Source: an uncultured Eubacterium sp. (GTDB taxonomy: Bacteria; Bacillota; Clostridia; Oscillospirales; Acutalibacteraceae). Taken from it: 57,053 bases of DNA. The stretch's first letter is position 1. Each line of letters starts with the position of its first letter. The notes beneath the pieces were generated by a model. The model was not told the origin of the DNA. It did no database searches and saw nothing but the letters and a program-made list of their open reading frames with translations. A program made the translations under genes and the position numbers. Shown piece by piece: positions 1-57,053 of the stretch. The stretch spans positions 22,293-79,345 of the forward strand of contig CAJOJV010000030.1 in the NCBI GenBank assembly GCA_905234995.1, read 5' to 3'.

Positions 1-58
1 TCCCCCACAGGGGGAAATGTCGCAAAGCGACAAAAGGGGAACGAAGTCGTCGTCCCCT
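1..58. repeat. Cluster of three short palindromes
   Basis: Three hairpins follow one another: TCCCC-CACA-GGGGA, then TGTCGC-AAA-GCGACA, then a GGGG..CCCC stem containing ACGA/TCGT. No gene can be assigned. This is the intergenic side of the sigK fragment that follows; the cluster may act as a terminator region or be a dispersed palindromic repeat. Confidence 0.5.
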
Positions 59-83
59 ACGATGTGTTCCTGTTACGCCCCGA

Positions 84-426
84 CAAATCCCAATTTGTCT
101 ATTCAACTCTCCTTCGTATATCATCCAAAACATTCTTTTCAATTCTTGAAACGTAGCTTCTGCTTATATTCAGCCGCTTTGCAACCTCTCTTTGCGTAAG
201 CGGCTTTTTGTTATTCAGTCCGTACCGCAGAATAATTATCTCTTTTTCGCGCTCGACATTAAGTCCGCTGATGATTTTTGAAACCTTTTCCCACCTGATT
301 TTGTTTTCAAGCTCCTCGGCTAAATCCCTGTTGTCGCTTATTGTGTCCTGCAGCGTAAGCGGGTTTCCGTCCTTGTCGCTTTCAAGCGAGTCGCCGAGAT
401 ATACGTCGTTTGCGCTTTTTCTCAGG
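84..426 (-). repeat. 343-bp direct repeat, copy A (sigK 3' half)
   Basis: This stretch matches 39842-40184 without gaps and in the same orientation, with about 18 mismatches by eye (near 95% identity). It covers the C-terminal half of sigK plus about 15 bp past its stop codon. Similarity ends abruptly on both sides, at CAAATCCC on the left and CTCAGG on the right. Confidence 0.9.
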
Positions 427-437
427 CAGTATTTCAT
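99..437 (-). pseudogene. sigK: sigK C-terminal half (sigma-70 regions 3-4), copy A
   Basis: The translation carries a sigma-70 region 4 helix-turn-helix: EREKEIIILRYGL, then LTQREVAKRLNISRSYVSRIEK. This matches the C-terminal half of the late mother-cell sporulation sigma factor SigK. The N-terminal half (region 2) is absent here; the residue run LRKSANDVYLGDSL starts at the point where skin elements split sigK in Bacillus and Clostridium. The nominal Met start is an accident of the junction. The recombinase remnant lies directly upstream on the same strand and overlaps by a few bases, which is the usual skin arrangement. It cannot act alone as a sigma factor. A second, nearly identical copy sits at 39.85-40.18 kb. 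Confidence 0.88.
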
Positions 438-855
438 TTTCTATGCGTACCCGACGGATAAAAATCCTCGTTATCATCAGGGTTTTCAGGCATTTTTACT
501 ATCTTTGACAGACTGTCGTCATATTCGCCGCCGAAGAATACAATATACGCATATTCGCCGTCCCAAATAACTTCATTTACAAAGGCGCGAATAGCCAGCC
601 GCTTCTGCTCAATGCTCAAACTGTCAACATTGTTTGCAAAGTGCTTAATTAAATCCTTCATCATTTCTTTAAATTGAGGGCGGTCGAGGTTCTTACCGCT
701 GAAGCCTTCGTCCTCAAAAACGATTGCCTTTTCCGCTTCCTCCTCACCAAAATGCATTTTCAGGTAATCGCGGCACATTTCAATCTGGTTTTCAACCATT
801 CACCCTTGCCGGTAAATTTTGATTTACGGGAATAAATTGCAAATACCTTATCCAT
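434..855 (-). pseudogene. Skin-type large serine recombinase, frameshifted and internally deleted
   Basis: Reading from 855 leftwards gives MDKVFAIYSRKSKFTGKGE, the N-terminus of a large serine recombinase with its catalytic Ser in YSRKS. After a single-base frameshift near position 800 it continues as VENQIEMCRDYLKMHFGE and the EDEGFSGKNLDRPQF motif typical of these enzymes. It then jumps near 660 to a C-terminal tail (SIEQKRLAIRAFVNEVIWDG). Roughly 350 residues between, including the zinc and DNA-binding domains, are missing. Its stop codon lies at the sigK junction, as in skin elements where the recombinase gene ends at the attachment site. It is inactive as read, so the element could not excise unless helped in trans. 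Confidence 0.85.
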
Positions 856-1151
856 AAAGCACCACCAAAATATAATATGCTACTTTCTGTTTAACATAAT
901 AAGAGTCAAATTCAAGTGATTTATTCAAAACTCAAAACAAGGTCCCAAAAATCAGTCACAGTACCGTTGCAACAACCTCGCTGGGTATAAAAACTTAACA
1001 AGGCTCTTTAAATAATTTTAGAAAAACAATAATAAAACCCTTAAAAATCTACATCATTCAAAAAATGATTTGTAATTTATTTTCGGGGTGGTATAATGCA
1101 GGGCAGTCTATCACAAGCCGATTACAAATAATTCTTACCTAAAAAAGCGAT
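856..1151. other. AT-rich intergenic region
   Basis: No convincing gene, RNA or terminator is visible here. It separates the recombinase remnant (minus strand) from the operator of the first two-component system (plus strand). Confidence 0.5.
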
Positions 1152-1184
1152 TTGTTGGACATTTGTTGGACACAATGCTATACT
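1152..1184 (+). promoter_or_regulatory. Operator 1 / promoter of the first two-component system
   Basis: TTGTTGGACA occurs at 1152-1161 and again at 1163-1172, an 11-bp period. A -10 box TATACT follows at 1179-1184. TGGACA inside the first repeat lies 17 bp from the -10 and could serve as a weak -35. The same tandem motif recurs at 3439 and 7200 and as a half-degenerate pair at 3280. Direct repeats one helical turn apart, just upstream of a -10, are the usual target of OmpR/SARP-type winged-helix activators, so autoregulation by the regulator at 2459-3259 is the simplest reading (inference). Confidence 0.75.
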
Positions 1185-1217
1185 ATAGATATAGTAATCT
1201 AAAAAAGGACTAATTGT

Positions 1218-2462
1218 ATGACTGAATACATTATTTTAATCCCTCTTGCAACTTTGATATTAGGCTTAGCGCCTATTGTGGCACGTGACAACTATCTTAA
1301 TAAAAATCAAAAGAACATCATGTTTGCAATCGTCGGTCTTATCGGAGCACTGGTGCTTCAGAATGTTGCGGATTATATACTGCAAACGGTAGTATTAGCA
1401 CCGTATATCAGAACGCTTGTAAGTATATTCGGTTACGCTGTTCGCCCTGTAATTATTGTTCTGTTCTGCAAGTTAGTAAAACCAAATGGTAAAAATGCTT
1501 TCGCATGGGTTATGGTCGCAGTAAATGCAGCCGTGTATCTTACGGCAACATTTTCGCACTTTGCTTTTTATATTGATGAAAACAACCATTTTCATGGCGG
1601 TGTATTCTATTTCAGTAAAACCGCTTTCGTCGTCAGCTTTGCATTGCTTTTTCATTTGATTTATTTCGTGGTCAGTGAATATCGCAAGAAAAAGACGTGG
1701 ATTTGGATACCGATTGTTAATATTATATTGATTATCATTGCGTCGATTCTTGACATATCGCCTGCTTACGTTGATTTTCCTGTAAGCTATGTTACCATTT
1801 TTGCTGTATGCTGCAGCCTTTTCTATTATATCTGGCTGCACCTTGAATTCGTTAAGGAACACGAAAACGCGCTCAAAGCAGAGCAACGAATTAAAATAAT
1901 GATGTCGCAAATTCAGCCGCATTTTCTGTATAACACGCTGTCCACCATTCAGGCGCTTTGCATTACCGACCCCGATAAAGCGGCGAGGGTAACGGAGCAG
2001 TTCGGAACGTATTTAAGGCGCAATCTTGATTCATTGAACGATATGGATTTAATTCCGCTTAACAAAGAACTTGAACACACAAAGGTATACGCAGAAATTG
2101 AAATGGTGCGTTTTCCTAAAATCTCGGTTGAGTATGACATTCAGGCGGAGGACTTTTTTCTTCCTGCGCTGACTATTCAGCCGCTTGTTGAAAATGCCAT
2201 CCGCCATGGAGTTCGCAGCCGTGAACACGGCTTGGTAAACATCGCCACAAGAGAGGACAACGGAATTTATATAGTAATTATCAGTGATAACGGGATAGGC
2301 TTTAAGGCGGATAATGCCGACAGTACAGAAGGCAGCCATATCGGTATTGCAAACGTAAAAGAGAGAATAAGCACAATGTGCAAAGGAACGCTGGATATTG
2401 ACAGCCGTATTGACGAAGGAACAACAATCACGATAACCATTCCTAAAGAGGAGAAAATATGA
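1218..2462 (+). CDS. LytS/YesM-type sensor histidine kinase (HK1)
   Basis: This 414-residue membrane kinase has about six or seven hydrophobic segments in residues 1-215, with no large extracellular domain. A HisKA_7TM/His_kinase-type H-box follows (QIQPHFLYNTLS, phospho-acceptor His235). The GHKL ATPase domain shows an N-box (ENAIRHGV) and a G1 box (DNGIGF). It should autophosphorylate on His235 and pass phosphate to the regulator encoded next, whose ATG overlaps this gene's stop by 4 bp. AAGGA precedes the ATG. The signal is unknown; a membrane-buried sensor suggests cell-envelope stress or a hydrophobic ligand. A paralogous kinase lies at 15990-17278. Confidence 0.9.
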   Translation: MTEYIILIPLATLILGLAPIVARDNYLNKNQKNIMFAIVGLIGALVLQNVADYILQTVVLAPYIRTLVSIFGYAVRPVIIVLFCKLVKPNGKNAFAWVMVAVNAAVYLTATFSHFAFYIDENNHFHGGVFYFSKTAFVVSFALLFHLIYFVVSEYRKKKTWIWIPIVNIILIIIASILDISPAYVDFPVSYVTIFAVCCSLFYYIWLHLEFVKEHENALKAEQRIKIMMSQIQPHFLYNTLSTIQALCITDPDKAARVTEQFGTYLRRNLDSLNDMDLIPLNKELEHTKVYAEIEMVRFPKISVEYDIQAEDFFLPALTIQPLVENAIRHGVRSREHGLVNIATREDNGIYIVIISDNGIGFKADNADSTEGSHIGIANVKERISTMCKGTLDIDSRIDEGTTITITIPKEEKI

Positions 2463-3259
2463 GAGTAATTTGCGTAGATGACGAACATTTAGTACTTAAC
2501 TTGGTTGTGTATCTTTGTGAACAGTTACCTGAGATTGACGAGGTTAAGGGTTTTACAGAGTCAAAAAAAGCTCTTGAATGGCTGCAAACCAATAAAGCCG
2601 ACCTTGCTATTCTTGATATTGATATGCCCGTCATTGACGGAATAAGTCTTGCCATAAGAATTAAGCGGGAGCAACCGACTGTTTCGGTTATATTTTTGAC
2701 AGGCTATTCAAAATACGCTGTTGAAGCGTTTAAAATGCACGCGCAGGGTTATTTGTTGAAGCCTGTTAATAAGGAAATGCTGCAAGCGGAAATCAGATAT
2801 GCTATGTCCTCAAAGGCAGTGCCTAAGGAAACAAAAATATACGTAAAGACCTTTGGCGAGTTTGAAATATTTGTTGACGGCAAGCCCGTGCATTTTGCCC
2901 GTTCAAAGTCTAAAGAACTGCTTGCTTTTCTGATAGACGCCAATGGAGCAAACGTATCAAGGGCAACTGCGTTTTCAGCACTGTATGAGGATATATTCTA
3001 TGACAGAAAAATGCAAAAGCAGTTTGACGTCATTGTGCGCAGTCTCAGGGAGTCACTTAATGTAAGCGGTGCCGGAGAAATATTTGAAATAAAATCGGGT
3101 ATGATGCGTCTCAATACAGATTTATTTGATTGCGATTTATACCGTTTACTAAACGGCAACGTAGACGCAATTAATGAATTTCGCGGGGAATATATGAACG
3201 CTTATTCGTGGGCTAACATTACAGAGGCAAGCATTACAACTAAGTACGGAAAAGAATAA
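2459..3259 (+). CDS. Response regulator with SARP-type winged-helix domain (RR1)
   Basis: The 266 residues begin with a receiver domain (acidic pocket DDE at 7-9, phospho-acceptor Asp53 in LDIDMP, conserved Thr in FLTGYS, Lys in LLKPVN). From about residue 123 a winged-helix DNA-binding domain follows (VKTFGEFEIFVDGKPVHF) of the OmpR/SARP kind, and then a short tail like the start of a BTAD domain (EFRGEYMNAYSWA). The usual long BTAD is missing. It is the partner of HK1 by position and 4-bp overlap. Likely target: the TTGTTGGACA tandem repeats (inference). The gene at 17280 encodes a paralogue with the same architecture. Confidence 0.88.
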   Translation: MRVICVDDEHLVLNLVVYLCEQLPEIDEVKGFTESKKALEWLQTNKADLAILDIDMPVIDGISLAIRIKREQPTVSVIFLTGYSKYAVEAFKMHAQGYLLKPVNKEMLQAEIRYAMSSKAVPKETKIYVKTFGEFEIFVDGKPVHFARSKSKELLAFLIDANGANVSRATAFSALYEDIFYDRKMQKQFDVIVRSLRESLNVSGAGEIFEIKSGMMRLNTDLFDCDLYRLLNGNVDAINEFRGEYMNAYSWANITEASITTKYGKE

Positions 3260-3279
3260 AAATTTAAAACTATATCATT

Positions 3280-3300
3280 TTGTTGGACATTTGTTGGGGA
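3280..3300 (+). promoter_or_regulatory. Extra operator-1 pair without a clear -10
   Basis: TTGTTGGACA at 3280-3289 is followed 11 bp later by the degenerate TTGTTGGGGA at 3291-3300. No -10 box follows at the expected distance; instead a hairpin-rich stretch begins at once. It may be a relic operator displaced from its promoter by an insertion, or an upstream auxiliary site for the promoter at 3439-3473. Confidence 0.55.
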
Positions 3301-3301
3301 C

Positions 3302-3392
3302 GTTTGCGACCGCTCGCAGTGCGAGATTAAGGGAGCAATAAGGAGTGGTAGCGGTCAAAATTTGTCGGCGCTGCAAGCCTAAACAAATTTTG
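3302..3392. repeat. Hairpin-rich insert between two operator copies
   Basis: Nested inverted repeats are visible: GACCGCT (3308-3314) with AGCGGTC (3350-3356), CTCGCA-G-TGCGAG (3313-3325), and CAAAATTTGT (3356-3365) with ACAAATTTTG (3383-3392). The block separates two operator-1 pairs and resembles a small palindromic insertion. A loosely similar hairpin pair lies at 34515-34573. Confidence 0.45.
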
Positions 3393-3438
3393 GGCACCGC
3401 AACAGGATATACGTAGTTTTTTCGTAGCACTTTAATGT

Positions 3439-3473
3439 TTGTTGGATATTTGTTGGACACAACACTTTATAAT
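3439..3473 (+). promoter_or_regulatory. Operator 1 / promoter of the L,D-transpeptidase operon
   Basis: TTGTTGGATA at 3439-3448 and TTGTTGGACA at 3450-3459 form the 11-bp direct repeat. TATAAT follows at 3468-3473, 18 bp after the start of the second repeat. There is no good -35 of TTGACA type at 17 bp from this -10, consistent with an activator-dependent promoter. Confidence 0.75.
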
Positions 3474-3505
3474 ATAAAAAAATCAATAAAAAAGGAGTAT
3501 CTATT

Positions 3506-4276
3506 ATGAGCAAAAAAGTAAAAACAGTGATAGCCGTTATGGTAGCCGTTATTGTAGTCCTTGCGGGTTCGCTGGTTTACGTCAGCACGGACTCGCAAAA
3601 GAAGATTGCAGTGGCTAACGCAAAGTATCAGGACGTAGTGGATAACTACAAGTTGTACAAGAACATTATCTCTCAGGACGAGGTTGAGCAGACCCTGTTT
3701 GGTCAGCCTATTTCAACCGAGCGTGACGGCGAGTACAGAATCGGTATTAAAACCGCTATTGACGGCGATTACCATGCTGAGCTCACCGTTTATCAGGCAA
3801 AGGGCGGCAAGTATGAAAAGCAATTCACCTGCGAAGCGCTCGTCGGTAAAAATGGTCCCGGTAAGCAGTCCGAGGGCGATACAAAAACTCCGCTCGGCAC
3901 TTGGGAAGTAGGCGAGGCTTACGGCATTAAGGACGACCCCGGCAGCAAAATTCCGTTTACCAAGGTTACGGACGATATGTACTGGTGTGCAACCGGCTCA
4001 AACGGCAAAAAGTACAACACTCTGCTTAATAAAAAAGATGACCCTGATAACGATTATTCCGAGGATGAGCACCTTATGGATTACCCGATAAGATATGCTT
4101 ATTTCCTTGATATGGGCTACAACAAGGCAGGCGCGCCGTATGCAGGCAACGCAATTTTCCTTCACTGCTGGAAAGAGCCTGATTATCCTACGGGCGGCTG
4201 TGTTGCAGTATCTGAAGAAGATATGGTAAAAATCCTTCAGACAATTACTCCCGGCACAACGGTAACGGTTTATTAA
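3506..4276 (+). CDS. L,D-transpeptidase (YkuD family), membrane-anchored
   Basis: The 256-residue protein has an N-terminal membrane anchor (about residues 6-26) followed by an extracytoplasmic YkuD catalytic domain. The active-site signature is present: His220 in FLHCW and Cys232 in TGGCVAVS, with GDTKTPLGTW upstream as in COG3786 members. Such enzymes make 3-3 cross-links or attach proteins to peptidoglycan stems. GGAG precedes the ATG at good spacing. It is first in a co-directional cluster (3506-6991) behind an operator-1 promoter, so it is probably induced by RR1. A wall-linking role for the neighbouring surface proteins is possible but unproven. Confidence 0.88.
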   Translation: MSKKVKTVIAVMVAVIVVLAGSLVYVSTDSQKKIAVANAKYQDVVDNYKLYKNIISQDEVEQTLFGQPISTERDGEYRIGIKTAIDGDYHAELTVYQAKGGKYEKQFTCEALVGKNGPGKQSEGDTKTPLGTWEVGEAYGIKDDPGSKIPFTKVTDDMYWCATGSNGKKYNTLLNKKDDPDNDYSEDEHLMDYPIRYAYFLDMGYNKAGAPYAGNAIFLHCWKEPDYPTGGCVAVSEEDMVKILQTITPGTTVTVY

Positions 4277-4277
4277 T

Positions 4278-4856
4278 ATGAAAAAAGTTTTATTAGTCAG
4301 TGCCTGCGCAAGACCTGATTCAAGGACTTATGCGCTTGCAAAGAAAGCGGCAAGCCTCATGAATGCAGATTACAACGTTATTCATTTGTATAACGAAAAT
4401 CTACAGCCTCTTGATTATTACAACCTTTCAAAGCGGGAAGAATTTATTCAGCAAAACGATTTCAGCGATGATATGTTCCGCTTTGCTAAGGAATTTGCCG
4501 AGGCAAATGAAATAGTCATTGCCGCCCCATACTGGGATTTATCCTTCCCATCAATCTTAAAGTGTTATTTTGAGGCAATTTGCGTAAACGGTCTTACGTT
4601 CAAATATGGCGAAAACGGGAGGGTAATCCCTCTTTGCAAGTGCAAAAGATTAATATACGTTACCACTGCAGGCGGATATATAGGCGAAAACAATCACGGC
4701 TATGAATACATTAAGGCGCTTTGTCATAACCTTTTGGGGATTGAAAGCATGGCTTGTATTTCCGCCGAAGGACTGGATATTATCGGCAATAATATTGAGG
4801 AAATTCTCATTAATGCCGAAAAAAATATAAAAAACCTAATTAAAAAAGGAAAATGA
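4278..4856 (+). CDS. Flavodoxin-fold NAD(P)H-dependent oxidoreductase
   Basis: The 192-residue cytosolic protein matches the Flavodoxin_2 group (FMN-dependent NADH oxidoreductase/azoreductase-like). An N-terminal beta strand and phosphate loop (MKKVLLVSACARPDSRTY) is followed by APYWDLSFPSILKCYFEAI and VTTAGGYIGEN, the usual flavin and active-site loops of that family. It starts 1 bp after the transpeptidase stop, so the two are translationally coupled. The natural substrate (quinone, flavin or azo compound) cannot be read from the sequence. Confidence 0.82.
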   Translation: MKKVLLVSACARPDSRTYALAKKAASLMNADYNVIHLYNENLQPLDYYNLSKREEFIQQNDFSDDMFRFAKEFAEANEIVIAAPYWDLSFPSILKCYFEAICVNGLTFKYGENGRVIPLCKCKRLIYVTTAGGYIGENNHGYEYIKALCHNLLGIESMACISAEGLDIIGNNIEEILINAEKNIKNLIKKGK

Positions 4857-4859
4857 AAA

Positions 4860-5273
4860 ATGCAAAAGATTACAAAATTATTATTCCCGATTATTGCAAT
4901 TATCATGGGAATTATTGCTATCGTCAGCGGCGTACATAAAATGGTGACGAAGGACCTGTACGATTCAACCGTAACGGCTACTGTTGTAGACGTTCAGGAG
5001 GAATGGGACCACACAGGCGAGGACAGCGAGCTTGTTTACCACGTTTATATTGACTATGAGGTTGACGGCGTTAAGTACGAGCACGTTGAATCACCCGAAT
5101 CTGACAGCACTATGCAGGTTGGCGATAAAATTGAGCTATTATATCAGTCAAAGGACCCATCAAAAATCTCAGGTAAGAATATAACGGGCAACTCCGTAAT
5201 TATGATAGTTATCGGCGCAGTCGTTGCAATCGGAGGAATTATTGCAGAAATCAGAGCGTTAATAAGAAAATAA
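4860..5273 (+). CDS. DUF3592-type membrane protein
   Basis: The 137 residues form two membrane segments (about 7-24 and 113-132) flanking an extracytoplasmic beta-rich stretch (ATVVDVQEEW, YHVYIDYEVDGVKYEH, GDKIELLYQSKDPSKI). This is the layout and motif set of DUF3592 proteins; their function is unknown. The gene starts 3 bp after the preceding stop codon and belongs to the same transcription unit behind the operator-1 promoter. Confidence 0.75.
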   Translation: MQKITKLLFPIIAIIMGIIAIVSGVHKMVTKDLYDSTVTATVVDVQEEWDHTGEDSELVYHVYIDYEVDGVKYEHVESPESDSTMQVGDKIELLYQSKDPSKISGKNITGNSVIMIVIGAVVAIGGIIAEIRALIRK

Positions 5274-5292
5274 TACATAAAGGAGTGTTTTT

Positions 5293-5982
5293 ATGAATTA
5301 CAAAATTGAAGGCGGCAATCTTCCCGTACTTCTAGTTCAGCTTGAAGCAGGGGAGGAAATGAAGTGCGAAGGCGGCTCAATGAGCTGGATGGACGACGAA
5401 ATTGAAATGAAAACGCAGGGCGGCGGCATCGGCAAGATGTTCGGTAAGATGTTCACGGGCGAAAGTATGTTCAGCAACGTATACCATGCTAATAAGGCAG
5501 GCGAAATCGCTTTTGCATCCTCCTTCCCGGGCTCAATAAGAGCGATTGAGGTAACTCCCGACAAGCCCGTTATTGCACAAAAAAGCGCTTTTCTTGCAAG
5601 CTACGGCGATATTGATATTTCCGTATTCTTCCAGAAAAAACTCAAATCAGGTCTTTTCGGCGGCGAGGGCTTTTTAATGCAGAAGTTCAGCGGCAACGGT
5701 ATTGTATTTATTGAGATTGACGGCTCTGCTGTGGAATATGACATTCCCGCAGGCGACTGCAAAATCATTGACACGGGCTACCTTGCAGCGATGGACGCTT
5801 CCTGCTCTATTGATACAAGAACGGTTAAGGGCGTTAAAAACGTGCTCTTTGGCGGTGAAGGACTTTTCAACACGGTTGTAAAAGGCCCCGGTCACATTAT
5901 CGTTCAGACAATGCCTATTCAGAAAACCGCTATGGCAATTGATCCGTTCATTACCAAAACCACAACTACAACAAGCAACTAA
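5293..5982 (+). CDS. TIGR00266/AIM24-family protein
   Basis: This 229-residue soluble protein matches the AIM24/TIGR00266 family. It opens with YKIEGGNLPVLLVQLEAGEE and contains EGGSMSWMD, FASSFPGSIRAIEV, GEGFLMQKFSGNGIVFI and the C-terminal GGEGLFNTVVKGPGHIIVQT. Family members form a beta-sandwich fold of unknown biochemical role and often sit next to stress or envelope genes. AAGGAG is well placed upstream. It is the fourth gene of the putative RR1-controlled operon. Confidence 0.87.
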   Translation: MNYKIEGGNLPVLLVQLEAGEEMKCEGGSMSWMDDEIEMKTQGGGIGKMFGKMFTGESMFSNVYHANKAGEIAFASSFPGSIRAIEVTPDKPVIAQKSAFLASYGDIDISVFFQKKLKSGLFGGEGFLMQKFSGNGIVFIEIDGSAVEYDIPAGDCKIIDTGYLAAMDASCSIDTRTVKGVKNVLFGGEGLFNTVVKGPGHIIVQTMPIQKTAMAIDPFITKTTTTTSN

Positions 5983-5997
5983 AACAAGCAGTTTAAT

Positions 5998-6991
5998 TTG
6001 GATGTATTAAATTATGAAAAAGTTTTATCAATTGTGATGGCAATGCTCGTTTCGTGCTTTGCAATCAGCACGGGCGCTATGGCTGCAGTAATCCCCACCA
6101 TTAAGGATGGCGGTGAGAGTGTTCCCGTTACCTATCCGAAAAACGGTTTGGATGAAAAATCCGTTAAGATAGCAAATTCGTTCCCGAAGCAACGGGCTGG
6201 TATGAATTTGAGTGCGACGCGCTCTATACAAATTCTTCTTCATCTGCTGAAGATATCCCCGCGGTGTATTCGCAGTTGATTTAGAGGAAACGGATTATAC
6301 GGAAACGCAGGGAATGTGCTTTTTCCTTGACACAACAAAACTAAGCGATGAGATGAAGGCGGAATATAAGTCATACGGCTTTAATATTGATAACGCAAAC
6401 TGTCTTATCACTTCTGCTCTTTATGAAAAAGGCAAGACCTACTACGTTACTGGTTATAATGACGGAACAGAGAATTACACGGCTAACCTTACTGTAAAAA
6501 CTCACACTCACACTATTAAGAAGGATAATGAGGATAATGTTAAGGTTAACAAGGACGGCACAAGCGGCGAAGCAGGCGGAAAATACGAGACCTGCACGTG
6601 CGGCTATTGCAACTATATTGAGTATACTGAGAACTATAAGCAGATTGTCGGCACAACCGTTAAAAACGCTGTTTACACAGGCAAGAAGCTTGAGCCCGCA
6701 GTAAGAATTGAAACTGCCGACGGCAAAAAGCTTAACAAAAAATACTATACGGTAAGCTATGAGAGCAACAAGAAGGTCGGCAAGGGCAAGGTTATTATCA
6801 AGTTCCAGAACGGCTACACGGGAACAGTTAAAAAGACCTTTAAGATTAATCCTAAAGCAACAACCGCAACATTTAAAAAGCTTAAGGGCGGCAAGAAATA
6901 CTATGTTCGCGTTCGTACCTACAAGGAAGTAAGCGGCAAAAAGTATTATTCTGCATGGACAAAGGCAAAGACTACAACGGTTAAAAAGTAG
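5998..6991 (+). pseudogene. Exported protein with C-terminal Ig/Fn3-like domain, frameshifted
   Basis: The open frame is broken. A signal-peptide-like stretch (VLSIVMAMLVSCFAISTGAMAA) is in a frame that lacks a well-placed ATG; the ATG at 6014 with its lysines is one base out. The reading then shifts near 6180 (to VPEATGWYEFECDALYTN) and again near 6265 (to VFAVDLEETDYTE). From 6314 it runs clean for 225 residues: a CTCGYCNYIEY zinc-like pair, a beta-sandwich region and a basic Fn3-like end (KKYYVRVRTYKEVSGKKYYS). It looks like an extracellular protein gene with two or three indels; phase variation or read error cannot be excluded. Confidence 0.7.
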
Positions 6992-7053
6992 TATTATCAA
7001 TACAAAAAGGCTGTGAAAACAGGAGAATAATAACGCTTCATTCATAAGACTAA

Positions 7054-7088
7054 AATACCGAACAGGATTTGCCTGTTCGGTATTTTTT
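7054..7088 (+). terminator. Rho-independent terminator
   Basis: AATACCGAACAGG and CCTGTTCGGTATT form a 13-bp stem with a 5-base loop, followed by a T run. It closes the 3506-6991 transcription unit. Confidence 0.9.
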
Positions 7089-7199
7089 GTATCAGCAGAT
7101 TAAATGAGTACAAGGAAGGCAAATCCGTCGTTTGTTACGGCTATTCGTGCAAAAGGAAGACTAAATAAAAAAATATTATTTCTAAAAATAAGCCGTTTT

Positions 7200-7234
7200 T
7201 TGTTGGACATCTGTTGGACGCTATATTTTAAAAT
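7200..7234 (+). promoter_or_regulatory. Operator 1 / distal promoter of the beta-helix operon
   Basis: TTGTTGGACA at 7200-7209 and CTGTTGGACG at 7211-7220 are 11 bp apart. TAAAAT at 7229-7234 starts 18 bp after the second repeat, the same spacing as at the transpeptidase promoter. This would be the third likely RR1 target in the window. Confidence 0.7.
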
Positions 7235-7287
7235 TATTTATTAACAGTAATTATATATAGAACTTAAAACTATTGATATGTGTTTTA

Positions 7288-7321
7288 TGTCACCGTTTTG
7301 TTACCCGCATTATGCTACAAT
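7288..7321 (+). promoter_or_regulatory. Operator 2 / proximal promoter of the beta-helix operon
   Basis: TGTCACC at 7288-7294 and TGTTACC at 7299-7305 are 11 bp apart. A -10 box TACAAT follows at 7316-7321. The same arrangement recurs at 19077-19109 before another surface-protein gene. Because the second regulator (RR2) is a paralogue of RR1, it is the natural candidate binder (inference). Confidence 0.7.
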
Positions 7322-7363
7322 GCAAAACGTACTATGAAAGTTTTACAGAAATGAGGGCAAATT

Positions 7364-9763
7364 ATGAAGTATCGTACACTTAAAACGGTTATCTCCTGCA
7401 TAGCAGCAAGTGTTATGCTGTTTTGCGTGACTGCTTTCTCAAACATTGCGTTTGCCGATACAAATGTCAGCACTGAGGCAGAACTCAGGGCAGCCCTGTC
7501 TGCAGGCGATGAGATTGTCATGACGGGTGATATTAAGCTCGGCTCCTGCCTGAAGATAGAGTCAGGCAGCGTTACGCTTGATCTTAACGGCTATAAGCTA
7601 TACAGAGAGCTTGGCTCTGCCAGCGCAGACGGTCACGTTATTGAAGTTGCTTCAAGCGGCAGTCTTACAATAAAGGACAGCTCGGCTGACACAGGAACGA
7701 TTACAGGCGGATATGCTACTAACGGCGGCGGTATCGCAAATTACGGCACTTTGAACATTCAGGGCGGCAGAATTACGGGTAATCAGGCAACGGGCAACGG
7801 CGGCGGCATTAATGCTGCGGCAGGCAGCAAAACAACGATTGAAAATGCAACCGTTATGAAAAACGACGCCAAGAACGGCGGCGGCATCAATATTGAAGTC
7901 GGCGCAGAGCCTGTCAATATGATAAACACAATGGTTAAGAGCAATACCTCTCTTTACGACGGCGGCGGTATTCAGGACCTCGGCGGCGTAGTACTCGACG
8001 GCTGCGTGATTACAAGCAATAACGCTTACGGCACGGGAGGCGGCATTTACGTTAACTACAACGGCGTTTCCGTTAAGGGTGCCAATATTATAAAAAAGAA
8101 TATGGGTTCAAACGTCTATCTCAGAAACGACCAAAAGATTATTGTTGTCGGAACGATGGACGCTAAGTCTGAAATAGGCGTTTCGGGCGATAATGCCAAC
8201 AGAACAGTTACGAGCGGTTACTCTGCTTATCACAGCGAGGAGCCGAGCAACTATTTTTTCTCAGACCTTGACGGCGGCACTGTTACATTCAGCAGCGATA
8301 AAGAAGAGGCAAACACCTCTTCAGGTTTTAGTGTGGTTGAGGTTTATGACGGAAATGACACAATTACCAAGTCCGAAACCTACCTTGACCCGAGCGACGC
8401 ATGGGACAAAGCAGTATCCTATGCCGGCAGCACGGGCAAGGTTATCTGCAGGCTCGGCGCTAACTGGAGCCACGACAGGCAGCTCAGCGTAAGCGGCGAT
8501 AAAAAGCTGACGCTTGACCTCAACGGCTTTTACATTCTTCGCACAAGGGACGGGGAGGACACCGAGGACGGAAATATCTTCACTGTTGAGAACGGCGCAA
8601 CCTTCACCATTGCTGACTCCAGACCGAAAAGCAAGGGCTACGACGGCTTAAAGGGCGGCGTAATCGCAGGCGGTTGCAATGATACGGACGGCGGCGGTAT
8701 TATCGTAGGCGAGGACGCAAGCCTTTACATAACGGGCGGTATGCTTTACGACTGCTATGCTGACGGAGACGGCGGCGGAATTTACATTGATAAAGACGCA
8801 AAGAAGGTTGACATCAGAAACTTTACCATCAGGAAATGCACAGCCGATTCCTTTAAAGCTGACGGCGGCGGAATATACATTTGCAAAAACGATTTCACAA
8901 TGATTGATTCAAGCATTGAGGGCTGCTATTCAAACGATAACGGCGGCGGCGCGTGCATTGATTCAGACGGCTCGGGTAGCGGAAATTTATCTTTCAAAAA
9001 TGTCATCTTCTCAAACAATATTGCCGAGGATGACGCAGGCGCACTATGTATTTGGGATTATGACGATGAAGGCGATTATCTTATGCTTGACGGTTGCGAC
9101 TTTTTCTCAAATTCAAGCAACACAAAAAATGGGGGCGCAGTTTATATTGACGGTACCAGCGACGTGTTTACATTGTTTAAAAACTGCAATTTTATGTATA
9201 ACGAATCGGGAAACGACGGCGGTGCTATGACTGTTAATGAACATAATGTTGTGCTTGCAAGCTGCCTCTTTGCTCAAAATGAAACAGAAGAAGCGGGCGG
9301 TGCAATATATGTTAACAGCTCGTATAGCATCAATGTTAAAGGTCTGATGATTATCAAAGATAATAAATCATTAATCACATCTACAACCAAAACCAGGTAC
9401 GGCACCCACAACCTTTGTCTTGATGGTAGAGCAATGCTTTACAGCGGCGGACTTTCTGAAGGCTCGTATATAGGTATCAGCACATTCAGTAAAGGCAGTG
9501 CTGACGAGTTTGCAGAGGGTATTGCGGAATATCAGCAAAAATATTTCCACTCAGACCAAAAGGATATTAAATTTGAGAAAACAGGCACGGTTGATACCCC
9601 GATAATCACAACTCAAAGTAATGAAACAGCGTCCGTATTCGGCACAGGTTCAGTTGTTGTGATTGTTTCAGTTGCAGTTGCGGCACTTGCCGCAGGGCTT
9701 GCAGCACTTGCAGTAAAAAAGAAGACGGGAGTTGCAGAGGATGGAAATGATGAAAACGAATAA
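7364..9763 (+). CDS. Cell-surface parallel beta-helix protein
   Basis: The 799 residues start with a signal peptide (cleavage near AFA-DT, about residue 31). Two parallel beta-helix halves follow, each beginning with a hydrophobic strand and LDLNGY/LDLNGF and then many GGGI-containing coils (ATNGGGIANYGTLNIQGG, DGDGGGIYI and others), as in polymorphic-outer-membrane-type adhesins and pectate-lyase folds. A C-terminal membrane span (about 760-782) and a short charged tail (KKKTGVAEDGNDENE) anchor it; there is no LPxTG. Catalytic residues of a lyase are not evident, so adhesin or glycan binding is likelier. It overlaps the next gene by about 17 bp and lies behind operator-1 and operator-2 promoters. 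Confidence 0.85.
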   Translation: MKYRTLKTVISCIAASVMLFCVTAFSNIAFADTNVSTEAELRAALSAGDEIVMTGDIKLGSCLKIESGSVTLDLNGYKLYRELGSASADGHVIEVASSGSLTIKDSSADTGTITGGYATNGGGIANYGTLNIQGGRITGNQATGNGGGINAAAGSKTTIENATVMKNDAKNGGGINIEVGAEPVNMINTMVKSNTSLYDGGGIQDLGGVVLDGCVITSNNAYGTGGGIYVNYNGVSVKGANIIKKNMGSNVYLRNDQKIIVVGTMDAKSEIGVSGDNANRTVTSGYSAYHSEEPSNYFFSDLDGGTVTFSSDKEEANTSSGFSVVEVYDGNDTITKSETYLDPSDAWDKAVSYAGSTGKVICRLGANWSHDRQLSVSGDKKLTLDLNGFYILRTRDGEDTEDGNIFTVENGATFTIADSRPKSKGYDGLKGGVIAGGCNDTDGGGIIVGEDASLYITGGMLYDCYADGDGGGIYIDKDAKKVDIRNFTIRKCTADSFKADGGGIYICKNDFTMIDSSIEGCYSNDNGGGACIDSDGSGSGNLSFKNVIFSNNIAEDDAGALCIWDYDDEGDYLMLDGCDFFSNSSNTKNGGAVYIDGTSDVFTLFKNCNFMYNESGNDGGAMTVNEHNVVLASCLFAQNETEEAGGAIYVNSSYSINVKGLMIIKDNKSLITSTTKTRYGTHNLCLDGRAMLYSGGLSEGSYIGISTFSKGSADEFAEGIAEYQQKYFHSDQKDIKFEKTGTVDTPIITTQSNETASVFGTGSVVVIVSVAVAALAAGLAALAVKKKTGVAEDGNDENE

Positions 9764-12700
9764 GTTATATAGAATAGTTTTTGCGGCGCTTTGCATTTTC
9801 CTTGCGCTTTGTATGGGGCTTGTTTCCCCCATTCAGCTGCTTGCGCAATCAACTAATGTTACATACCTCAGCGACATTAAGCTTTATTATGCAGAAAGCG
9901 CAAACGAAGCCAAAGCAGGACTTGAAAACGAGGGCTACACCTTTCAGCCCGGCAACCTGAACAACGGCACTGACAGGGATACGCAGGTGTATCTCGGCTA
10001 CAAAACCACCACAAATGCCGATATGGCAATCACGGATATCCGTATGCTCGGCATGGAAAGCGGCTTCCAGCTTTATGATTATAAGCAGATGGTGGAATAC
10101 CTAAAAAATGAGCAGTCCGGCACTGCTTACACAATGCTTGAAGCGGCAAAGGAATTTGCCCAAAACTACGAAAAAGATAATCCCAAGGCACTCAGCGTTT
10201 ATCAGGGACTGAATCTCTTTTATGTTGACGAAGCGGAGATGAAGCTCGGCGATTATATTGTCGGAGGCATGGCGGACCTTGATTTCTTTATGTCAATGAT
10301 ACTGAAATCAAGTGCGGCAACGCTCAATGCGGTGTTAGGATATCTGAATGCAGGTATTACTCCCTTTGAAAACGCTTATGATGAGGAAGAGGGCGAAATC
10401 GTTTCGAAAAACTGGGCTCAGCAGCTGCCCGAAAGCTCTGTGTATGATATTCTTGAGAACAATCCGACGGCTGACGAAATCAAGGATATGAAAAAGCAGT
10501 ATAACGATAACGCCAGGGAAACCTTTCAACAGATTCAGGCTTTCGTTATAGAATATGAAAACGCTGTTGCGAGAAATCCCAATGGCGCTCCGGAAGTCAG
10601 CGAGCAGACGGCTGAGGAGGCTGTTGCAGCAGCCGAGGATATTGAAGAAGAGGACGCTGATATTGTTTATATCGAAGCGTTTAACGAGCTGAATAAATAT
10701 CCTTATACTGAAGATATGACCGTCGGCGAATGGATTTTGGACATCGGTCATCAGACCTCTGATGAGATAGATTTGAAAGAGCTTTATCCGCTTGTTGACG
10801 TTATGAGCGACGCTCAGAATGATTTAGTTGCAGACACGGGCTTTTTAACCGCAATTTCAAACCTCGGCGAAAATGTAAAACTAACCGAGTTTGAAAATAC
10901 ACTGCCCGATGTTAAAGCGGCAATAAAAAACTATAACAATACTGAAACTCTTTCCGTCTGGGACAGCGCAGACGATGATATTCAAAGCTCAAAAATCGCC
11001 TTTACCTCTGAGGCGGTAAGAAGGCAGGCTGCAAACAATCTTGTGATAAAGCATGATGAACAGGATACCTTCAGCGAGCGCTTTGAGCTTGTTGCAAAAT
11101 GGGTAAGCTTATCACTCGGAATCGTTTCGGTTGTTGTTTTTGTAACGGCAAAGATTGTTACAGCGATCGCAACCGTGGCAAGCTCTGCTGCACTGGCTTC
11201 AACGCTCGCATCAATGATTTCCGTAATCGGTGTTATCGGTGCTGTAAGTATGTGGGTTGGCGTTGTTGTAGCAGTTGCAACGATTGGTATACTAATCTAT
11301 TTATGGATTAAATCGTTAACAGAGGATGAGGACGACCCTGAGGAATTCATTGAGCTTCCCGCTTATGTTATCGACATGCAGACCGGTGCAGGCGGCAAAA
11401 GCCTGACTGTTAAGTATAAAACCGTGCTTGCCAATAAAGACCATGACGGTAATTACGGCGGCGATCTTAACGGATGGGAGGAGAGCCGCTGGAACGCTAT
11501 TTGCTTTACAAGAGATAAGAACGTAGGCAGCCCGATTCGTATGGACGATGAGAATAACATCTTCAAAATCGTTGAGGGCAATTCAAGAACGCCTGACGGC
11601 TATGCGCCGCTGCGCCCCTTCGGTGAAAGCTATTGCGAGGAGGATGAGGTAGGCGGAATTTATCTCTTCTACCGCACTGAAAAATCAATTAATAATGAAT
11701 CGCCTGAGTCAGAGGGCAGCAGCACTGAGGAGAAGGATGCCCCCAACGGATATCTTGCAACTCTGTTTGTTGCAACGGCAGGCAATGAGGCTCAGGCAAA
11801 GGCAAAGATTAATAAGCAAAGCACAAAATATTATATTTATGACCGCAATTTGTCTCCCGATATGGGCTATGTAACTTACGTTGCCTACACCATCACAATG
11901 GACCCGAAGCAGGCAATAACGGATATTCGTGTTGCGCCGTATAACGGCAACAATTCCGTTACCTACGGAGACGCTCAATACATATTTGCGGGAACGGTCG
12001 GCGTCAATATGGGTGGCAGTGAAAGCAGTGCAAGCTCACGTAATGATGCGCTTATGTACACAACCAACGAAGACGCAGGCTCTCCCATTCTTGCCGATTC
12101 ATTCAACGTTACAAATTCTCCTAACGATGCTGAACCCGGATGGGAGGCTGTTACTCCCTTTGCCTGCGGAATTCCGTATAACTTTAATGTAACTCACGTT
12201 TCTTCAACTGCGGACTTAAAAGATAAGTCCGGTGTTAAAGGCTTCCAACAGCATGACGGCCACGGTCATAATCCGATTACTTATAATATTCCGTATATCA
12301 ATCTGTATTTCGAGCCCTCCGTTCAGTATACGGATGGTGAAAAGTATGTTTCAGGCGTATTCTTTGTAACCGGCTATGATACCTATGAATACGATGCAGA
12401 TAATAATATAAAAACAGTTACAGATCACATCAACGATTATATTAATGAATTTAAGGCTATGGATATTGTAACGCTGAATGATGTCAACCTCACAGAATCC
12501 ATAAAATCATCATTCATATACCGTTACGGTGGAAATCTGACAACCTGTATGGGTTATACCTATACTTATAATCCGAAGCGTGCCGTATATGATTTGGCAT
12601 TGTTCGAGGGCACACCTTACACCGCCAGCCTTCCGTATTCAGTCAGCAAAAAGCAAGCGGATAACAGCTCATTAAGCTATATTGCCTCAACAACATATGC

Positions 12701-14639
12701 TATGGGCGGCGGTTATATAGAATATACTACCTACAGGTATATAAGCGACCTTAACAGTTTTATCAACAATCAAGCAAGTATTGCTGAGAATAGAATGAGC
12801 AAAACTATTACTTCCAGCAAGCATTACACTACTTATGATTACGATAACATTGAATACGGCTATACGCGAAAGGCTTTCCCCACTGTTGGGCTCTATGCTG
12901 CGGGTTATACAAAGAATAAGGACCCGCTCAGACTGTGCGACCTTGTTATCACTAAAAACCGGTATATTGCCGAGGATGACGGTGAAGATATTGCAGTTAA
13001 CCTTGAAAACGAAAAAACGCTGGACGGCAGTGCGGCAACGGGTGCGTTCCGCTCCGTTACTGACCTTACAAGCCCCAGCTCGGTTAATGCGTTCAATTTC
13101 GCTTATTCTGATATTTACTTTGGCAAAGACGATAAATTAGAGGCAAAAGGCTCTCAACTTTATCTTTACCTGAGGGGTGCGGCAAGCACAAAGGGAAAAT
13201 ACATTTCCTCCCTTGCGCTCGGCGCTTATTCAGAAGAGTTTTACAAAAACGGTATTAACAGTAAAACCGACAAGGACAGCTTGAACGGTGTTAAATATTC
13301 AACCGATATGTATGCTATGTCCAGCGCCTGCTCGGTAAGCACTGACGAGGTGCTGATTAAAAATCTTGCCGTTAAGCAGAGCGACGCCTGGTACAACAGC
13401 AAGGGCATAAACGCAGACCGGCTATATGACTATCAAGATATGACGGCAGAGCATAAGCATACCGAATACAAAGGTGACAGTTCTAAGCAAAGCACGGTTC
13501 CAACGGGCGACTCATCTGCATACATCGGCGTAACCCGCACGGATAATCCTAAGGAAGCAATTACGGGTGCGCTGCTTGTGCAAAACGATAAATGGACAAC
13601 GGAAAAAACCATCAAAATCGGCAGAGTCGTTTATTATTGCGACGCTATTCAGACTCCTATGAGAGTAAACGGTCATAACTATTATCTGTATTATACATAT
13701 AATACGGGCGTGAACGCAGGGCAGCCGATTGAGGATATTTCCGTTGACAGCATTACGCTTATTCAGGGTGCGGCAACAGCAATTTGCGCAAAGGACAGCG
13801 ACGTTGAAACCGAAAGAACGACTTATTCTGACGTAAGTATGCCCTCCTTCCTGCATTTGTATTATGACCACACCAACATTAAGGGCGTATTCTTCAACAA
13901 GCTTTATATCGGCACCGGCAGCACGAAGAATGCTGCGCTTCTTGAACTTGCCGAAAATGAGTGCGTTGAATATATGGACCTTGATTTGAATGACGGCGCA
14001 TCGGGCAATTCGGTTTACTTTGGCTACCGTTACGGCGTTATTGACCAGACTGCCATTAATAAAATCAAAACGGAAGAGGGCAAGGAGGAAGAGCGCAGAG
14101 CGCAGCTTCAGGAGGCGATTTGCGATATCGTTGTAACAGAGAACGAGCCCTATCAGCCCGATGGCTTTATTGCAGATAATCACGTTTACTATAAACCTGT
14201 TTCCGATAAAAATCTGAATGCGGGCAACATCGGCGATGAACTTTATATGTATTATTGCAGCGATTACGTTTCTGATACCTATAACAGAAAGAACAACGCC
14301 GCCACCTACCGTGCGTATGACGTTTTCTCTCCGATAAAATCCTTTGCTCTTGCTCGATATGACTGCGTGCCGTATAACACGGAATACGCTGAAAAGAGTA
14401 ACGACAGCGAGCTAACGGTTTACGAATACGTTATGTGCAGCAATGAAAAGCAGTCGGCTGATCTTAATTCAGGTATTCTTGTAACAGACAGCAGGCATCA
14501 CTCAAAGGGCGATAACAGAATTTCAATGTTTGTTTCTCGCTTTGATAACAGTGCAAAGCCTTCTGCGGAAATCACGGGCGGTTACGTCGGCAAAACCACA
14601 GATGTCGGCAAACTTTCTCAATACGATAAAGAAGGATAA
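9747..14639 (+). CDS. Large exported membrane-anchored protein of an unrecognised repeat family
   Basis: About 1,630 residues from the ATG at 9747 (AGAGG just upstream; in-frame starts further up are poorer). A signal peptide is followed by a module with SDIKLYYAESANEAKAGL and YLGYKTTTNADMAITDIRML. A helical acidic region comes next, then two or three membrane spans (about 451-521). The remaining 1,100 residues repeat a beta-rich motif of the form Y-x-GY-x(2-3)-T-x(0-2)-P-x-x-AIT, with DAGSPILADSF and GIYLFYRT. The gene at 19145 encodes a shorter paralogue with the same order. I know no assigned function; the modules vaguely recall MABP-type beta-prisms. It is coupled to the beta-helix gene by overlap. 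Confidence 0.75.
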   Translation: MMKTNKLYRIVFAALCIFLALCMGLVSPIQLLAQSTNVTYLSDIKLYYAESANEAKAGLENEGYTFQPGNLNNGTDRDTQVYLGYKTTTNADMAITDIRMLGMESGFQLYDYKQMVEYLKNEQSGTAYTMLEAAKEFAQNYEKDNPKALSVYQGLNLFYVDEAEMKLGDYIVGGMADLDFFMSMILKSSAATLNAVLGYLNAGITPFENAYDEEEGEIVSKNWAQQLPESSVYDILENNPTADEIKDMKKQYNDNARETFQQIQAFVIEYENAVARNPNGAPEVSEQTAEEAVAAAEDIEEEDADIVYIEAFNELNKYPYTEDMTVGEWILDIGHQTSDEIDLKELYPLVDVMSDAQNDLVADTGFLTAISNLGENVKLTEFENTLPDVKAAIKNYNNTETLSVWDSADDDIQSSKIAFTSEAVRRQAANNLVIKHDEQDTFSERFELVAKWVSLSLGIVSVVVFVTAKIVTAIATVASSAALASTLASMISVIGVIGAVSMWVGVVVAVATIGILIYLWIKSLTEDEDDPEEFIELPAYVIDMQTGAGGKSLTVKYKTVLANKDHDGNYGGDLNGWEESRWNAICFTRDKNVGSPIRMDDENNIFKIVEGNSRTPDGYAPLRPFGESYCEEDEVGGIYLFYRTEKSINNESPESEGSSTEEKDAPNGYLATLFVATAGNEAQAKAKINKQSTKYYIYDRNLSPDMGYVTYVAYTITMDPKQAITDIRVAPYNGNNSVTYGDAQYIFAGTVGVNMGGSESSASSRNDALMYTTNEDAGSPILADSFNVTNSPNDAEPGWEAVTPFACGIPYNFNVTHVSSTADLKDKSGVKGFQQHDGHGHNPITYNIPYINLYFEPSVQYTDGEKYVSGVFFVTGYDTYEYDADNNIKTVTDHINDYINEFKAMDIVTLNDVNLTESIKSSFIYRYGGNLTTCMGYTYTYNPKRAVYDLALFEGTPYTASLPYSVSKKQADNSSLSYIASTTYAMGGGYIEYTTYRYISDLNSFINNQASIAENRMSKTITSSKHYTTYDYDNIEYGYTRKAFPTVGLYAAGYTKNKDPLRLCDLVITKNRYIAEDDGEDIAVNLENEKTLDGSAATGAFRSVTDLTSPSSVNAFNFAYSDIYFGKDDKLEAKGSQLYLYLRGAASTKGKYISSLALGAYSEEFYKNGINSKTDKDSLNGVKYSTDMYAMSSACSVSTDEVLIKNLAVKQSDAWYNSKGINADRLYDYQDMTAEHKHTEYKGDSSKQSTVPTGDSSAYIGVTRTDNPKEAITGALLVQNDKWTTEKTIKIGRVVYYCDAIQTPMRVNGHNYYLYYTYNTGVNAGQPIEDISVDSITLIQGAATAICAKDSDVETERTTYSDVSMPSFLHLYYDHTNIKGVFFNKLYIGTGSTKNAALLELAENECVEYMDLDLNDGASGNSVYFGYRYGVIDQTAINKIKTEEGKEEERRAQLQEAICDIVVTENEPYQPDGFIADNHVYYKPVSDKNLNAGNIGDELYMYYCSDYVSDTYNRKNNAATYRAYDVFSPIKSFALARYDCVPYNTEYAEKSNDSELTVYEYVMCSNEKQSADLNSGILVTDSRHHSKGDNRISMFVSRFDNSAKPSAEITGGYVGKTTDVGKLSQYDKEG

Positions 14640-14648
14640 TAATTAAAA

Positions 14649-14669
14649 GGGTGGCATAACCTGCCACCC
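14649..14669 (+). terminator. Hairpin after the large surface protein (terminator-like, no T run)
   Basis: GGGTGGCA-TAACC-TGCCACCC forms a perfect 8-bp stem 10 bp after the stop codon. No U-tract follows, and the next gene starts only 15 bp later without a clear ribosome binding site. It may act as a partial terminator, an mRNA stabiliser or a translation-controlling structure. Confidence 0.5.
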
Positions 14670-14684
14670 TAATGGTGCTTAAAA

Positions 14685-15347
14685 ATGGTTTATCTAATTT
14701 CAAACATTTTTGTCTGTGTTTGCGCCTTCATCAGTTTTGTTTACGGCATAGCACAGTTTTTCAAACCCAAAAAAGCAATTTACGCCCAGATGATTGTTCT
14801 GGGCGTGGGCTGCATTTTCTTCGGCAGGCTGTATCAGGTGGTGCGCCTGCTGACGGGTGGCGATATTGCAAACGAATTTCAGCTTGGAATTCTCGGCGTT
14901 ATAGGCTCGCTTATGTTCTTCTTTTCCGCCAATTTCGGCGCGATGGATTCCCTTGCTGACGACGGCTCAAAGGAGTATAAAAAATACAGAATTATTGCGC
15001 TTGCAGCGCCGCTTACTGCTCTTGCGCTCTATGTATTTTTCCTGCTGCTCGGCGATGTTTCAAGACTCTGGAAAATTCTCGGCGCTGTAATGACCTTATT
15101 CATTATGCAGACCACCTATTATAATTTAAAGCACCTGATTTTCCCCGATGTGGAATACGGCGTCATTAATTGCTTAAAGCCGTATAATGCACTTGTTTTG
15201 TTTTACGCATTGTTATGCATTGCGGATATGATTGCCTTAACAAGAGAAAACGAGGTAGTCGTAGCGGCTGTCAGCGCGCAAATCGGCATTACCGTATTGC
15301 TCACTGTTCCTATGCTCGTAAAGGGGGTACGCAAATGGACAACTTGA
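14685..15347 (+). CDS. Seven-helix membrane protein of unknown function
   Basis: The 220 residues consist of about seven hydrophobic helices with short loops. I do not recognise the family. Its size and helix count resemble the membrane sensor halves of the two kinases in this window, so it could be a stand-alone sensor or partner for the kinase encoded 650 bp downstream. It lacks a strong ribosome binding site and overlaps the next gene by 13 bp. Start chosen at the first in-frame ATG. Confidence 0.7.
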   Translation: MVYLISNIFVCVCAFISFVYGIAQFFKPKKAIYAQMIVLGVGCIFFGRLYQVVRLLTGGDIANEFQLGILGVIGSLMFFFSANFGAMDSLADDGSKEYKKYRIIALAAPLTALALYVFFLLLGDVSRLWKILGAVMTLFIMQTTYYNLKHLIFPDVEYGVINCLKPYNALVLFYALLCIADMIALTRENEVVVAAVSAQIGITVLLTVPMLVKGVRKWTT

Positions 15348-15985
15348 TTTATATTCTCTTTATATGTGTTGTTGCTCCGCTACTCCTTATGCTTCCGCTT
15401 CTTAAGAAGAGGTCGAAGCTTGTTATGGGTTATATGATTATCGGCATTGTGCTTTCTCTGTTTATCTCAGAGGTAAACTCAATTCTGCTTAATCTTTTTG
15501 ACGGTGCTTTGCTTTACGTGACGACAACCATTACTCCCATATCTGAGGAGATAGTTAAGTCGTTTTCTATTCTGTTTTATGCCTGCGTATTTTCAGACAA
15601 AAAGGAAAGGCTTATTCCCATTGCGCTTGCAACGGGCATCGGCTTCGGGTTGTTTGAAAATACGGTAATTCTCGTTCAGTCGCTTGTTCAGGATGTTGGC
15701 AGCGTCACAATCGGCTGGGCAATAATCAGAGGCTTTTCAACTGCCCTTATGCACGGCGTTTGCACGATGGCGGTGGGCTTTGGCATCAGCTTTGTCAAAA
15801 AGAAGAAAAAGCTCTTTTACTGCGGCACATTTGCGCTTTTAACAATGGCTATGATTTACCACGGCATTTACAATATGCTGGTGCAGTCGGATTACCGCTG
15901 GCTCGGCTTTGTGCTCCCCGCGGTTACTTATATTCCGATACTCCTTCAGCAGTATAACTATTTCAAATCTCAAAAAACGAAGTGA
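15335..15985 (+). CDS. PrsW-like intramembrane metalloprotease
   Basis: The 216-residue polytopic protein carries the PrsW/CPBP-type signature inside membrane helices: SEEIVKS (Glu71, Glu72), GIGFGLFENT (Glu108, Asn109) and RGFSTALMHG (His140). PrsW of Bacillus cleaves the anti-sigma factor RsiW in response to antimicrobial peptides and pH stress; other members process membrane proteins. AGGGGG precedes the ATG at 15335, inside the end of the previous gene. Encoded directly before the second kinase, it may process a component of this surface system. The substrate is unknown. Confidence 0.8.
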   Translation: MDNLIYILFICVVAPLLLMLPLLKKRSKLVMGYMIIGIVLSLFISEVNSILLNLFDGALLYVTTTITPISEEIVKSFSILFYACVFSDKKERLIPIALATGIGFGLFENTVILVQSLVQDVGSVTIGWAIIRGFSTALMHGVCTMAVGFGISFVKKKKKLFYCGTFALLTMAMIYHGIYNMLVQSDYRWLGFVLPAVTYIPILLQQYNYFKSQKTK

Positions 15986-15989
15986 TTTT

Positions 15990-17278
15990 ATGACTAACAT
16001 ACAAACAGTACATTTTGCAATTGAATTATGGGGCGCTCTGTTCAGCATTATTGCGGGAATCAGCATTTTTATTACCCGCCATTTTGACAAGGCGGGCGCA
16101 GATAAACTTCTTAAACTTATTATGACCGTGGCACTGTTACTGATTAGCGACGCTGTATCGTGGGCGTCAAGGGGCGCTTCGGGGCAATCTGCTTTCTATT
16201 TAGTTCGTATTGCGAATTTTACAACCTTTTTCTTCGCCTTTCTGATTATGCCGCTTGTGGCAGATTATCTGACGTATGTTATAAAAAAACGCAGCGGCAT
16301 TGCGGGGCTTTACTGGATTTATGTTGAATGGGGGCTTTTTGCTTTAGGCGTTATCCTTCTTGTTATCAATGTTTTCCGCCCGTTTATGTATGATTTCGAC
16401 GGCAACAACACCTATTTTCGCCTGCCTTTCGGTATTTTGCCGGGCATTATCGGCTTTATAGGTATCATCATTACTCTCGGCGTTGTTTTTGCCTACATAA
16501 AATATATGAACCCCTTTGAAAAGATTGCGACGGCGCTTTACCTTATTCTGCCGATTGCGTCGGTAGTTGTTCAGATTTTCATTACGGCATATCGCTCACC
16601 TATTTTGCGATTACCGTTTCAACAATTCTTCTCTTCGTTTCCTACATATTTAACTATATGCAGTACAACATTGAGCTTGAGCATACGCTGGCTGACGAAC
16701 GAATCCGCCTTGTCAATCAGCAGATACAGCCACATTTTATCTTTAACTGTCTTACAACAATCCGCTATCTGTGCAGAGAAAATGACGAAGCGGTTGACAC
16801 GATAAACGAATTTGCAGGCTATATGCGAGGTTGCACAGATTTCTTAAATGAAAACGACTGCATTGAGGCAAGCCGTGAGTTTGACCTCGTGCGTCATTAT
16901 GTATATTTAGAGCAACGCCGTTTCGGCGACAAGATTTCCGTGAAATTCGATTTGGCGGATACAGACTTTAAAATCCCGCCCTTTGCCGTTCAGACCTCGG
17001 TTGAAAACGCTATCAAGCACGGGTTGAGAAGTAGCGAAATTAAAAACGGTCTTATTACGGTATCCTCTAAATTTGAAAACAACAGCCATACCGTTGAGAT
17101 AACGGACAACGGTGCAGGCTTTGATACAAAAATATTAAAACAAGAAAGTAAAACCCATGTCGGCATTCAGAATACGCAAAAACGTCTTGCCCTGCTATGC
17201 AACGGTAAAATGAGCGTTGAAAGTGAAATCGGCAAGGGAACTAAAGTGATAATAACTATACCTGCAAGGATGGGATGA
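15990..17278 (+). pseudogene. Second LytS-type sensor histidine kinase (HK2), one-base frameshift
   Basis: The ATG at 15990 opens a membrane sensor domain with about six or seven helices. Reading is clean until about 16575, where a base seems lost in the TTTT run at 16576-16579. In the next frame it continues as YGISLTYFAITVSTILLF, a membrane helix that fits the family, and then the H-box QIQPHFIFNCL, the N-box VENAIKHGL and the G1 box DNGAGFD, to 17278. With one base restored the kinase would be about 430 residues, a close paralogue of HK1. If the deletion is real, the sensor and catalytic halves are separated; a start at 16658 could still give a soluble kinase core. Confidence 0.82.
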
Positions 17279-17279
17279 A

Positions 17280-18077
17280 ATGCAAATCTTAATCGTTGAC
17301 GATGAAGAAATCCTGCGAATGGATTTGAAAAATGCGCTTGAGCGGGTAAGCCCCGGCAATCAGTATTATTTGGCGGAAAGCTATGATGAGGCAATCGCTT
17401 TTGTAAGAGAGCAACCGCTTGATATTGCTTTTCTCGATATTCAGATGCCCGGTAAAAACGGACTTTTGCTGGCGCAGGAGATTAAGAAAACCAAGCCGAG
17501 CCTCAATATTGTTATGGTAACGGCATACAGCAACTATGCTATGGACGCACTGAAGCTTTATGTCAGCGGCTATATTCTGAAGCCTGTAATGGATAATGAT
17601 TTGATTGAGGCGCTGCAAAACCTCAGAAATCCGATTGAATTGCGCTCCGATGCCTCAGGCAAATTAGAGGTGCGATGCTTCGGCAACTTTGAGGTCTTTA
17701 AGGACGGCGTTCCGCTTGCTTTCAAACGAAAAAAGGAAAAGGAAATTTTAGCCTATCTTATATGCCTGAAAGGCACAACCGCCACAAAAGGCGAAATATG
17801 TGAGGCAATATTTGAAAATTCCAACACACCCGAGAAGGATAACGCCTATCTCAAAACCCTGATTTATTCTCTGAAACGAGATTTAAAACGGTGCGGCTTC
17901 GAGAATTTGCTCGTCATAGGCAGCAACGCTTATTCGGTTGACACACGGTATCTTTACTGTGATTATTATAACTTTTTAACGGGCGTTGCCGATAAGGCAA
18001 GCAGCTATAACGGCGAATTTATGAACCAGTACAGCTGGGCGGAACAGTACATATTTGAGCTTGAAAACTATTATTAA
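17280..18077 (+). CDS. Response regulator with SARP-type winged-helix domain (RR2)
   Basis: The 265 residues contain a receiver domain (DDEE at 7-10, phospho-acceptor Asp53 in LDIQMP, TAYSNY, ILKPV) and, from about residue 130, a winged-helix domain (VRCFGNFEVFKDGVPLAF) with the tail NGEFMNQYSWAEQY. The architecture is the same as RR1. It begins 1 bp after the kinase stop, so the two are coupled. It is the likely reader of the TGTNAC tandem repeats at 7288 and 19077 (inference from paralogy and position). The gene is intact although its kinase frame is broken. Confidence 0.87.
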   Translation: MQILIVDDEEILRMDLKNALERVSPGNQYYLAESYDEAIAFVREQPLDIAFLDIQMPGKNGLLLAQEIKKTKPSLNIVMVTAYSNYAMDALKLYVSGYILKPVMDNDLIEALQNLRNPIELRSDASGKLEVRCFGNFEVFKDGVPLAFKRKKEKEILAYLICLKGTTATKGEICEAIFENSNTPEKDNAYLKTLIYSLKRDLKRCGFENLLVIGSNAYSVDTRYLYCDYYNFLTGVADKASSYNGEFMNQYSWAEQYIFELENYY

Positions 18078-18088
18078 GGAGAAACGGT

Positions 18089-18565
18089 ATGAACAAAAAG
18101 ATTTTGGCAGTTGTGTTTATTGTTGTATTAGTTGTGGGAATAGTTGTTGCTGCGGTTATCAGTCATAATCTGACGGAAGGCAACAGAGAGAATACCGGTA
18201 TTTCTGAAGAAGCAGAGGAAACAACCGTTCCGCCGGAGCTGCGTATGCAGTATCCCGACAGACTTAACGGCGCTCTTGAAACCAATTACGAAGCAAAGAA
18301 CAACACGATTATTGTAACCTACGGCGAAAGCGGAACGCTTAAGCGCATTTTCGGCAGCGATGAGCTGATGACGTCCGAGCAGGCTTATACAGAAGAAACC
18401 ACTCAGGAAATTGACGGTAATACCGTTACCTTAACAGGCAAGGACGGAATGATTTATACCGCCGCATGGATTGAAAATTATAATAGCTATTTAATCGAGC
18501 TCAACCCCGATGGTGAGGGCATTGACGCTGACGAAATGGCAGAATACGTTTCTGCAACGGAATAG
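18089..18565 (+). CDS. Membrane-anchored exported protein, unknown function
   Basis: The 158 residues begin with a single N-terminal membrane span (residues 5-25). A low-complexity acidic/Thr linker and a small beta-rich domain (NNTIIVTYGESGTLKRIF, then GNTVTLTGKDGMIYTAAW) follow, ending in EGIDADEMAEYVSATE. The tail faintly resembles DUF4367-type domains but I cannot assign it. AAGGAG precedes the ATG, 11 bp after the RR2 stop, so it is probably cotranscribed with the second two-component system and could be an accessory sensor or a target. Confidence 0.65.
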   Translation: MNKKILAVVFIVVLVVGIVVAAVISHNLTEGNRENTGISEEAEETTVPPELRMQYPDRLNGALETNYEAKNNTIIVTYGESGTLKRIFGSDELMTSEQAYTEETTQEIDGNTVTLTGKDGMIYTAAWIENYNSYLIELNPDGEGIDADEMAEYVSATE

Positions 18566-18575
18566 GAGGACAAAT

Positions 18576-19073
18576 ATGAAAAAGGCACTATGCGTATTGC
18601 TTTGCGTTGCGCTGACCGTCTGCATTTTTGCAGGCTGCTCCAAGGGCGATGGCAAATCGGCAGAGCAGGAAAAATTTGATAGTCTGAAGCCATCTGAATC
18701 CGTAAATTATGACGATTTGATTCCAATTTATGAATTTGTTGGCACTTATACAAATGATGACTATTCGGTTGTTGTAGAACAGGAGTCAGACCAAATTCTG
18801 ACCTTCATCGTAACCACAAACACAAATGATGACGGCACAGGTTATGAATGGCAGATGACAGGCTATTTCAGCGACCAGACCTACCGTGTGAACTATACAG
18901 AAGCGGTTAAATATGCCGTTACCTTTGATAAGAACGGAGATGAAACAGACCGCACCGCAGAATATGAAATCGGATCGGGCACAATGCAGTTTACCGATAG
19001 TGATAAACTGTTTTGGGAGAACGACACAGAACGCCTTGACGGCAGTATTGAGCTTGCACGGGTTAAGGATTAA
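18576..19073 (+). CDS. Small lipoprotein
   Basis: From the ATG at 18576 (AGGAGG just upstream) the 165-residue product has a lipoprotein signal peptide ending in the lipobox IFAGC, followed by a charged linker and a beta-rich domain (YEFVGTYTNDDYSVVV, EWQMTGYFSDQTYRVNY, GTMQFTDSDKLFW). It should be lipidated and displayed outside the membrane. I do not recognise the domain. It is the last gene before the operator-2 promoter at 19077 and likely ends the 15.3-19.1 kb unit. Confidence 0.75.
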   Translation: MKKALCVLLCVALTVCIFAGCSKGDGKSAEQEKFDSLKPSESVNYDDLIPIYEFVGTYTNDDYSVVVEQESDQILTFIVTTNTNDDGTGYEWQMTGYFSDQTYRVNYTEAVKYAVTFDKNGDETDRTAEYEIGSGTMQFTDSDKLFWENDTERLDGSIELARVKD

Positions 19074-19076
19074 CCA

Positions 19077-19109
19077 TGTAACTGTTTTGTTACTGCTATT
19101 TTATATAAT
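19077..19109 (+). promoter_or_regulatory. Operator 2 / promoter of the second large surface operon
   Basis: TGTAACTG at 19077-19084 and TGTTACTG at 19088-19095 form an 11-bp direct repeat. TATAAT follows at 19104-19109, 16 bp after the second repeat begins. It is the second instance of the motif at 7288 and lies right after the RR2/lipoprotein unit. Confidence 0.7.
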
Positions 19110-19144
19110 AATATAGAATTTAGACTCTATTGGAGGAAAAACAA

Positions 19145-21482
19145 ATGAGAAAGTTATCAAAGGCGTTTGTTGCCTTGTGGCTGGCACTGCTTATGGCAGC
19201 TCTGCTTCCTGTGCAGGTGTTTGCCGCTTCGCCTAAATATGTCAGCGAGGTAAAAATCCGAAGCAGCAGGGGCACTTGAAGGCTACACCATAGTTGAATA
19301 CAACGGCAGTTATGCGGACTTAAATGAGGATGCGGCTCCCGTTATCAAATCGGGTTACGATGAAGAAAAGGTTGTGCTGCTTGGTTACAAAACCACGTAT
19401 CTTAAAGATGAAGCAATCACCGACCTTGCGGTAATGAATATGGAGGGCGACTATTTCGACTACGATTACAGCATGATGGTTGACCAAATGCTGCAGGGCG
19501 AAATCGTTCCTTTCATCAGGGGTTTTATCGTTGCCATTCAGGAATACCGCGAGAATTATTATTCCGATATTCCTGAAAATCAGGCGCGAGCACAATTCTT
19601 CCACGAAGGGCTTAACCGCCTTATTGATGACGATACGGGTCTGGGGCTCGGCGATTTGCTGCTCAATGAAACCAAGTTTGAAATGGGCGACGACGCTTAT
19701 GAAAAACTCTCCGCCAGCGAAAAGAAGAAACACGCTGATATTCTCAATCTCCTTCTTCAGTGCAACGGCAAGGCGCTCGTTATGATAAAAACTCTGGTTG
19801 CCTGGGCTACCGATTCAAACGAGGACACCTGGCTTGACCGTCTTTCAAATCTGACCTATGACGATTTGCTCATTCAGGTTGAGGATGATCCCTATGACGC
19901 AAAAAGATATCTTGCAAGGGAGTATGAGGACGATGCTAAAAAGATTCTCACCCTCTGGAAGGAGTTCCAGCCCCAGCTTGAAAATTATGAGCAAACCGCT
20001 GCTTATCTTGACGAGCAGACGGAAATAGAAGAGGAATTTCAAGAACTTAGTGATACTATTGAAGGCTTTGATCTTGCAAACGCAAGCGAAAGCGAGGTTG
20101 ACGAATTTGCCGAGGCAAGTACTGAGCTTCAGTTAAAGGCAGAAGCTGTCAGCAATGCTGTGGCGGACGTAACGGCGGCGGAACGCCTTGAGGAAATCCC
20201 TTACGACGATGGGACGATGCTTGATTTCTTCTCCCGGGATTACGTTGATATTGAAGATGACTTAACTGTTCTTTTTCCCGTGGTTGCGGCTCTTTCTGAC
20301 GGGCAGCGTGCCAGCCTTGATTTTGTGTCGCTTTCCGAGCTCGTTCGTATGACGATTATGAATGACGGCGATTATTCCGAATTTAACTTTGACGATATGG
20401 AGGAAACCTCCGTATATTTCGGCGTTGACAGAAGCATTTTCGGTCTTAATGGTCTTGCGGCAACGCCAAATGCTCTCAAAAGCAGTGAGCCTCCGTTACA
20501 GGCAGACCCGCTTGCAGACGAGGCGTGGAGTGCAATGTATCAGTTAATGAACGTAGTTATGAGCGCACTCACAAATAGTATTATGCCTCTGGTAAGATTC
20601 GGCACAAATGTCTGGAAGGTTATCAGTATGGGCCTCTTTATTAAAACCTACGGCTTTGCCGGCTCCTGGCAGTACTCACAAATTTCCACCATCAGCACCT
20701 TATCGCTTAATGCAATGAAGTCACATCTTATCATTCAGGTGGATTTGGCGAAAGAAGCCGGAAAGGAAGTTATTGAAAAAACCGTTGGGGAAGCCGGAGT
20801 GCTTGACAGGATTAAGGGCGCAGCCGGCGGTTTTGATACCTTTATGAATATGGTTTCCTATGCTCTCGTTATTTACATGGCTTACAGCTGTTACTCCACT
20901 TTTAAGGAAATTATGAATTACTATAATGTAGATTTTGCCCCCGCACCGAGAAATATGGTGGATTCAGTCAATATTATGACGTATACCCAAAGCGGCGAGC
21001 AGGTCTATGTTAAAAACCAAACCGTATATTACGAGGCAGTTAAGTGCAACCGCACGAGCAGTGATAAAAAGTATGAGGCGCTGAACGATATCGCCGATAT
21101 GAACGGTGATGTCGGCAGGCAGTGGGTTTGCCTGTATGCCTCAAGAAGCAGTGCAATGGCGCCGATACTTGCCGATTCCTTCCTTGTTATGGAGGGAGAG
21201 GATGGCGGCAATCTGCCCGCAAGCTACAAAAAAGGCATTCACCTGTTTGAAACAACTGCTGCACTTGATTTGAATAGCGTTCAGTATGACTGGAACCACG
21301 GCAAGGACGGCATTTATGTCTATTACAAAACGGATGACAGTGCGTCAACAACAGGCTCTGTTTTCTCAAACGGTTATATTGCAATAGCGGCGGTTTGCGG
21401 TGTTGCTCTGGGCGCAGTGGCAACGGCGGTTGCAATGACCTCAAAGAAGAAAAAAGAAAACCAAATTCAGACAGTTAATTAA
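19145..21482 (+). pseudogene. Paralogue of the 9747 surface protein, frameshifted near its N-terminus
   Basis: The ATG at 19145 (GGAGG upstream) opens a good signal peptide (VALWLALLMAALLPVQVFA) and YVSEVKI, then hits a stop near 19280. Another frame resumes at about 19260 with EAAGALEGYTIVEYNG and runs to 21482. Comparison with the 9747 protein (SDIKLYYAESANEAKAGLE) suggests a deletion of several codons plus a frame change near 19255. The rest holds VLLGYKTTYLKDEAITDL, an acidic helical region, membrane spans, APILADSF, DGIYVYYKTDD and a C-terminal membrane anchor ending in KKKK. The last 700 residues are intact, so the break may be recent or a read error. Confidence 0.75.
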
Positions 21483-21500
21483 GGAGGCGTTAAGACACTT

Positions 21501-24500
21501 ATGAAAAAAGCATCATTCAAAAGGATTATAAGCGTCTTACTATCGCTTTTAATGGTAGTATCGGCTCTTCCGTTCACCCCGATTACTGTTGCGGCAGTGG
21601 ATGACACATGGGATGAAGCGCTGGAGGAATACGAATACTTTATCAGTGTAAAAACAACCAACGATGCTGACGGCTGGAACTGGGCAAACGTTAAGCTTTA
21701 CACCTTTGATGACGATACTTATACGACCTCCTCAGAGGCAAAGACGTTTGACATAAAAAGCGATATTGACGATAGCGGCGAGGAATTCAGAGGCGTTTAC
21801 AGAAGCACAAAATTCCTTGACAAGGTTGTTGTTAATATTGACTTCGGCGGCGGCTTCACCTGGCGTGACTGGTCAGGAGAACTCACCGTTAAAATTAACG
21901 GCACAAATGTTATTTCCACAAGTATGTCCTGCAATTCAACGCCTTTCAGCAGCTCTGACAGGGCGTTCAGCAACCGTATTACATCAGATAATTATCCCAA
22001 GGTTGATGAGGATAATTCCCGTATTTTTGTCCAGAGTGCAGACAGCAGCGCTCTCAGCTCTGATTTAACCTTCTATCAGGGCGAAAACGAGGAAAAGGGC
22101 AAAACGCAGGGCTATTTATATGCCCAGCTTGTTGACCAGTATGATGTTGTTTGGAAAACCCTTGATAAAATTGAAATTAAGAGCAATACGCATCCTGATT
22201 ACGACATTTTTGAATTTTCCCAAGTCAGCGATAATAAGGCTGTTTTTAATGTAACGAGCACCTACAACGGCGCCGTGAATGATAAATACCATTCAAACGA
22301 CCATTTAAGCAAGGTAACGCTCAGCTACCCGTGGCATGACCCGGCTAAAACTTACATTGACGGATCTGATTCTCAGGTGGCTACGATACCTATTGAAATC
22401 AATTTCAAATTTCTGCACGATGTTAAGATTAATCTTAACAAGGAACTCTTTGCAGAATCTAAAGAATATGAAGGCACTCAAATACCGATTGATTTCGGCA
22501 TTCCTGCAGGCTACAGAATTAAGAGCTTCACAAAAACAGGTGCGGGCGAATTAGTCAATAATAACGACAACACCGCCCTTCTCACGGTTGGTAACGGTGA
22601 TGTTACCGTAACGGGCAACAAGGTTGCCAACACCTATTATATTGATTATGATAAAAACGCTGCGGACGCAACGGGCGAAATGACGCCAACCACAGCCACT
22701 TATGATAAAGCCTCCGTTTCAATCAAAAACTCCGCTTTTAACAGAGAGGGCTATTCCTTCCTGGGTTGGAACACAAGAGCTGATGGCACGGGAACTGCCT
22801 TTGCAGGCGGCGCTGCGGCAAAAAAACCGAATCTAACAACTGAAAACGGCGCGCACGTAACGCTTTATGCACAGTGGGGAAAGAATGTGCTTACCGTTGT
22901 ACTTAATTATCCTGCTGAAACGGCAGTTATGCCAAAAACCGTTAACGTTAACCGCTTGCTTTCAATTGAGCCGGAGGAGATTATTGACGTTGATTCCTCA
23001 AACTATCACTATCGCTATACGGGCGCGGACCAAAGCCTTGAAAGGATTACCGAAGATATGTCGGTTAATCTTTACTATGAAAAGGAAGAGCATCACTTCG
23101 GCGAGCCGTTTGTTTCCGTTGAGCCGACCTGCACAACAGACGGCGTTGAAACGCAGATGTGCGAGGATTGCGGATATGAAAAGCACACGGTTATCCCCGC
23201 TTATCATCAGGATTTAAGAGCAGATGCGGGCTATGCCGCAACCTGCACGGAGGACGGCGCCGAAACTGTAATTAAGTGCTATGCCTGCGGCGAGATTGTT
23301 GAAAACGGAGAAGTTATTCCCGCTTACGGCCATGACTATAATTACAAGAGAGCAAACTGGAGCTTTTCCACCGAGAGCGGAGAATTAAAGGGCTGGGCAA
23401 CCGTTACCTGTAAAAACGACAAAACTCACACCCTGACGGTTGAGGCGGACGTTGTTAAAACAGAAAAGACCTATGATTTCACGGCTTATTTTGACGGCTA
23501 TACGGCAACCACCTCTTTAAGAATCGGCAAGGATATTTTTGAAATCAATGTCAATTCAACAGACGGCGGCACGGTTACCGCCACGCCCTCGGTGGCTTTC
23601 AAAAACGACGTGGTATATCTTAACGTAGAGCGTGAAACTCACAGTTACCTTACAGGCTTAACTGCGACAAGCGGCTCTAAGGATATTGAAATTGAGGATT
23701 ACAGCTTCGTTATGCCAAAGGGCAACGTTGAGGTTACGGCTGAGTTCAGCGACGTTTTGCCTAATCAGTGCGGCGACAACGCTTACTGGTATTATGACGA
23801 AGAAACTTCAACGCTGACAATTGCGGGCACAGGTCCAATGTATGATTATGACGAAGTCGCTGCACCGTGGTTTGCATATGGAAGTGAAATCCATAATTTA
23901 CGTAAATTAAATATTGAGGACGGCATTACCTATATCGGCAAATGCGCCTTCTCACGTCTTGGACGCATTGTTTATGACGTTTATATAGCAGATTCCGTTA
24001 CCGAGATAGGTGAACGCGCATTCTATTATAGTGACGCAGTCGGACATCTCAGGCTGTCCAATAAACTTGAAAAAATAGGTGATTATGCCTTTGCAGGTTG
24101 CGACCAGTTAGGTCAGCAGGTTATACTCCCTGCAACCGTAACGTCTATCGGACGGGGCGTATTTCAGGGCGGCACTTCAATTTATACCGTCTACTGCCAT
24201 GCAAATCCCGAAAATCTTAGCTGGGCAGACGCAACCAAGGCAACCTATATTGTTGTTTACAACGAATATCTTTCCGCTTATCAGGAAAAATTCGGCAATA
24301 CAGTCAGAGGAACGTTTACAGGCGGATTAGGAAACTCTTACCGCAACATTATAATCGGCGAGTCTGAGCACGGCAGCGTTTCTGCGGATTTTGCAAAGGC
24401 GCCGTCTTATCAAAGTATAAGGTTGAGCGCTGTGCCCGACGAGGGCTACGGCTTTTCAGGATACGTTGTAACGGACGCAGACGGAAATTCTGTAAGCGTA

Positions 24501-27500
24501 TCTAATAACGAGTTTTATATGCCGACTAAGGATGTAACCGTTATCGGTATATTCACGCCGCTTTACGGCGTTGAAATTGAAACGCCTGACGAACACGGTA
24601 TGGCAACGGCGTCAAAATTCGAAGCAATTGAGGGAGAAACTGTTGAAATTACAACCTCTCCCGACCTTGGTTACCGCTTTGACGCACTTTCCGTTACCGA
24701 TAAAAACGGCAATGAAATTGAATTAAACGGCAATTCGTTCACCATGCCTGCCGCAGACGTTACCGCAAGCGTTACCTTTGCTGAATACACTCATCAGGTT
24801 AACTGCACGGTTGACGGACCCGGCAAGGTAACGGGAAATCTTTATGCTGACGAGGGAGATACTGTAACTCTTTCAGTTACTCCTGACACGGGCGCAGAGC
24901 TGAAAAGCCTTTATCTGATTGATGAATACGGCAACAGCATTGAGCCGGACAGCAGCAATTCCTTCACAATGCCCGATTGCGATGTGAATTTATTTGCCAC
25001 CTTTGAGGCAAAGACATATACCATAACCTATCAGGCAACAAACGGCACGGTTACGGGTCAGGAAACGGCAGCTTACGGTGATGAGGTAAAAATTACCGCC
25101 GTGCCTGACGACGGCTATATATTAAAAGATGTCTACAGCAATGATTGGCATGATATAAGCTTTGACAAGAGCAGCAGCACCTTTATTATGCCTGCCAAGG
25201 ATATTACAGTAAAAGCAGATTTCGAGTTAAAGCCTTTTAGCATCACTTTCCGCGATATGTCAAACGGCACGGTTACCTGCTCCGACCTTACTCCCGAGCC
25301 GGGCACAACCGTTACCGTAACGCCAAACCCTGACAAAGGCTATTATTTAAGTGAACTGTTCTACCATCGCGTTTCGGCAGACGGCTTAAAATACTATAGT
25401 AAGGTGTACGATAATAAGTTTGTTATGCCTTACGGTGACGTAATTATCGGCGGAACGTTCAGCAAGCTCAGCTATCCTATTATTGATAAGTCGGTAAACG
25501 GTTCTGTTGAGGCGAGTATCAGTGCGGTATACGAAAGCTCAGTCAGATGCAAGCTTGTACCTGATGACGGCTACCGTTTTGACTCCGTAAGCATTAAGGA
25601 CATTTACGGAAACGAAATACAGTATACACTTAACAACTGGGATACATATTATTGCGACTTCGTAATGCCGGCAGGCGCCGCTATTGTTGCCCCGATATTT
25701 GTCAAGAATGAAAATGAATATAATATTTCCTATAACGTTAGTGAAAACGGCTCAGTCAGCGGACCTGAAAAGAGCTTGTCAGGCAAAACCGTATTAATTA
25801 ACAGCACGGCTGATGAGGGCTATATTTTAAAATCCTTCAGCGTAAAAGCGAATAACAGCGATGTTGCTTATAACGACGATTTGTCCTTTACGATGCCTGC
25901 TGCAAACGTAAACGTAACGGCTGAATATGTTTCCGCTGACAAGTGCGGCGAGGATGTTTATTGGAATTACGACGTATTCACCAAAACCTTAACGGTTTAC
26001 GGCTCGGGCGCAATGTATGACTACGACGGCACGAATATGCCTTGGTACGGAATGGACATTAACCGCGTTGTTGTGGAAACGGGTATCAGCTATGTTGGCG
26101 CCTACGCCTTTTATCAATCAGACGCTGAAACGGTATATATGCCGGACAGTGTTGAGAAAATCGGCTCTTACGCCTTTTACGGCAGCCATTCTCTCAAAGC
26201 GGTTCGTATGTCTGAAAGACTGACGGAAATCGACACCTATGCCTTTGCTTACTGTGACGCGCTTGAACAGCTTGATTTCCCGTCATTGCTTGTCTATGTT
26301 CGTGACAGCGCCTTTACGGGCACAACCGCAATGGATAAAATCTGGTGCGATATGACGTCGTACGACCAGCTCCAGTGGGGTTCAGAGCCGTATAAGCTTG
26401 ATGAATTCAAGCCGAATATGGATACTACAATTTTTGTTGCAGGCGCGTTGCGTAATGATGCACAGTGGTATTATGGTGGTTATACCAGAATCATCAATGC
26501 AGGTTTTTATTACACAACTGATGAAGCCAACACAAAAAAGCACAGCGTTACTGTTACAACAGACGCCTACGGCACGGTGAAGTCTGATTTTGATAGTGCT
26601 CCTGCAGGCAGACTTGTGTATTTAACAATAACGCCGCTTGACACTTATGAGCTTCAGTCGTTAACCGTAACGGACGCAAACGGCGATGAAATAGAGGTAA
26701 CAAACAACACCTTCATAATGCCCGGCACGGCAGTTACCGTTACGGCGGAATTCACAAGAAGAGTATATGACGTTGTAACCTCAACCTCTGAAAACGGCAC
26801 GGTAAGCTGTGCAAACAGTGCTACAAGGGGAACATCAGTTCCGATTACCGCAACGCCTGACAAGGGCTATGCGCTTAAATCAATCACCGTAACGGACGTT
26901 AACGGAAACGATGTTGCAGTAAATAATAACGCCTTTACAATGCCTGCGGCAAGCGTAACCGTTTCTGCGGAATTTGAAAGGCAGCAGTACTGCATTACTT
27001 ACAGACCTGCTGCACACGGTAGCATTTCAGGACCTGAAAATGCTGAGTGCGGCGATTGGGTTGCGATTACCGTAATTCCAGAACAGTACTATAAGCTGAC
27101 TTCCTTAACCGTTCAGACAACCGAAGGCGAAGACATCGGCGTTTACGGCACAAGCTTTATTATGCCTGCTGAGCCCGTTATTGTCAGGGCAACCTTTGAA
27201 AAAATTGATTACGATATTGTTTACAAGGTTTCAGGCAACGGCAAGGTAACGGGCGCAAAGACTGCAAATTACGGCGATGATATTTCGCTCACCGTAACGC
27301 CGCAAACAGGCGCAGTGTTTGAAAGCCTTTCGGTAACCGACAGTAACGGTGATGAAATTGAATTAACGGGTAACACCTTCACAATGCCTGCGGGCAAGGT
27401 TACGGTTACTGCAAAATTCAGCAGCACGGAGTACAGCATTACCTACGGCGAGGCTGAGCACGGAACGATTTCGGGTTACTTAACTGCTAACTATGATTCA

Positions 27501-30500
27501 TCCGTAACGGTTAACGTAACGCCCGAAGCAGGCTATCGGCTTGATACGCTGCTTGTAACGGACGAGGAGGATAACGCAATTGCGGTAAACGGCAATTCCT
27601 TTACAATGCCTGCTTCCAACGTCAGCGTAACGGCAACTTTTAAGCTGATTTCTTCAAAGGTTATCTATATTAAAACTGCAAACGGCGCAGTTTCAGGCCC
27701 TGAAACTGCAGAATGCGGAAACACGGTTTCAGTATCTCCTATCGCTTCGGTGGGTGCCGAGTTTGTTTCACTGACAGTTAAAACGCTCAGCGGCGAGGAA
27801 ATTGAACTCACGGGCAACAGCTTCACAATGCCTGACAAAGTCGTTGTTGTTAAAGCGCAGTTTGCAAAAATTGATTATCCGATAACGTATAACGTTTCTC
27901 AGGGAGGTACCGTAACGGGCGCTGAAACGGCAAACCTCGGCGACGAGATTCAGCTAAACATAATAGCTGATACAGGCTATTATCTTGATGAACTCACCGT
28001 AAAAGACGCGCAGGAAAATGAGCTTGCAGTTGAAGACGGTACGTTCATAATGCCCAACTGCGCCGTAACGGTTAACGCAAGCTTTAAAAAGTATGACCAT
28101 TCAATCACCTATCTTCAAACCGAAAACGGAACGGTAACGGGCGAATTGTTTGCCAATGTCGGTGATGAAATCACTTTAAGCGTAGTTTCCGATGAAGGCT
28201 ACAAACTCAATTTATTAACTGTTAAAGACAGCGAAAGCAGTGAAATTACTGTAACGGATAACAGCTTTGTAATGCCCGATTCTGATGTTACAATCGAAGC
28301 AAGCTTTGAGCCGATTAGTTATGATATAACTTATGCTGCCAACGCAAACGGAACTGTCAGCGGCGTTCCCACTGCTCACTACGGAGATGAAATACAGCTT
28401 ATTGTTACTCCGAATGAAAAATATAAAGTTGATACGATAACCGTTACCGATGAAACGGGTACAAGTATTCAAGTTAATGACAATACTTTTGTTATGCCTG
28501 ATTCAAATGTGACTGTTTCGGTAACATTTGTGAGATACTATGCTTATGTGGTTTATTCGGAAAACGGCTCTTCCAAAGTATTAACCTTAAAATACGGAAC
28601 TCACCAACCTGAAGGCGATAATGAATGGGAGCTTGCCGACAGCGGAAGAATAACAGGAAGAAGTAATTATGGTTCCATTACAGATGTTGTGATTGACCCG
28701 TCGTTTGCAGACGCAAGACCGAAATATACGACTTCCTGGTTTGACGGATTTAAAAGCTTGACGAATATCGAGGGGCTTGAATACCTCAATACCTCTGAAG
28801 TAACGAATATGGTCGGTATGTTTTATGAATGCAGAGGGCTTACCTCATTAGACTTAAGCGGGTTTGATACGTCTAATGTTACCGCAATGGACCGAATGTT
28901 TATGTGGTGTACCAGTTTGACCGAGGTGAATATAAGCGGCTTTGACTCCTCCAAGGTTACCTCAATGTCTGATATGTTCAGAGAGTGTTACAATTTGCAG
29001 ACATTGAATTTAGGCACCTTTAATAATTACAATGCAACGACAGTATCAAATATGTTCAGTAACTGCTCTAATCTTAGAACGATTTACGTGGAAGGTTCTG
29101 ATACTAAGTGGAAAGAAACAAAGCGAATAATCAATTATACTGAATATGACGAGACTATGTTTGATAGCTGTAATTCGTTGGTTGGCGGAACAGGAGTTGC
29201 TTTCAGCAATGAGGGAAACTCGTCTGTGCTTATGGCTAAGGTTAACGGAGGCTACTTTACTGCTAAATTACATTCGATAACTGTTGAAGAGTGCACAGAC
29301 GGAATTCTTAGTGCCGACAAATCTCAGGCAGCTATGAACGAGGTGGTAACGCTGACAGCAATTCCAGATGATGAGTACAAAGAAGCAGTTATCACGGTTT
29401 TGGACAGTTTGGGCAATCCCGTTGAAATAACGGATGACAGTTTTGTAATGCCTGCTTCTGATGTTACCGTAAGTGCAAGCTTCGTTCCGAAAAAATATAC
29501 GGTTCAGTGGAAAAACGGAAGCGAAATTGTTGAAACCGACAATATACCTTACGGCACTATACCCCAATTTAACGGAGAAGCTCCTTCTGATTACTCAGAT
29601 GAAAACAATCACTATACGTTCAGCGGTTGGAATGACGGCGAAAATACTTATGCTGTTAATGAGCTTCCTGCAGTAACTGCAGATGTAACCTATACAGCTG
29701 TTTACACAGCAGCAGAACACAGCTACGGCGAACCCGAATGGGCTTGGGCTCAGGATTACAGCAGCGCAACGGCAACCTTCACCTGCACAGTAGGCGGCGA
29801 AACCGAAACCATTAACGCAACAGTTACTTCTGAAAACTCAAGAGATAAAATTACTTACACTGCGACGGCAGAATTTGAAGGCAACACATATACCGACATA
29901 AGGGTTGTGAATAAAACGCTTTCAACCGTTACAGTCGTTCCTTCTGAAAACGGCACGGTTACAGCAAGCCTTGATGAAGCTTATGAGGGCGAGGAAGTAA
30001 CACTTACTGCTATTCCTGACACGGGATTTTCGCTTGGCATGCTTACCGTTAAGGATGCGGATGAAAATGATATTACCGTAACTGACGGCAAATTTACTAT
30101 GCCTGCATCAGATGTAACAGTCAGCGCAACGTTTAATGCGGTAAATTATAATCTCTATGTTGCAGGAATTCGTGTAAACGGCGCAAATTGCAACGACGTG
30201 CTCGGCGACGGCAAGATTACTTTTAACCCCGAAACTATGGTGCTTACTCTTAACGGCGCAACGATTGAGGTTGATAAGAGAGCGGATAACAGCACGCCCG
30301 ATACAGCATTCGGTATCCGATATAATCAGGGCGAGCCGTTCACAATCACTCTTATCGGCGAAAACAGAATTGTTGATGCTTCTGCGGATAGCGGAGTAAC
30401 GGGTAAGTTCGGTATTTTCGTTGCAAGTTCAACAGCCTTCACGATCACAGGAAGCGGCAGTCTTTCAGTTGAAATGAATGCGGATGATGAAAACATCACA

Positions 30501-31694
30501 TATACGGGCATTCAAAGCCGCCAGACCACTGCTGTTGACGGTGCGGCTGTTTCAATCATTATCCACGGCACAGCACCGACTTACGGATATTATCTGATGT
30601 ATTCAAACATTTTAACTCTCAAAAACGGTGCAACCGTTAAGTCCGTAACGGGCAGCAACGCAAACACATATTCTGTCTATAATGATAGGAATAACGATAA
30701 CCTGGTTGTTGAAGAGGGAAGTGTGCTTGAGGCTGTTTCCGATAATGCAGCCTTCAACGGTCAAAACAGAATAACCGATGAAACCAAGGCACTCGGTGCT
30801 CTTGTAAATACCAATGCACAAAAGTTTGGCGCAAGGCCGTGGGATGGCTCAACGGCACTTAGCAGTTATAAATACATCATTATTCCAAATGATAAGCGCG
30901 AGCTTGATACTGATGCATATTATGCTGCTTTGGATGTTGCACAGGCACTCATTGATACGGGTCTTACTCAGTATGAGGCGGACAGCGCAGAAACGTTCAC
31001 CGCTGAAATTGCTGCCGCTCAGGCTGATTTTGAAGCCGCTGAAACACAGGCAGAGGTTGACGCAGCAACAACCCGAATTCTCACCGCAATTGAAACGCTG
31101 AGAAAGGGCTATATTGAGCCTGAGTTCAAGGGCACCTGCAATATTGTAGGCCTTGACGGCGTAATAATTCAGTCAAACGGCGAGGCTCAGTACGAAGCGC
31201 AGTATAACGAAAAGATTTATCTCATCGCCCCGAGCACTGAAACCAAATTTGCTTACACCAACGAGGACGGCAGCGAGATTTATGCTTACCTCGTAAGTAA
31301 CGTGCTCTATGCTCCGAAGAGTAATGAGATATACATTAAAGCCGTTTCAACAATCACGGGCGCCAAGGCGATGATTGCGGGCACATCGTTTGAAAACCGC
31401 AAGGCAAAATACAACTGCCAGTATTCAATCCCCGATGACGCAACCTTTGTTGAAACAGGAATTGTTATGAGCTTTGACAAAGCCACAACGCTTGAGCTTG
31501 GCGCAGAAGGCGCAAGAAAGTTTAAGGCAAACAAGATTGGCGCTAATAATGAGTATTCCATTTCCTTCAACATTGGCGATTCTTACATTGGCAAAACCAT
31601 TTACGGCAAGTGCTATGTAACCTACACCGATAATAATGGCGATATGGTTACCGTTTACAGCGACCTGCATAATATTCAACTCAAGGAGGACTAA
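21501..31694 (+). CDS. Giant secreted repeat protein (InlB/BspA-type modules, FIVAR)
   Basis: 3,397 residues, uninterrupted. In order: a signal peptide (about 1-32); a beta-rich N-terminal region; an InlB B-repeat-like unit (about 377-465); a pair of CxxC motifs (about 543-610); a first 73-residue repeat; a BspA-type leucine-rich block (755-940); repeats 2-8; a second BspA block (1480-1647); repeats 9-17; a DUF285-like block with TSNVTAMDRMF motifs (2347-2587); repeat 18; another InlB unit; repeat 19; a beta-rich domain; a FIVAR-like helical pair (3133-3203); and a final beta domain. There is no LPxTG, no C-terminal membrane span and no sorting repeat, so attachment is unexplained. A role in adhesion or glycan binding is inferred. 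GGAGG lies 13 bp before the ATG, a little far. Confidence 0.85.
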   Translation: MKKASFKRIISVLLSLLMVVSALPFTPITVAAVDDTWDEALEEYEYFISVKTTNDADGWNWANVKLYTFDDDTYTTSSEAKTFDIKSDIDDSGEEFRGVYRSTKFLDKVVVNIDFGGGFTWRDWSGELTVKINGTNVISTSMSCNSTPFSSSDRAFSNRITSDNYPKVDEDNSRIFVQSADSSALSSDLTFYQGENEEKGKTQGYLYAQLVDQYDVVWKTLDKIEIKSNTHPDYDIFEFSQVSDNKAVFNVTSTYNGAVNDKYHSNDHLSKVTLSYPWHDPAKTYIDGSDSQVATIPIEINFKFLHDVKINLNKELFAESKEYEGTQIPIDFGIPAGYRIKSFTKTGAGELVNNNDNTALLTVGNGDVTVTGNKVANTYYIDYDKNAADATGEMTPTTATYDKASVSIKNSAFNREGYSFLGWNTRADGTGTAFAGGAAAKKPNLTTENGAHVTLYAQWGKNVLTVVLNYPAETAVMPKTVNVNRLLSIEPEEIIDVDSSNYHYRYTGADQSLERITEDMSVNLYYEKEEHHFGEPFVSVEPTCTTDGVETQMCEDCGYEKHTVIPAYHQDLRADAGYAATCTEDGAETVIKCYACGEIVENGEVIPAYGHDYNYKRANWSFSTESGELKGWATVTCKNDKTHTLTVEADVVKTEKTYDFTAYFDGYTATTSLRIGKDIFEINVNSTDGGTVTATPSVAFKNDVVYLNVERETHSYLTGLTATSGSKDIEIEDYSFVMPKGNVEVTAEFSDVLPNQCGDNAYWYYDEETSTLTIAGTGPMYDYDEVAAPWFAYGSEIHNLRKLNIEDGITYIGKCAFSRLGRIVYDVYIADSVTEIGERAFYYSDAVGHLRLSNKLEKIGDYAFAGCDQLGQQVILPATVTSIGRGVFQGGTSIYTVYCHANPENLSWADATKATYIVVYNEYLSAYQEKFGNTVRGTFTGGLGNSYRNIIIGESEHGSVSADFAKAPSYQSIRLSAVPDEGYGFSGYVVTDADGNSVSVSNNEFYMPTKDVTVIGIFTPLYGVEIETPDEHGMATASKFEAIEGETVEITTSPDLGYRFDALSVTDKNGNEIELNGNSFTMPAADVTASVTFAEYTHQVNCTVDGPGKVTGNLYADEGDTVTLSVTPDTGAELKSLYLIDEYGNSIEPDSSNSFTMPDCDVNLFATFEAKTYTITYQATNGTVTGQETAAYGDEVKITAVPDDGYILKDVYSNDWHDISFDKSSSTFIMPAKDITVKADFELKPFSITFRDMSNGTVTCSDLTPEPGTTVTVTPNPDKGYYLSELFYHRVSADGLKYYSKVYDNKFVMPYGDVIIGGTFSKLSYPIIDKSVNGSVEASISAVYESSVRCKLVPDDGYRFDSVSIKDIYGNEIQYTLNNWDTYYCDFVMPAGAAIVAPIFVKNENEYNISYNVSENGSVSGPEKSLSGKTVLINSTADEGYILKSFSVKANNSDVAYNDDLSFTMPAANVNVTAEYVSADKCGEDVYWNYDVFTKTLTVYGSGAMYDYDGTNMPWYGMDINRVVVETGISYVGAYAFYQSDAETVYMPDSVEKIGSYAFYGSHSLKAVRMSERLTEIDTYAFAYCDALEQLDFPSLLVYVRDSAFTGTTAMDKIWCDMTSYDQLQWGSEPYKLDEFKPNMDTTIFVAGALRNDAQWYYGGYTRIINAGFYYTTDEANTKKHSVTVTTDAYGTVKSDFDSAPAGRLVYLTITPLDTYELQSLTVTDANGDEIEVTNNTFIMPGTAVTVTAEFTRRVYDVVTSTSENGTVSCANSATRGTSVPITATPDKGYALKSITVTDVNGNDVAVNNNAFTMPAASVTVSAEFERQQYCITYRPAAHGSISGPENAECGDWVAITVIPEQYYKLTSLTVQTTEGEDIGVYGTSFIMPAEPVIVRATFEKIDYDIVYKVSGNGKVTGAKTANYGDDISLTVTPQTGAVFESLSVTDSNGDEIELTGNTFTMPAGKVTVTAKFSSTEYSITYGEAEHGTISGYLTANYDSSVTVNVTPEAGYRLDTLLVTDEEDNAIAVNGNSFTMPASNVSVTATFKLISSKVIYIKTANGAVSGPETAECGNTVSVSPIASVGAEFVSLTVKTLSGEEIELTGNSFTMPDKVVVVKAQFAKIDYPITYNVSQGGTVTGAETANLGDEIQLNIIADTGYYLDELTVKDAQENELAVEDGTFIMPNCAVTVNASFKKYDHSITYLQTENGTVTGELFANVGDEITLSVVSDEGYKLNLLTVKDSESSEITVTDNSFVMPDSDVTIEASFEPISYDITYAANANGTVSGVPTAHYGDEIQLIVTPNEKYKVDTITVTDETGTSIQVNDNTFVMPDSNVTVSVTFVRYYAYVVYSENGSSKVLTLKYGTHQPEGDNEWELADSGRITGRSNYGSITDVVIDPSFADARPKYTTSWFDGFKSLTNIEGLEYLNTSEVTNMVGMFYECRGLTSLDLSGFDTSNVTAMDRMFMWCTSLTEVNISGFDSSKVTSMSDMFRECYNLQTLNLGTFNNYNATTVSNMFSNCSNLRTIYVEGSDTKWKETKRIINYTEYDETMFDSCNSLVGGTGVAFSNEGNSSVLMAKVNGGYFTAKLHSITVEECTDGILSADKSQAAMNEVVTLTAIPDDEYKEAVITVLDSLGNPVEITDDSFVMPASDVTVSASFVPKKYTVQWKNGSEIVETDNIPYGTIPQFNGEAPSDYSDENNHYTFSGWNDGENTYAVNELPAVTADVTYTAVYTAAEHSYGEPEWAWAQDYSSATATFTCTVGGETETINATVTSENSRDKITYTATAEFEGNTYTDIRVVNKTLSTVTVVPSENGTVTASLDEAYEGEEVTLTAIPDTGFSLGMLTVKDADENDITVTDGKFTMPASDVTVSATFNAVNYNLYVAGIRVNGANCNDVLGDGKITFNPETMVLTLNGATIEVDKRADNSTPDTAFGIRYNQGEPFTITLIGENRIVDASADSGVTGKFGIFVASSTAFTITGSGSLSVEMNADDENITYTGIQSRQTTAVDGAAVSIIIHGTAPTYGYYLMYSNILTLKNGATVKSVTGSNANTYSVYNDRNNDNLVVEEGSVLEAVSDNAAFNGQNRITDETKALGALVNTNAQKFGARPWDGSTALSSYKYIIIPNDKRELDTDAYYAALDVAQALIDTGLTQYEADSAETFTAEIAAAQADFEAAETQAEVDAATTRILTAIETLRKGYIEPEFKGTCNIVGLDGVIIQSNGEAQYEAQYNEKIYLIAPSTETKFAYTNEDGSEIYAYLVSNVLYAPKSNEIYIKAVSTITGAKAMIAGTSFENRKAKYNCQYSIPDDATFVETGIVMSFDKATTLELGAEGARKFKANKIGANNEYSISFNIGDSYIGKTIYGKCYVTYTDNNGDMVTVYSDLHNIQLKED
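23540..30140 (+). repeat. About 19 imperfect 73-codon tandem repeats
   Basis: Within the giant protein, a unit recurs about 19 times with the pattern NGTVTG, a Tyr/Gly-Asp turn, LTVTPD-GY, LxSLTVTD-NG-EI and FTMPAxxVTVTAxF. These match the divergent InlB/Flg_new_2-type bacterial repeat. They run in three main arrays broken by leucine-rich and DUF285-like blocks. Divergence between units argues for an old expansion rather than recent slippage. Confidence 0.85.
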
Positions 31695-31696
31695 AA

Positions 31697-31825
31697 ATGA
31701 AAAGAAAATATATTGAGCCCGAATTTGAGCTTGAAAAATTTAAGCTTGCTTCCATTATCACAGGTCTTTCCGATTATGAAGGCTATGACGAGAACGATAA
31801 TGAATATGATGATTTCAACAACTAA
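31697..31825 (+). CDS. 42-residue acidic peptide after the giant protein gene
   Basis: ATG at 31697 follows AAGGAGGA at ideal spacing; the ribosome binding site lies inside the end of the giant gene, so the two are coupled. The product has a basic start (MKRKYIEPEF), a short amphipathic middle (FKLASIITGL) and a very acidic, Tyr-rich tail (DYEGYDENDNEYDDF). There is no signal peptide or membrane span. The KYxxPEFExEKF start with an acidic end is a layout I have seen in many small clostridial proteins of unknown role, some suspected to be peptide precursors. A terminator follows 40 bp later. No maturation enzyme is visible nearby. Confidence 0.7.
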   Translation: MKRKYIEPEFELEKFKLASIITGLSDYEGYDENDNEYDDFNN

Positions 31826-31864
31826 GCAGGCTGAATATTAATTCACCCTTGTGAATAAAACAAA

Positions 31865-31895
31865 AACAGGGCTATGGCAACATAGCCCTGTTTGC
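31865..31895 (+). terminator. Terminator of the giant-protein operon
   Basis: AACAGGGCTATG-GCAA-CATAGCCCTGTT forms a 12-bp stem with a tetraloop, followed by a short T-containing tail. It lies 40 bp after the small peptide gene. Confidence 0.88.
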
Positions 31896-32209
31896 ATATC
31901 GCCTTTTACTTTTGTTGCACACAGAGCGATAAAGACGCACAGATTCTTAACGACAAATGAAATAACGCCTCTCACGAAACAAGAAGTGCCATTGATAAAA
32001 TCATAGATATTATTATAGATTTAGATAAATAAAGCAAAAATACCACGCCATGACGGTGTGGTGCTTTTCTTCATTAAAAAGAATATTGCATTTTTTGAGT
32101 CCGCGAAAGCGAAATCTTTTGAAAATATTTTGGTCGATTTTAGTATTTTGTGTATCGCAAAAGTCCCTTAAACAGCGTTGAAACTGTTTAAGGGACTTTC
32201 TTCTTTGAA
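31896..32209. other. Intergenic region with two more terminator hairpins
   Basis: No complete gene is visible. One reading frame ends in SAIDKIIDIIIDLDK at about 32030, perhaps the tail of a lost gene. A hairpin ACCACGCC-ATGAC-GGTGTGGT with a following T run spans 32042-32070. The next hairpin serves the opposing fbp gene. Confidence 0.55.
32160..32199. terminator. Bidirectional terminator between the small peptide region and fbp
   Basis: AAAGTCCCTTAAACAG and CTGTTTAAGGGACTTT make a perfect 16-bp stem around an 8-base loop, ending 10 bp from the fbp stop codon. A- and T-rich flanks on both sides allow termination in either direction. Confidence 0.88.
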
Positions 32210-34150
32210 TTAAATTCTTTTCCCTGTGTGCTCCTTAATTTCGCCTGAACGATATGCAGAAAGAAGCATATTCAGATTTTTAATGCGCTCAGCAAAATCT
32301 GCTCCCTGATCTGTTTCGGAGATTTTCATTCTGTGGTCAAAACGCTCAATCAGATTTACCTGTGGCGATTCGGCATTTTCATCGGAGATAAACGGCTTGT
32401 GTTCGGCAAGAATATAGCTGTTGGAATCGCAAATCAGCGTGTATCCGGCAATACCTGTTGCTTTCTGATAAGCCTTTGAAATACCGCCGTCGATAAGGAA
32501 CAGCATCCCACCTGCCTTAATAGGACTTTCACCGTTTTTGATTTTTACAGGTACATGACCGTTTATGATGTGTCCCTTTTCGGGGTTAAGGTCAAATTCC
32601 TTTAATATAGCTTTACAGGTGTCTTTCTGCTCGGAGTAGTAATAATAAGCGTTATAGCTTTCCTTATGCAGTGCCTTATCCTCAAGAAAATATCTTTCGA
32701 AAAAAGCCATTTTATCCTTGCCGAAGAGAGGAGATATAGGACCGCACCAAAGATACCAGAGATAGTCGGCAGCATCTGTTTTTTCCTTTCCCTGTGGAAG
32801 AAAATACGCCTTGTTGACGATTTCGTCTATTTTCTCAAATAACGCCCTTCCGCTGTACTCCTTTTCGCCTACGTGAACGCTTTGCATATTGCCGTTTTCA
32901 TCAAGCGGAATACAGCCGTGGAACAGAAGGTTGCCGTTAGTTATTTTATAGGCAGAGCCGTTTGAATACAGAAACCTGATGTGTTTATTGAGTCTGTCGC
33001 TGTGCATAAATGAATTGGTCAGCACATTCATCAGCTCGTCTTCTTCTTTGCTTAAAGCAAGCGGTTCGTTCGGATTGACAGTCGGGAAGTTTGTGTCTAG
33101 GAGATGATGCACTTTTCCGTCAAAGGTTACGGTGTAATTGTTAAAGTCAACTCTGCTGAAAATATTTCTGTCATCCATATTCCATTCGGGATGACGTTCA
33201 ATCAACTGACCCTCTAATTTGAGCTGTATAATTGATATTGCCTTGTGCATTTTTGCCGTCAGTTTTTCGTCAACGGTGTCATAAATATTGTCGTCAAGTG
33301 CATGCGGCATATACAGCTTGCAATCGTCATCCTTGTATGTTTCGCCGGCAAACACGGCAAGGGCCCTGAGATTCAGTCCGTATCCGTCTTCAAGCACATC
33401 GAAATTATCATAACGCATGGCAATACGAATAACGTTTGCAATCAGCGCCTTGTTTCCCGCCGTGGCGCCCATCCAACTGATATCGTGGTTACCCCACTGA
33501 ATATCAACATCGCTCATTGTCATAAGCTTGTCCATAATGATATCCGGACGGGGACCTCTGTCGTAAATGTCGCCTATAATATGCAGTTTATCAATAGCAA
33601 GCGTCTGTATTAATTCGCATAGTGATTTAATAAACCTGTCGGCAATACCCGTTTCAAGAACAGTAGATATTATTTCTTCGTAGTAGTAATCCTTCTCGTC
33701 ATCGCCGGCAACATGCAAAAGCTCGTCAATAATATACACCATATCTTCGGGAATACTCTTGCGAACGTGTGAACGGGTATACTTCCATGAAACGGCTTTG
33801 CAGACTAAAACCAATCTGTTTATTGTAAGCCTTCGCCAGTCGTCATTGATTTCGTCGCTTTCAATCATTTTTTTGAGTTGTCTTTCCGGATAATAAATAA
33901 GATATGCCAGCTGTTCGCGTTCTGTAGTTGATATGGTTTTACCAAGCCTTATATCAATTTTCTCTTTAATGATACCAGATGCACTTTTGAGCATATGTAA
34001 AAAGGCTTCATATTCGCCGTGAATATCGCTGAAAAAATATTCCGTTCCTTTCGGAAGGCTGCCTATCGCCGAAAGGTTTACAATTTCAGACGCAGCGCTC
34101 TGCTCCGTTGGAAAGTTGTTTGCAAGAAGCGATAAATACTTGTTGTTCAT
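32210..34150 (-). CDS. fbp: Fructose-1,6-bisphosphatase, class III
   Basis: The 646-residue cytosolic enzyme hydrolyses fructose 1,6-bisphosphate to fructose 6-phosphate in gluconeogenesis. Metallophosphatase motifs of the class III (Firmicutes) type are clear: FFSDIHGEYEAF, GDIYDRGPRPD, IQWGNHDISWMGA, and later NGHVPVKIKNGESPIKA. The length is typical (about 640-670). The Met before NNKYLSLLANNFP is chosen as start because AGGAGTG precedes it; a longer frame upstream lacks a site. It is transcribed alone on the minus strand from the promoter at 34188-34216. It separates the surface island from the decayed region. Confidence 0.95.
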   Translation of the reverse strand: MNNKYLSLLANNFPTEQSAASEIVNLSAIGSLPKGTEYFFSDIHGEYEAFLHMLKSASGIIKEKIDIRLGKTISTTEREQLAYLIYYPERQLKKMIESDEINDDWRRLTINRLVLVCKAVSWKYTRSHVRKSIPEDMVYIIDELLHVAGDDEKDYYYEEIISTVLETGIADRFIKSLCELIQTLAIDKLHIIGDIYDRGPRPDIIMDKLMTMSDVDIQWGNHDISWMGATAGNKALIANVIRIAMRYDNFDVLEDGYGLNLRALAVFAGETYKDDDCKLYMPHALDDNIYDTVDEKLTAKMHKAISIIQLKLEGQLIERHPEWNMDDRNIFSRVDFNNYTVTFDGKVHHLLDTNFPTVNPNEPLALSKEEDELMNVLTNSFMHSDRLNKHIRFLYSNGSAYKITNGNLLFHGCIPLDENGNMQSVHVGEKEYSGRALFEKIDEIVNKAYFLPQGKEKTDAADYLWYLWCGPISPLFGKDKMAFFERYFLEDKALHKESYNAYYYYSEQKDTCKAILKEFDLNPEKGHIINGHVPVKIKNGESPIKAGGMLFLIDGGISKAYQKATGIAGYTLICDSNSYILAEHKPFISDENAESPQVNLIERFDHRMKISETDQGADFAERIKNLNMLLSAYRSGEIKEHTGKRI

Positions 34151-34187
34151 AATAAACACTCCTAAATACTCGTGAAAACATATCTCA

Positions 34188-34216
34188 ATTATATCAAAAT
34201 AATTGCTTTGTGTAAA
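34188..34216 (-). promoter_or_regulatory. Promoter of fbp
   Basis: On the minus strand TTTACA (34216-34211) is followed after 17 bp by TATAAT (34193-34188), a near-consensus sigma-A promoter about 38 bp upstream of the chosen fbp start. Confidence 0.8.
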
Positions 34217-34264
34217 GTTGTTATCACTTGAGAAAGTATGCGAAATCATTTTATCTTTTGAGGA

Positions 34265-34294
34265 CTGCCCCGCAGAAATGCGGGCAGTTTTCTT
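34265..34294 (+). terminator. Orphan plus-strand terminator
   Basis: CTGCCCCGCA-GAAA-TGCGGGCAG forms a strong stem with one bulged C, followed by TTTTCTTT. No plus-strand gene lies immediately upstream, so it is probably a relic of a rearranged neighbourhood. Confidence 0.6.
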
Positions 34295-35054
34295 TAATAA
34301 ACAATTGTCAAAAAATGCGTGGTGGTCAATTAACGGTCATTTGGTAATTTTGCAGGCAGTTTGTGTCTTAAATGTTAATGCGATAGCAAAACGCTCAATT
34401 GAAATTATTTTGAAGAGAAAATTTGAATGAATAATATACCGAGTACCCGAATGGGTAAACATATATCCCTACTTGTCGTACTGAATAAAAGTAAAGACAT
34501 CTCACTCGTTATCGAAAGGTGCACCGCACCTTTCTCCCAAATTCTTGCAGCCTGCGGCTGTAGAATTTGGAACCTCGTGTTCGAGTCCCTTCCGGCGTAC
34601 TGGTTCGTAGAATGGCTCGGCTCTCTGAATGAAGCGCGTTCGTGCGAATTTGGCGCTATTGTCCAGACTTTTTGGCGGGCATTTTACATCTGGCGCTCTT
34701 CTGTGGAATTGTCTTTAATTCTCAAGTGGTCAAAATTGTGGTCAAAACACAGATGAAAGATAATAGAAACGCAATCAAAATTTGAGTAAGGGGTTAGTCA
34801 CCAGGTGATCACGAACTACTTAAAAGGGAAACTTTTAAAAAAGTAATAGACACAGATTATTATCCCACCAGAAATCTTAAAACGGGGAAATTGCACAAGA
34901 AAAACTGAACGGCTGATTCGCATATTTCCCAAGCGTAGACCAATACTTTTTTGCCGAAAATCGCCTTATAAATCGCAGAACGTTTTTTCCTGTGAAATTT
35001 GCAATATATGTGTGCTTGTGGTAAAATGAACGCATAACTACATGCGGTGTTAAT
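34295..35054. other. Non-coding, rearranged-looking region
   Basis: I see no convincing gene. Two hairpins stand out: AAAGGTGC-ACC-GCACCTTT (34515-34533) and a roughly 15-bp stem CCAAATTCTTGCAGCC/GGCTGTAGAATTTGG (34538-34573). A TTCGAGTCC run at about 34580 resembles a tRNA T-loop but cannot be folded into an arm. A frame ending near 34755 in KLWSKHR is reminiscent of an integrase tail but too short to call. Confidence 0.45.
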
Positions 35055-35075
35055 ATGAGTATTAGGGGAAAAGAA

Positions 35076-35780
35076 ATGAAAATTGCAAACGGGATGGACT
35101 TTATTAATGATGAAGCCGTTATAGGGAAATGGAAAAATATCGGTTGGATTGGAAATACACATTGTACTTCTATTGACGACTTAAACGAAGACAGCGGCGA
35201 ATATGATACACTGTATTTCCTGCAAAACGGTGAACCCTATTGGATATTTGAAGGTTGGACAAAGGGCATTCTTCTAATACATTACGGCGGCGATGAACCT
35301 ATTCTTACATATAAATACGATATTCAAAGAATTGACAATAAGGATTATCTGTTTTTCAGAGTAGAAGATAAGACCGAAGTTTTCATTAAGGTCAATTCCA
35401 AACAATACACTAAAGCAACTCTCGGTAGACACGATAATATTGAACTTCCTTTTGTTTACGATGAGATAATAATCGGAAAATGGAAGTCTGTTGCATTTGT
35501 TGATACAATAGAATCCTTTTCCCCTGACAAAGAGTGTGATAGTCTTTATCTAAAAGAAATTGATTTTTCTTCTGATGGTAGATTAGTGCAGACAACTATG
35601 GATGAGGTATGGCATGACAAATGGACGAAAGGGTCTGTTATTAATCTTCATCGTACAACCGTTGCTACTTATGAAATACGTGTTATAAACGGCACGGAGT
35701 ATTTGTTTATGGAGTGGAAAATGGGCAACTACATTTATGGCGGTATGGCTCCCGAGTTTTATGTGTTTGTTCGTGCATAG
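35076..35780 (+). CDS. Protein with two tandem lipocalin-like (IGKWKxV) domains
   Basis: From the ATG at 35076 (AGGGGAA at good spacing; an in-frame ATG at 35055 is weaker) the product is 234 residues without a signal peptide. Two copies of a roughly 100-residue beta-barrel-like unit are visible. Each starts with VIGKWKNIGWI or IIGKWKSVAFVDTIESF and contains WTKGxxLxH, TYKYDIQRIDNKDYLFF / TYEIRVINGTEYLFMEW and a final Tyr/Phe-Val strand. This unit is familiar from the C-terminus of some clostridial BlaR1-like and stand-alone proteins; its ligand is not known. It stands alone between the non-coding stretch and the broken phosphorylase. Confidence 0.65.
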   Translation: MKIANGMDFINDEAVIGKWKNIGWIGNTHCTSIDDLNEDSGEYDTLYFLQNGEPYWIFEGWTKGILLIHYGGDEPILTYKYDIQRIDNKDYLFFRVEDKTEVFIKVNSKQYTKATLGRHDNIELPFVYDEIIIGKWKSVAFVDTIESFSPDKECDSLYLKEIDFSSDGRLVQTTMDEVWHDKWTKGSVINLHRTTVATYEIRVINGTEYLFMEWKMGNYIYGGMAPEFYVFVRA

Positions 35781-35821
35781 GAATAATCAACAATTTATGA
35801 TAACTTTAAGAAGGAATTTAT

Positions 35822-36589
35822 ATGTGGAAGTATAACGAAGATACTACAAAGCCGATTATTACAGCAAAGACACATATAGAAAGCGGACATAAAAGCGGCT
35901 GTGAACAACTGCCTTCAACGGCTGTATTGTTTTATATGCACGGCGGCATTTATTATATGAAGCTGAAACATAAAGGCAGACTGCTTTCAAAAAAGTTTCC
36001 CCGTTTTCTTAATGCTTGCCCGATATATAAAATGAAAGATTACGATATCTGATTTCTTGACGGCGGCAGAGGTGCTCCGCAGGCGGTTGACACACTTGAA
36101 ACGCTTGCAGCTATTGGTGTGAAAAATGTAATCACCATTGGAATGTTTGGTGCATTTGGAGAAGCTGTTGAAAGCGGCGATATAATTATACCGAACAAGG
36201 CGCTTGTTGAAGAAGGGACCTCATTACACTACTACGATGAAATTGAATATGCTGAACCAAACGCAGAACTGTTGAAAAAAGCGGCAGAAACGATTGACGG
36301 CGCAAAAGCTTTGCCCATTGTTTCAACTGATGCTGTCTATCGTCAGACCTTCTTTAAGGAAGCGCTGTGGCGTGAAAAGGGTGCGGTAGGTGTAGATATG
36401 GAAACCTCCGCTCTTTATAGTGTCGGTGCGCTACTGGATATAAATGTCGTTTCAATTCTTATTGCTTCTGATAAACACCCTTTAAACGAGGGCGAAAGTG
36501 CTTGGAAATGGACAATGAATAACAAAGTGCGCTTCGAATTTTTCGATAAGTGCATCGAGTTTGCTAAAACCATAGATAGTCGGAGGTAG
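35822..36589 (+). pseudogene. Nucleoside phosphorylase (PNP/UDP family) with in-frame UGA
   Basis: One reading frame spans 255 codons but is broken by TGA at 36050-36052. Before it: PSTAVLFYMHGGIYYMK and FLNACPIYKMKDYDI. After it, in the same frame: FLDGGRGAPQAVDTLETL, ITIGMFGAFGE, EEGTSLHYYDE and the hallmark VGVDMETSALYSVGA. These are the phosphate, base and ribose-binding motifs of the nucleoside phosphorylase-I family, enzymes that split nucleosides to base and ribose 1-phosphate. AAGGA precedes the ATG. A nonsense mutation is the simplest reading; a GTG restart at 36119 would lack the N-terminal third. Confidence 0.82.
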
Positions 36590-36591
36590 CA

Positions 36592-36888
36592 ATGCAACAA
36601 AACATATATGATAATAACGAGTTCTTTGAAAACTACAAGAATACCCGTTTGAGCGATAACAGTTTCAATAAACTCTTGGAACAGCCAGCGATGAGAAAAC
36701 TGATTCCCGATGTGCAAGGCAAATCGGTTTTGGATTTAGGTTGCGGATTTGGTTTCAACTGCAAAGAGTTTGCTCTCGCCGGTGCCAAGCGTATTGTCGG
36801 CATTGATTTATCCGTTGAGGAAATCTATGTAAATATCGCAAATTACGCTTACGGCGACGGCTTAGGTAAGGCGGAATGCTTGCTATGA
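36592..36888 (+). pseudogene. Truncated class I SAM methyltransferase fused to hydrolase remnant
   Basis: GGAGG precedes the ATG. The first 75 codons hold a class I methyltransferase start with motif I (VLDLGCGFGFNCKEFA) and the following acidic strand (RIVGIDLS). The sequence then changes character and reads ANYAYGDGLG, the nucleophile-elbow region of an alpha/beta hydrolase, before a frameshift stop at 36888. The rest of the methyltransferase is missing. A deletion has apparently joined two unrelated genes. Confidence 0.75.
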
Positions 36889-37376
36889 CGATTGCTGCCC
36901 GTTATTCCGAGCTTGTTAAAAAGCTGATGCTCGGCTCCTCTTCGGCACGTATTACCGAAAAGCAGTTTAACGCAATATCGAAGTGGACTGCTCTGGCAAA
37001 TAAAAAAGACGGAATTAATCTCAGCCTTGAAATGGGCAGGGTCCTTTATCCCGAGGCACTTTTTGAGCAGAATAAAGAGGTGCTGAAAAAGACGGGCGAA
37101 AGCATTACCGACGAGGAATTCTCACGCTTTATCACTTTTGCCGAAGGTACAAATGATTTTGATATATCAAAGGAACTATGCAATATTAAATGCCCTGTTT
37201 TATCGCTCGGCGCAGCGGACGATAAGGTGCTGCCAAACGCCGCAGAAGAGCTTGAAACGTTGTTTTCGGGCAATCCGAATTTTGAAAGTTATCTGTATAA
37301 CGGCTGCGGTCACGCAGCTTTTGACACTGCGCCCGATTATAAAGAGCGCCTGCTACACTTTATGAATAAGGAGTAA
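36876..37376 (+). pseudogene. 5'-truncated alpha/beta hydrolase
   Basis: The frame encodes the C-terminal two thirds of an alpha/beta hydrolase: MLAMTIAARYSELVKKLMLGSSSAR, a helical lid, then CPVLSLGAADDKVLP (catalytic Asp region) and YNGCGHAAFD (catalytic His). The preceding elbow, read in another frame, is GDGLG where GxSxG is expected, so the nucleophile Ser seems to be replaced by Gly as well as being out of frame. Its N-terminal third is gone. It lies 4 bp before the dipeptidase gene and probably shares its transcript. Confidence 0.75.
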
Positions 37377-37380
37377 CATT

Positions 37381-38043
37381 ATGGCTATTGATTTTAAAAA
37401 AGAAGCGGAGCTTGACTGCTCACGCTTCGTGCTTCTTTCGGATTACGTTCCCTCCATCGTGCAGGAAATCCGTTATTTTTCAACCTATAACTTTGTCGGT
37501 GACAGAGTTGACGGCTATGAGGAGCCCTGTGCAATTATTACGAAGGACGCGGCAAGAGCGCTCAAGGCCGTTGCAAACGAGGCAAACGTTGCCGGATATC
37601 GCTTAAAAGTATTTGACGCGTACCGCCCTGCAAGAGCAGTAAAGCATTTTATGCTCTGGGGAATAGAGGATTTGGATTTAAGAACGAAACCGTTCTTCTA
37701 TCCCGACCTTGAAAAAACGGCGCTTTTTGAACTCGGATATATCGCAAGTCAGTCAAGCCACAGCAGGGGAAGCACCATTGATTTAACGCTGCTTGATATG
37801 GCGACGGGCAAGGAAATTGATATGGGCAGTCCGTTTGATTTTTTCAGCGAGGTCTCCCATCCCGATTACAAGGGCATTACCGACGTTCAGTACGAAAACC
37901 GTATGTTCCTGCAAAGAATGATGGTGCGAAACGGATTTGAGCCGATAGACTGCGAATGGTGGCATTTTACGCTCAAAGACGAGCCGTTTCCCGATACATA
38001 CTTTGATTTCCCCGTTTCAGCGGAATATCTGAAAAACAAATAA
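37381..38043 (+). CDS. D-alanyl-D-alanine dipeptidase (VanX/DdpX, peptidase M15D)
   Basis: The 220-residue protein has the full M15D zinc site: SSHSRGSTIDLTL supplies His127 and Asp134, and EWWHF supplies the catalytic Glu192 and zinc-binding His195. YRP (Tyr81-Pro83) provides the transition-state Arg82. The enzyme hydrolyses D-Ala-D-Ala to D-Ala. It has no signal peptide, so it acts in the cytosol. AAGGAG precedes the ATG. No vanH, D-Ala-D-Lac ligase or vanRS pair lies nearby, so a role in D-amino-acid salvage or wall turnover is more likely than glycopeptide resistance. It is intact among broken neighbours. Confidence 0.9.
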   Translation: MAIDFKKEAELDCSRFVLLSDYVPSIVQEIRYFSTYNFVGDRVDGYEEPCAIITKDAARALKAVANEANVAGYRLKVFDAYRPARAVKHFMLWGIEDLDLRTKPFFYPDLEKTALFELGYIASQSSHSRGSTIDLTLLDMATGKEIDMGSPFDFFSEVSHPDYKGITDVQYENRMFLQRMMVRNGFEPIDCEWWHFTLKDEPFPDTYFDFPVSAEYLKNK

Positions 38044-38059
38044 ATATACTGTGGAAAGC

Positions 38060-38100
38060 ATTAAAGAGTAGTGCCATTTCGGTAACTACTCTTTAATATT
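38060..38100 (+). terminator. Terminator of the dipeptidase gene
   Basis: ATTAAAGAGTAGT and ACTACTCTTTAAT form a 13-bp stem around a 12-base loop, 16 bp after the stop codon, with a T-rich end. Confidence 0.82.
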
Positions 38101-38165
38101 TCTAAATAAAAATTTTATATAACACCTGGGATAAAATCTTTAGAAAAATAATAACAAACCCCTCT

Positions 38166-38996
38166 TCAAATAACGACTTTGTATCTTCCGACGCCGAAAC
38201 TGAACGTGTCGCGAATAATTATGCTTTCGGGAATCTGTTTCAGCCACTTCTTGCTGAAATTGGTGTTGCCAAAATACATATCAAAGTTAGCCGTCGGTAG
38301 CACGACCCATTCTGAATCGTCGGGCTTATTTGCAAGGTAGTATTGTATTAACAGAACGATAACTTCATCAGGCGCGCCGCTTTTATTAAGCTCGTTAATT
38401 CTCTTCAGCGTTTCTTGCGACAGAATAACTGTTTTGTCTTTCAGCGGACCGAGTACTAATGCATCTGCAACAATACTGTCAAAAGTCATTACCCAGCTTT
38501 CTGTATGCGGTGTAAAGATATGATATTGAAACTGCATCAGTTTTTTGCGCCACTCTCTGTCGAACTTATCTCCGAGCAAATCCGCTTTCTTTACAACGGA
38601 CAGATTGACCTTGTCTGGACTTGACCTAATATAATCTGCAACTGATTTTATATGACGGAAATACCACCCGTTACCTTTGCTGTCAACAAGTCCAGGGAAC
38701 TCACCGTGAAGGTAACGGAAATCCGCCTTGAACTGCCACTCCTCATTCGGAGTGGCTTTTTTCATTTCAGGCATACTGCACCATGCACACAAGGCACGCC
38801 GTGCACGTTCGGTATCCGGCGTTTCGGTTTCAAACATATACCCTCTGGCAATAATCGTCAGCACACGGCTTAAGCCTCTGAATTCAAGAAAGGAGTCAAA
38901 GGTGAACCTGCCGAGATATGAAGTGTCCCGCTTGCTTTCAGCCGTGTAGATAACGGGCGAGGTATATGCATTGAATTCTTCAATTTCGTTTAACAT
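38166..38996 (-). CDS. Hypothetical protein, 276 residues
   Basis: I do not recognise this family. The product is soluble, with no signal or membrane segment. Visible features are RARRALCAWCSMPEM, an aromatic-rich region (EWQFKADFRYLHGEFPGL, NGWYFRHIKSV), the helix ILSQETLKRINELN and the end FSFGVGRYKVV. Codon use looks like that of an ordinary gene. The ATG at 38996 is preferred over a TTG 6 bp upstream because AAAGGA sits at correct spacing. Its upstream flank (39003-39190) shares the minus strand with a transposon-type region, so it could be accessory cargo. Confidence 0.65.
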   Translation of the reverse strand: MLNEIEEFNAYTSPVIYTAESKRDTSYLGRFTFDSFLEFRGLSRVLTIIARGYMFETETPDTERARRALCAWCSMPEMKKATPNEEWQFKADFRYLHGEFPGLVDSKGNGWYFRHIKSVADYIRSSPDKVNLSVVKKADLLGDKFDREWRKKLMQFQYHIFTPHTESWVMTFDSIVADALVLGPLKDKTVILSQETLKRINELNKSGAPDEVIVLLIQYYLANKPDDSEWVVLPTANFDMYFGNTNFSKKWLKQIPESIIIRDTFSFGVGRYKVVI

Positions 38997-39002
38997 AATC
39001 AA

Positions 39003-39224
39003 TCCTTTTTCAAAACGGTTTTTTCATTGAAGCCTCCTTATTATTCGCGTTGCTAAACCGCTTCCATAATATCAAAGGTTTCTTTTCGCCGCAACTCTCG
39101 GCTTGCTTTAAGCTCGCCATTTTGGCTTTACCAAGGTTTTCTATCCCCCAAGTAGAACTGGGGGCTATCACGCTTATAGCTGTACAATAGAAAAAAGCAG
39201 GGAGTTTGTTCTCCCTGCTTTTTG
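39003..39224. other. Non-coding flank with hairpins, including TnpV terminator
   Basis: No gene is visible. A CCCCCA...TGGGGG hairpin lies at about 39148-39168. A strong stem AAAAAGCAGGGAG-TTTGTT-CTCCCTGCTTTTT at 39191-39223 is a bidirectional terminator directly after the tnpV stop. Confidence 0.75.
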
Positions 39225-39602
39225 TTACATGGTATAAATCACTTCGGCATTTACAAGTTCTCTTGCCTGATTTACTATATTATTCATAGCACCAACCCAA
39301 GCCATCATGTCCTCGGCTTTAAGCTGTTCTGTAATGCCTTGTTGCTCTTTGAATTGCTTCACAAGGCGGTCATAGATCTCGGTTGCTCTAACATCAATCT
39401 CGTGCAGGTATGAGTTTAGTTTACAACTCGTCAAAAGAGAGCTATAAAGCACCCTATGATGTTGCTTAATATAATCACGGTGTTTTTGTCCCCAATGACC
39501 AATTTCATAGTGCGTTTCGGTTGAAATCAAATTAGGCAAGTAAACATCGCCAACAAGCGTATAACTAATACCCGTCTTTTCATCAGTAATATATTTCTTC
39601 AT
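39225..39602 (-). CDS. TnpV family transposon-encoded protein
   Basis: The 125 residues match the TnpV family found in clostridial conjugative and mobilisable transposons: YxxxGDVYLPNL, GHWGQKHRDYIKQHHRVLY, LLTSCKLNSYLHEID, then EQQGITEQLKAEDMMAWVGAMNNI and a closing ELVNAEVIYTM. Its function is not established; it usually lies among transposition genes. GGAGG precedes the start. Here it is alone, without a recombinase or relaxase next to it, which marks this as a mobile-element remnant beside the second sigK copy. Confidence 0.88.
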   Translation of the reverse strand: MKKYITDEKTGISYTLVGDVYLPNLISTETHYEIGHWGQKHRDYIKQHHRVLYSSLLTSCKLNSYLHEIDVRATEIYDRLVKQFKEQQGITEQLKAEDMMAWVGAMNNIVNQARELVNAEVIYTM

Positions 39603-39841
39603 AATTGCAATTCCTCCAAAAGTGTTTTATAATACTTACATACACATTACAGTCGTTGAGCACGCGGTTGGTTTTCCCTTATTATTTCCCACATAATTTT
39701 CGGTAAGTTTAATAATAAGCAATAACAGTTTATAATTTTTATTGTTGAGAAAACTCTAAAAAACCGTTTATTTTCAACACTTTCAGCAGATTTTATTAAC
39801 AACTAATAATCACACTTGAAACCATATAAAAATATGGTATT
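39603..39841. other. AT-rich intergenic region upstream of tnpV
   Basis: It holds the tnpV ribosome binding site and presumably its promoter; nothing else can be supported. It ends where the second 343-bp sigK repeat begins. Confidence 0.5.
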
Positions 39842-40184
39842 CAAATCCCAATTTGTTTATTCAACTCTCCTTCGTATATCGTCCAAAACCTTTTTTTCAA
39901 TTCTTGAAACGTAGCTTCTGCTTATATTTAGCCGCTTTGCAACCTCTCTTTGCGTAAGCGGCTTTTTGTTATTCAGCCCGTATCGCAGAATGATTATTTC
40001 CTTTTCCCTTTCATCCTCAAGTCCGCTGATGATTTTTGAAACCTTTTCCCACCTGATTTTGTTTTCAAGCTCCTCGGCTAAATCTCTGTTGTCGCTTATT
40101 GTGTCCTGCAGCGTAAGCGGGTTTCCGTCCTTGTCGCTTTCAAGCGAGTCGCCGAGATATACGTCGTTTGCGCTTTTTCTCAGG
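39842..40184 (-). repeat. 343-bp direct repeat, copy B (sigK 3' half)
   Basis: Gap-free match to 84-426, with roughly 18 mismatches clustered in the region 4 part. Similarity stops exactly where the sigK N-terminal half begins on one side and about 15 bp past the sigK stop on the other. Confidence 0.9.
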
Positions 40185-40524
40185 TTTCAATGCATCTGCT
40201 TGCATAGGTTGCAAGCTTTATTTTTTTGTCGGGATTAAAGCTGTCTATCGCCTTGATAAGCCCGATTGTGCCAATTGATATTAGGTCGTCGTTGTCGTTG
40301 GTGGGGGAGTAGTATTTCTTAACGATATGGCTGACAAGGCGCAAGTTTCGCTCAATCAGAAGCGCTCTTGCATCCCTGTCACCCTGCTTCATTCTTTCAA
40401 GTGCGGCTGCTTCCTCCTTCGGCGTTAACGGCTTCGGAAAGCTGGAGGCGTTATTGATATGCAAAATAAAATAAAGCAGGTTTGCGCTCAGAAAGGATAT
40501 TAAAGCAGAAAACATTTTCATCAC
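39862..40524 (-). pseudogene. sigK: sigK (sporulation sigma factor), both halves, frameshifted at the skin junction
   Basis: From 40524 leftwards the frame reads a SigK N-terminus with an N-terminal hydrophobic pro-sequence region and sigma region 2 (PLTPKEEAAALERMKQGD, ARALLIERNLRLVSHIVKKY, ISIGTIGLIKAIDSF, KLATYASRCIE). Instead of continuing through the expected NEILM motif it goes GAA-AC-CTGAGA and hits a stop, while the rest (LRKSANDVYL to RRRVE) follows in another frame. About 16 bp appear to be missing exactly where skin elements insert. As read, no full SigK can be made, so late mother-cell transcription would depend on another locus or be lost. Confidence 0.85.
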
Positions 40525-40561
40525 CGTTTTATAATATGCTTCTGCTGATTTGTCCTATAAC

Positions 40562-40592
40562 TAAAAAGGCTGAAGGAAAATCCCTCAGCCCT
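40562..40592 (-). terminator. Terminator of the YitT-family gene
   Basis: On the minus strand GGCTGAGGGA-TTT-TCCTTCAGCC is followed by TTTTTAG. It sits just after the stop codon of the gene at 40596-41480. Confidence 0.85.
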
Positions 40593-40595
40593 TAA

Positions 40596-41480
40596 TTATA
40601 AATCGATTTCAATCGGTCTGCGCTCTGCCGTAAAGCCGTGCCCGCGAACCTCTTTAATCTTTGATATCGTGATAAATGCGTCTGCGTCAATCTCGTGAAT
40701 AATCTCCGTTGCCCTGTAAAGCTTCCTGGATGGTATTATGCACATAACTGCCTTCTGCTCCTTGTGCAGCGCGCCCGTTTCAATGTATTGCAGCGTAACG
40801 CCGGCCTGCAGCTGTGAAAGCAGCCTGATTTTGATTTCCTCGTATTCATCGGAGATAACGTAAATCTGTATCTGCGATTTTCCGAAAATCATCACCTGCT
40901 CAAGCACGAGCGATTCAAGCACGAGCACTACGATACCGAGCAGAATCTGATTTGGCTTAGATATAATCGCCTGCCCGCCGACTACTATTATATCCGATAT
41001 ATATACAAAAACTGATACGGGCTTGTGAAACCATTTGTGCATAACGAGATTTGCAATATCCATTCCGCCCGTTGAGGAGCCGACTCTCATAACGAGACCG
41101 AGCGACATTCCCATAAGCACGCCCGCAAACAGAGAAGCGAGCAGGGAATCGTCCGTCAGCTTGTCAATATCGGGTATCCTCTGAAAAATGCCGAGAAATA
41201 ATGGATAGAGCAGGGTGCTTGCAACCGTCGTCATAAAAAACTTTTTTCCGAGCACGAAAAGCCCTAATATAAGCAGCGCAAAGTTGAGCACGAAAACTAT
41301 CAGTGCCGTGTTAATCGGTAAAAATCTGTTTATAACGATTGCAATTCCCGTCGTGCCGCCCATAATTATTCCGTGCGGAATTATAAACGCCGCAACGAGA
41401 AAGGCAAGCAGCGCGTTGCCAATCAGTATAAACAGCGTCGTTTTAAGGTAATCAAGTAATCTTTTTTTACCTTTAACCAT
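40596..41480 (-). CDS. YitT/DUF161-DUF2179 family membrane protein
   Basis: The 294-residue protein has about five or six membrane helices (residues 15-180) with the family motifs AAFIIPHGIIMGGTTGIAIV and RVGSSTGGMDIAN. A cytoplasmic C-terminal DUF2179 domain follows (QIQIYVISDEYEEIK, LQAGVTLQYIETGALHKEQKAVMC, EIDADAFITISKIKEVRGHGF). The transported or sensed substrate is not known. ATG at 41480 is preferred (AGAGGTG upstream) over a TTG 18 bp earlier. A minus-strand promoter, TTGAAT-N16-TATAAT at 41537-41510, is plausible. It is the first clearly core gene after the decayed region. Confidence 0.88.
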   Translation of the reverse strand: MVKGKKRLLDYLKTTLFILIGNALLAFLVAAFIIPHGIIMGGTTGIAIVINRFLPINTALIVFVLNFALLILGLFVLGKKFFMTTVASTLLYPLFLGIFQRIPDIDKLTDDSLLASLFAGVLMGMSLGLVMRVGSSTGGMDIANLVMHKWFHKPVSVFVYISDIIVVGGQAIISKPNQILLGIVVLVLESLVLEQVMIFGKSQIQIYVISDEYEEIKIRLLSQLQAGVTLQYIETGALHKEQKAVMCIIPSRKLYRATEIIHEIDADAFITISKIKEVRGHGFTAERRPIEIDL

Positions 41481-41603
41481 ATATATCACCTCTTTCAATT
41501 TCCGACTATATTATAGTATTTTAAATTTTAAATTCAACACCTTTTAATAAAGTTTATGCAAAATTTATACATTTTGTGTATATAAATTTTTTGGCGCTTG
41601 TTC

Positions 41604-41631
41604 TTGCTAATAATTCAAATTGTGTTATAAT
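41604..41631 (+). promoter_or_regulatory. Promoter of the tcdA-ttcA unit
   Basis: TTGCTA at 41604-41609 and TATAAT at 41626-41631 are 16 bp apart. Transcription from here would start about 25 bp before the TTG start codon, which supports the short N-terminus of the next gene. Confidence 0.6.
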
Positions 41632-41662
41632 GATTAAAACTAAATTAAAAGGTTGAATAATT

Positions 41663-42343
41663 TTGAATTCAGATAATAAAAAAGAAAAGCTTAAAGCCTG
41701 CCGTGTTGCGGTTTTCGGCATCGGCGGCGTCGGCGGTTATGCCGCGGAGGCGCTTGCCCGCGCTGGCGTAGGTACGCTTGATTTGGTTGATAACGATACC
41801 GTCAGTATAACGAATATCAACCGCCAGATAATTGCCGATTCGGTCACCGTCGGTCAGCTGAAAACCGATGCCGCAGAGGCAAGATTAAAGCGAATTAATC
41901 CCGGAATTAACGTAATTAAACACAGCATTTTTTATACGCCCGAAACGGCTGAGCTGTTCGATTTCTCGCAGTATGACTACGTTGTAGATGCTATTGATAC
42001 CGTAACGGGCAAGCTTGCGCTTGCTCAAAATGTTCAGCGCTGCGGCACTCCGTTCATCAGCTCAATGGGCACGGGAAACAAGCTTAATCCCGAAATGCTT
42101 GAGATTGCCGATATATACGAAACCTCCGTATGCCCGCTTGCAAAGGTTATGCGCACCGAATGCCGAAAGAGGGGCATAAACGGCTTTAAATGCATTTATT
42201 CAAGAGAAGATGCGCTTACCCCCGCAAGGAGTGAGGAGCAGCTTAACCGCCGCAGTATTCCCGCAAGCACTGCGTTCGTGCCAAGTGTTGCGGGGCTTCT
42301 GCTTGCAAAAGAGGTTATTAGGGATTTACTGAAAGATTATTGA
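41663..42343 (+). CDS. tcdA: tRNA threonylcarbamoyladenosine dehydratase
   Basis: The 226-residue ThiF/E1-like protein has the nucleotide loop VAVFGIGGVGGYAAEALAR, the ITNINRQI motif, the DYVVDAIDT strand and ISSMGTGNKLNP, as in TcdA (CsdL/YgdL). It cyclises N6-threonylcarbamoyladenosine at tRNA position 37 using ATP. The start is a TTG at 41663 (AAAGG upstream); the N-terminus is about 15 residues shorter than usual and lacks the FSRTELLIG-like segment. The next gene, ttcA-like, starts 1 bp after its stop: two tRNA modification enzymes in one unit. Confidence 0.88.
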   Translation: MNSDNKKEKLKACRVAVFGIGGVGGYAAEALARAGVGTLDLVDNDTVSITNINRQIIADSVTVGQLKTDAAEARLKRINPGINVIKHSIFYTPETAELFDFSQYDYVVDAIDTVTGKLALAQNVQRCGTPFISSMGTGNKLNPEMLEIADIYETSVCPLAKVMRTECRKRGINGFKCIYSREDALTPARSEEQLNRRSIPASTAFVPSVAGLLLAKEVIRDLLKDY

Positions 42344-42344
42344 T

Positions 42345-43184
42345 ATGACTTATTGTGAAACCGTTGAAAAAAGCATACTTTCCGATTTCAGAGAAACGCT
42401 CTGGTTGCCGTTATTGGAGGCAGTTGAGCGCTATAAGCTAATAGAAAACGGGGATAAAATTGCCGTCTGTATTTCAGGCGGCAAGGATTCAATGCTGCTT
42501 GCAAAGCTCGTCCAGCTTTTTCACAGGCAGGGGAGCGTGGATTTTGAGCCACTTTTCCTCGTTATGGACCCGGGTTATAATGAGGCAAACAGGCGGCAGA
42601 TTGAGAAAAACTGCGCCCTTCTTGAAATCCCCGCACGGATTTTTGAAAGCAATATTTTTGACGTTACCGCAAGCGTCGGCAGCTCGCCCTGCTATCTTTG
42701 CGCAAGGATGCGCAGAGGGCATCTCTATGCCAAGGCGAGGGAGCTCGGCTGCGGAAAAATTGCTCTCGGTCATCATTTCAGCGACGTTATTGAAACTACG
42801 CTGATAGGTATGTTTTACGGGTCCCAGCTTCAGGGAATGATGCCGAAAATCCATTCAACGAATTTTGAGGGAATGGAGCTTGTCCGACCGCTTTATTGCA
42901 TAAAGGAAGAGGATATCATTAAATGGCGTAATTTCAATTCGCTCGAATTCATCCGATGCGCCTGCCGTTTTACCGAGCAGCTTTCGCACGAGGCGGAGGA
43001 AAACAGCTCGTCAAAACGCCTGGAAGCAAAGCTTTTAATTAAGCGTTTAAGCGAGGATTATCCTGATGTCGAAAGCAGTATTTTTGACAGCCTTCATAAC
43101 CTTGATCTGGACAGCTTTCCCGCCTATAAAGCCGGTGGCAGGGAGTATGATTTTAACTCGCTTTTTGCCTCTAAATCCGAATAA
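42345..43184 (+). CDS. PP-loop ATPase of the TtcA family (tRNA thiolation)
   Basis: The 279-residue protein has the PP-loop SGGKDSM (residues 44-50), the CYLCARMRRG cysteine pair, LGHHFSDVIETTL and MMPKIHST. These are the marks of TtcA-like enzymes, which thiolate tRNA cytidine 32 or related positions using ATP and an iron-sulfur cluster. A further Cys pair (RCAC) precedes the helical C-terminus. It is coupled to tcdA, and its 3' end overlaps the converging gene at 43171 by 14 bp. The family includes several substrate types, so the exact base modified is not certain. Confidence 0.85.
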   Translation: MTYCETVEKSILSDFRETLWLPLLEAVERYKLIENGDKIAVCISGGKDSMLLAKLVQLFHRQGSVDFEPLFLVMDPGYNEANRRQIEKNCALLEIPARIFESNIFDVTASVGSSPCYLCARMRRGHLYAKARELGCGKIALGHHFSDVIETTLIGMFYGSQLQGMMPKIHSTNFEGMELVRPLYCIKEEDIIKWRNFNSLEFIRCACRFTEQLSHEAEENSSSKRLEAKLLIKRLSEDYPDVESSIFDSLHNLDLDSFPAYKAGGREYDFNSLFASKSE

Positions 43185-43656
43185 TCGTAATATCCGAAAC
43201 TATCTTATTGCTGAGCTTTCTGAGCTGCCTTTTCAGTTCAATCAAAAGCTCGGCATTATTCTTTTCATAAGCCCTCGGAACGCTCAGCTCAAAGCTGAAA
43301 AATATGCCTTTTTCATTTTCTGAACAGGTGAAATTATTAATTCTGAAATCCCTGTCAATCGCAGATATTATCACGCGTACGGCTTCCCTGTAACGCTCCG
43401 CGGAATTTTCGGCAAGCTCAAACGGGCAGGGGCGCAGGGTAAGGTCAATTCCAAGCGCATATTTCACCCGCTTTTCCGCCTCTCTCATCGCTTCGCAGGC
43501 GGTTAAAATATCAGTGCTTGCGGGTATAAGCGCAAGGGCTGAGGCGCTGCTTTTGCCAAAGAAAATTATATCCCTGATGCCTGCAATCACTCTGCCGTCG
43601 CAGGCGGCTTTTTCAATTTCGCTGATATCCCTTCTCGGCGTTCTGTTCAGGCTCAT
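43171..43656 (-). CDS. Hypothetical protein, 161 residues
   Basis: It converges on the ttcA-like gene with a 14-bp overlap. The product is soluble, with an N-terminal segment (ISEIEKAACDGRVIAGIRDI), a central Cys-bearing helix and a C-terminal alpha/beta stretch (AIDRDFRINNFTCSENEKGIFFSFELSVPRAY). The latter faintly resembles the cytoplasmic dimerisation domain of cation-diffusion transporters, but no membrane part exists. I cannot assign a function. Confidence 0.6.
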   Translation of the reverse strand: MSLNRTPRRDISEIEKAACDGRVIAGIRDIIFFGKSSASALALIPASTDILTACEAMREAEKRVKYALGIDLTLRPCPFELAENSAERYREAVRVIISAIDRDFRINNFTCSENEKGIFFSFELSVPRAYEKNNAELLIELKRQLRKLSNKIVSDITIIRI

Positions 43657-43754
43657 ATGCTCAATTCCTTTATATATTATTTATAAATCTTATGTTGATT
43701 ATTAAAGTTAGATGTGATATAATTATAAAAATTATTATGGAGCAGTATGTATAT

Positions 43755-44246
43755 ATGATAATTTTGGGTATTGATCCGGGCTATGCCATTATAGGCTGGG
43801 GCGTTCTTGAATATAAGGCAAATAAATTCCGCGTAATTGATTACGGCGCTATAACAACCGAAGCGCACACGGATTTTGCAATAAGACTTCAGGAAATCTA
43901 TCTCGGAATGAATGAGGTTTTTGATAAATATCATCCCGAGGTTATGAGCATGGAAAAGTTGTTTTTCAACAATAACCAGAAAACGGTTATTGACGTTGCT
44001 CAGGCAAGGGGAGTTATCACGCTTTCCGCCCAGCTTCACAATATCCCGATTTGCGAATATACTCCGCTTCAGGTTAAGCAGTCCGTTACGGGCTATGGCA
44101 GGGCTGTTAAGAAGCAGGTGCAGGAGATGACGAGGGTTATCTTAGGGCTTGAAAAAATCCCGAAGCCCGATGATACGGCGGACGCGCTTGCAATGGCAAT
44201 CTGCCACGGCCACAGCAGCTCAAGCCTGCTTGATTTTTACAGATAA
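43755..44246 (+). CDS. ruvC: Holliday junction endonuclease RuvC
   Basis: 163 residues from the ATG at 43755, which begins the canonical MIILGIDPGYAIIGWG; an in-frame ATG at 43737 is possible. The four acidic residues of the RNase-H-like site are visible: Asp in GIDPG, Glu in SMEKLFF, and Glu/Asp in the C-terminal KPDDTADALAMA context. RuvC resolves four-way junctions delivered by RuvAB. It heads the ruvC-ruvA-ruvB cluster with 18-bp and 12-bp gaps. Confidence 0.95.
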   Translation: MIILGIDPGYAIIGWGVLEYKANKFRVIDYGAITTEAHTDFAIRLQEIYLGMNEVFDKYHPEVMSMEKLFFNNNQKTVIDVAQARGVITLSAQLHNIPICEYTPLQVKQSVTGYGRAVKKQVQEMTRVILGLEKIPKPDDTADALAMAICHGHSSSSLLDFYR

Positions 44247-44264
44247 TTGTTATGAGGTAGCTTT

Positions 44265-44870
44265 ATGATTAATAACATTAAAGGCGAAATAACTTATGCT
44301 GACGCTCAGTTTATCGTCGTTGAATGCGGCGGCATCGGCTTCAAATGCTTCGCTTCACTTAATACGCTGAAAACAATCGGCAAGGTCGGCAGCAGCGTCA
44401 ACGTGTTCACATATCTTTCGGTTAAAGAGGATGCGCTTGATTTATACGGCTTTGCGGATATGGCTGAAATGGAAGCTTTCAAAATGCTTATCACAGTCTC
44501 GGGCGTTGGCCCCAAGGCGGCAATCGCAGTGCTTTCCGAGCTTTCAACGGATAAGCTGGCAGTTGCAATCGCCTCGGCGGACGTCAAGGCAATTACCCGC
44601 GCAAACGGAATCGGCAAGAAAACGGCTGAGCGCATTGTGCTTGAATTAAAGGATAAAATGGCGGGAATCTCGCTCGGCGATAGTTCTGCTTCGGTTGCTT
44701 CGGCATCCTCAATCGTTGAGGAAAGCGATGCGGCAGAGGCGGTTGCAGCGCTCGTTGCGCTCGGCTTCAGCCAGAGTGATGCGGCGGTCGCAGTCGGTCA
44801 GATGGATAAATCGCTCTCAGCCGATGAAATGATAAGGCTCGGCTTAAAGCAGCTTTCAAGGAATTTATAA
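44265..44870 (+). CDS. ruvA: Holliday junction branch-migration protein RuvA
   Basis: The 201 residues show the RuvA order: an N-terminal OB fold (MINNIKGEITYADAQFIVVECGG), two helix-hairpin-helix motifs (ITVSGVGPKAAIAVLS and ITRANGIGKKTAERIVLEL) and, after a Ser/Ala-rich linker, a C-terminal UBA-like domain (EAVAALVALGFSQSDA) that contacts RuvB. RuvA tetramers bind Holliday junctions and load RuvB. Confidence 0.96.
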   Translation: MINNIKGEITYADAQFIVVECGGIGFKCFASLNTLKTIGKVGSSVNVFTYLSVKEDALDLYGFADMAEMEAFKMLITVSGVGPKAAIAVLSELSTDKLAVAIASADVKAITRANGIGKKTAERIVLELKDKMAGISLGDSSASVASASSIVEESDAAEAVAALVALGFSQSDAAVAVGQMDKSLSADEMIRLGLKQLSRNL

Positions 44871-44882
44871 GAGGAAAGATTT

Positions 44883-45911
44883 ATGCAGGAAATGGATTTT
44901 GAAAACAGAATTGTTTCAACGGAGTTCACCGATGCCGATAACGATATTGAAAGCAGCCTGCGCCCTAAGCAGCTGACTGATTATATCGGTCAGGAAAAGG
45001 CAAAGGAAAACCTTGAAATATATATAAAAGCCGCAAGAGCAAGGGCCGAGGCGCTTGACCACGTTTTGCTTTACGGCCCTCCCGGTCTCGGTAAGACGAC
45101 GCTTGCAGGCATTATTGCAAATGAAATGGGCGTTAACATCCGCATAACGAGCGGCCCCGCAATTGAAAAGCAGGGCGATTTGGCGGCGCTTCTAACAAAT
45201 CTGCAGGAGGGCGATGTGCTCTTCATTGATGAAATCCACCGCCTTAACCGCAGCGTTGAGGAGGTGCTCTATCCCGCTATGGAGGACAGAGCGCTTGATA
45301 TCATCATCGGCAAGGGTCCCTCGGCAAGGTCAATAAGGCTTGATTTGCCGAATTTCACGCTTGTCGGCGCAACCACGAGAGCGGGTCAGCTTTCAGCTCC
45401 GCTTCGTGACCGCTTCGGCGTAATTCTCCGCCTTGAGCTTTACACAAAGAATGAGCTTGCCTCAATCGTTAAGCGCAGTGCGGGAATTCTCGGAATTGAT
45501 ATTGATGAAAAGGGCGCGGCGCAGATAGCGTCCCGTTCAAGGGGAACGCCACGTATTGCAAACCGCTTGCTTAAAAGAAGCAGGGATTTTGCAGAGGTTA
45601 AGTTTGACGGCGTAATCACGGAGGAAGCTGCTTCAAGTGCTCTTGCAAATATGGAGATTGATGAGCTTGGGCTTGATGCGATTGACCGACGCCTGCTCAC
45701 AACTATGATAAGAAATTATAACGGCGGCCCCGTAGGGCTTGAAACGATTGCCGCAGCTATCGGCGAAGAGGCGGTAACTATTGAGGATGTTTATGAGCCC
45801 TATCTTATGCAGATAGGCTTTCTCGGCAGAACACCGAGGGGCAGAGTGGTTTCACCGCCTGCATATAAGCATCTCGGAATTGAAATTGACGGTCAGCAGA
45901 CCTTGCTTTAA
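44883..45911 (+). CDS. ruvB: Holliday junction branch-migration ATPase RuvB
   Basis: The 342-residue AAA+ motor has [12 protein letters not shown], Walker [10 protein letters not shown], Walker [11 protein letters not shown], sensor 1 [20 protein letters not shown] and a C-terminal winged helix ([11 protein letters not shown]). It drives branch migration with RuvA. Length and motifs are complete, and AGAGGA lies before the ATG. Confidence 0.97.
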
Positions 45912-45929
45912 TTAACTAAGGAGTCAGAT

Positions 45930-47288
45930 ATGGGAAGATTATTCGGAACAGACGGCGTAAGAGGCGTTGCCAATAAGGATTTAACTAATGAGCTTGCTAT
46001 GCAAATCGGTATGGCAGCTGCAGAAATACTAATTAAGGATTTAAAGGACGGCGAGGAAAAGCCCACCGTAATGATAGGTAAGGACACCCGCGCTTCGGGC
46101 GATATGCTTGAGGCGGCTCTCACTGCGGGCTTCTGCTCCGTCGGCGTAAACGTAATGTCCGTCGGCGTTGTCCCCACTCCCGCAATTGCATATCTTGTAG
46201 GTAAATATAATTGTGCGGCAGGCGTTATGATTTCCGCATCGCACAATCCCTGTGAGTATAACGGCATTAAGATTTTCCAGTCAACGGGCTATAAGCTCCC
46301 CGATGCCGTTGAGGAGGAAATTGAGGCAATTATTCTTGACAGGCAGGAGCAGACCGAGCTTAAAATCGGCGGCGAGGTCGGCAAAAGAATCTTCTGCAAA
46401 ACTGCGGTTGAGGATTATATTAATCACGTTGTTTCCGTCAGCGATGTTCGTTTTGACGGCTTAAACATCGCGCTTGATACCGCAAACGGCTCCGCTTCGG
46501 TTTGCGCTAAGGAGATTTTTACAAGACTCGGTGCAAAGTGCCATATGCTTTCAGATACTCCTGACGGCGTTAACATTAACCGCAGCTGCGGCTCAACTCA
46601 TCCCGAGGAGCTTATGGAATTCGTTAAGGCAAATAAGCTTGATTTGGGGCTTGCCTTTGACGGCGATGCAGACCGTATGCTTGCAGTGGATGAAAACGGT
46701 GAGCTTATTGACGGTGATAAGGTTATCGCAATCTGTGCAACCCAGATGAAGCAGGAGGGCAAGCTTGCTCAGAATACTGCAGTTGTAACGGTTATGAGCA
46801 ATATGGGCTTCTTCAAGTTCTGTGAGGATAACGATATCCACTGCTCAAGAACCGCGGTCGGCGACAGATATGTGCTCGAGCGTATGCTCAAAAAGGGCTA
46901 TAACATCGGCGGCGAGCAGAGCGGCCACGTTATTTTCCTTGATTATGCAACCACGGGCGACGGTGAGCTTTCGGGCGTTAAGCTGATTGAAACCGTCGTT
47001 AAGAGCGGCGCAACGCTCGGTGAGCTTGCAAAGGTTATGACGGTTTATCCTCAGGTGCTTATAAACGTTGAGGTTACTCCCGAGGGCAAGCAGAAATACA
47101 ATAACGATGAATATATTATTTCCGCCGTTCAGGAGGCTGAAATGGAGCTTCACGGCGACGGCAGAGTTCTTGTCCGCGTTTCAGGCACGGAGCCGCTTGT
47201 GCGCGTAATGCTTGAGGGCAGGGATATTGATAAGATTACGGAGCTTGGCAACGATATTGCAGCCGTTGTCAGAGAAAGACTTAGCTGA
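45930..47288 (+). CDS. glmM: Phosphoglucosamine mutase
   Basis: The 452-residue enzyme of the alpha-D-phosphohexomutase family has the start GRLFGTDGVRGVAN, the phosphoserine loop MISASHNP (Ser104), the metal loop AFDGDADRML, the sugar loop GGEQSGHVIF and the phosphate-binding end RVSGTEPLVRVM. It converts glucosamine 6-phosphate to glucosamine 1-phosphate for UDP-GlcNAc and peptidoglycan synthesis. Its stop overlaps the next start (TGATG). GGAG precedes the ATG. Confidence 0.96.
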   Translation: MGRLFGTDGVRGVANKDLTNELAMQIGMAAAEILIKDLKDGEEKPTVMIGKDTRASGDMLEAALTAGFCSVGVNVMSVGVVPTPAIAYLVGKYNCAAGVMISASHNPCEYNGIKIFQSTGYKLPDAVEEEIEAIILDRQEQTELKIGGEVGKRIFCKTAVEDYINHVVSVSDVRFDGLNIALDTANGSASVCAKEIFTRLGAKCHMLSDTPDGVNINRSCGSTHPEELMEFVKANKLDLGLAFDGDADRMLAVDENGELIDGDKVIAICATQMKQEGKLAQNTAVVTVMSNMGFFKFCEDNDIHCSRTAVGDRYVLERMLKKGYNIGGEQSGHVIFLDYATTGDGELSGVKLIETVVKSGATLGELAKVMTVYPQVLINVEVTPEGKQKYNNDEYIISAVQEAEMELHGDGRVLVRVSGTEPLVRVMLEGRDIDKITELGNDIAAVVRERLS

Positions 47289-48166
47289 TGAGATACACAA
47301 AAGATTGGCAGGATTATGAGCTTATTGACTGTTCCTCCGGCGAAAAGCTTGAGCGCTGGGGCAATCAGGTTTTGGTTCGCCCAGATCCTCAGGTTATCTG
47401 GAGAAGCGAAAGGGTAAATCCAAAATGGTTTTCGCCCAATGCTCGCTATCAGCGCTCTAATAAGGGCGGCGGTGAATGGCAGGTTTTTTCGCGCATTCCC
47501 GATGCCTGGCAGATTAGCTATAAGGATTTAACCTTTAACGTTAAAACTATGGGCTTTAAGCACACGGGCATTTTTCCTGAGCAGGCGGTAAACTGGGATT
47601 TAACGAGAAGCGTTATTAAAAACAGCGGCAGAAAAGACGTTAAGGTTTTAAACCTCTTTGCTTACACGGGCGGCGCAACGGTTGCCTGCCTTAAAGAGGG
47701 CGCTTCCGTAGTTCACGTTGACGCCTCAAAGGGTATGACGCAGTGGGCGAAGGAAAACGCTCAGTCAAGCGGAGTTGCAGATTGCAACGTGCGCTGGATT
47801 GTTGACGATTGCTTTAAATTCGTTCAGCGCGAAATCCGCAGAGGCAATAAATACGATATCATTATTCTTGACCCTCCGTCCTACGGCAGAGGTCCCAAGG
47901 GTGAAATCTGGCATCTTGAGGATTCGCTATATGATTTTGTTAAGCTAATTGTTCAGGTGCTTTCCGATGAGCCGCTGCTTGTGCTTCTTAATTCATATAC
48001 AACGGGGCTTTCCTCCTCGGTTATGAAGTATATTCTTGATGACGTTATCACAAAGAAAATAGGCGGCAGTGTAACCGCGGATGAAATCGGGCTTCCCGTT
48101 TCGGAAAACGGCGGGGTCCTGCCGTGCGGCGCAACTGCCGTTTGGAGTAAGAATGAGCTTGATTGA
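47288..48166 (+). CDS. SAM-dependent rRNA methyltransferase-like protein
   Basis: The 292-residue protein belongs to the COG1092-like class I methyltransferases. It has an N-terminal beta region (WGNQVLVRPDPQVIW, GGGEWQVFSRIPDAW), motif I VLNLFAYTGGATVACLKEGA, VHVDASKGMTQWAKEN, and the catalytic-loop motif IILDPPSYGRGPKGEIW. Similar enzymes methylate 23S rRNA bases; the exact site cannot be told. It is coupled to glmM by TGATG and overlaps ecfA1 by 14 bp. Confidence 0.85.
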   Translation: MRYTKDWQDYELIDCSSGEKLERWGNQVLVRPDPQVIWRSERVNPKWFSPNARYQRSNKGGGEWQVFSRIPDAWQISYKDLTFNVKTMGFKHTGIFPEQAVNWDLTRSVIKNSGRKDVKVLNLFAYTGGATVACLKEGASVVHVDASKGMTQWAKENAQSSGVADCNVRWIVDDCFKFVQREIRRGNKYDIIILDPPSYGRGPKGEIWHLEDSLYDFVKLIVQVLSDEPLLVLLNSYTTGLSSSVMKYILDDVITKKIGGSVTADEIGLPVSENGGVLPCGATAVWSKNELD

Positions 48167-49004
48167 ATTTAAAAACGTTGATTTCTCGTATATTCTTGAT
48201 GAGGACGAAAGCGCCTCTCAGAATAACGAGGTCAGGGTTTTGCAAAATTTTAATCTGAATATTGAAAAGGGCAGCTTCGTTGCAATTCTCGGGCATAACG
48301 GGTCGGGCAAATCAACGGTTGCAAAGCTTACAAACGGAATTCTGTTCCCGAAAAGCGGCAGCGTAACGGTTGACGGGCAGCAGACGAGGGATGATGAAAG
48401 CATCATTGAAATCCGCAAAAAGGTCGGAATGGTTTTTCAGAATCCCGATAACCAGATTGTTTCTTCAATAGTTGAGGAGGACGTTGCCTTCGGCGTTGAA
48501 AATCTCGGCGTGCCTTCCGAGGAATGCCGCCGCAGGGTTGATGAGGCGCTTAAAACCGTCGGAATGTATGATTTCCGCCTGAGTGCTCCGAATAAGCTTT
48601 CGGGCGGGCAGAAGCAGCGCGTTGCCGTTGCGGGCATTATTGCTATGAAGCCGATGTGCATCGTGCTTGATGAGCCGACCGCTATGCTTGACCCGAGCGG
48701 AAGAAAAGAGGTTATGCAGACGATAAAGCAGCTCAACAAAGAGGATGACATAACAATCGTTTTAATCACCCATTATATGGATGAGGCTGTTCAGGCAGAC
48801 AGGGTCGTTGTTATAGATAACGGCGAAATACGCCTTGACGGCACGCCACGGCAGGTTTTTGCCGATATTGATAAGATAAAGGCGCTCGGTCTTGACGTTC
48901 CGCAGGCAACAGAGCTTGCACATAAAATGGGCTTCACGCCTGTTAAAACAATTCTTAACGCACAGGAATGTGTTGATTATATATTAGCAAATTCGGAGGG
49001 CTGA
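48153..49004 (+). CDS. ecfA1: ECF transporter ATPase EcfA1
   Basis: 283 residues from the ATG at 48153 (MSLIEFKNVDFSY). ABC ATPase motifs: Walker A GHNGSGKST, Q-loop FQNPDNQ, signature LSGGQKQRVAV, Walker B CIVLDEPTAMLD and switch His in VLITHYMD. With EcfA2 and EcfT it forms the shared energising module for vitamin and metal uptake by separate S components. The gene starts inside the end of the methyltransferase gene. Confidence 0.95.
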   Translation: MSLIEFKNVDFSYILDEDESASQNNEVRVLQNFNLNIEKGSFVAILGHNGSGKSTVAKLTNGILFPKSGSVTVDGQQTRDDESIIEIRKKVGMVFQNPDNQIVSSIVEEDVAFGVENLGVPSEECRRRVDEALKTVGMYDFRLSAPNKLSGGQKQRVAVAGIIAMKPMCIVLDEPTAMLDPSGRKEVMQTIKQLNKEDDITIVLITHYMDEAVQADRVVVIDNGEIRLDGTPRQVFADIDKIKALGLDVPQATELAHKMGFTPVKTILNAQECVDYILANSEG

Positions 49005-49006
49005 TT

Positions 49007-49876
49007 TTGGCAGTTTTAGTTTGCGAAAATGTTGAATATCTTTACAGCGTCGGCACTCCGTTTGAGGTTGCGGCAATCAGAAATATTGATTTTGTAGCCG
49101 AAAAGGGCGAGCTTATCGGCATTATCGGGCACACGGGCAGCGGTAAATCAACGCTTATTCAGCATCTTAACGGCTTGCTTGAGCCTAACAGCGGCAAGGT
49201 TTTTGTTGACGACAAGGATATCTGGGCAAAGGAAAACAGAAAAAAAATCCGCAATGTACGTTTTGCAGTCGGTCTTTGCTTTCAGTATCCCGAATATCAG
49301 ATTTTTGAGGAAAGCATTTTCAAAGAGATTGCTTACGGTCCTAAGCAGATGGGGCTTTCCGACGAAGAAATCAAAGGGCGCGTTTACCGCAGTATGGATA
49401 TCGTCGGCATCAGCAGAGAGCTTGAAAAGAAATCGCCCTTTGATTTGTCAGGCGGGCAGAAAAGGCGCGTGGCAATTGCTTCAATTATTGCTATGGAGCC
49501 GCAGGTGCTTATTCTTGATGAGCCCTGTGCAGGGCTTGACCCTCAGGGCAGGGAGCAGATTTTGCAGCTGATTAAGGATTATCAGTCAATAATGAAAAAC
49601 ACCGTAATTTTTGTTTCCCATTCAATGGAGGATGTTGCAAAAATCTGTGAAAAGGTGCTGGTGATGAATAAGGGCGGCGTTGCAATGTTCGGCAATGTCG
49701 CAGAGGTTTATTCAAGAGGCGCAGAGCTTAAGAATATGGGGCTTAACGTTCCTCAGATAACCGACGTATTCCTCACTCTTAAAGAAAAAGGAATTCCCTG
49801 CAGAACGGATATTTTCACCGTGGAGCAGGGCGTTGAGGAGCTAAACAGGCTCAAATCCGAGGGGGTGCTTAAATGA
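49007..49876 (+). CDS. ecfA2: ECF transporter ATPase EcfA2
   Basis: The 289 residues have Walker A GHTGSGKST, Q-loop FQYPEYQIF, signature LSGGQKRRVAIAS, Walker B VLILDEPCAGLD and switch VSHSMED. FQYPEYQ is typical of EcfA2 rather than EcfA1. The start codon is TTG at 49007, with GGAGGG upstream. It overlaps ecfT by 4 bp. Confidence 0.94.
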   Translation: MAVLVCENVEYLYSVGTPFEVAAIRNIDFVAEKGELIGIIGHTGSGKSTLIQHLNGLLEPNSGKVFVDDKDIWAKENRKKIRNVRFAVGLCFQYPEYQIFEESIFKEIAYGPKQMGLSDEEIKGRVYRSMDIVGISRELEKKSPFDLSGGQKRRVAIASIIAMEPQVLILDEPCAGLDPQGREQILQLIKDYQSIMKNTVIFVSHSMEDVAKICEKVLVMNKGGVAMFGNVAEVYSRGAELKNMGLNVPQITDVFLTLKEKGIPCRTDIFTVEQGVEELNRLKSEGVLK

Positions 49877-50685
49877 TTGGCGATATCACAATAGGTCAGT
49901 ATTTCCCCGGAAATTCCTTCATACATAAAATGGACGCAAGGGCAAAGCTTGTGCTTTCCTTCGCGGTAATCGTTTCTCTGTTCGTATGCAGAAATTTCTA
50001 TTCGCTCGGCTTGGTAATTGCATTTATCGTTGCAATTGTGCTTGTAAGCCGTATTTCGCTTAAAACCATTCTGAAAAGTATTAAGCCGCTTGCAATAATC
50101 ATTCTTATCACCTCGCTTTTAAATCTGTTTTACGGCAAGGGTGAGCCGCTTGTAAAAATAGGCAGCCTTAAGATAACCGAGGTGGGCATTAACACGGCGG
50201 TGTTTATGGCGGTCAGAATTATTCTGCTCGTCGTTGCAGGCTCAATGCTGACTTATACGACCACACCCACGGATTTGACAGACGCTATTGAGCGCCTGTT
50301 CAGACCGCTCAAGGTGTTTAAGGTTGACGTTCATTCAATTGCAATGACGATGACCATTGCATTAAGATTTATTCCGACTCTTATTGAGGAAATTGAAAAA
50401 ATTATGGCAGCCCAGAAATCCAGAGGCGCGGATTTTGAATCGGGGGGGTTAATCAAAAAGGTTAAGGCGCTCGTGCCGATTTTAATTCCGCTTTTCATTT
50501 CCTCCTTCAGGCGCGCAAGCGAGCTTGCGTATGCAATGGATTGCCGCTGCTACAGGGGCGGCGAGGGCAGAACGAAAATGAAGCAGGTCAAATTCACAAT
50601 TAAGGATTTGGTTGCGCTTTCGCTTATTATTCTGCTTTATGCTTTGATAATTTTGTTAAACGGATATTCGGCGGCGGTTATATGA
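49873..50685 (+). CDS. ecfT: ECF transporter transmembrane protein EcfT
   Basis: The 270-residue membrane protein has about five helices and the coupling-helix motifs AQKSRGADFESGG (with the ARG-like core) and a second Arg-rich element near RRASELAYAMDCRC, as in EcfT. It links the ATPase pair to interchangeable S components. No S component is encoded in the window, so this is a group II (shared) module. Confidence 0.94.
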   Translation: MIGDITIGQYFPGNSFIHKMDARAKLVLSFAVIVSLFVCRNFYSLGLVIAFIVAIVLVSRISLKTILKSIKPLAIIILITSLLNLFYGKGEPLVKIGSLKITEVGINTAVFMAVRIILLVVAGSMLTYTTTPTDLTDAIERLFRPLKVFKVDVHSIAMTMTIALRFIPTLIEEIEKIMAAQKSRGADFESGGLIKKVKALVPILIPLFISSFRRASELAYAMDCRCYRGGEGRTKMKQVKFTIKDLVALSLIILLYALIILLNGYSAAVI

Positions 50686-51416
50686 GAAATTTGCTTTTAA
50701 CAATCAGCTATGACGGCAGCGCCTATCACGGCTGGCAGGTTCAGGATAATGCCGTAACCGTGCAGGAGGTTTTTCAGTCTGCCGTTAAAAAGGTCTTTCT
50801 TGATGATATTGATATCAAGGGCTGCAGCAGGACTGACAGCGGCGTGCACGCCAATAACTTTTGCCTTTCCTTTAAAACAGATAAGGATATACCTTGCGAG
50901 AATATAATTATGGCGCTTAACACATATCTGCCAAAGGATATCGCCGTGCTTTCCTGCGTTGAAAAGTCTGAGGCTTTCCACGCAAGATACGACGTTAAAA
51001 CCAAGCAGTACGTTTATAAAGTTTATAACGGAAAAATCCGCAATCCCTTTCTTGATAAATACGCCTTTCATTATCGCTTCCCGCTTGATGCTGATTATCT
51101 TAACCGCGAGGCGCAGGTATTTTGCGGCACTCTTGATTTTGCAGGCTTCTGTTCCGCTCATTCGGGTGTTGAGGATACCGTAAGAACCGTCAAAGCCTTT
51201 TCCGTAAAGCGCGAGGGCGATATGGTTTATTTCACAGTTGAGGCGGACGGCTTTCTCTATAATATGGTTCGCATAATGGTCGGAACTCTGCTTTTCGTTT
51301 CAGAGGGTAAAATCAAGAAGGGCGAGCTTTCCGAGGTTATTGAAAGTAAAAACAGAAAAAGGGCGGGCAAAACCGCGCCGCCTCAGGGTTTATATCTCAA
51401 TAAAGTTAACTATTAA
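50682..51416 (+). CDS. truA: tRNA pseudouridine(38-40) synthase TruA
   Basis: The 244-residue protein begins LLLTISYDGSAYHGWQVQ and has the catalytic motif CSRTDSGVHA (nucleophile Asp), FHARYDVKTKQYVYKV, and the closing GFLYNMVRIMVGTLL and GKTAPPQGLYL. It makes pseudouridine at positions 38-40 of many tRNAs. The start overlaps the ecfT stop by 4 bp; the ecfA1-ecfA2-ecfT-truA order is common in Firmicutes. Confidence 0.96.
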   Translation: MRNLLLTISYDGSAYHGWQVQDNAVTVQEVFQSAVKKVFLDDIDIKGCSRTDSGVHANNFCLSFKTDKDIPCENIIMALNTYLPKDIAVLSCVEKSEAFHARYDVKTKQYVYKVYNGKIRNPFLDKYAFHYRFPLDADYLNREAQVFCGTLDFAGFCSAHSGVEDTVRTVKAFSVKREGDMVYFTVEADGFLYNMVRIMVGTLLFVSEGKIKKGELSEVIESKNRKRAGKTAPPQGLYLNKVNY

Positions 51417-51436
51417 TCATTTAAGGATTTCAGCTT

Positions 51437-52624
51437 ATGTCAACTAATCAGCGTGAAAACGAACGCAGGGAAAAACAAAATCAGAAAACGCGCAAGAAGC
51501 AAAGAATAATGTGGATTGTTATCGCAGTTGTGATTGCTTTGCTCGTTGTGATGAAGCTGTTTGAGCTTGATTTTTCATCAATCGGCAACGCGATCGCCAA
51601 TAAAGAGGAGGGTATAGTTTCCTCCGTTTCGCAGGGCAATTATCCGATTTCTCTCACCTCGTCAAAGAACGCGGGCTTCGGCTCGATTTCGGGCAACGTT
51701 TATGCTTTAACGGATTTGAATCTGAATATTATTAATACATCCGATGGCGAGGTTAAGCTCTGCTATGAGCACAGGCTCTCTAATCCCGTAATCGACGTTA
51801 ACGGAGGCTATGCCGTATTGTATGACCAGGGTGGATTAACCTACAGCCTGCACAGCGCAAGCGAAACGGTTTATACGGATAAGGCGGATAACGCAATCCT
51901 CTGCGCCGCAGTTTCACAGACGGGCAACGTTGCGCTTGCAACCACCTCAGACTCTGCAAAAACCACGATTAAGGTTTATAATAAATCCCTTGATGAAAAA
52001 TTCAGCTTTGACGTTTCTTACGGCTACGTTACTGCAATCGCTATGGACAGCAGGGGAACCCGCCTTGCTTTCTCCGCAGTTAATTCTGAGGGCGCAAAGC
52101 TCAAAACCGTCGTTTATACTATGAATATCAGCGATACTGAGCCTCGCGGAGAGTTTGAATATCCCGTTTCCTCGGTTGTTGATTTAAGCTTTAACGGCAG
52201 TGACGCATACGTTGTGGGCAACGATTTTGTCAGCACGATAACTTCGCTCAAAAAGGAGCACAAGGTTTTTGAGCAGGGCAGTATCAGCCTCGTTTCGTAT
52301 TGCTACGATTCCTCAAGCCGCCTTGTTGTTGCCTTCGCGGAGTTTGAAGGCGCAACGAGCAATTCCGTTGCAATCGTCAAGCCGTCGGGTAAGGTTTATT
52401 CACAGGCTTCGGATTTGCCTGAAATCAAGGCTCTTTCAGCCTCGTCCTCAACCGTAACAGTTCTTTCGGGCAACGAGCTGATTTCCTATAAAGCTTCAAA
52501 TTTTGAGGAAAAGCAAAGGCAGATTGCGTTTGAGTCTTATTCCGCAATTCAGCATATTTCAACCAAAGTGTTTGTCAGATATCAGTCCTTCGTCGATATC
52601 GTGGATAATAAAGACAATAATTAA
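51437..52624 (+). CDS. DUF5711 family membrane-anchored protein
   Basis: The 395 residues start with a charged cytoplasmic tail (RENERREKQNQKTRKKQR) and one membrane span (about 25-45). A long extracytoplasmic region follows, made of WD/beta-propeller-like blades (VYALTDLNLNIIN, VTAIAMDSRGTRLAFSA and so on). This fits DUF5711, known from Clostridia with no assigned function. It lies between truA and cvpA, possibly in the same transcript. Confidence 0.75.
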   Translation: MSTNQRENERREKQNQKTRKKQRIMWIVIAVVIALLVVMKLFELDFSSIGNAIANKEEGIVSSVSQGNYPISLTSSKNAGFGSISGNVYALTDLNLNIINTSDGEVKLCYEHRLSNPVIDVNGGYAVLYDQGGLTYSLHSASETVYTDKADNAILCAAVSQTGNVALATTSDSAKTTIKVYNKSLDEKFSFDVSYGYVTAIAMDSRGTRLAFSAVNSEGAKLKTVVYTMNISDTEPRGEFEYPVSSVVDLSFNGSDAYVVGNDFVSTITSLKKEHKVFEQGSISLVSYCYDSSSRLVVAFAEFEGATSNSVAIVKPSGKVYSQASDLPEIKALSASSSTVTVLSGNELISYKASNFEEKQRQIAFESYSAIQHISTKVFVRYQSFVDIVDNKDNN

Positions 52625-52635
52625 TAGGTGTTGCC

Positions 52636-53316
52636 GTGAATTATATTGATATATTTTTTATCGTGCTTGTTTTAACAATGATAGCAGCAGGCTATGCAAG
52701 GGGGCTTTTCCTTTCCGTGCTGACTCTCGTCCGTGCTGTTATCGTTTTCCCGCTTGCGTTCTTCGTTTCGGGCTTTTTCAATGAGCAGATTTATTTTTCC
52801 TTCGTTCGAGATATAGCGCTCAAAAAGGTAAATGAAGCGTTTGAATCCTCGCTGAACGTTGAGGAATTTGTTAATAACGTCAGGTCAACCGTTGCAGGCT
52901 TGCCCTTTGGGCTGTCAAATTCGGTTAATCTCTCTTTTCTTGACGATGTAACTAATGAGAATATCGCGCAGAGGATTGTTGATAACGCAGTTCAGCCCGT
53001 TGCAATAACCGTTATCAGGGTTCTGCTTTTTTTACTGACAGCTATGCTGTTCTTTGTAATCACGGCGCTTATAATTCATTTCATCAAAAAAGCGCAGGAC
53101 AGGCGGGATAATTCTCCGCTTAAGCAGACAAACAAGCTTTTAGGCGCCGCCTTCGGCTTTGTAAAGGCGTTTCTCGTATGTGCAGTTATCTGCGCAGTGC
53201 TCAGCTTTATGAGCACCTCGCTTCTCTCGGCTGAAAACAGCTTAAAGCTGGCTATTGATTCAAGCTTTGCTGTTGAATATATAAATAAAATAAACCCGCT
53301 TATTATTTGGTTTTAG
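52636..53316 (+). CDS. CvpA family membrane protein
   Basis: The 226-residue protein has four membrane helices and begins VNYIDIFFIVLVLTMIAAGYARGLF, the CvpA/colicin V production family start, with GAAFGFVKAFLVCAVICAV near the end. The start is GTG at 52636. The molecular role of the family is unsettled; members affect envelope integrity and biofilm. It is 11 bp after the DUF5711 gene. Confidence 0.83.
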   Translation: MNYIDIFFIVLVLTMIAAGYARGLFLSVLTLVRAVIVFPLAFFVSGFFNEQIYFSFVRDIALKKVNEAFESSLNVEEFVNNVRSTVAGLPFGLSNSVNLSFLDDVTNENIAQRIVDNAVQPVAITVIRVLLFLLTAMLFFVITALIIHFIKKAQDRRDNSPLKQTNKLLGAAFGFVKAFLVCAVICAVLSFMSTSLLSAENSLKLAIDSSFAVEYINKINPLIIWF

Positions 53317-53325
53317 GAGGTCATT

Positions 53326-53976
53326 ATGAACGGATTTAAGGATAATATGAAGGATTTATTCAAGGGCTGGAACACTATTCCTAACTGGCTTTGTTTTCTT
53401 CGCATAGCCCTCATTCCAGTTTTCTCGGTATTATTCATTAAGGATAAGTTTTTAATCGCCGCAATTATTATGGCTGTTGCAGCGCTCACGGATTTGTTTG
53501 ACGGCAAGATTGCAAGAAAATTCAATCAGGTTTCAAACCTCGGCAAAATGCTTGACCCGATTGCAGATAAGCTTTCGCAGATGGCAATCGTTATTATCCT
53601 GCTTTATAAATTCTGGGATAACACGTTTTTCAAGGTTCTCCTTTTTATGTTTATTGCAAAGGAAATCCTTATGCTTGTCGGCGGCGCGCTCCTGCTTGCA
53701 AAGGGACTCAGACCCGCCGCAGCGGAAATGGTCGGCAAGGTTTCAACAACGGTATTCTACGTGTTTATGATTGTAATCATTGCGTTCGGCGGCGAAAGCG
53801 CGGCAATTAAAAACGTTATTCCCGAGCCCGTAATGATTATTATGGTAGTAATATCCCTTATTCTGACTTTTGCGGCGCTGTTCAGCTATGTTCCGGGCTT
53901 TGTAAAGCAGCTTAAGGAGAAAAAGGCTAACGGCGAAAGCACTGACTCAGCAGAGGAAAGCGAAGCGGCTGAATAA
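53326..53976 (+). CDS. pgsA: CDP-diacylglycerol-glycerol-3-phosphate phosphatidyltransferase
   Basis: The 216-residue membrane enzyme carries the complete CDP-alcohol motif D-G-x2-A-R-x8-G-x3-D-x3-D: Asp59, Gly60, Ala63, Arg64, Gly73, Asp77 and Asp81 in DGKIARKFNQVSNLGKMLD. It makes phosphatidylglycerol phosphate, the committed step to phosphatidylglycerol and cardiolipin. AGGAGG precedes the ATG. The C-terminal tail (about 196-216) is charged and disordered, longer than usual. Confidence 0.93.
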   Translation: MNGFKDNMKDLFKGWNTIPNWLCFLRIALIPVFSVLFIKDKFLIAAIIMAVAALTDLFDGKIARKFNQVSNLGKMLDPIADKLSQMAIVIILLYKFWDNTFFKVLLFMFIAKEILMLVGGALLLAKGLRPAAAEMVGKVSTTVFYVFMIVIIAFGGESAAIKNVIPEPVMIIMVVISLILTFAALFSYVPGFVKQLKEKKANGESTDSAEESEAAE

Positions 53977-54010
53977 GAAAATAACCTATCTTAAGGAGTA
54001 AATATTTTTA

Positions 54011-56311
54011 ATGAAACAGCAATTATGCAACAGATGCGGCGAACGCCCCGCAGTTCTATTTATTCAGAAAATGGAAAACGATAAGGTCGTTCCGGAGGGG
54101 CTTTGCATTAAATGCGCAAGGGAGCTTAATATAGGCTCCATTAATCAGATGATTGAGCAGCTCGGAATATCCGACGAGGAGCTTGAGCAGGCTTCTCAGC
54201 AGATGAATATGTTTATGGAAAATATGGATGATTTCGATTTCGGTCCTCTCGGCGAAATGTTTAATCCCGAGAATATGGACGGCGCTCAGACTATGCCGTT
54301 TGCAAATCTTTTCGGCGGCGACGGCAGCTCAAATAAAACGGCTGACGGTAAAAATAAAAAATCAGGCAAGAAGGGCAGAAGAAATCAGCAGGAGGATACG
54401 AGAAAATTCCTCAATAATTACTGCAATAACTTAACTGCAAAAGCAAAGAAGGGCGAGCTTGACGCTATTATCGGCAGAGAGCAGGAGCTCAACAGAACCA
54501 TTCAGATTTTGTGCCGCAGAACGAAGAATAACCCCTGCCTTATCGGTGAACCCGGCGTCGGCAAAACCGCAATCGCAGAGGGTCTCGCAATCAGAATTGC
54601 CAAGGGCGAGGTGCCCGCAAGGCTGCTTGATAAGGAAATCTATCTGCTTGATTTAACCGCTCTCGTTGCGGGCACGCAGTTCAGAGGTCAGTTTGAGGGC
54701 AGAATTAAAGGTCTTGTAGATGAGGTTAAGAGCGAGGGCAATATCATTCTTTTCATTGACGAGGTGCATAATCTCGTCGGAACGGGTGACAGCGAGGGCA
54801 CGATGAATGCCGCTAATATTCTTAAGCCTGCGCTTTCAAGGGGCGAAATTCAGGTAATCGGCGCAACCACCTTTAATGAATACAGAAAATATATTGAAAA
54901 GGACGCTGCGCTTGAACGCCGCTTCCAGCCGATTAAGATTAACGAGCCGTCCCTTGACGAGGCATATAAAATGCTTCTCGGCATCAGGGATTATTATCAG
55001 AATTATCACCGCGTGCAGATTTCGGACAGCCTCGTGTATAAGGCTGTAACGATGTCCGAGCGCTTCGTTACGGACAGATATCTGCCGGATAAAGCAATTG
55101 ATTTGCTTGATGAGGCTTGCACCTGCGCGAATCTGCGTAATCCCGCAATTTCGGAATATCAGATTAAGCTTGCCGAAAAGGAGGATTTGCTTCAGCGCAT
55201 TGAAGCTGCTTCCGAACCCGTTGAGGGCGAGGAAATTGATTACGAGCTGATTTCAACCCTTAAGGCAGAGGAGCTCAAAATTGATGAAGAGCTTCCCGCG
55301 CTTGAGGAAAAGGCAAAGGATAATCAGGTTATTGAGGCGGACCTTGCAAAGGTCGTTTCTATGTGGACGGGTATTCCCGCTTCCAAGATTGAGGCAGGGG
55401 ATATCAAAAAGCTGGCAACTCTTGAGGAGGAGCTTAAAAAGCATATCATCGGTCAGGATACCGCAATTGAAAAGGTTGCAAACGCAGTTCGCAGGGGCAG
55501 AATTCAGATAAGCCCGATTAAAAGACCGCAGTCCTTTATCTTCGTCGGTCCCACGGGCGTCGGCAAAACGGAGCTTGTAAAGCAGCTTGCGCAGTATCTC
55601 TTTGATTCGCCTGATAGCCTTATTCGCCTTGATATGAGCGAGTTTATGGAAAAATTTAGCGTGTCAAGAATTATCGGCTCGCCTCCGGGTTACGTAGGAT
55701 ACGACGATGCGGGTCAGCTCACGGAAAAGGTTCGCAGAAAGCCTTACAGCGTAATCCTTTTTGACGAGATTGAAAAGGCGCATAAGGACGTTCTTAATAT
55801 CCTGCTTCAGATTTTAGACGAGGGCAGGATTACGGACGCGCAGGGAAGAACGATTAATTTTGAAAACACGATTATCGTTATGACCTCAAATGCAGGCTCA
55901 ACTGACACAGCCTCTCTTGGCTTCGGTAAATCGGAAAGCGAGATTAATCAGGACGTAACTATGAAAGCGCTTGAGCGTTTTCTCCGCCCCGAATTCCTCG
56001 GCAGAGTGGATGAGGTTATCACGTTTAATAATCTCACTGAAGCAGACTTTGAGCAGATTGCGGGCATTATGCTTTCAGAGCTTAAGGAGAGCCTTAAGGA
56101 TAAGGCAATCGAGCTCGTGTATGACGACGAGGTTGCAAGGTTCATTGCAAAAGAGGCGTTCGGCTCAAAGAAAAACGCGCGTGCGCTTCGCGATTGCGTA
56201 AGGCGCGACGTTGAGGATTTGCTTGCCTCTCAGATTGTATTTAACGCTGACGTTGAAATAAATCGCTTCACACTCACGGCAGGGGATAAAATCGGCGTTA
56301 AGATTAACTAA
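54011..56311 (+). CDS. ClpC-type AAA+ ATPase with N-terminal zinc finger
   Basis: 766 residues. An N-terminal four-Cys zinc finger (Cys6, Cys9, Cys32, Cys35; McsA/UvrB-like) and an acidic Met-rich linker replace the usual Clp N-domain. Two AAA+ modules follow: D1 with GEPGVGKTA and [13 protein letters not shown], and D2 with [21 protein letters not shown] and [12 protein letters not shown]. Between them is only a short middle domain. [12 protein letters not shown] links them. It unfolds proteins for a partner such as ClpP or acts alone as a disaggregase; I do not see an obvious IGF-type ClpP loop. This fused form is common in Clostridia. Confidence 0.88.
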
Positions 56312-56325
56312 ATTGAAAAAAAGAC

Positions 56326-56354
56326 TTGACAGTCAAACGGTCTTTTATTATAAT
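56326..56354 (+). promoter_or_regulatory. Consensus promoter of the tRNA cluster, overlapped by an inverted repeat
   Basis: TTGACA at 56326-56331 and TATAAT at 56349-56354 are separated by exactly 17 bp. An inverted repeat (ACGGTCTTT at 56337-56345 and AAAGACCGT at 56355-56363) is centred on the -10 region. It could double as the Clp gene's terminator or regulate the promoter. Confidence 0.88.
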
Positions 56355-56368
56355 AAAGACCGTCCTTT

Positions 56369-56442
56369 GCGGGTGTAGTTCAATGGTAGAATGTCAGCCT
56401 TCCAAGCTGAACACGAGGGTTCGATTCCCTTCACCCGCTCCA
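56369..56442 (+). tRNA. tRNA-Gly (TCC)
   Basis: Acceptor GCGGGTG/CACCCGC, anticodon loop CTTCCAA with anticodon TCC, T-arm GGGTTCGATTCCC and an encoded CCA. 74 nt. First of five tRNAs in one apparent transcript. Confidence 0.97.
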
Positions 56443-56472
56443 TAGGCAGTATCACTTTTAACTGCCTGATAC

Positions 56473-56549
<77 letters not shown>

Positions 56550-56594
56550 TTCAAAGCGCCCTGGGTTGGCAATAGCCTCTCAGAGCGCACATAT

Positions 56595-56672
56595 GGTGGG
56601 ATTAGTTCAGTTGGTTAGAGCGCCAGTTTGTGGCACTGGAGGTCATCGGTTCGAATCCGATATCCCACCCCA
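56595..56672 (+). tRNA. tRNA-His (GTG)
   Basis: Acceptor GTGGGAT/ATCCCAC with an extra G-1 (56595) facing discriminator C73, the identity mark of tRNA-His. Anticodon GTG, T-loop GTTCGAATC, encoded CCA. Confidence 0.96.
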
Positions 56673-56730
56673 CTCAGGTCTCCGGCTTGCTTTTGCAAGT
56701 CGGGACTTGCTAAAAATATAACCCTTATAT

Positions 56731-56805
56731 TGGGGTGTCGCCAAGTGGTAAGGCAAGGGACTTTGACTCCCTCATTCGTAGGTTCAAATCCTGCCACCCC
56801 AGCCA
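56731..56805 (+). tRNA. tRNA-Gln (TTG)
   Basis: Acceptor TGGGGTG/CACCCCA, anticodon TTG in CTTTGAC, T-loop GTTCAAATC, discriminator G and encoded CCA. Confidence 0.96.
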
Positions 56806-56829
56806 GGCGCCCTGATTGGGGCGCATTAC

Positions 56830-56905
56830 GGTTCATTAGCTCAGACGGCAGAGCACTTGACTTTTAATCAAGGTGTCCGGGGTTCGATTCCCCGATGAGC
56901 CACCA
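56830..56905 (+). tRNA. tRNA-Lys (TTT)
   Basis: Acceptor GGTTCAT/ATGAGCC (one G-U pair), anticodon TTT in CTTTTAA, T-arm GGGGTTCGATTCCCC and encoded CCA. Confidence 0.97.
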
Positions 56906-56943
56906 AAGTAACGAGTGTTCTTTTGAACACTCGTTACTTTGCT
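56905..56943 (+). terminator. Terminator of the tRNA cluster
   Basis: AAAGTAACGAGTGTTC-TTTT-GAACACTCGTTACTTT is a perfect 16-bp stem starting at the last base of tRNA-Lys, followed by a weak T/A tail. Confidence 0.9.
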
Positions 56944-56950
56944 ATTAAAC

Positions 56951-57053
56951 AGGGGAATCGAACCCGAGAGGGTTTGAGCGTTAAGAAAACAGTTCAGTGA
57001 ACTGTTTTTAGCGAGAAGCGGTGAGCCCGGTACCGAACGCGAAGCGTTGGGTG
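56951..57053. other. Repeat-like tail with inverted T-arm copy and hairpin
   Basis: Positions 56951-56965 are the reverse complement of the tRNA-Lys T-arm core (GGGTTCGATTCCCC). A hairpin AAAACAGTTCA-G-TGAACTGTTTT follows at 56986-57008. No gene is visible up to the end of the window. It could be the edge of a sequence targeted to the tRNA. Confidence 0.5.

Follow-up and report, generated by a model that had tools for sequence, protein, structure and literature searches.

The window analysed here, a 57,053-nt stretch from an uncultured Eubacterium sp., contains the sigma-K gene sigK in three pieces, all on the minus strand: a 5′ half, a proximal copy of the 3′ half directly adjoining it, and a distal copy of the 3′ half on the other side of a 39.4-kb island (Table 1). 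A preliminary description of this DNA had located the three pieces and had given the two 3′ copies the same orientation and ~95% identity. Both statements were borne out: the 343-bp repeat is direct, and a search of the whole genome (2.04 Mb, 74 contigs) returned two matches, 95% identical. The repeat is composed of ~328 bp of sigK and the 15-bp hairpin end of a repeat family, which sits on the stop codon. No second sigK was found in the window genome, in which the next matches were other sigma factors with identities of ≤55%. The 5′ half shows 88–92% protein identity to the N-terminal half in the nearest relatives.

Table 1. Features of the sigK region and of the intervening island, in window coordinates
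Feature	Position	Strand	Remarks
Hairpin-ended repeat	1..99	+	ends on distal sigK stop codon, beside 107 N
Distal sigK 3′ copy	84..426	-	native right-flank position; 14 nt short near left end
attR, right attachment junction	427..441	-	recombinase 3′ end overlaps GAAAATGAAAT core of sigK
Island in sigK skin site	427..39841	.	39.4 kb; native flanks on both sides
Skin-type large serine recombinase remnant	434..855	-	frameshifted, ~1.3-kb internal deletion; PF00239 partial
Sensor kinase and response regulator pair	1218..3259	+	PF06580/PF02518, PF00072; adjoins recombinase as in G031
L,D-transpeptidase-like, flavodoxin-like, DUF3592 and AIM24-like genes	3506..5982	+	
Probable surface/secreted proteins of 225, 799 and 1635 aa	6314..14639	+	
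PrsW-like protease, second sensor kinase, second response regulator	15215..18077	+	
702-aa protein and 3397-aa surface protein	19374..31694	+	
fbp, Firmicute-type fructose-1,6-bisphosphatase	32210..34249	-	PF06874, E 8e-278; sole match in window genome
Apparent gene fragments (phosphorylase, methyltransferase 5′ part, hydrolase 3′ part) and M15 D-Ala-D-Ala dipeptidase	36119..38043	+	
TnpV gene of small element	39225..39602	-	PF14198, E 2.2e-41; element starts at proximal-copy stop codon
Proximal sigK 3′ copy	39842..40184	-	joined out of frame to 5′ half; last 15 bases are repeat-family hairpin end
sigK 5′ half (native copy)	40185..40524	-	reads into RCIET and a stop past the junction
YitT-family gene	40596..41498	-	native flank of sigK 5′ half

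Neither 3′ copy is in frame with the 5′ half. Compared with sigK of the two nearest relatives found (L084 and L085), the proximal junction is 25 nt shorter, just after RCIE, and the distal copy is 14 nt shorter, and these two losses end at the same base. The fused proximal frame terminates as ...ATYASRCIET-stop, and joining the sigK flanks at the attachment core in silico gives 130 aa here; the pieces themselves keep open frames of 114 codons (5′ half) and ~108 codons (3′ copies). Because the fusion and the excision join are both out of frame, neither would give a full-length product, and sigma-K is predicted to be non-functional as assembled.

Repeat sequences adjoin both 3′ copies. The DNA below position 39842 is the TnpV element, and a similar element end was found in other gene contexts in the genomes G012 and G036. 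The 15 bases past the sigK stop codon were considered as the gene's own terminator, a candidate that was rejected because they are the end of the hairpin-ended repeat/TnpV element seen in other contexts. At the other end, window positions 1–86 match 17 places in the genome, their own included. Directly to the left of the window lie 107 N, which are either an assembly gap or a masked stretch; the link of the distal copy to the native right flank crosses these 107 unread bases and agrees with the gene order of the relatives.

Insertion site and recombinase remnant

The genes at 41.6–52.6 kb of the window match the corresponding sigK flank in G034, G030 and G022, and those to the left of the window (positions −745 to −6346) have matches beside the 3′ half in G015, G034, G030, G019, G024 and others. 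In the nearest relatives, L084 (RUG14311) and L085 (UBA1438), the same flanks surround an uninterrupted sigK and the island is absent, which answers the synteny question raised in the preliminary description; the L084 contig extends only 320 bases past sigK on the right. At an E-value of 1e-10, no island ORF matched the L084 and L085 contigs except the sigK copies and an antisense frame over one copy. The native flanks and the empty site in the nearest relatives indicate that the DNA from 427 to 39841 is an insertion at the sigK skin site. Its GC content is close to that of the flanks and gives no foreign signal. A relative with the same 40-kb gene order and an intact sigK elsewhere was found in none of the genomes examined.

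By best-match tally, sigK is split in 6 of 36 same-genus genomes (G015, G023, G024, G025, G031 and G034), or in 7 of 37 genus members when the window genome is counted, and the split codon, RCIE(N), is identical in every split genome. A contiguous open sigK frame (222–265 aa) is present in 25 of the 36 genomes and a contiguous sigK with an in-frame stop in two (G012 and G018). No recognisable 5′ half was found in three of the 36 (G004, G011 and G035), in which only other sigma factors were matched, the sigK trace in G011 being a 29-residue 3′ fragment only. The contigs of G034 end at the split, so that its element was not observable; in G025, both halves are located on one contig, 34 kb apart. 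The relatives' samples are recorded as coming from rumen, deer, horse and other gut.

The serine recombinase remnant that had been noticed directly against the distal 3′ copy is indeed located there. Its DNA is 91.6% identical to the intact G031 gene over nt 1–202 and 86.3% identical over nt 1487–1719, with the middle missing. Recombinase ORFs of 569–578 aa are present in G031, G025, G024, G023 and G015. In the first four of these, GAAAATG is followed by CTAT(A/G)CTAACA at the left junction, and the 3′ end of the recombinase gene runs into AAATGA(A/G)AT of the 3′ half; the attR layout of the window is common to the same four genomes. They carry the attachment core at both ends, whereas the window has it only at the right junction. 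In the window, no left attachment site was recognised by the 5′ half; the best matches to the left ends from G031 and G025 contained 14 mismatches in 37 and 15 in 35 positions, respectively. Twelve bases of the relatives' left end, AATGCTATACTA, recur exactly at 1174–1185 in the opposite orientation (0.01 occurrences expected); judged by eye from their position upstream of the kinase gene, they may simply overlap the kinase promoter. In G015, the left end differs, the shared core is shorter and the recombinase is 47% identical to that of G031. When the ends were joined at the core in silico, in-frame sigma-K sequences of 227–234 aa were obtained for G025, G024, G023, G031 and G015.

Gene content of the island and of related elements

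A Pfam profile scan of 29 island ORFs (recombinase included) agrees with the preliminary description of an interior containing two-component systems, giant surface proteins and fbp. The first sensor kinase is 59% identical to its G031 counterpart over 411 aa and the adjacent response regulator 66% over 145 aa, where the G031 contig stops, and the order of kinase, regulator and recombinase genes is common to the window and the G031 skin element. In addition, the DUF3592 gene shows 51% identity to a gene on the other skin contig of G031. The 225-, 799- and 1635-aa proteins matched no Pfam family above the cut-off, with a sub-threshold fn3 match in the 225-aa protein, and the 3397-aa protein contains 18 InlB-B-type repeats (PF18998, E 3e-195) as well as BspA leucine-rich repeats (PF13306, E 6e-46). 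The second sensor kinase lies in two overlapping frames and is apparently frameshifted, and the gene fragments at 36.1–37.4 kb have partial profile coverage, a sequencing error being possible in either case; these features may be signs of decay inside the island.

A search of 23 genus members (G000–G022) for fbp gave a match in the window genome and in none of the other 22; the search also covered 13 further genomes of the same order, 5 of which had a match. The view that fbp is a displaced housekeeping gene was rejected on its absence from all of those 22 genomes, which makes acquired cargo likelier.

The island had also been characterized as not phage-like, and this assessment holds for the proteins searched: no phage structural family was detected in the 29 ORFs scanned with Pfam, and of 10 island proteins searched against PHROGs, the three with matches all fell into the category ‘unknown function’ or ‘other’. 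Likewise, the Pfam scan detected no relaxase among the 29 ORFs.

Of the skin stretches compared for cargo, only that of G025 is complete. This 34-kb element contains 23 ORFs of ≥70 aa, 20 of which were scanned. It carries sugar genes (encoding a rhamnose isomerase, two FGGY kinases, a fucose-isomerase C-domain protein and a class II aldolase), glycoside hydrolase genes (GH1, GH2, GH3, GH32, GH43 and an apiosidase-like protein) and genes for an MFS transporter, an AraC regulator, a relaxase, an AAA ATPase and, at the left end, a double-HTH protein. By this gene content, the complete sigK element of G025 is a mobilizable island with a sugar operon. On its left contig, G031 encodes a protein of 1144 aa that combines leucine-rich and InlB-type repeats with a ubiquitin domain, and kinase, zinc-ribbon, TIR or LRR proteins are encoded next to the sigK halves on the G024 and G023 contigs. 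G024 also has, on C13 and at a distance from its sigK halves, a related recombinase with an AAA neighbour of similar type. Among the stretches compared, only those of G031 have cargo in common with the window; the greater part of the 39 kb is without counterpart. The differing contents of the G025, G031, G024 and G023 elements show that the slot is common to these relatives and that the cargo varies.

Duplicated 3′ half and interpretation of the locus

Between the proximal and distal 3′ copies, 17 sites differ over 108 codons; they fall in 14 codons, of which 11 are synonymous and three residue-changing (dN 0.020, dS 0.197). In a neutral simulation with random placement of the differences, the mean number of non-synonymous codons was 11.8, and three or fewer were obtained in none of 10,000 runs. 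Twelve of the 17 differences are located within one 42-base stretch (reading-frame positions 165–206). The small number of residue changes suggests that the two copies may have been functional alleles while they diverged, each being broken only later. An origin of the proximal copy as a recent tandem duplicate of the distal one is disfavoured by the dS value and the few residue changes, although the differences are clustered and a control in which the observed clustered pattern was shifted gave only P = 0.032. Both copies start at the same base despite their different upstream contexts. We can offer two guesses here: a circle carrying a 3′ half may have been integrated by homology, or the adjacent repeat element may have captured the 3′ half.

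We consider, with a probability of about 0.87, that the DNA from 427 to 39841 descends from a non-viral skin element with a large serine recombinase, inserted in sigK at RCIE(N) and now decayed and stranded. A stranded skin element was one of two scenarios in the preliminary description, and it gains support from the native flanks, the empty site in the two nearest relatives, the skin-type right junction, and the recombinase and two-component pair shared with G031. Because the in-silico excision join gives only the 130-aa product, we class the island as a descendant or remnant of skin elements and not as a working member. The skin reading alone leaves the duplicated 3′ half unexplained. As known skin elements would lead one to expect, the recombinase of the intact relatives would remove the island during sporulation, in the mother cell, and thereby switch sigma-K on. 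In the lineage of the window, the recombinase gene would have suffered its deletion and the left site would have been lost; a second sigK 3′ half, with substitutions like those of a functional allele, would have come to sit directly behind the 5′ half. Small deletions may then have broken both 3′ copies, stranding the island and costing the lineage sigma-K.

It is unlikely that the proximal 3′ copy, or the junction between it and the island, arose as an assembly or strain-mixing artefact in which the excised or intact allele of another strain was stitched onto the left end of an ordinary skin element. The genome assembly comprises 74 contigs, that of the skin-bearing G034 is interrupted at the split, and the two 3′ copies, with their clustered differences, resemble two alleles, all of which would fit such an artefact. 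However, an intact allele would run into the native right flank, whereas the proximal copy runs into the TnpV element and then the island, and its junction, shortened and out of frame, is unlike that of a functional allele.

The other scenario of the preliminary description, a rearranged chromosomal island bounded by chance by a duplicated sigK 3′ half with no skin element involved, stands in part: the duplication is real and direct. As an account of the island, for which the lack of matches to most of the cargo in the other skin stretches could be cited, it is highly improbable, in view of a recombinase stump and an attR layout like those of intact skin elements, the kinase/regulator order common with G031 and the insertion at the skin codon. 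Finally, the open frames of both halves and the few amino-acid changes in the 3′ copies would allow sigma-K still to be made, through the proximal fusion by frameshifting or as a two-part sigma factor of two half-proteins, with the 3′ duplicate as a repair that freed the cell from excision, but the fusion is out of frame and lacks 25 nt just after RCIE, and we give this reading very little credence.

Relation to known elements and significance

The skin recombinases of Bacillus subtilis and Clostridioides difficile are SpoIVCA and CD1231, respectively. The elements described here resemble those two skin elements in their location inside sigK, in the large serine recombinase and, for the intact relatives, in a precise in-silico excision that yields an in-frame sigK. 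One source describes the skin of B. subtilis and C. difficile as prophage-like and treats sigK-intervening elements as exceptional among clostridia (PMC5025042). In contrast to these two elements, the island of the window has cargo related to surface, signalling and metabolic functions, and no phage structural family was matched; its recombinase gene is deleted, its left site is unrecognised, and the sigK 3′ half is duplicated and out of frame. The G025 element, with its relaxase, AAA ATPase and serine recombinase, is similar to integrative mobilizable elements combining a serine recombinase with a relaxase, the Tn4451-like elements; the window island differs from them in having no relaxase match among the 29 ORFs. 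The element gin, located in gerE of Bacillus cereus ATCC 10987, is a non-prophage intervening island with three serine recombinases, and its excision was demonstrated (PMC5595907). The window likewise contains a non-viral island in a sporulation gene, but its target is sigK, its recombinase is broken, and it is known here from sequence alone. Another element, yin in yabG, is prophage-like (PMC10747680). A literature search, in which few subscription papers were covered, found no report of a sigK element with a relaxase or a sugar operon, or of a split spoVAD. Taken with these comparisons, the window probably represents a decayed, non-viral variant of the known sigK-intervening elements.

By analogy with the characterized systems, excision in this genus would be specific to the mother cell. 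We tentatively propose, at somewhat below even odds, that in this largely uncultured genus of the gut and rumen, sigK and apparently also spoVAD serve as exchange slots for non-viral islands. These would persist in the spore lineage and be shed only by the dying mother cell, so that the interruption of a sporulation gene would be of little cost to the carrier; the window would then be a fossil of such a capture with sigma-K lost. If so, the slots would hold a sugar-utilization operon in one species, and signalling genes, giant surface proteins and fbp in others. A single genus contains several sigK elements whose non-viral cargo differs, one of them a mobilizable island with an operon for sugar degradation, and the decayed example illustrates how an element may lose its ability to exit and how sigma-K may be lost with it. 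Whether accessory genes for metabolism and the cell surface can be retained in the spore lineage and dropped in the mother cell also becomes testable.

Cargo of the sigK elements in relatives

In genome G025, of the same genus, the complete sigK element of 34 kb is a mobilizable island and carries a rhamnose/pectin-type sugar-utilization operon. The skin element of G031, a same-genus genome with an intact recombinase, encodes a 1144-aa protein in which a ubiquitin domain (PF00240, E 7.8e-21) occupies residues 720-791.

Features located in the window and in the compared genomes
Feature	Genome	Location	Remarks
Complete sigK element	G025	C11:16.2-50.3 kb (L066/L075/L076)	
1144-aa protein	G031	L070:4774-8205	LRR, InlB-type repeat, ubiquitin domain
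Left-end 12-mer	G000 (own genome)	window 1174-1185	inverted
Palindrome-ended repeat	G000	window 1-99	also elsewhere in G000
spoVAD part	G000	C12:76938-77561 (L138)	
spoVAD part	G000	C55:1354-1743 (L139)	
Serine recombinase	G008	C25 (L159)	
Serine recombinase	G021	C97 (L160)	
Serine recombinase	G015	C11 (L162)	

Short sequences in the window

The first 12 bases of the skin left end in relatives, AATGCTATACTA, recur exactly in the window (chance expectation, 0.01), upstream of the sensor kinase gene near the recombinase remnant, where they may simply be the -10 region of the promoter of that gene. A repeat family represented in the window ends in the palindrome GACAAATCNNAATTTGTC, for which 20 sites were found in G000 at no more than one mismatch, versus none in a reversed control; five copies of the family, including that in the window, are identical over 86 bp.

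An apparent split in spoVAD

In G000 and other members of the genus, spoVAD (PF07451) is apparently divided at a single position, ATGGCACCTG (near 204/199 of the profile), with its parts on separate contigs. Among the 41 genomes tallied, the gene is whole or nearly whole in 19 (including G003, where it contains stops), and two have the 3' part alone. The 5' part stands alone in 16, ending at profile 197-215, and 12 of these have the 3' part elsewhere; four genomes gave no match over the cut-off. The sequence AGAC(C/T)ATAAG follows the split in 7 of the 11 left ends examined, one of the 11 being at a contig end. Because no genome has the two separated parts on one contig, an inserted element at this site is only putative.

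Related recombinases in other genes and outside the genus

Three serine recombinases (L159, L160, and L162), 41-43% identical to that of G031, adjoin at their end part of a conserved membrane protein, presumably resembling FeoB, which suggests that the membrane-protein gene may be another insertion gene. In two Candidatus Merdivicinus loci (L125 and L126), a serine recombinase 52-53% identical to that of G031 is located just ahead of a sigK 3' half, and these loci are probably skin-type elements outside the genus.
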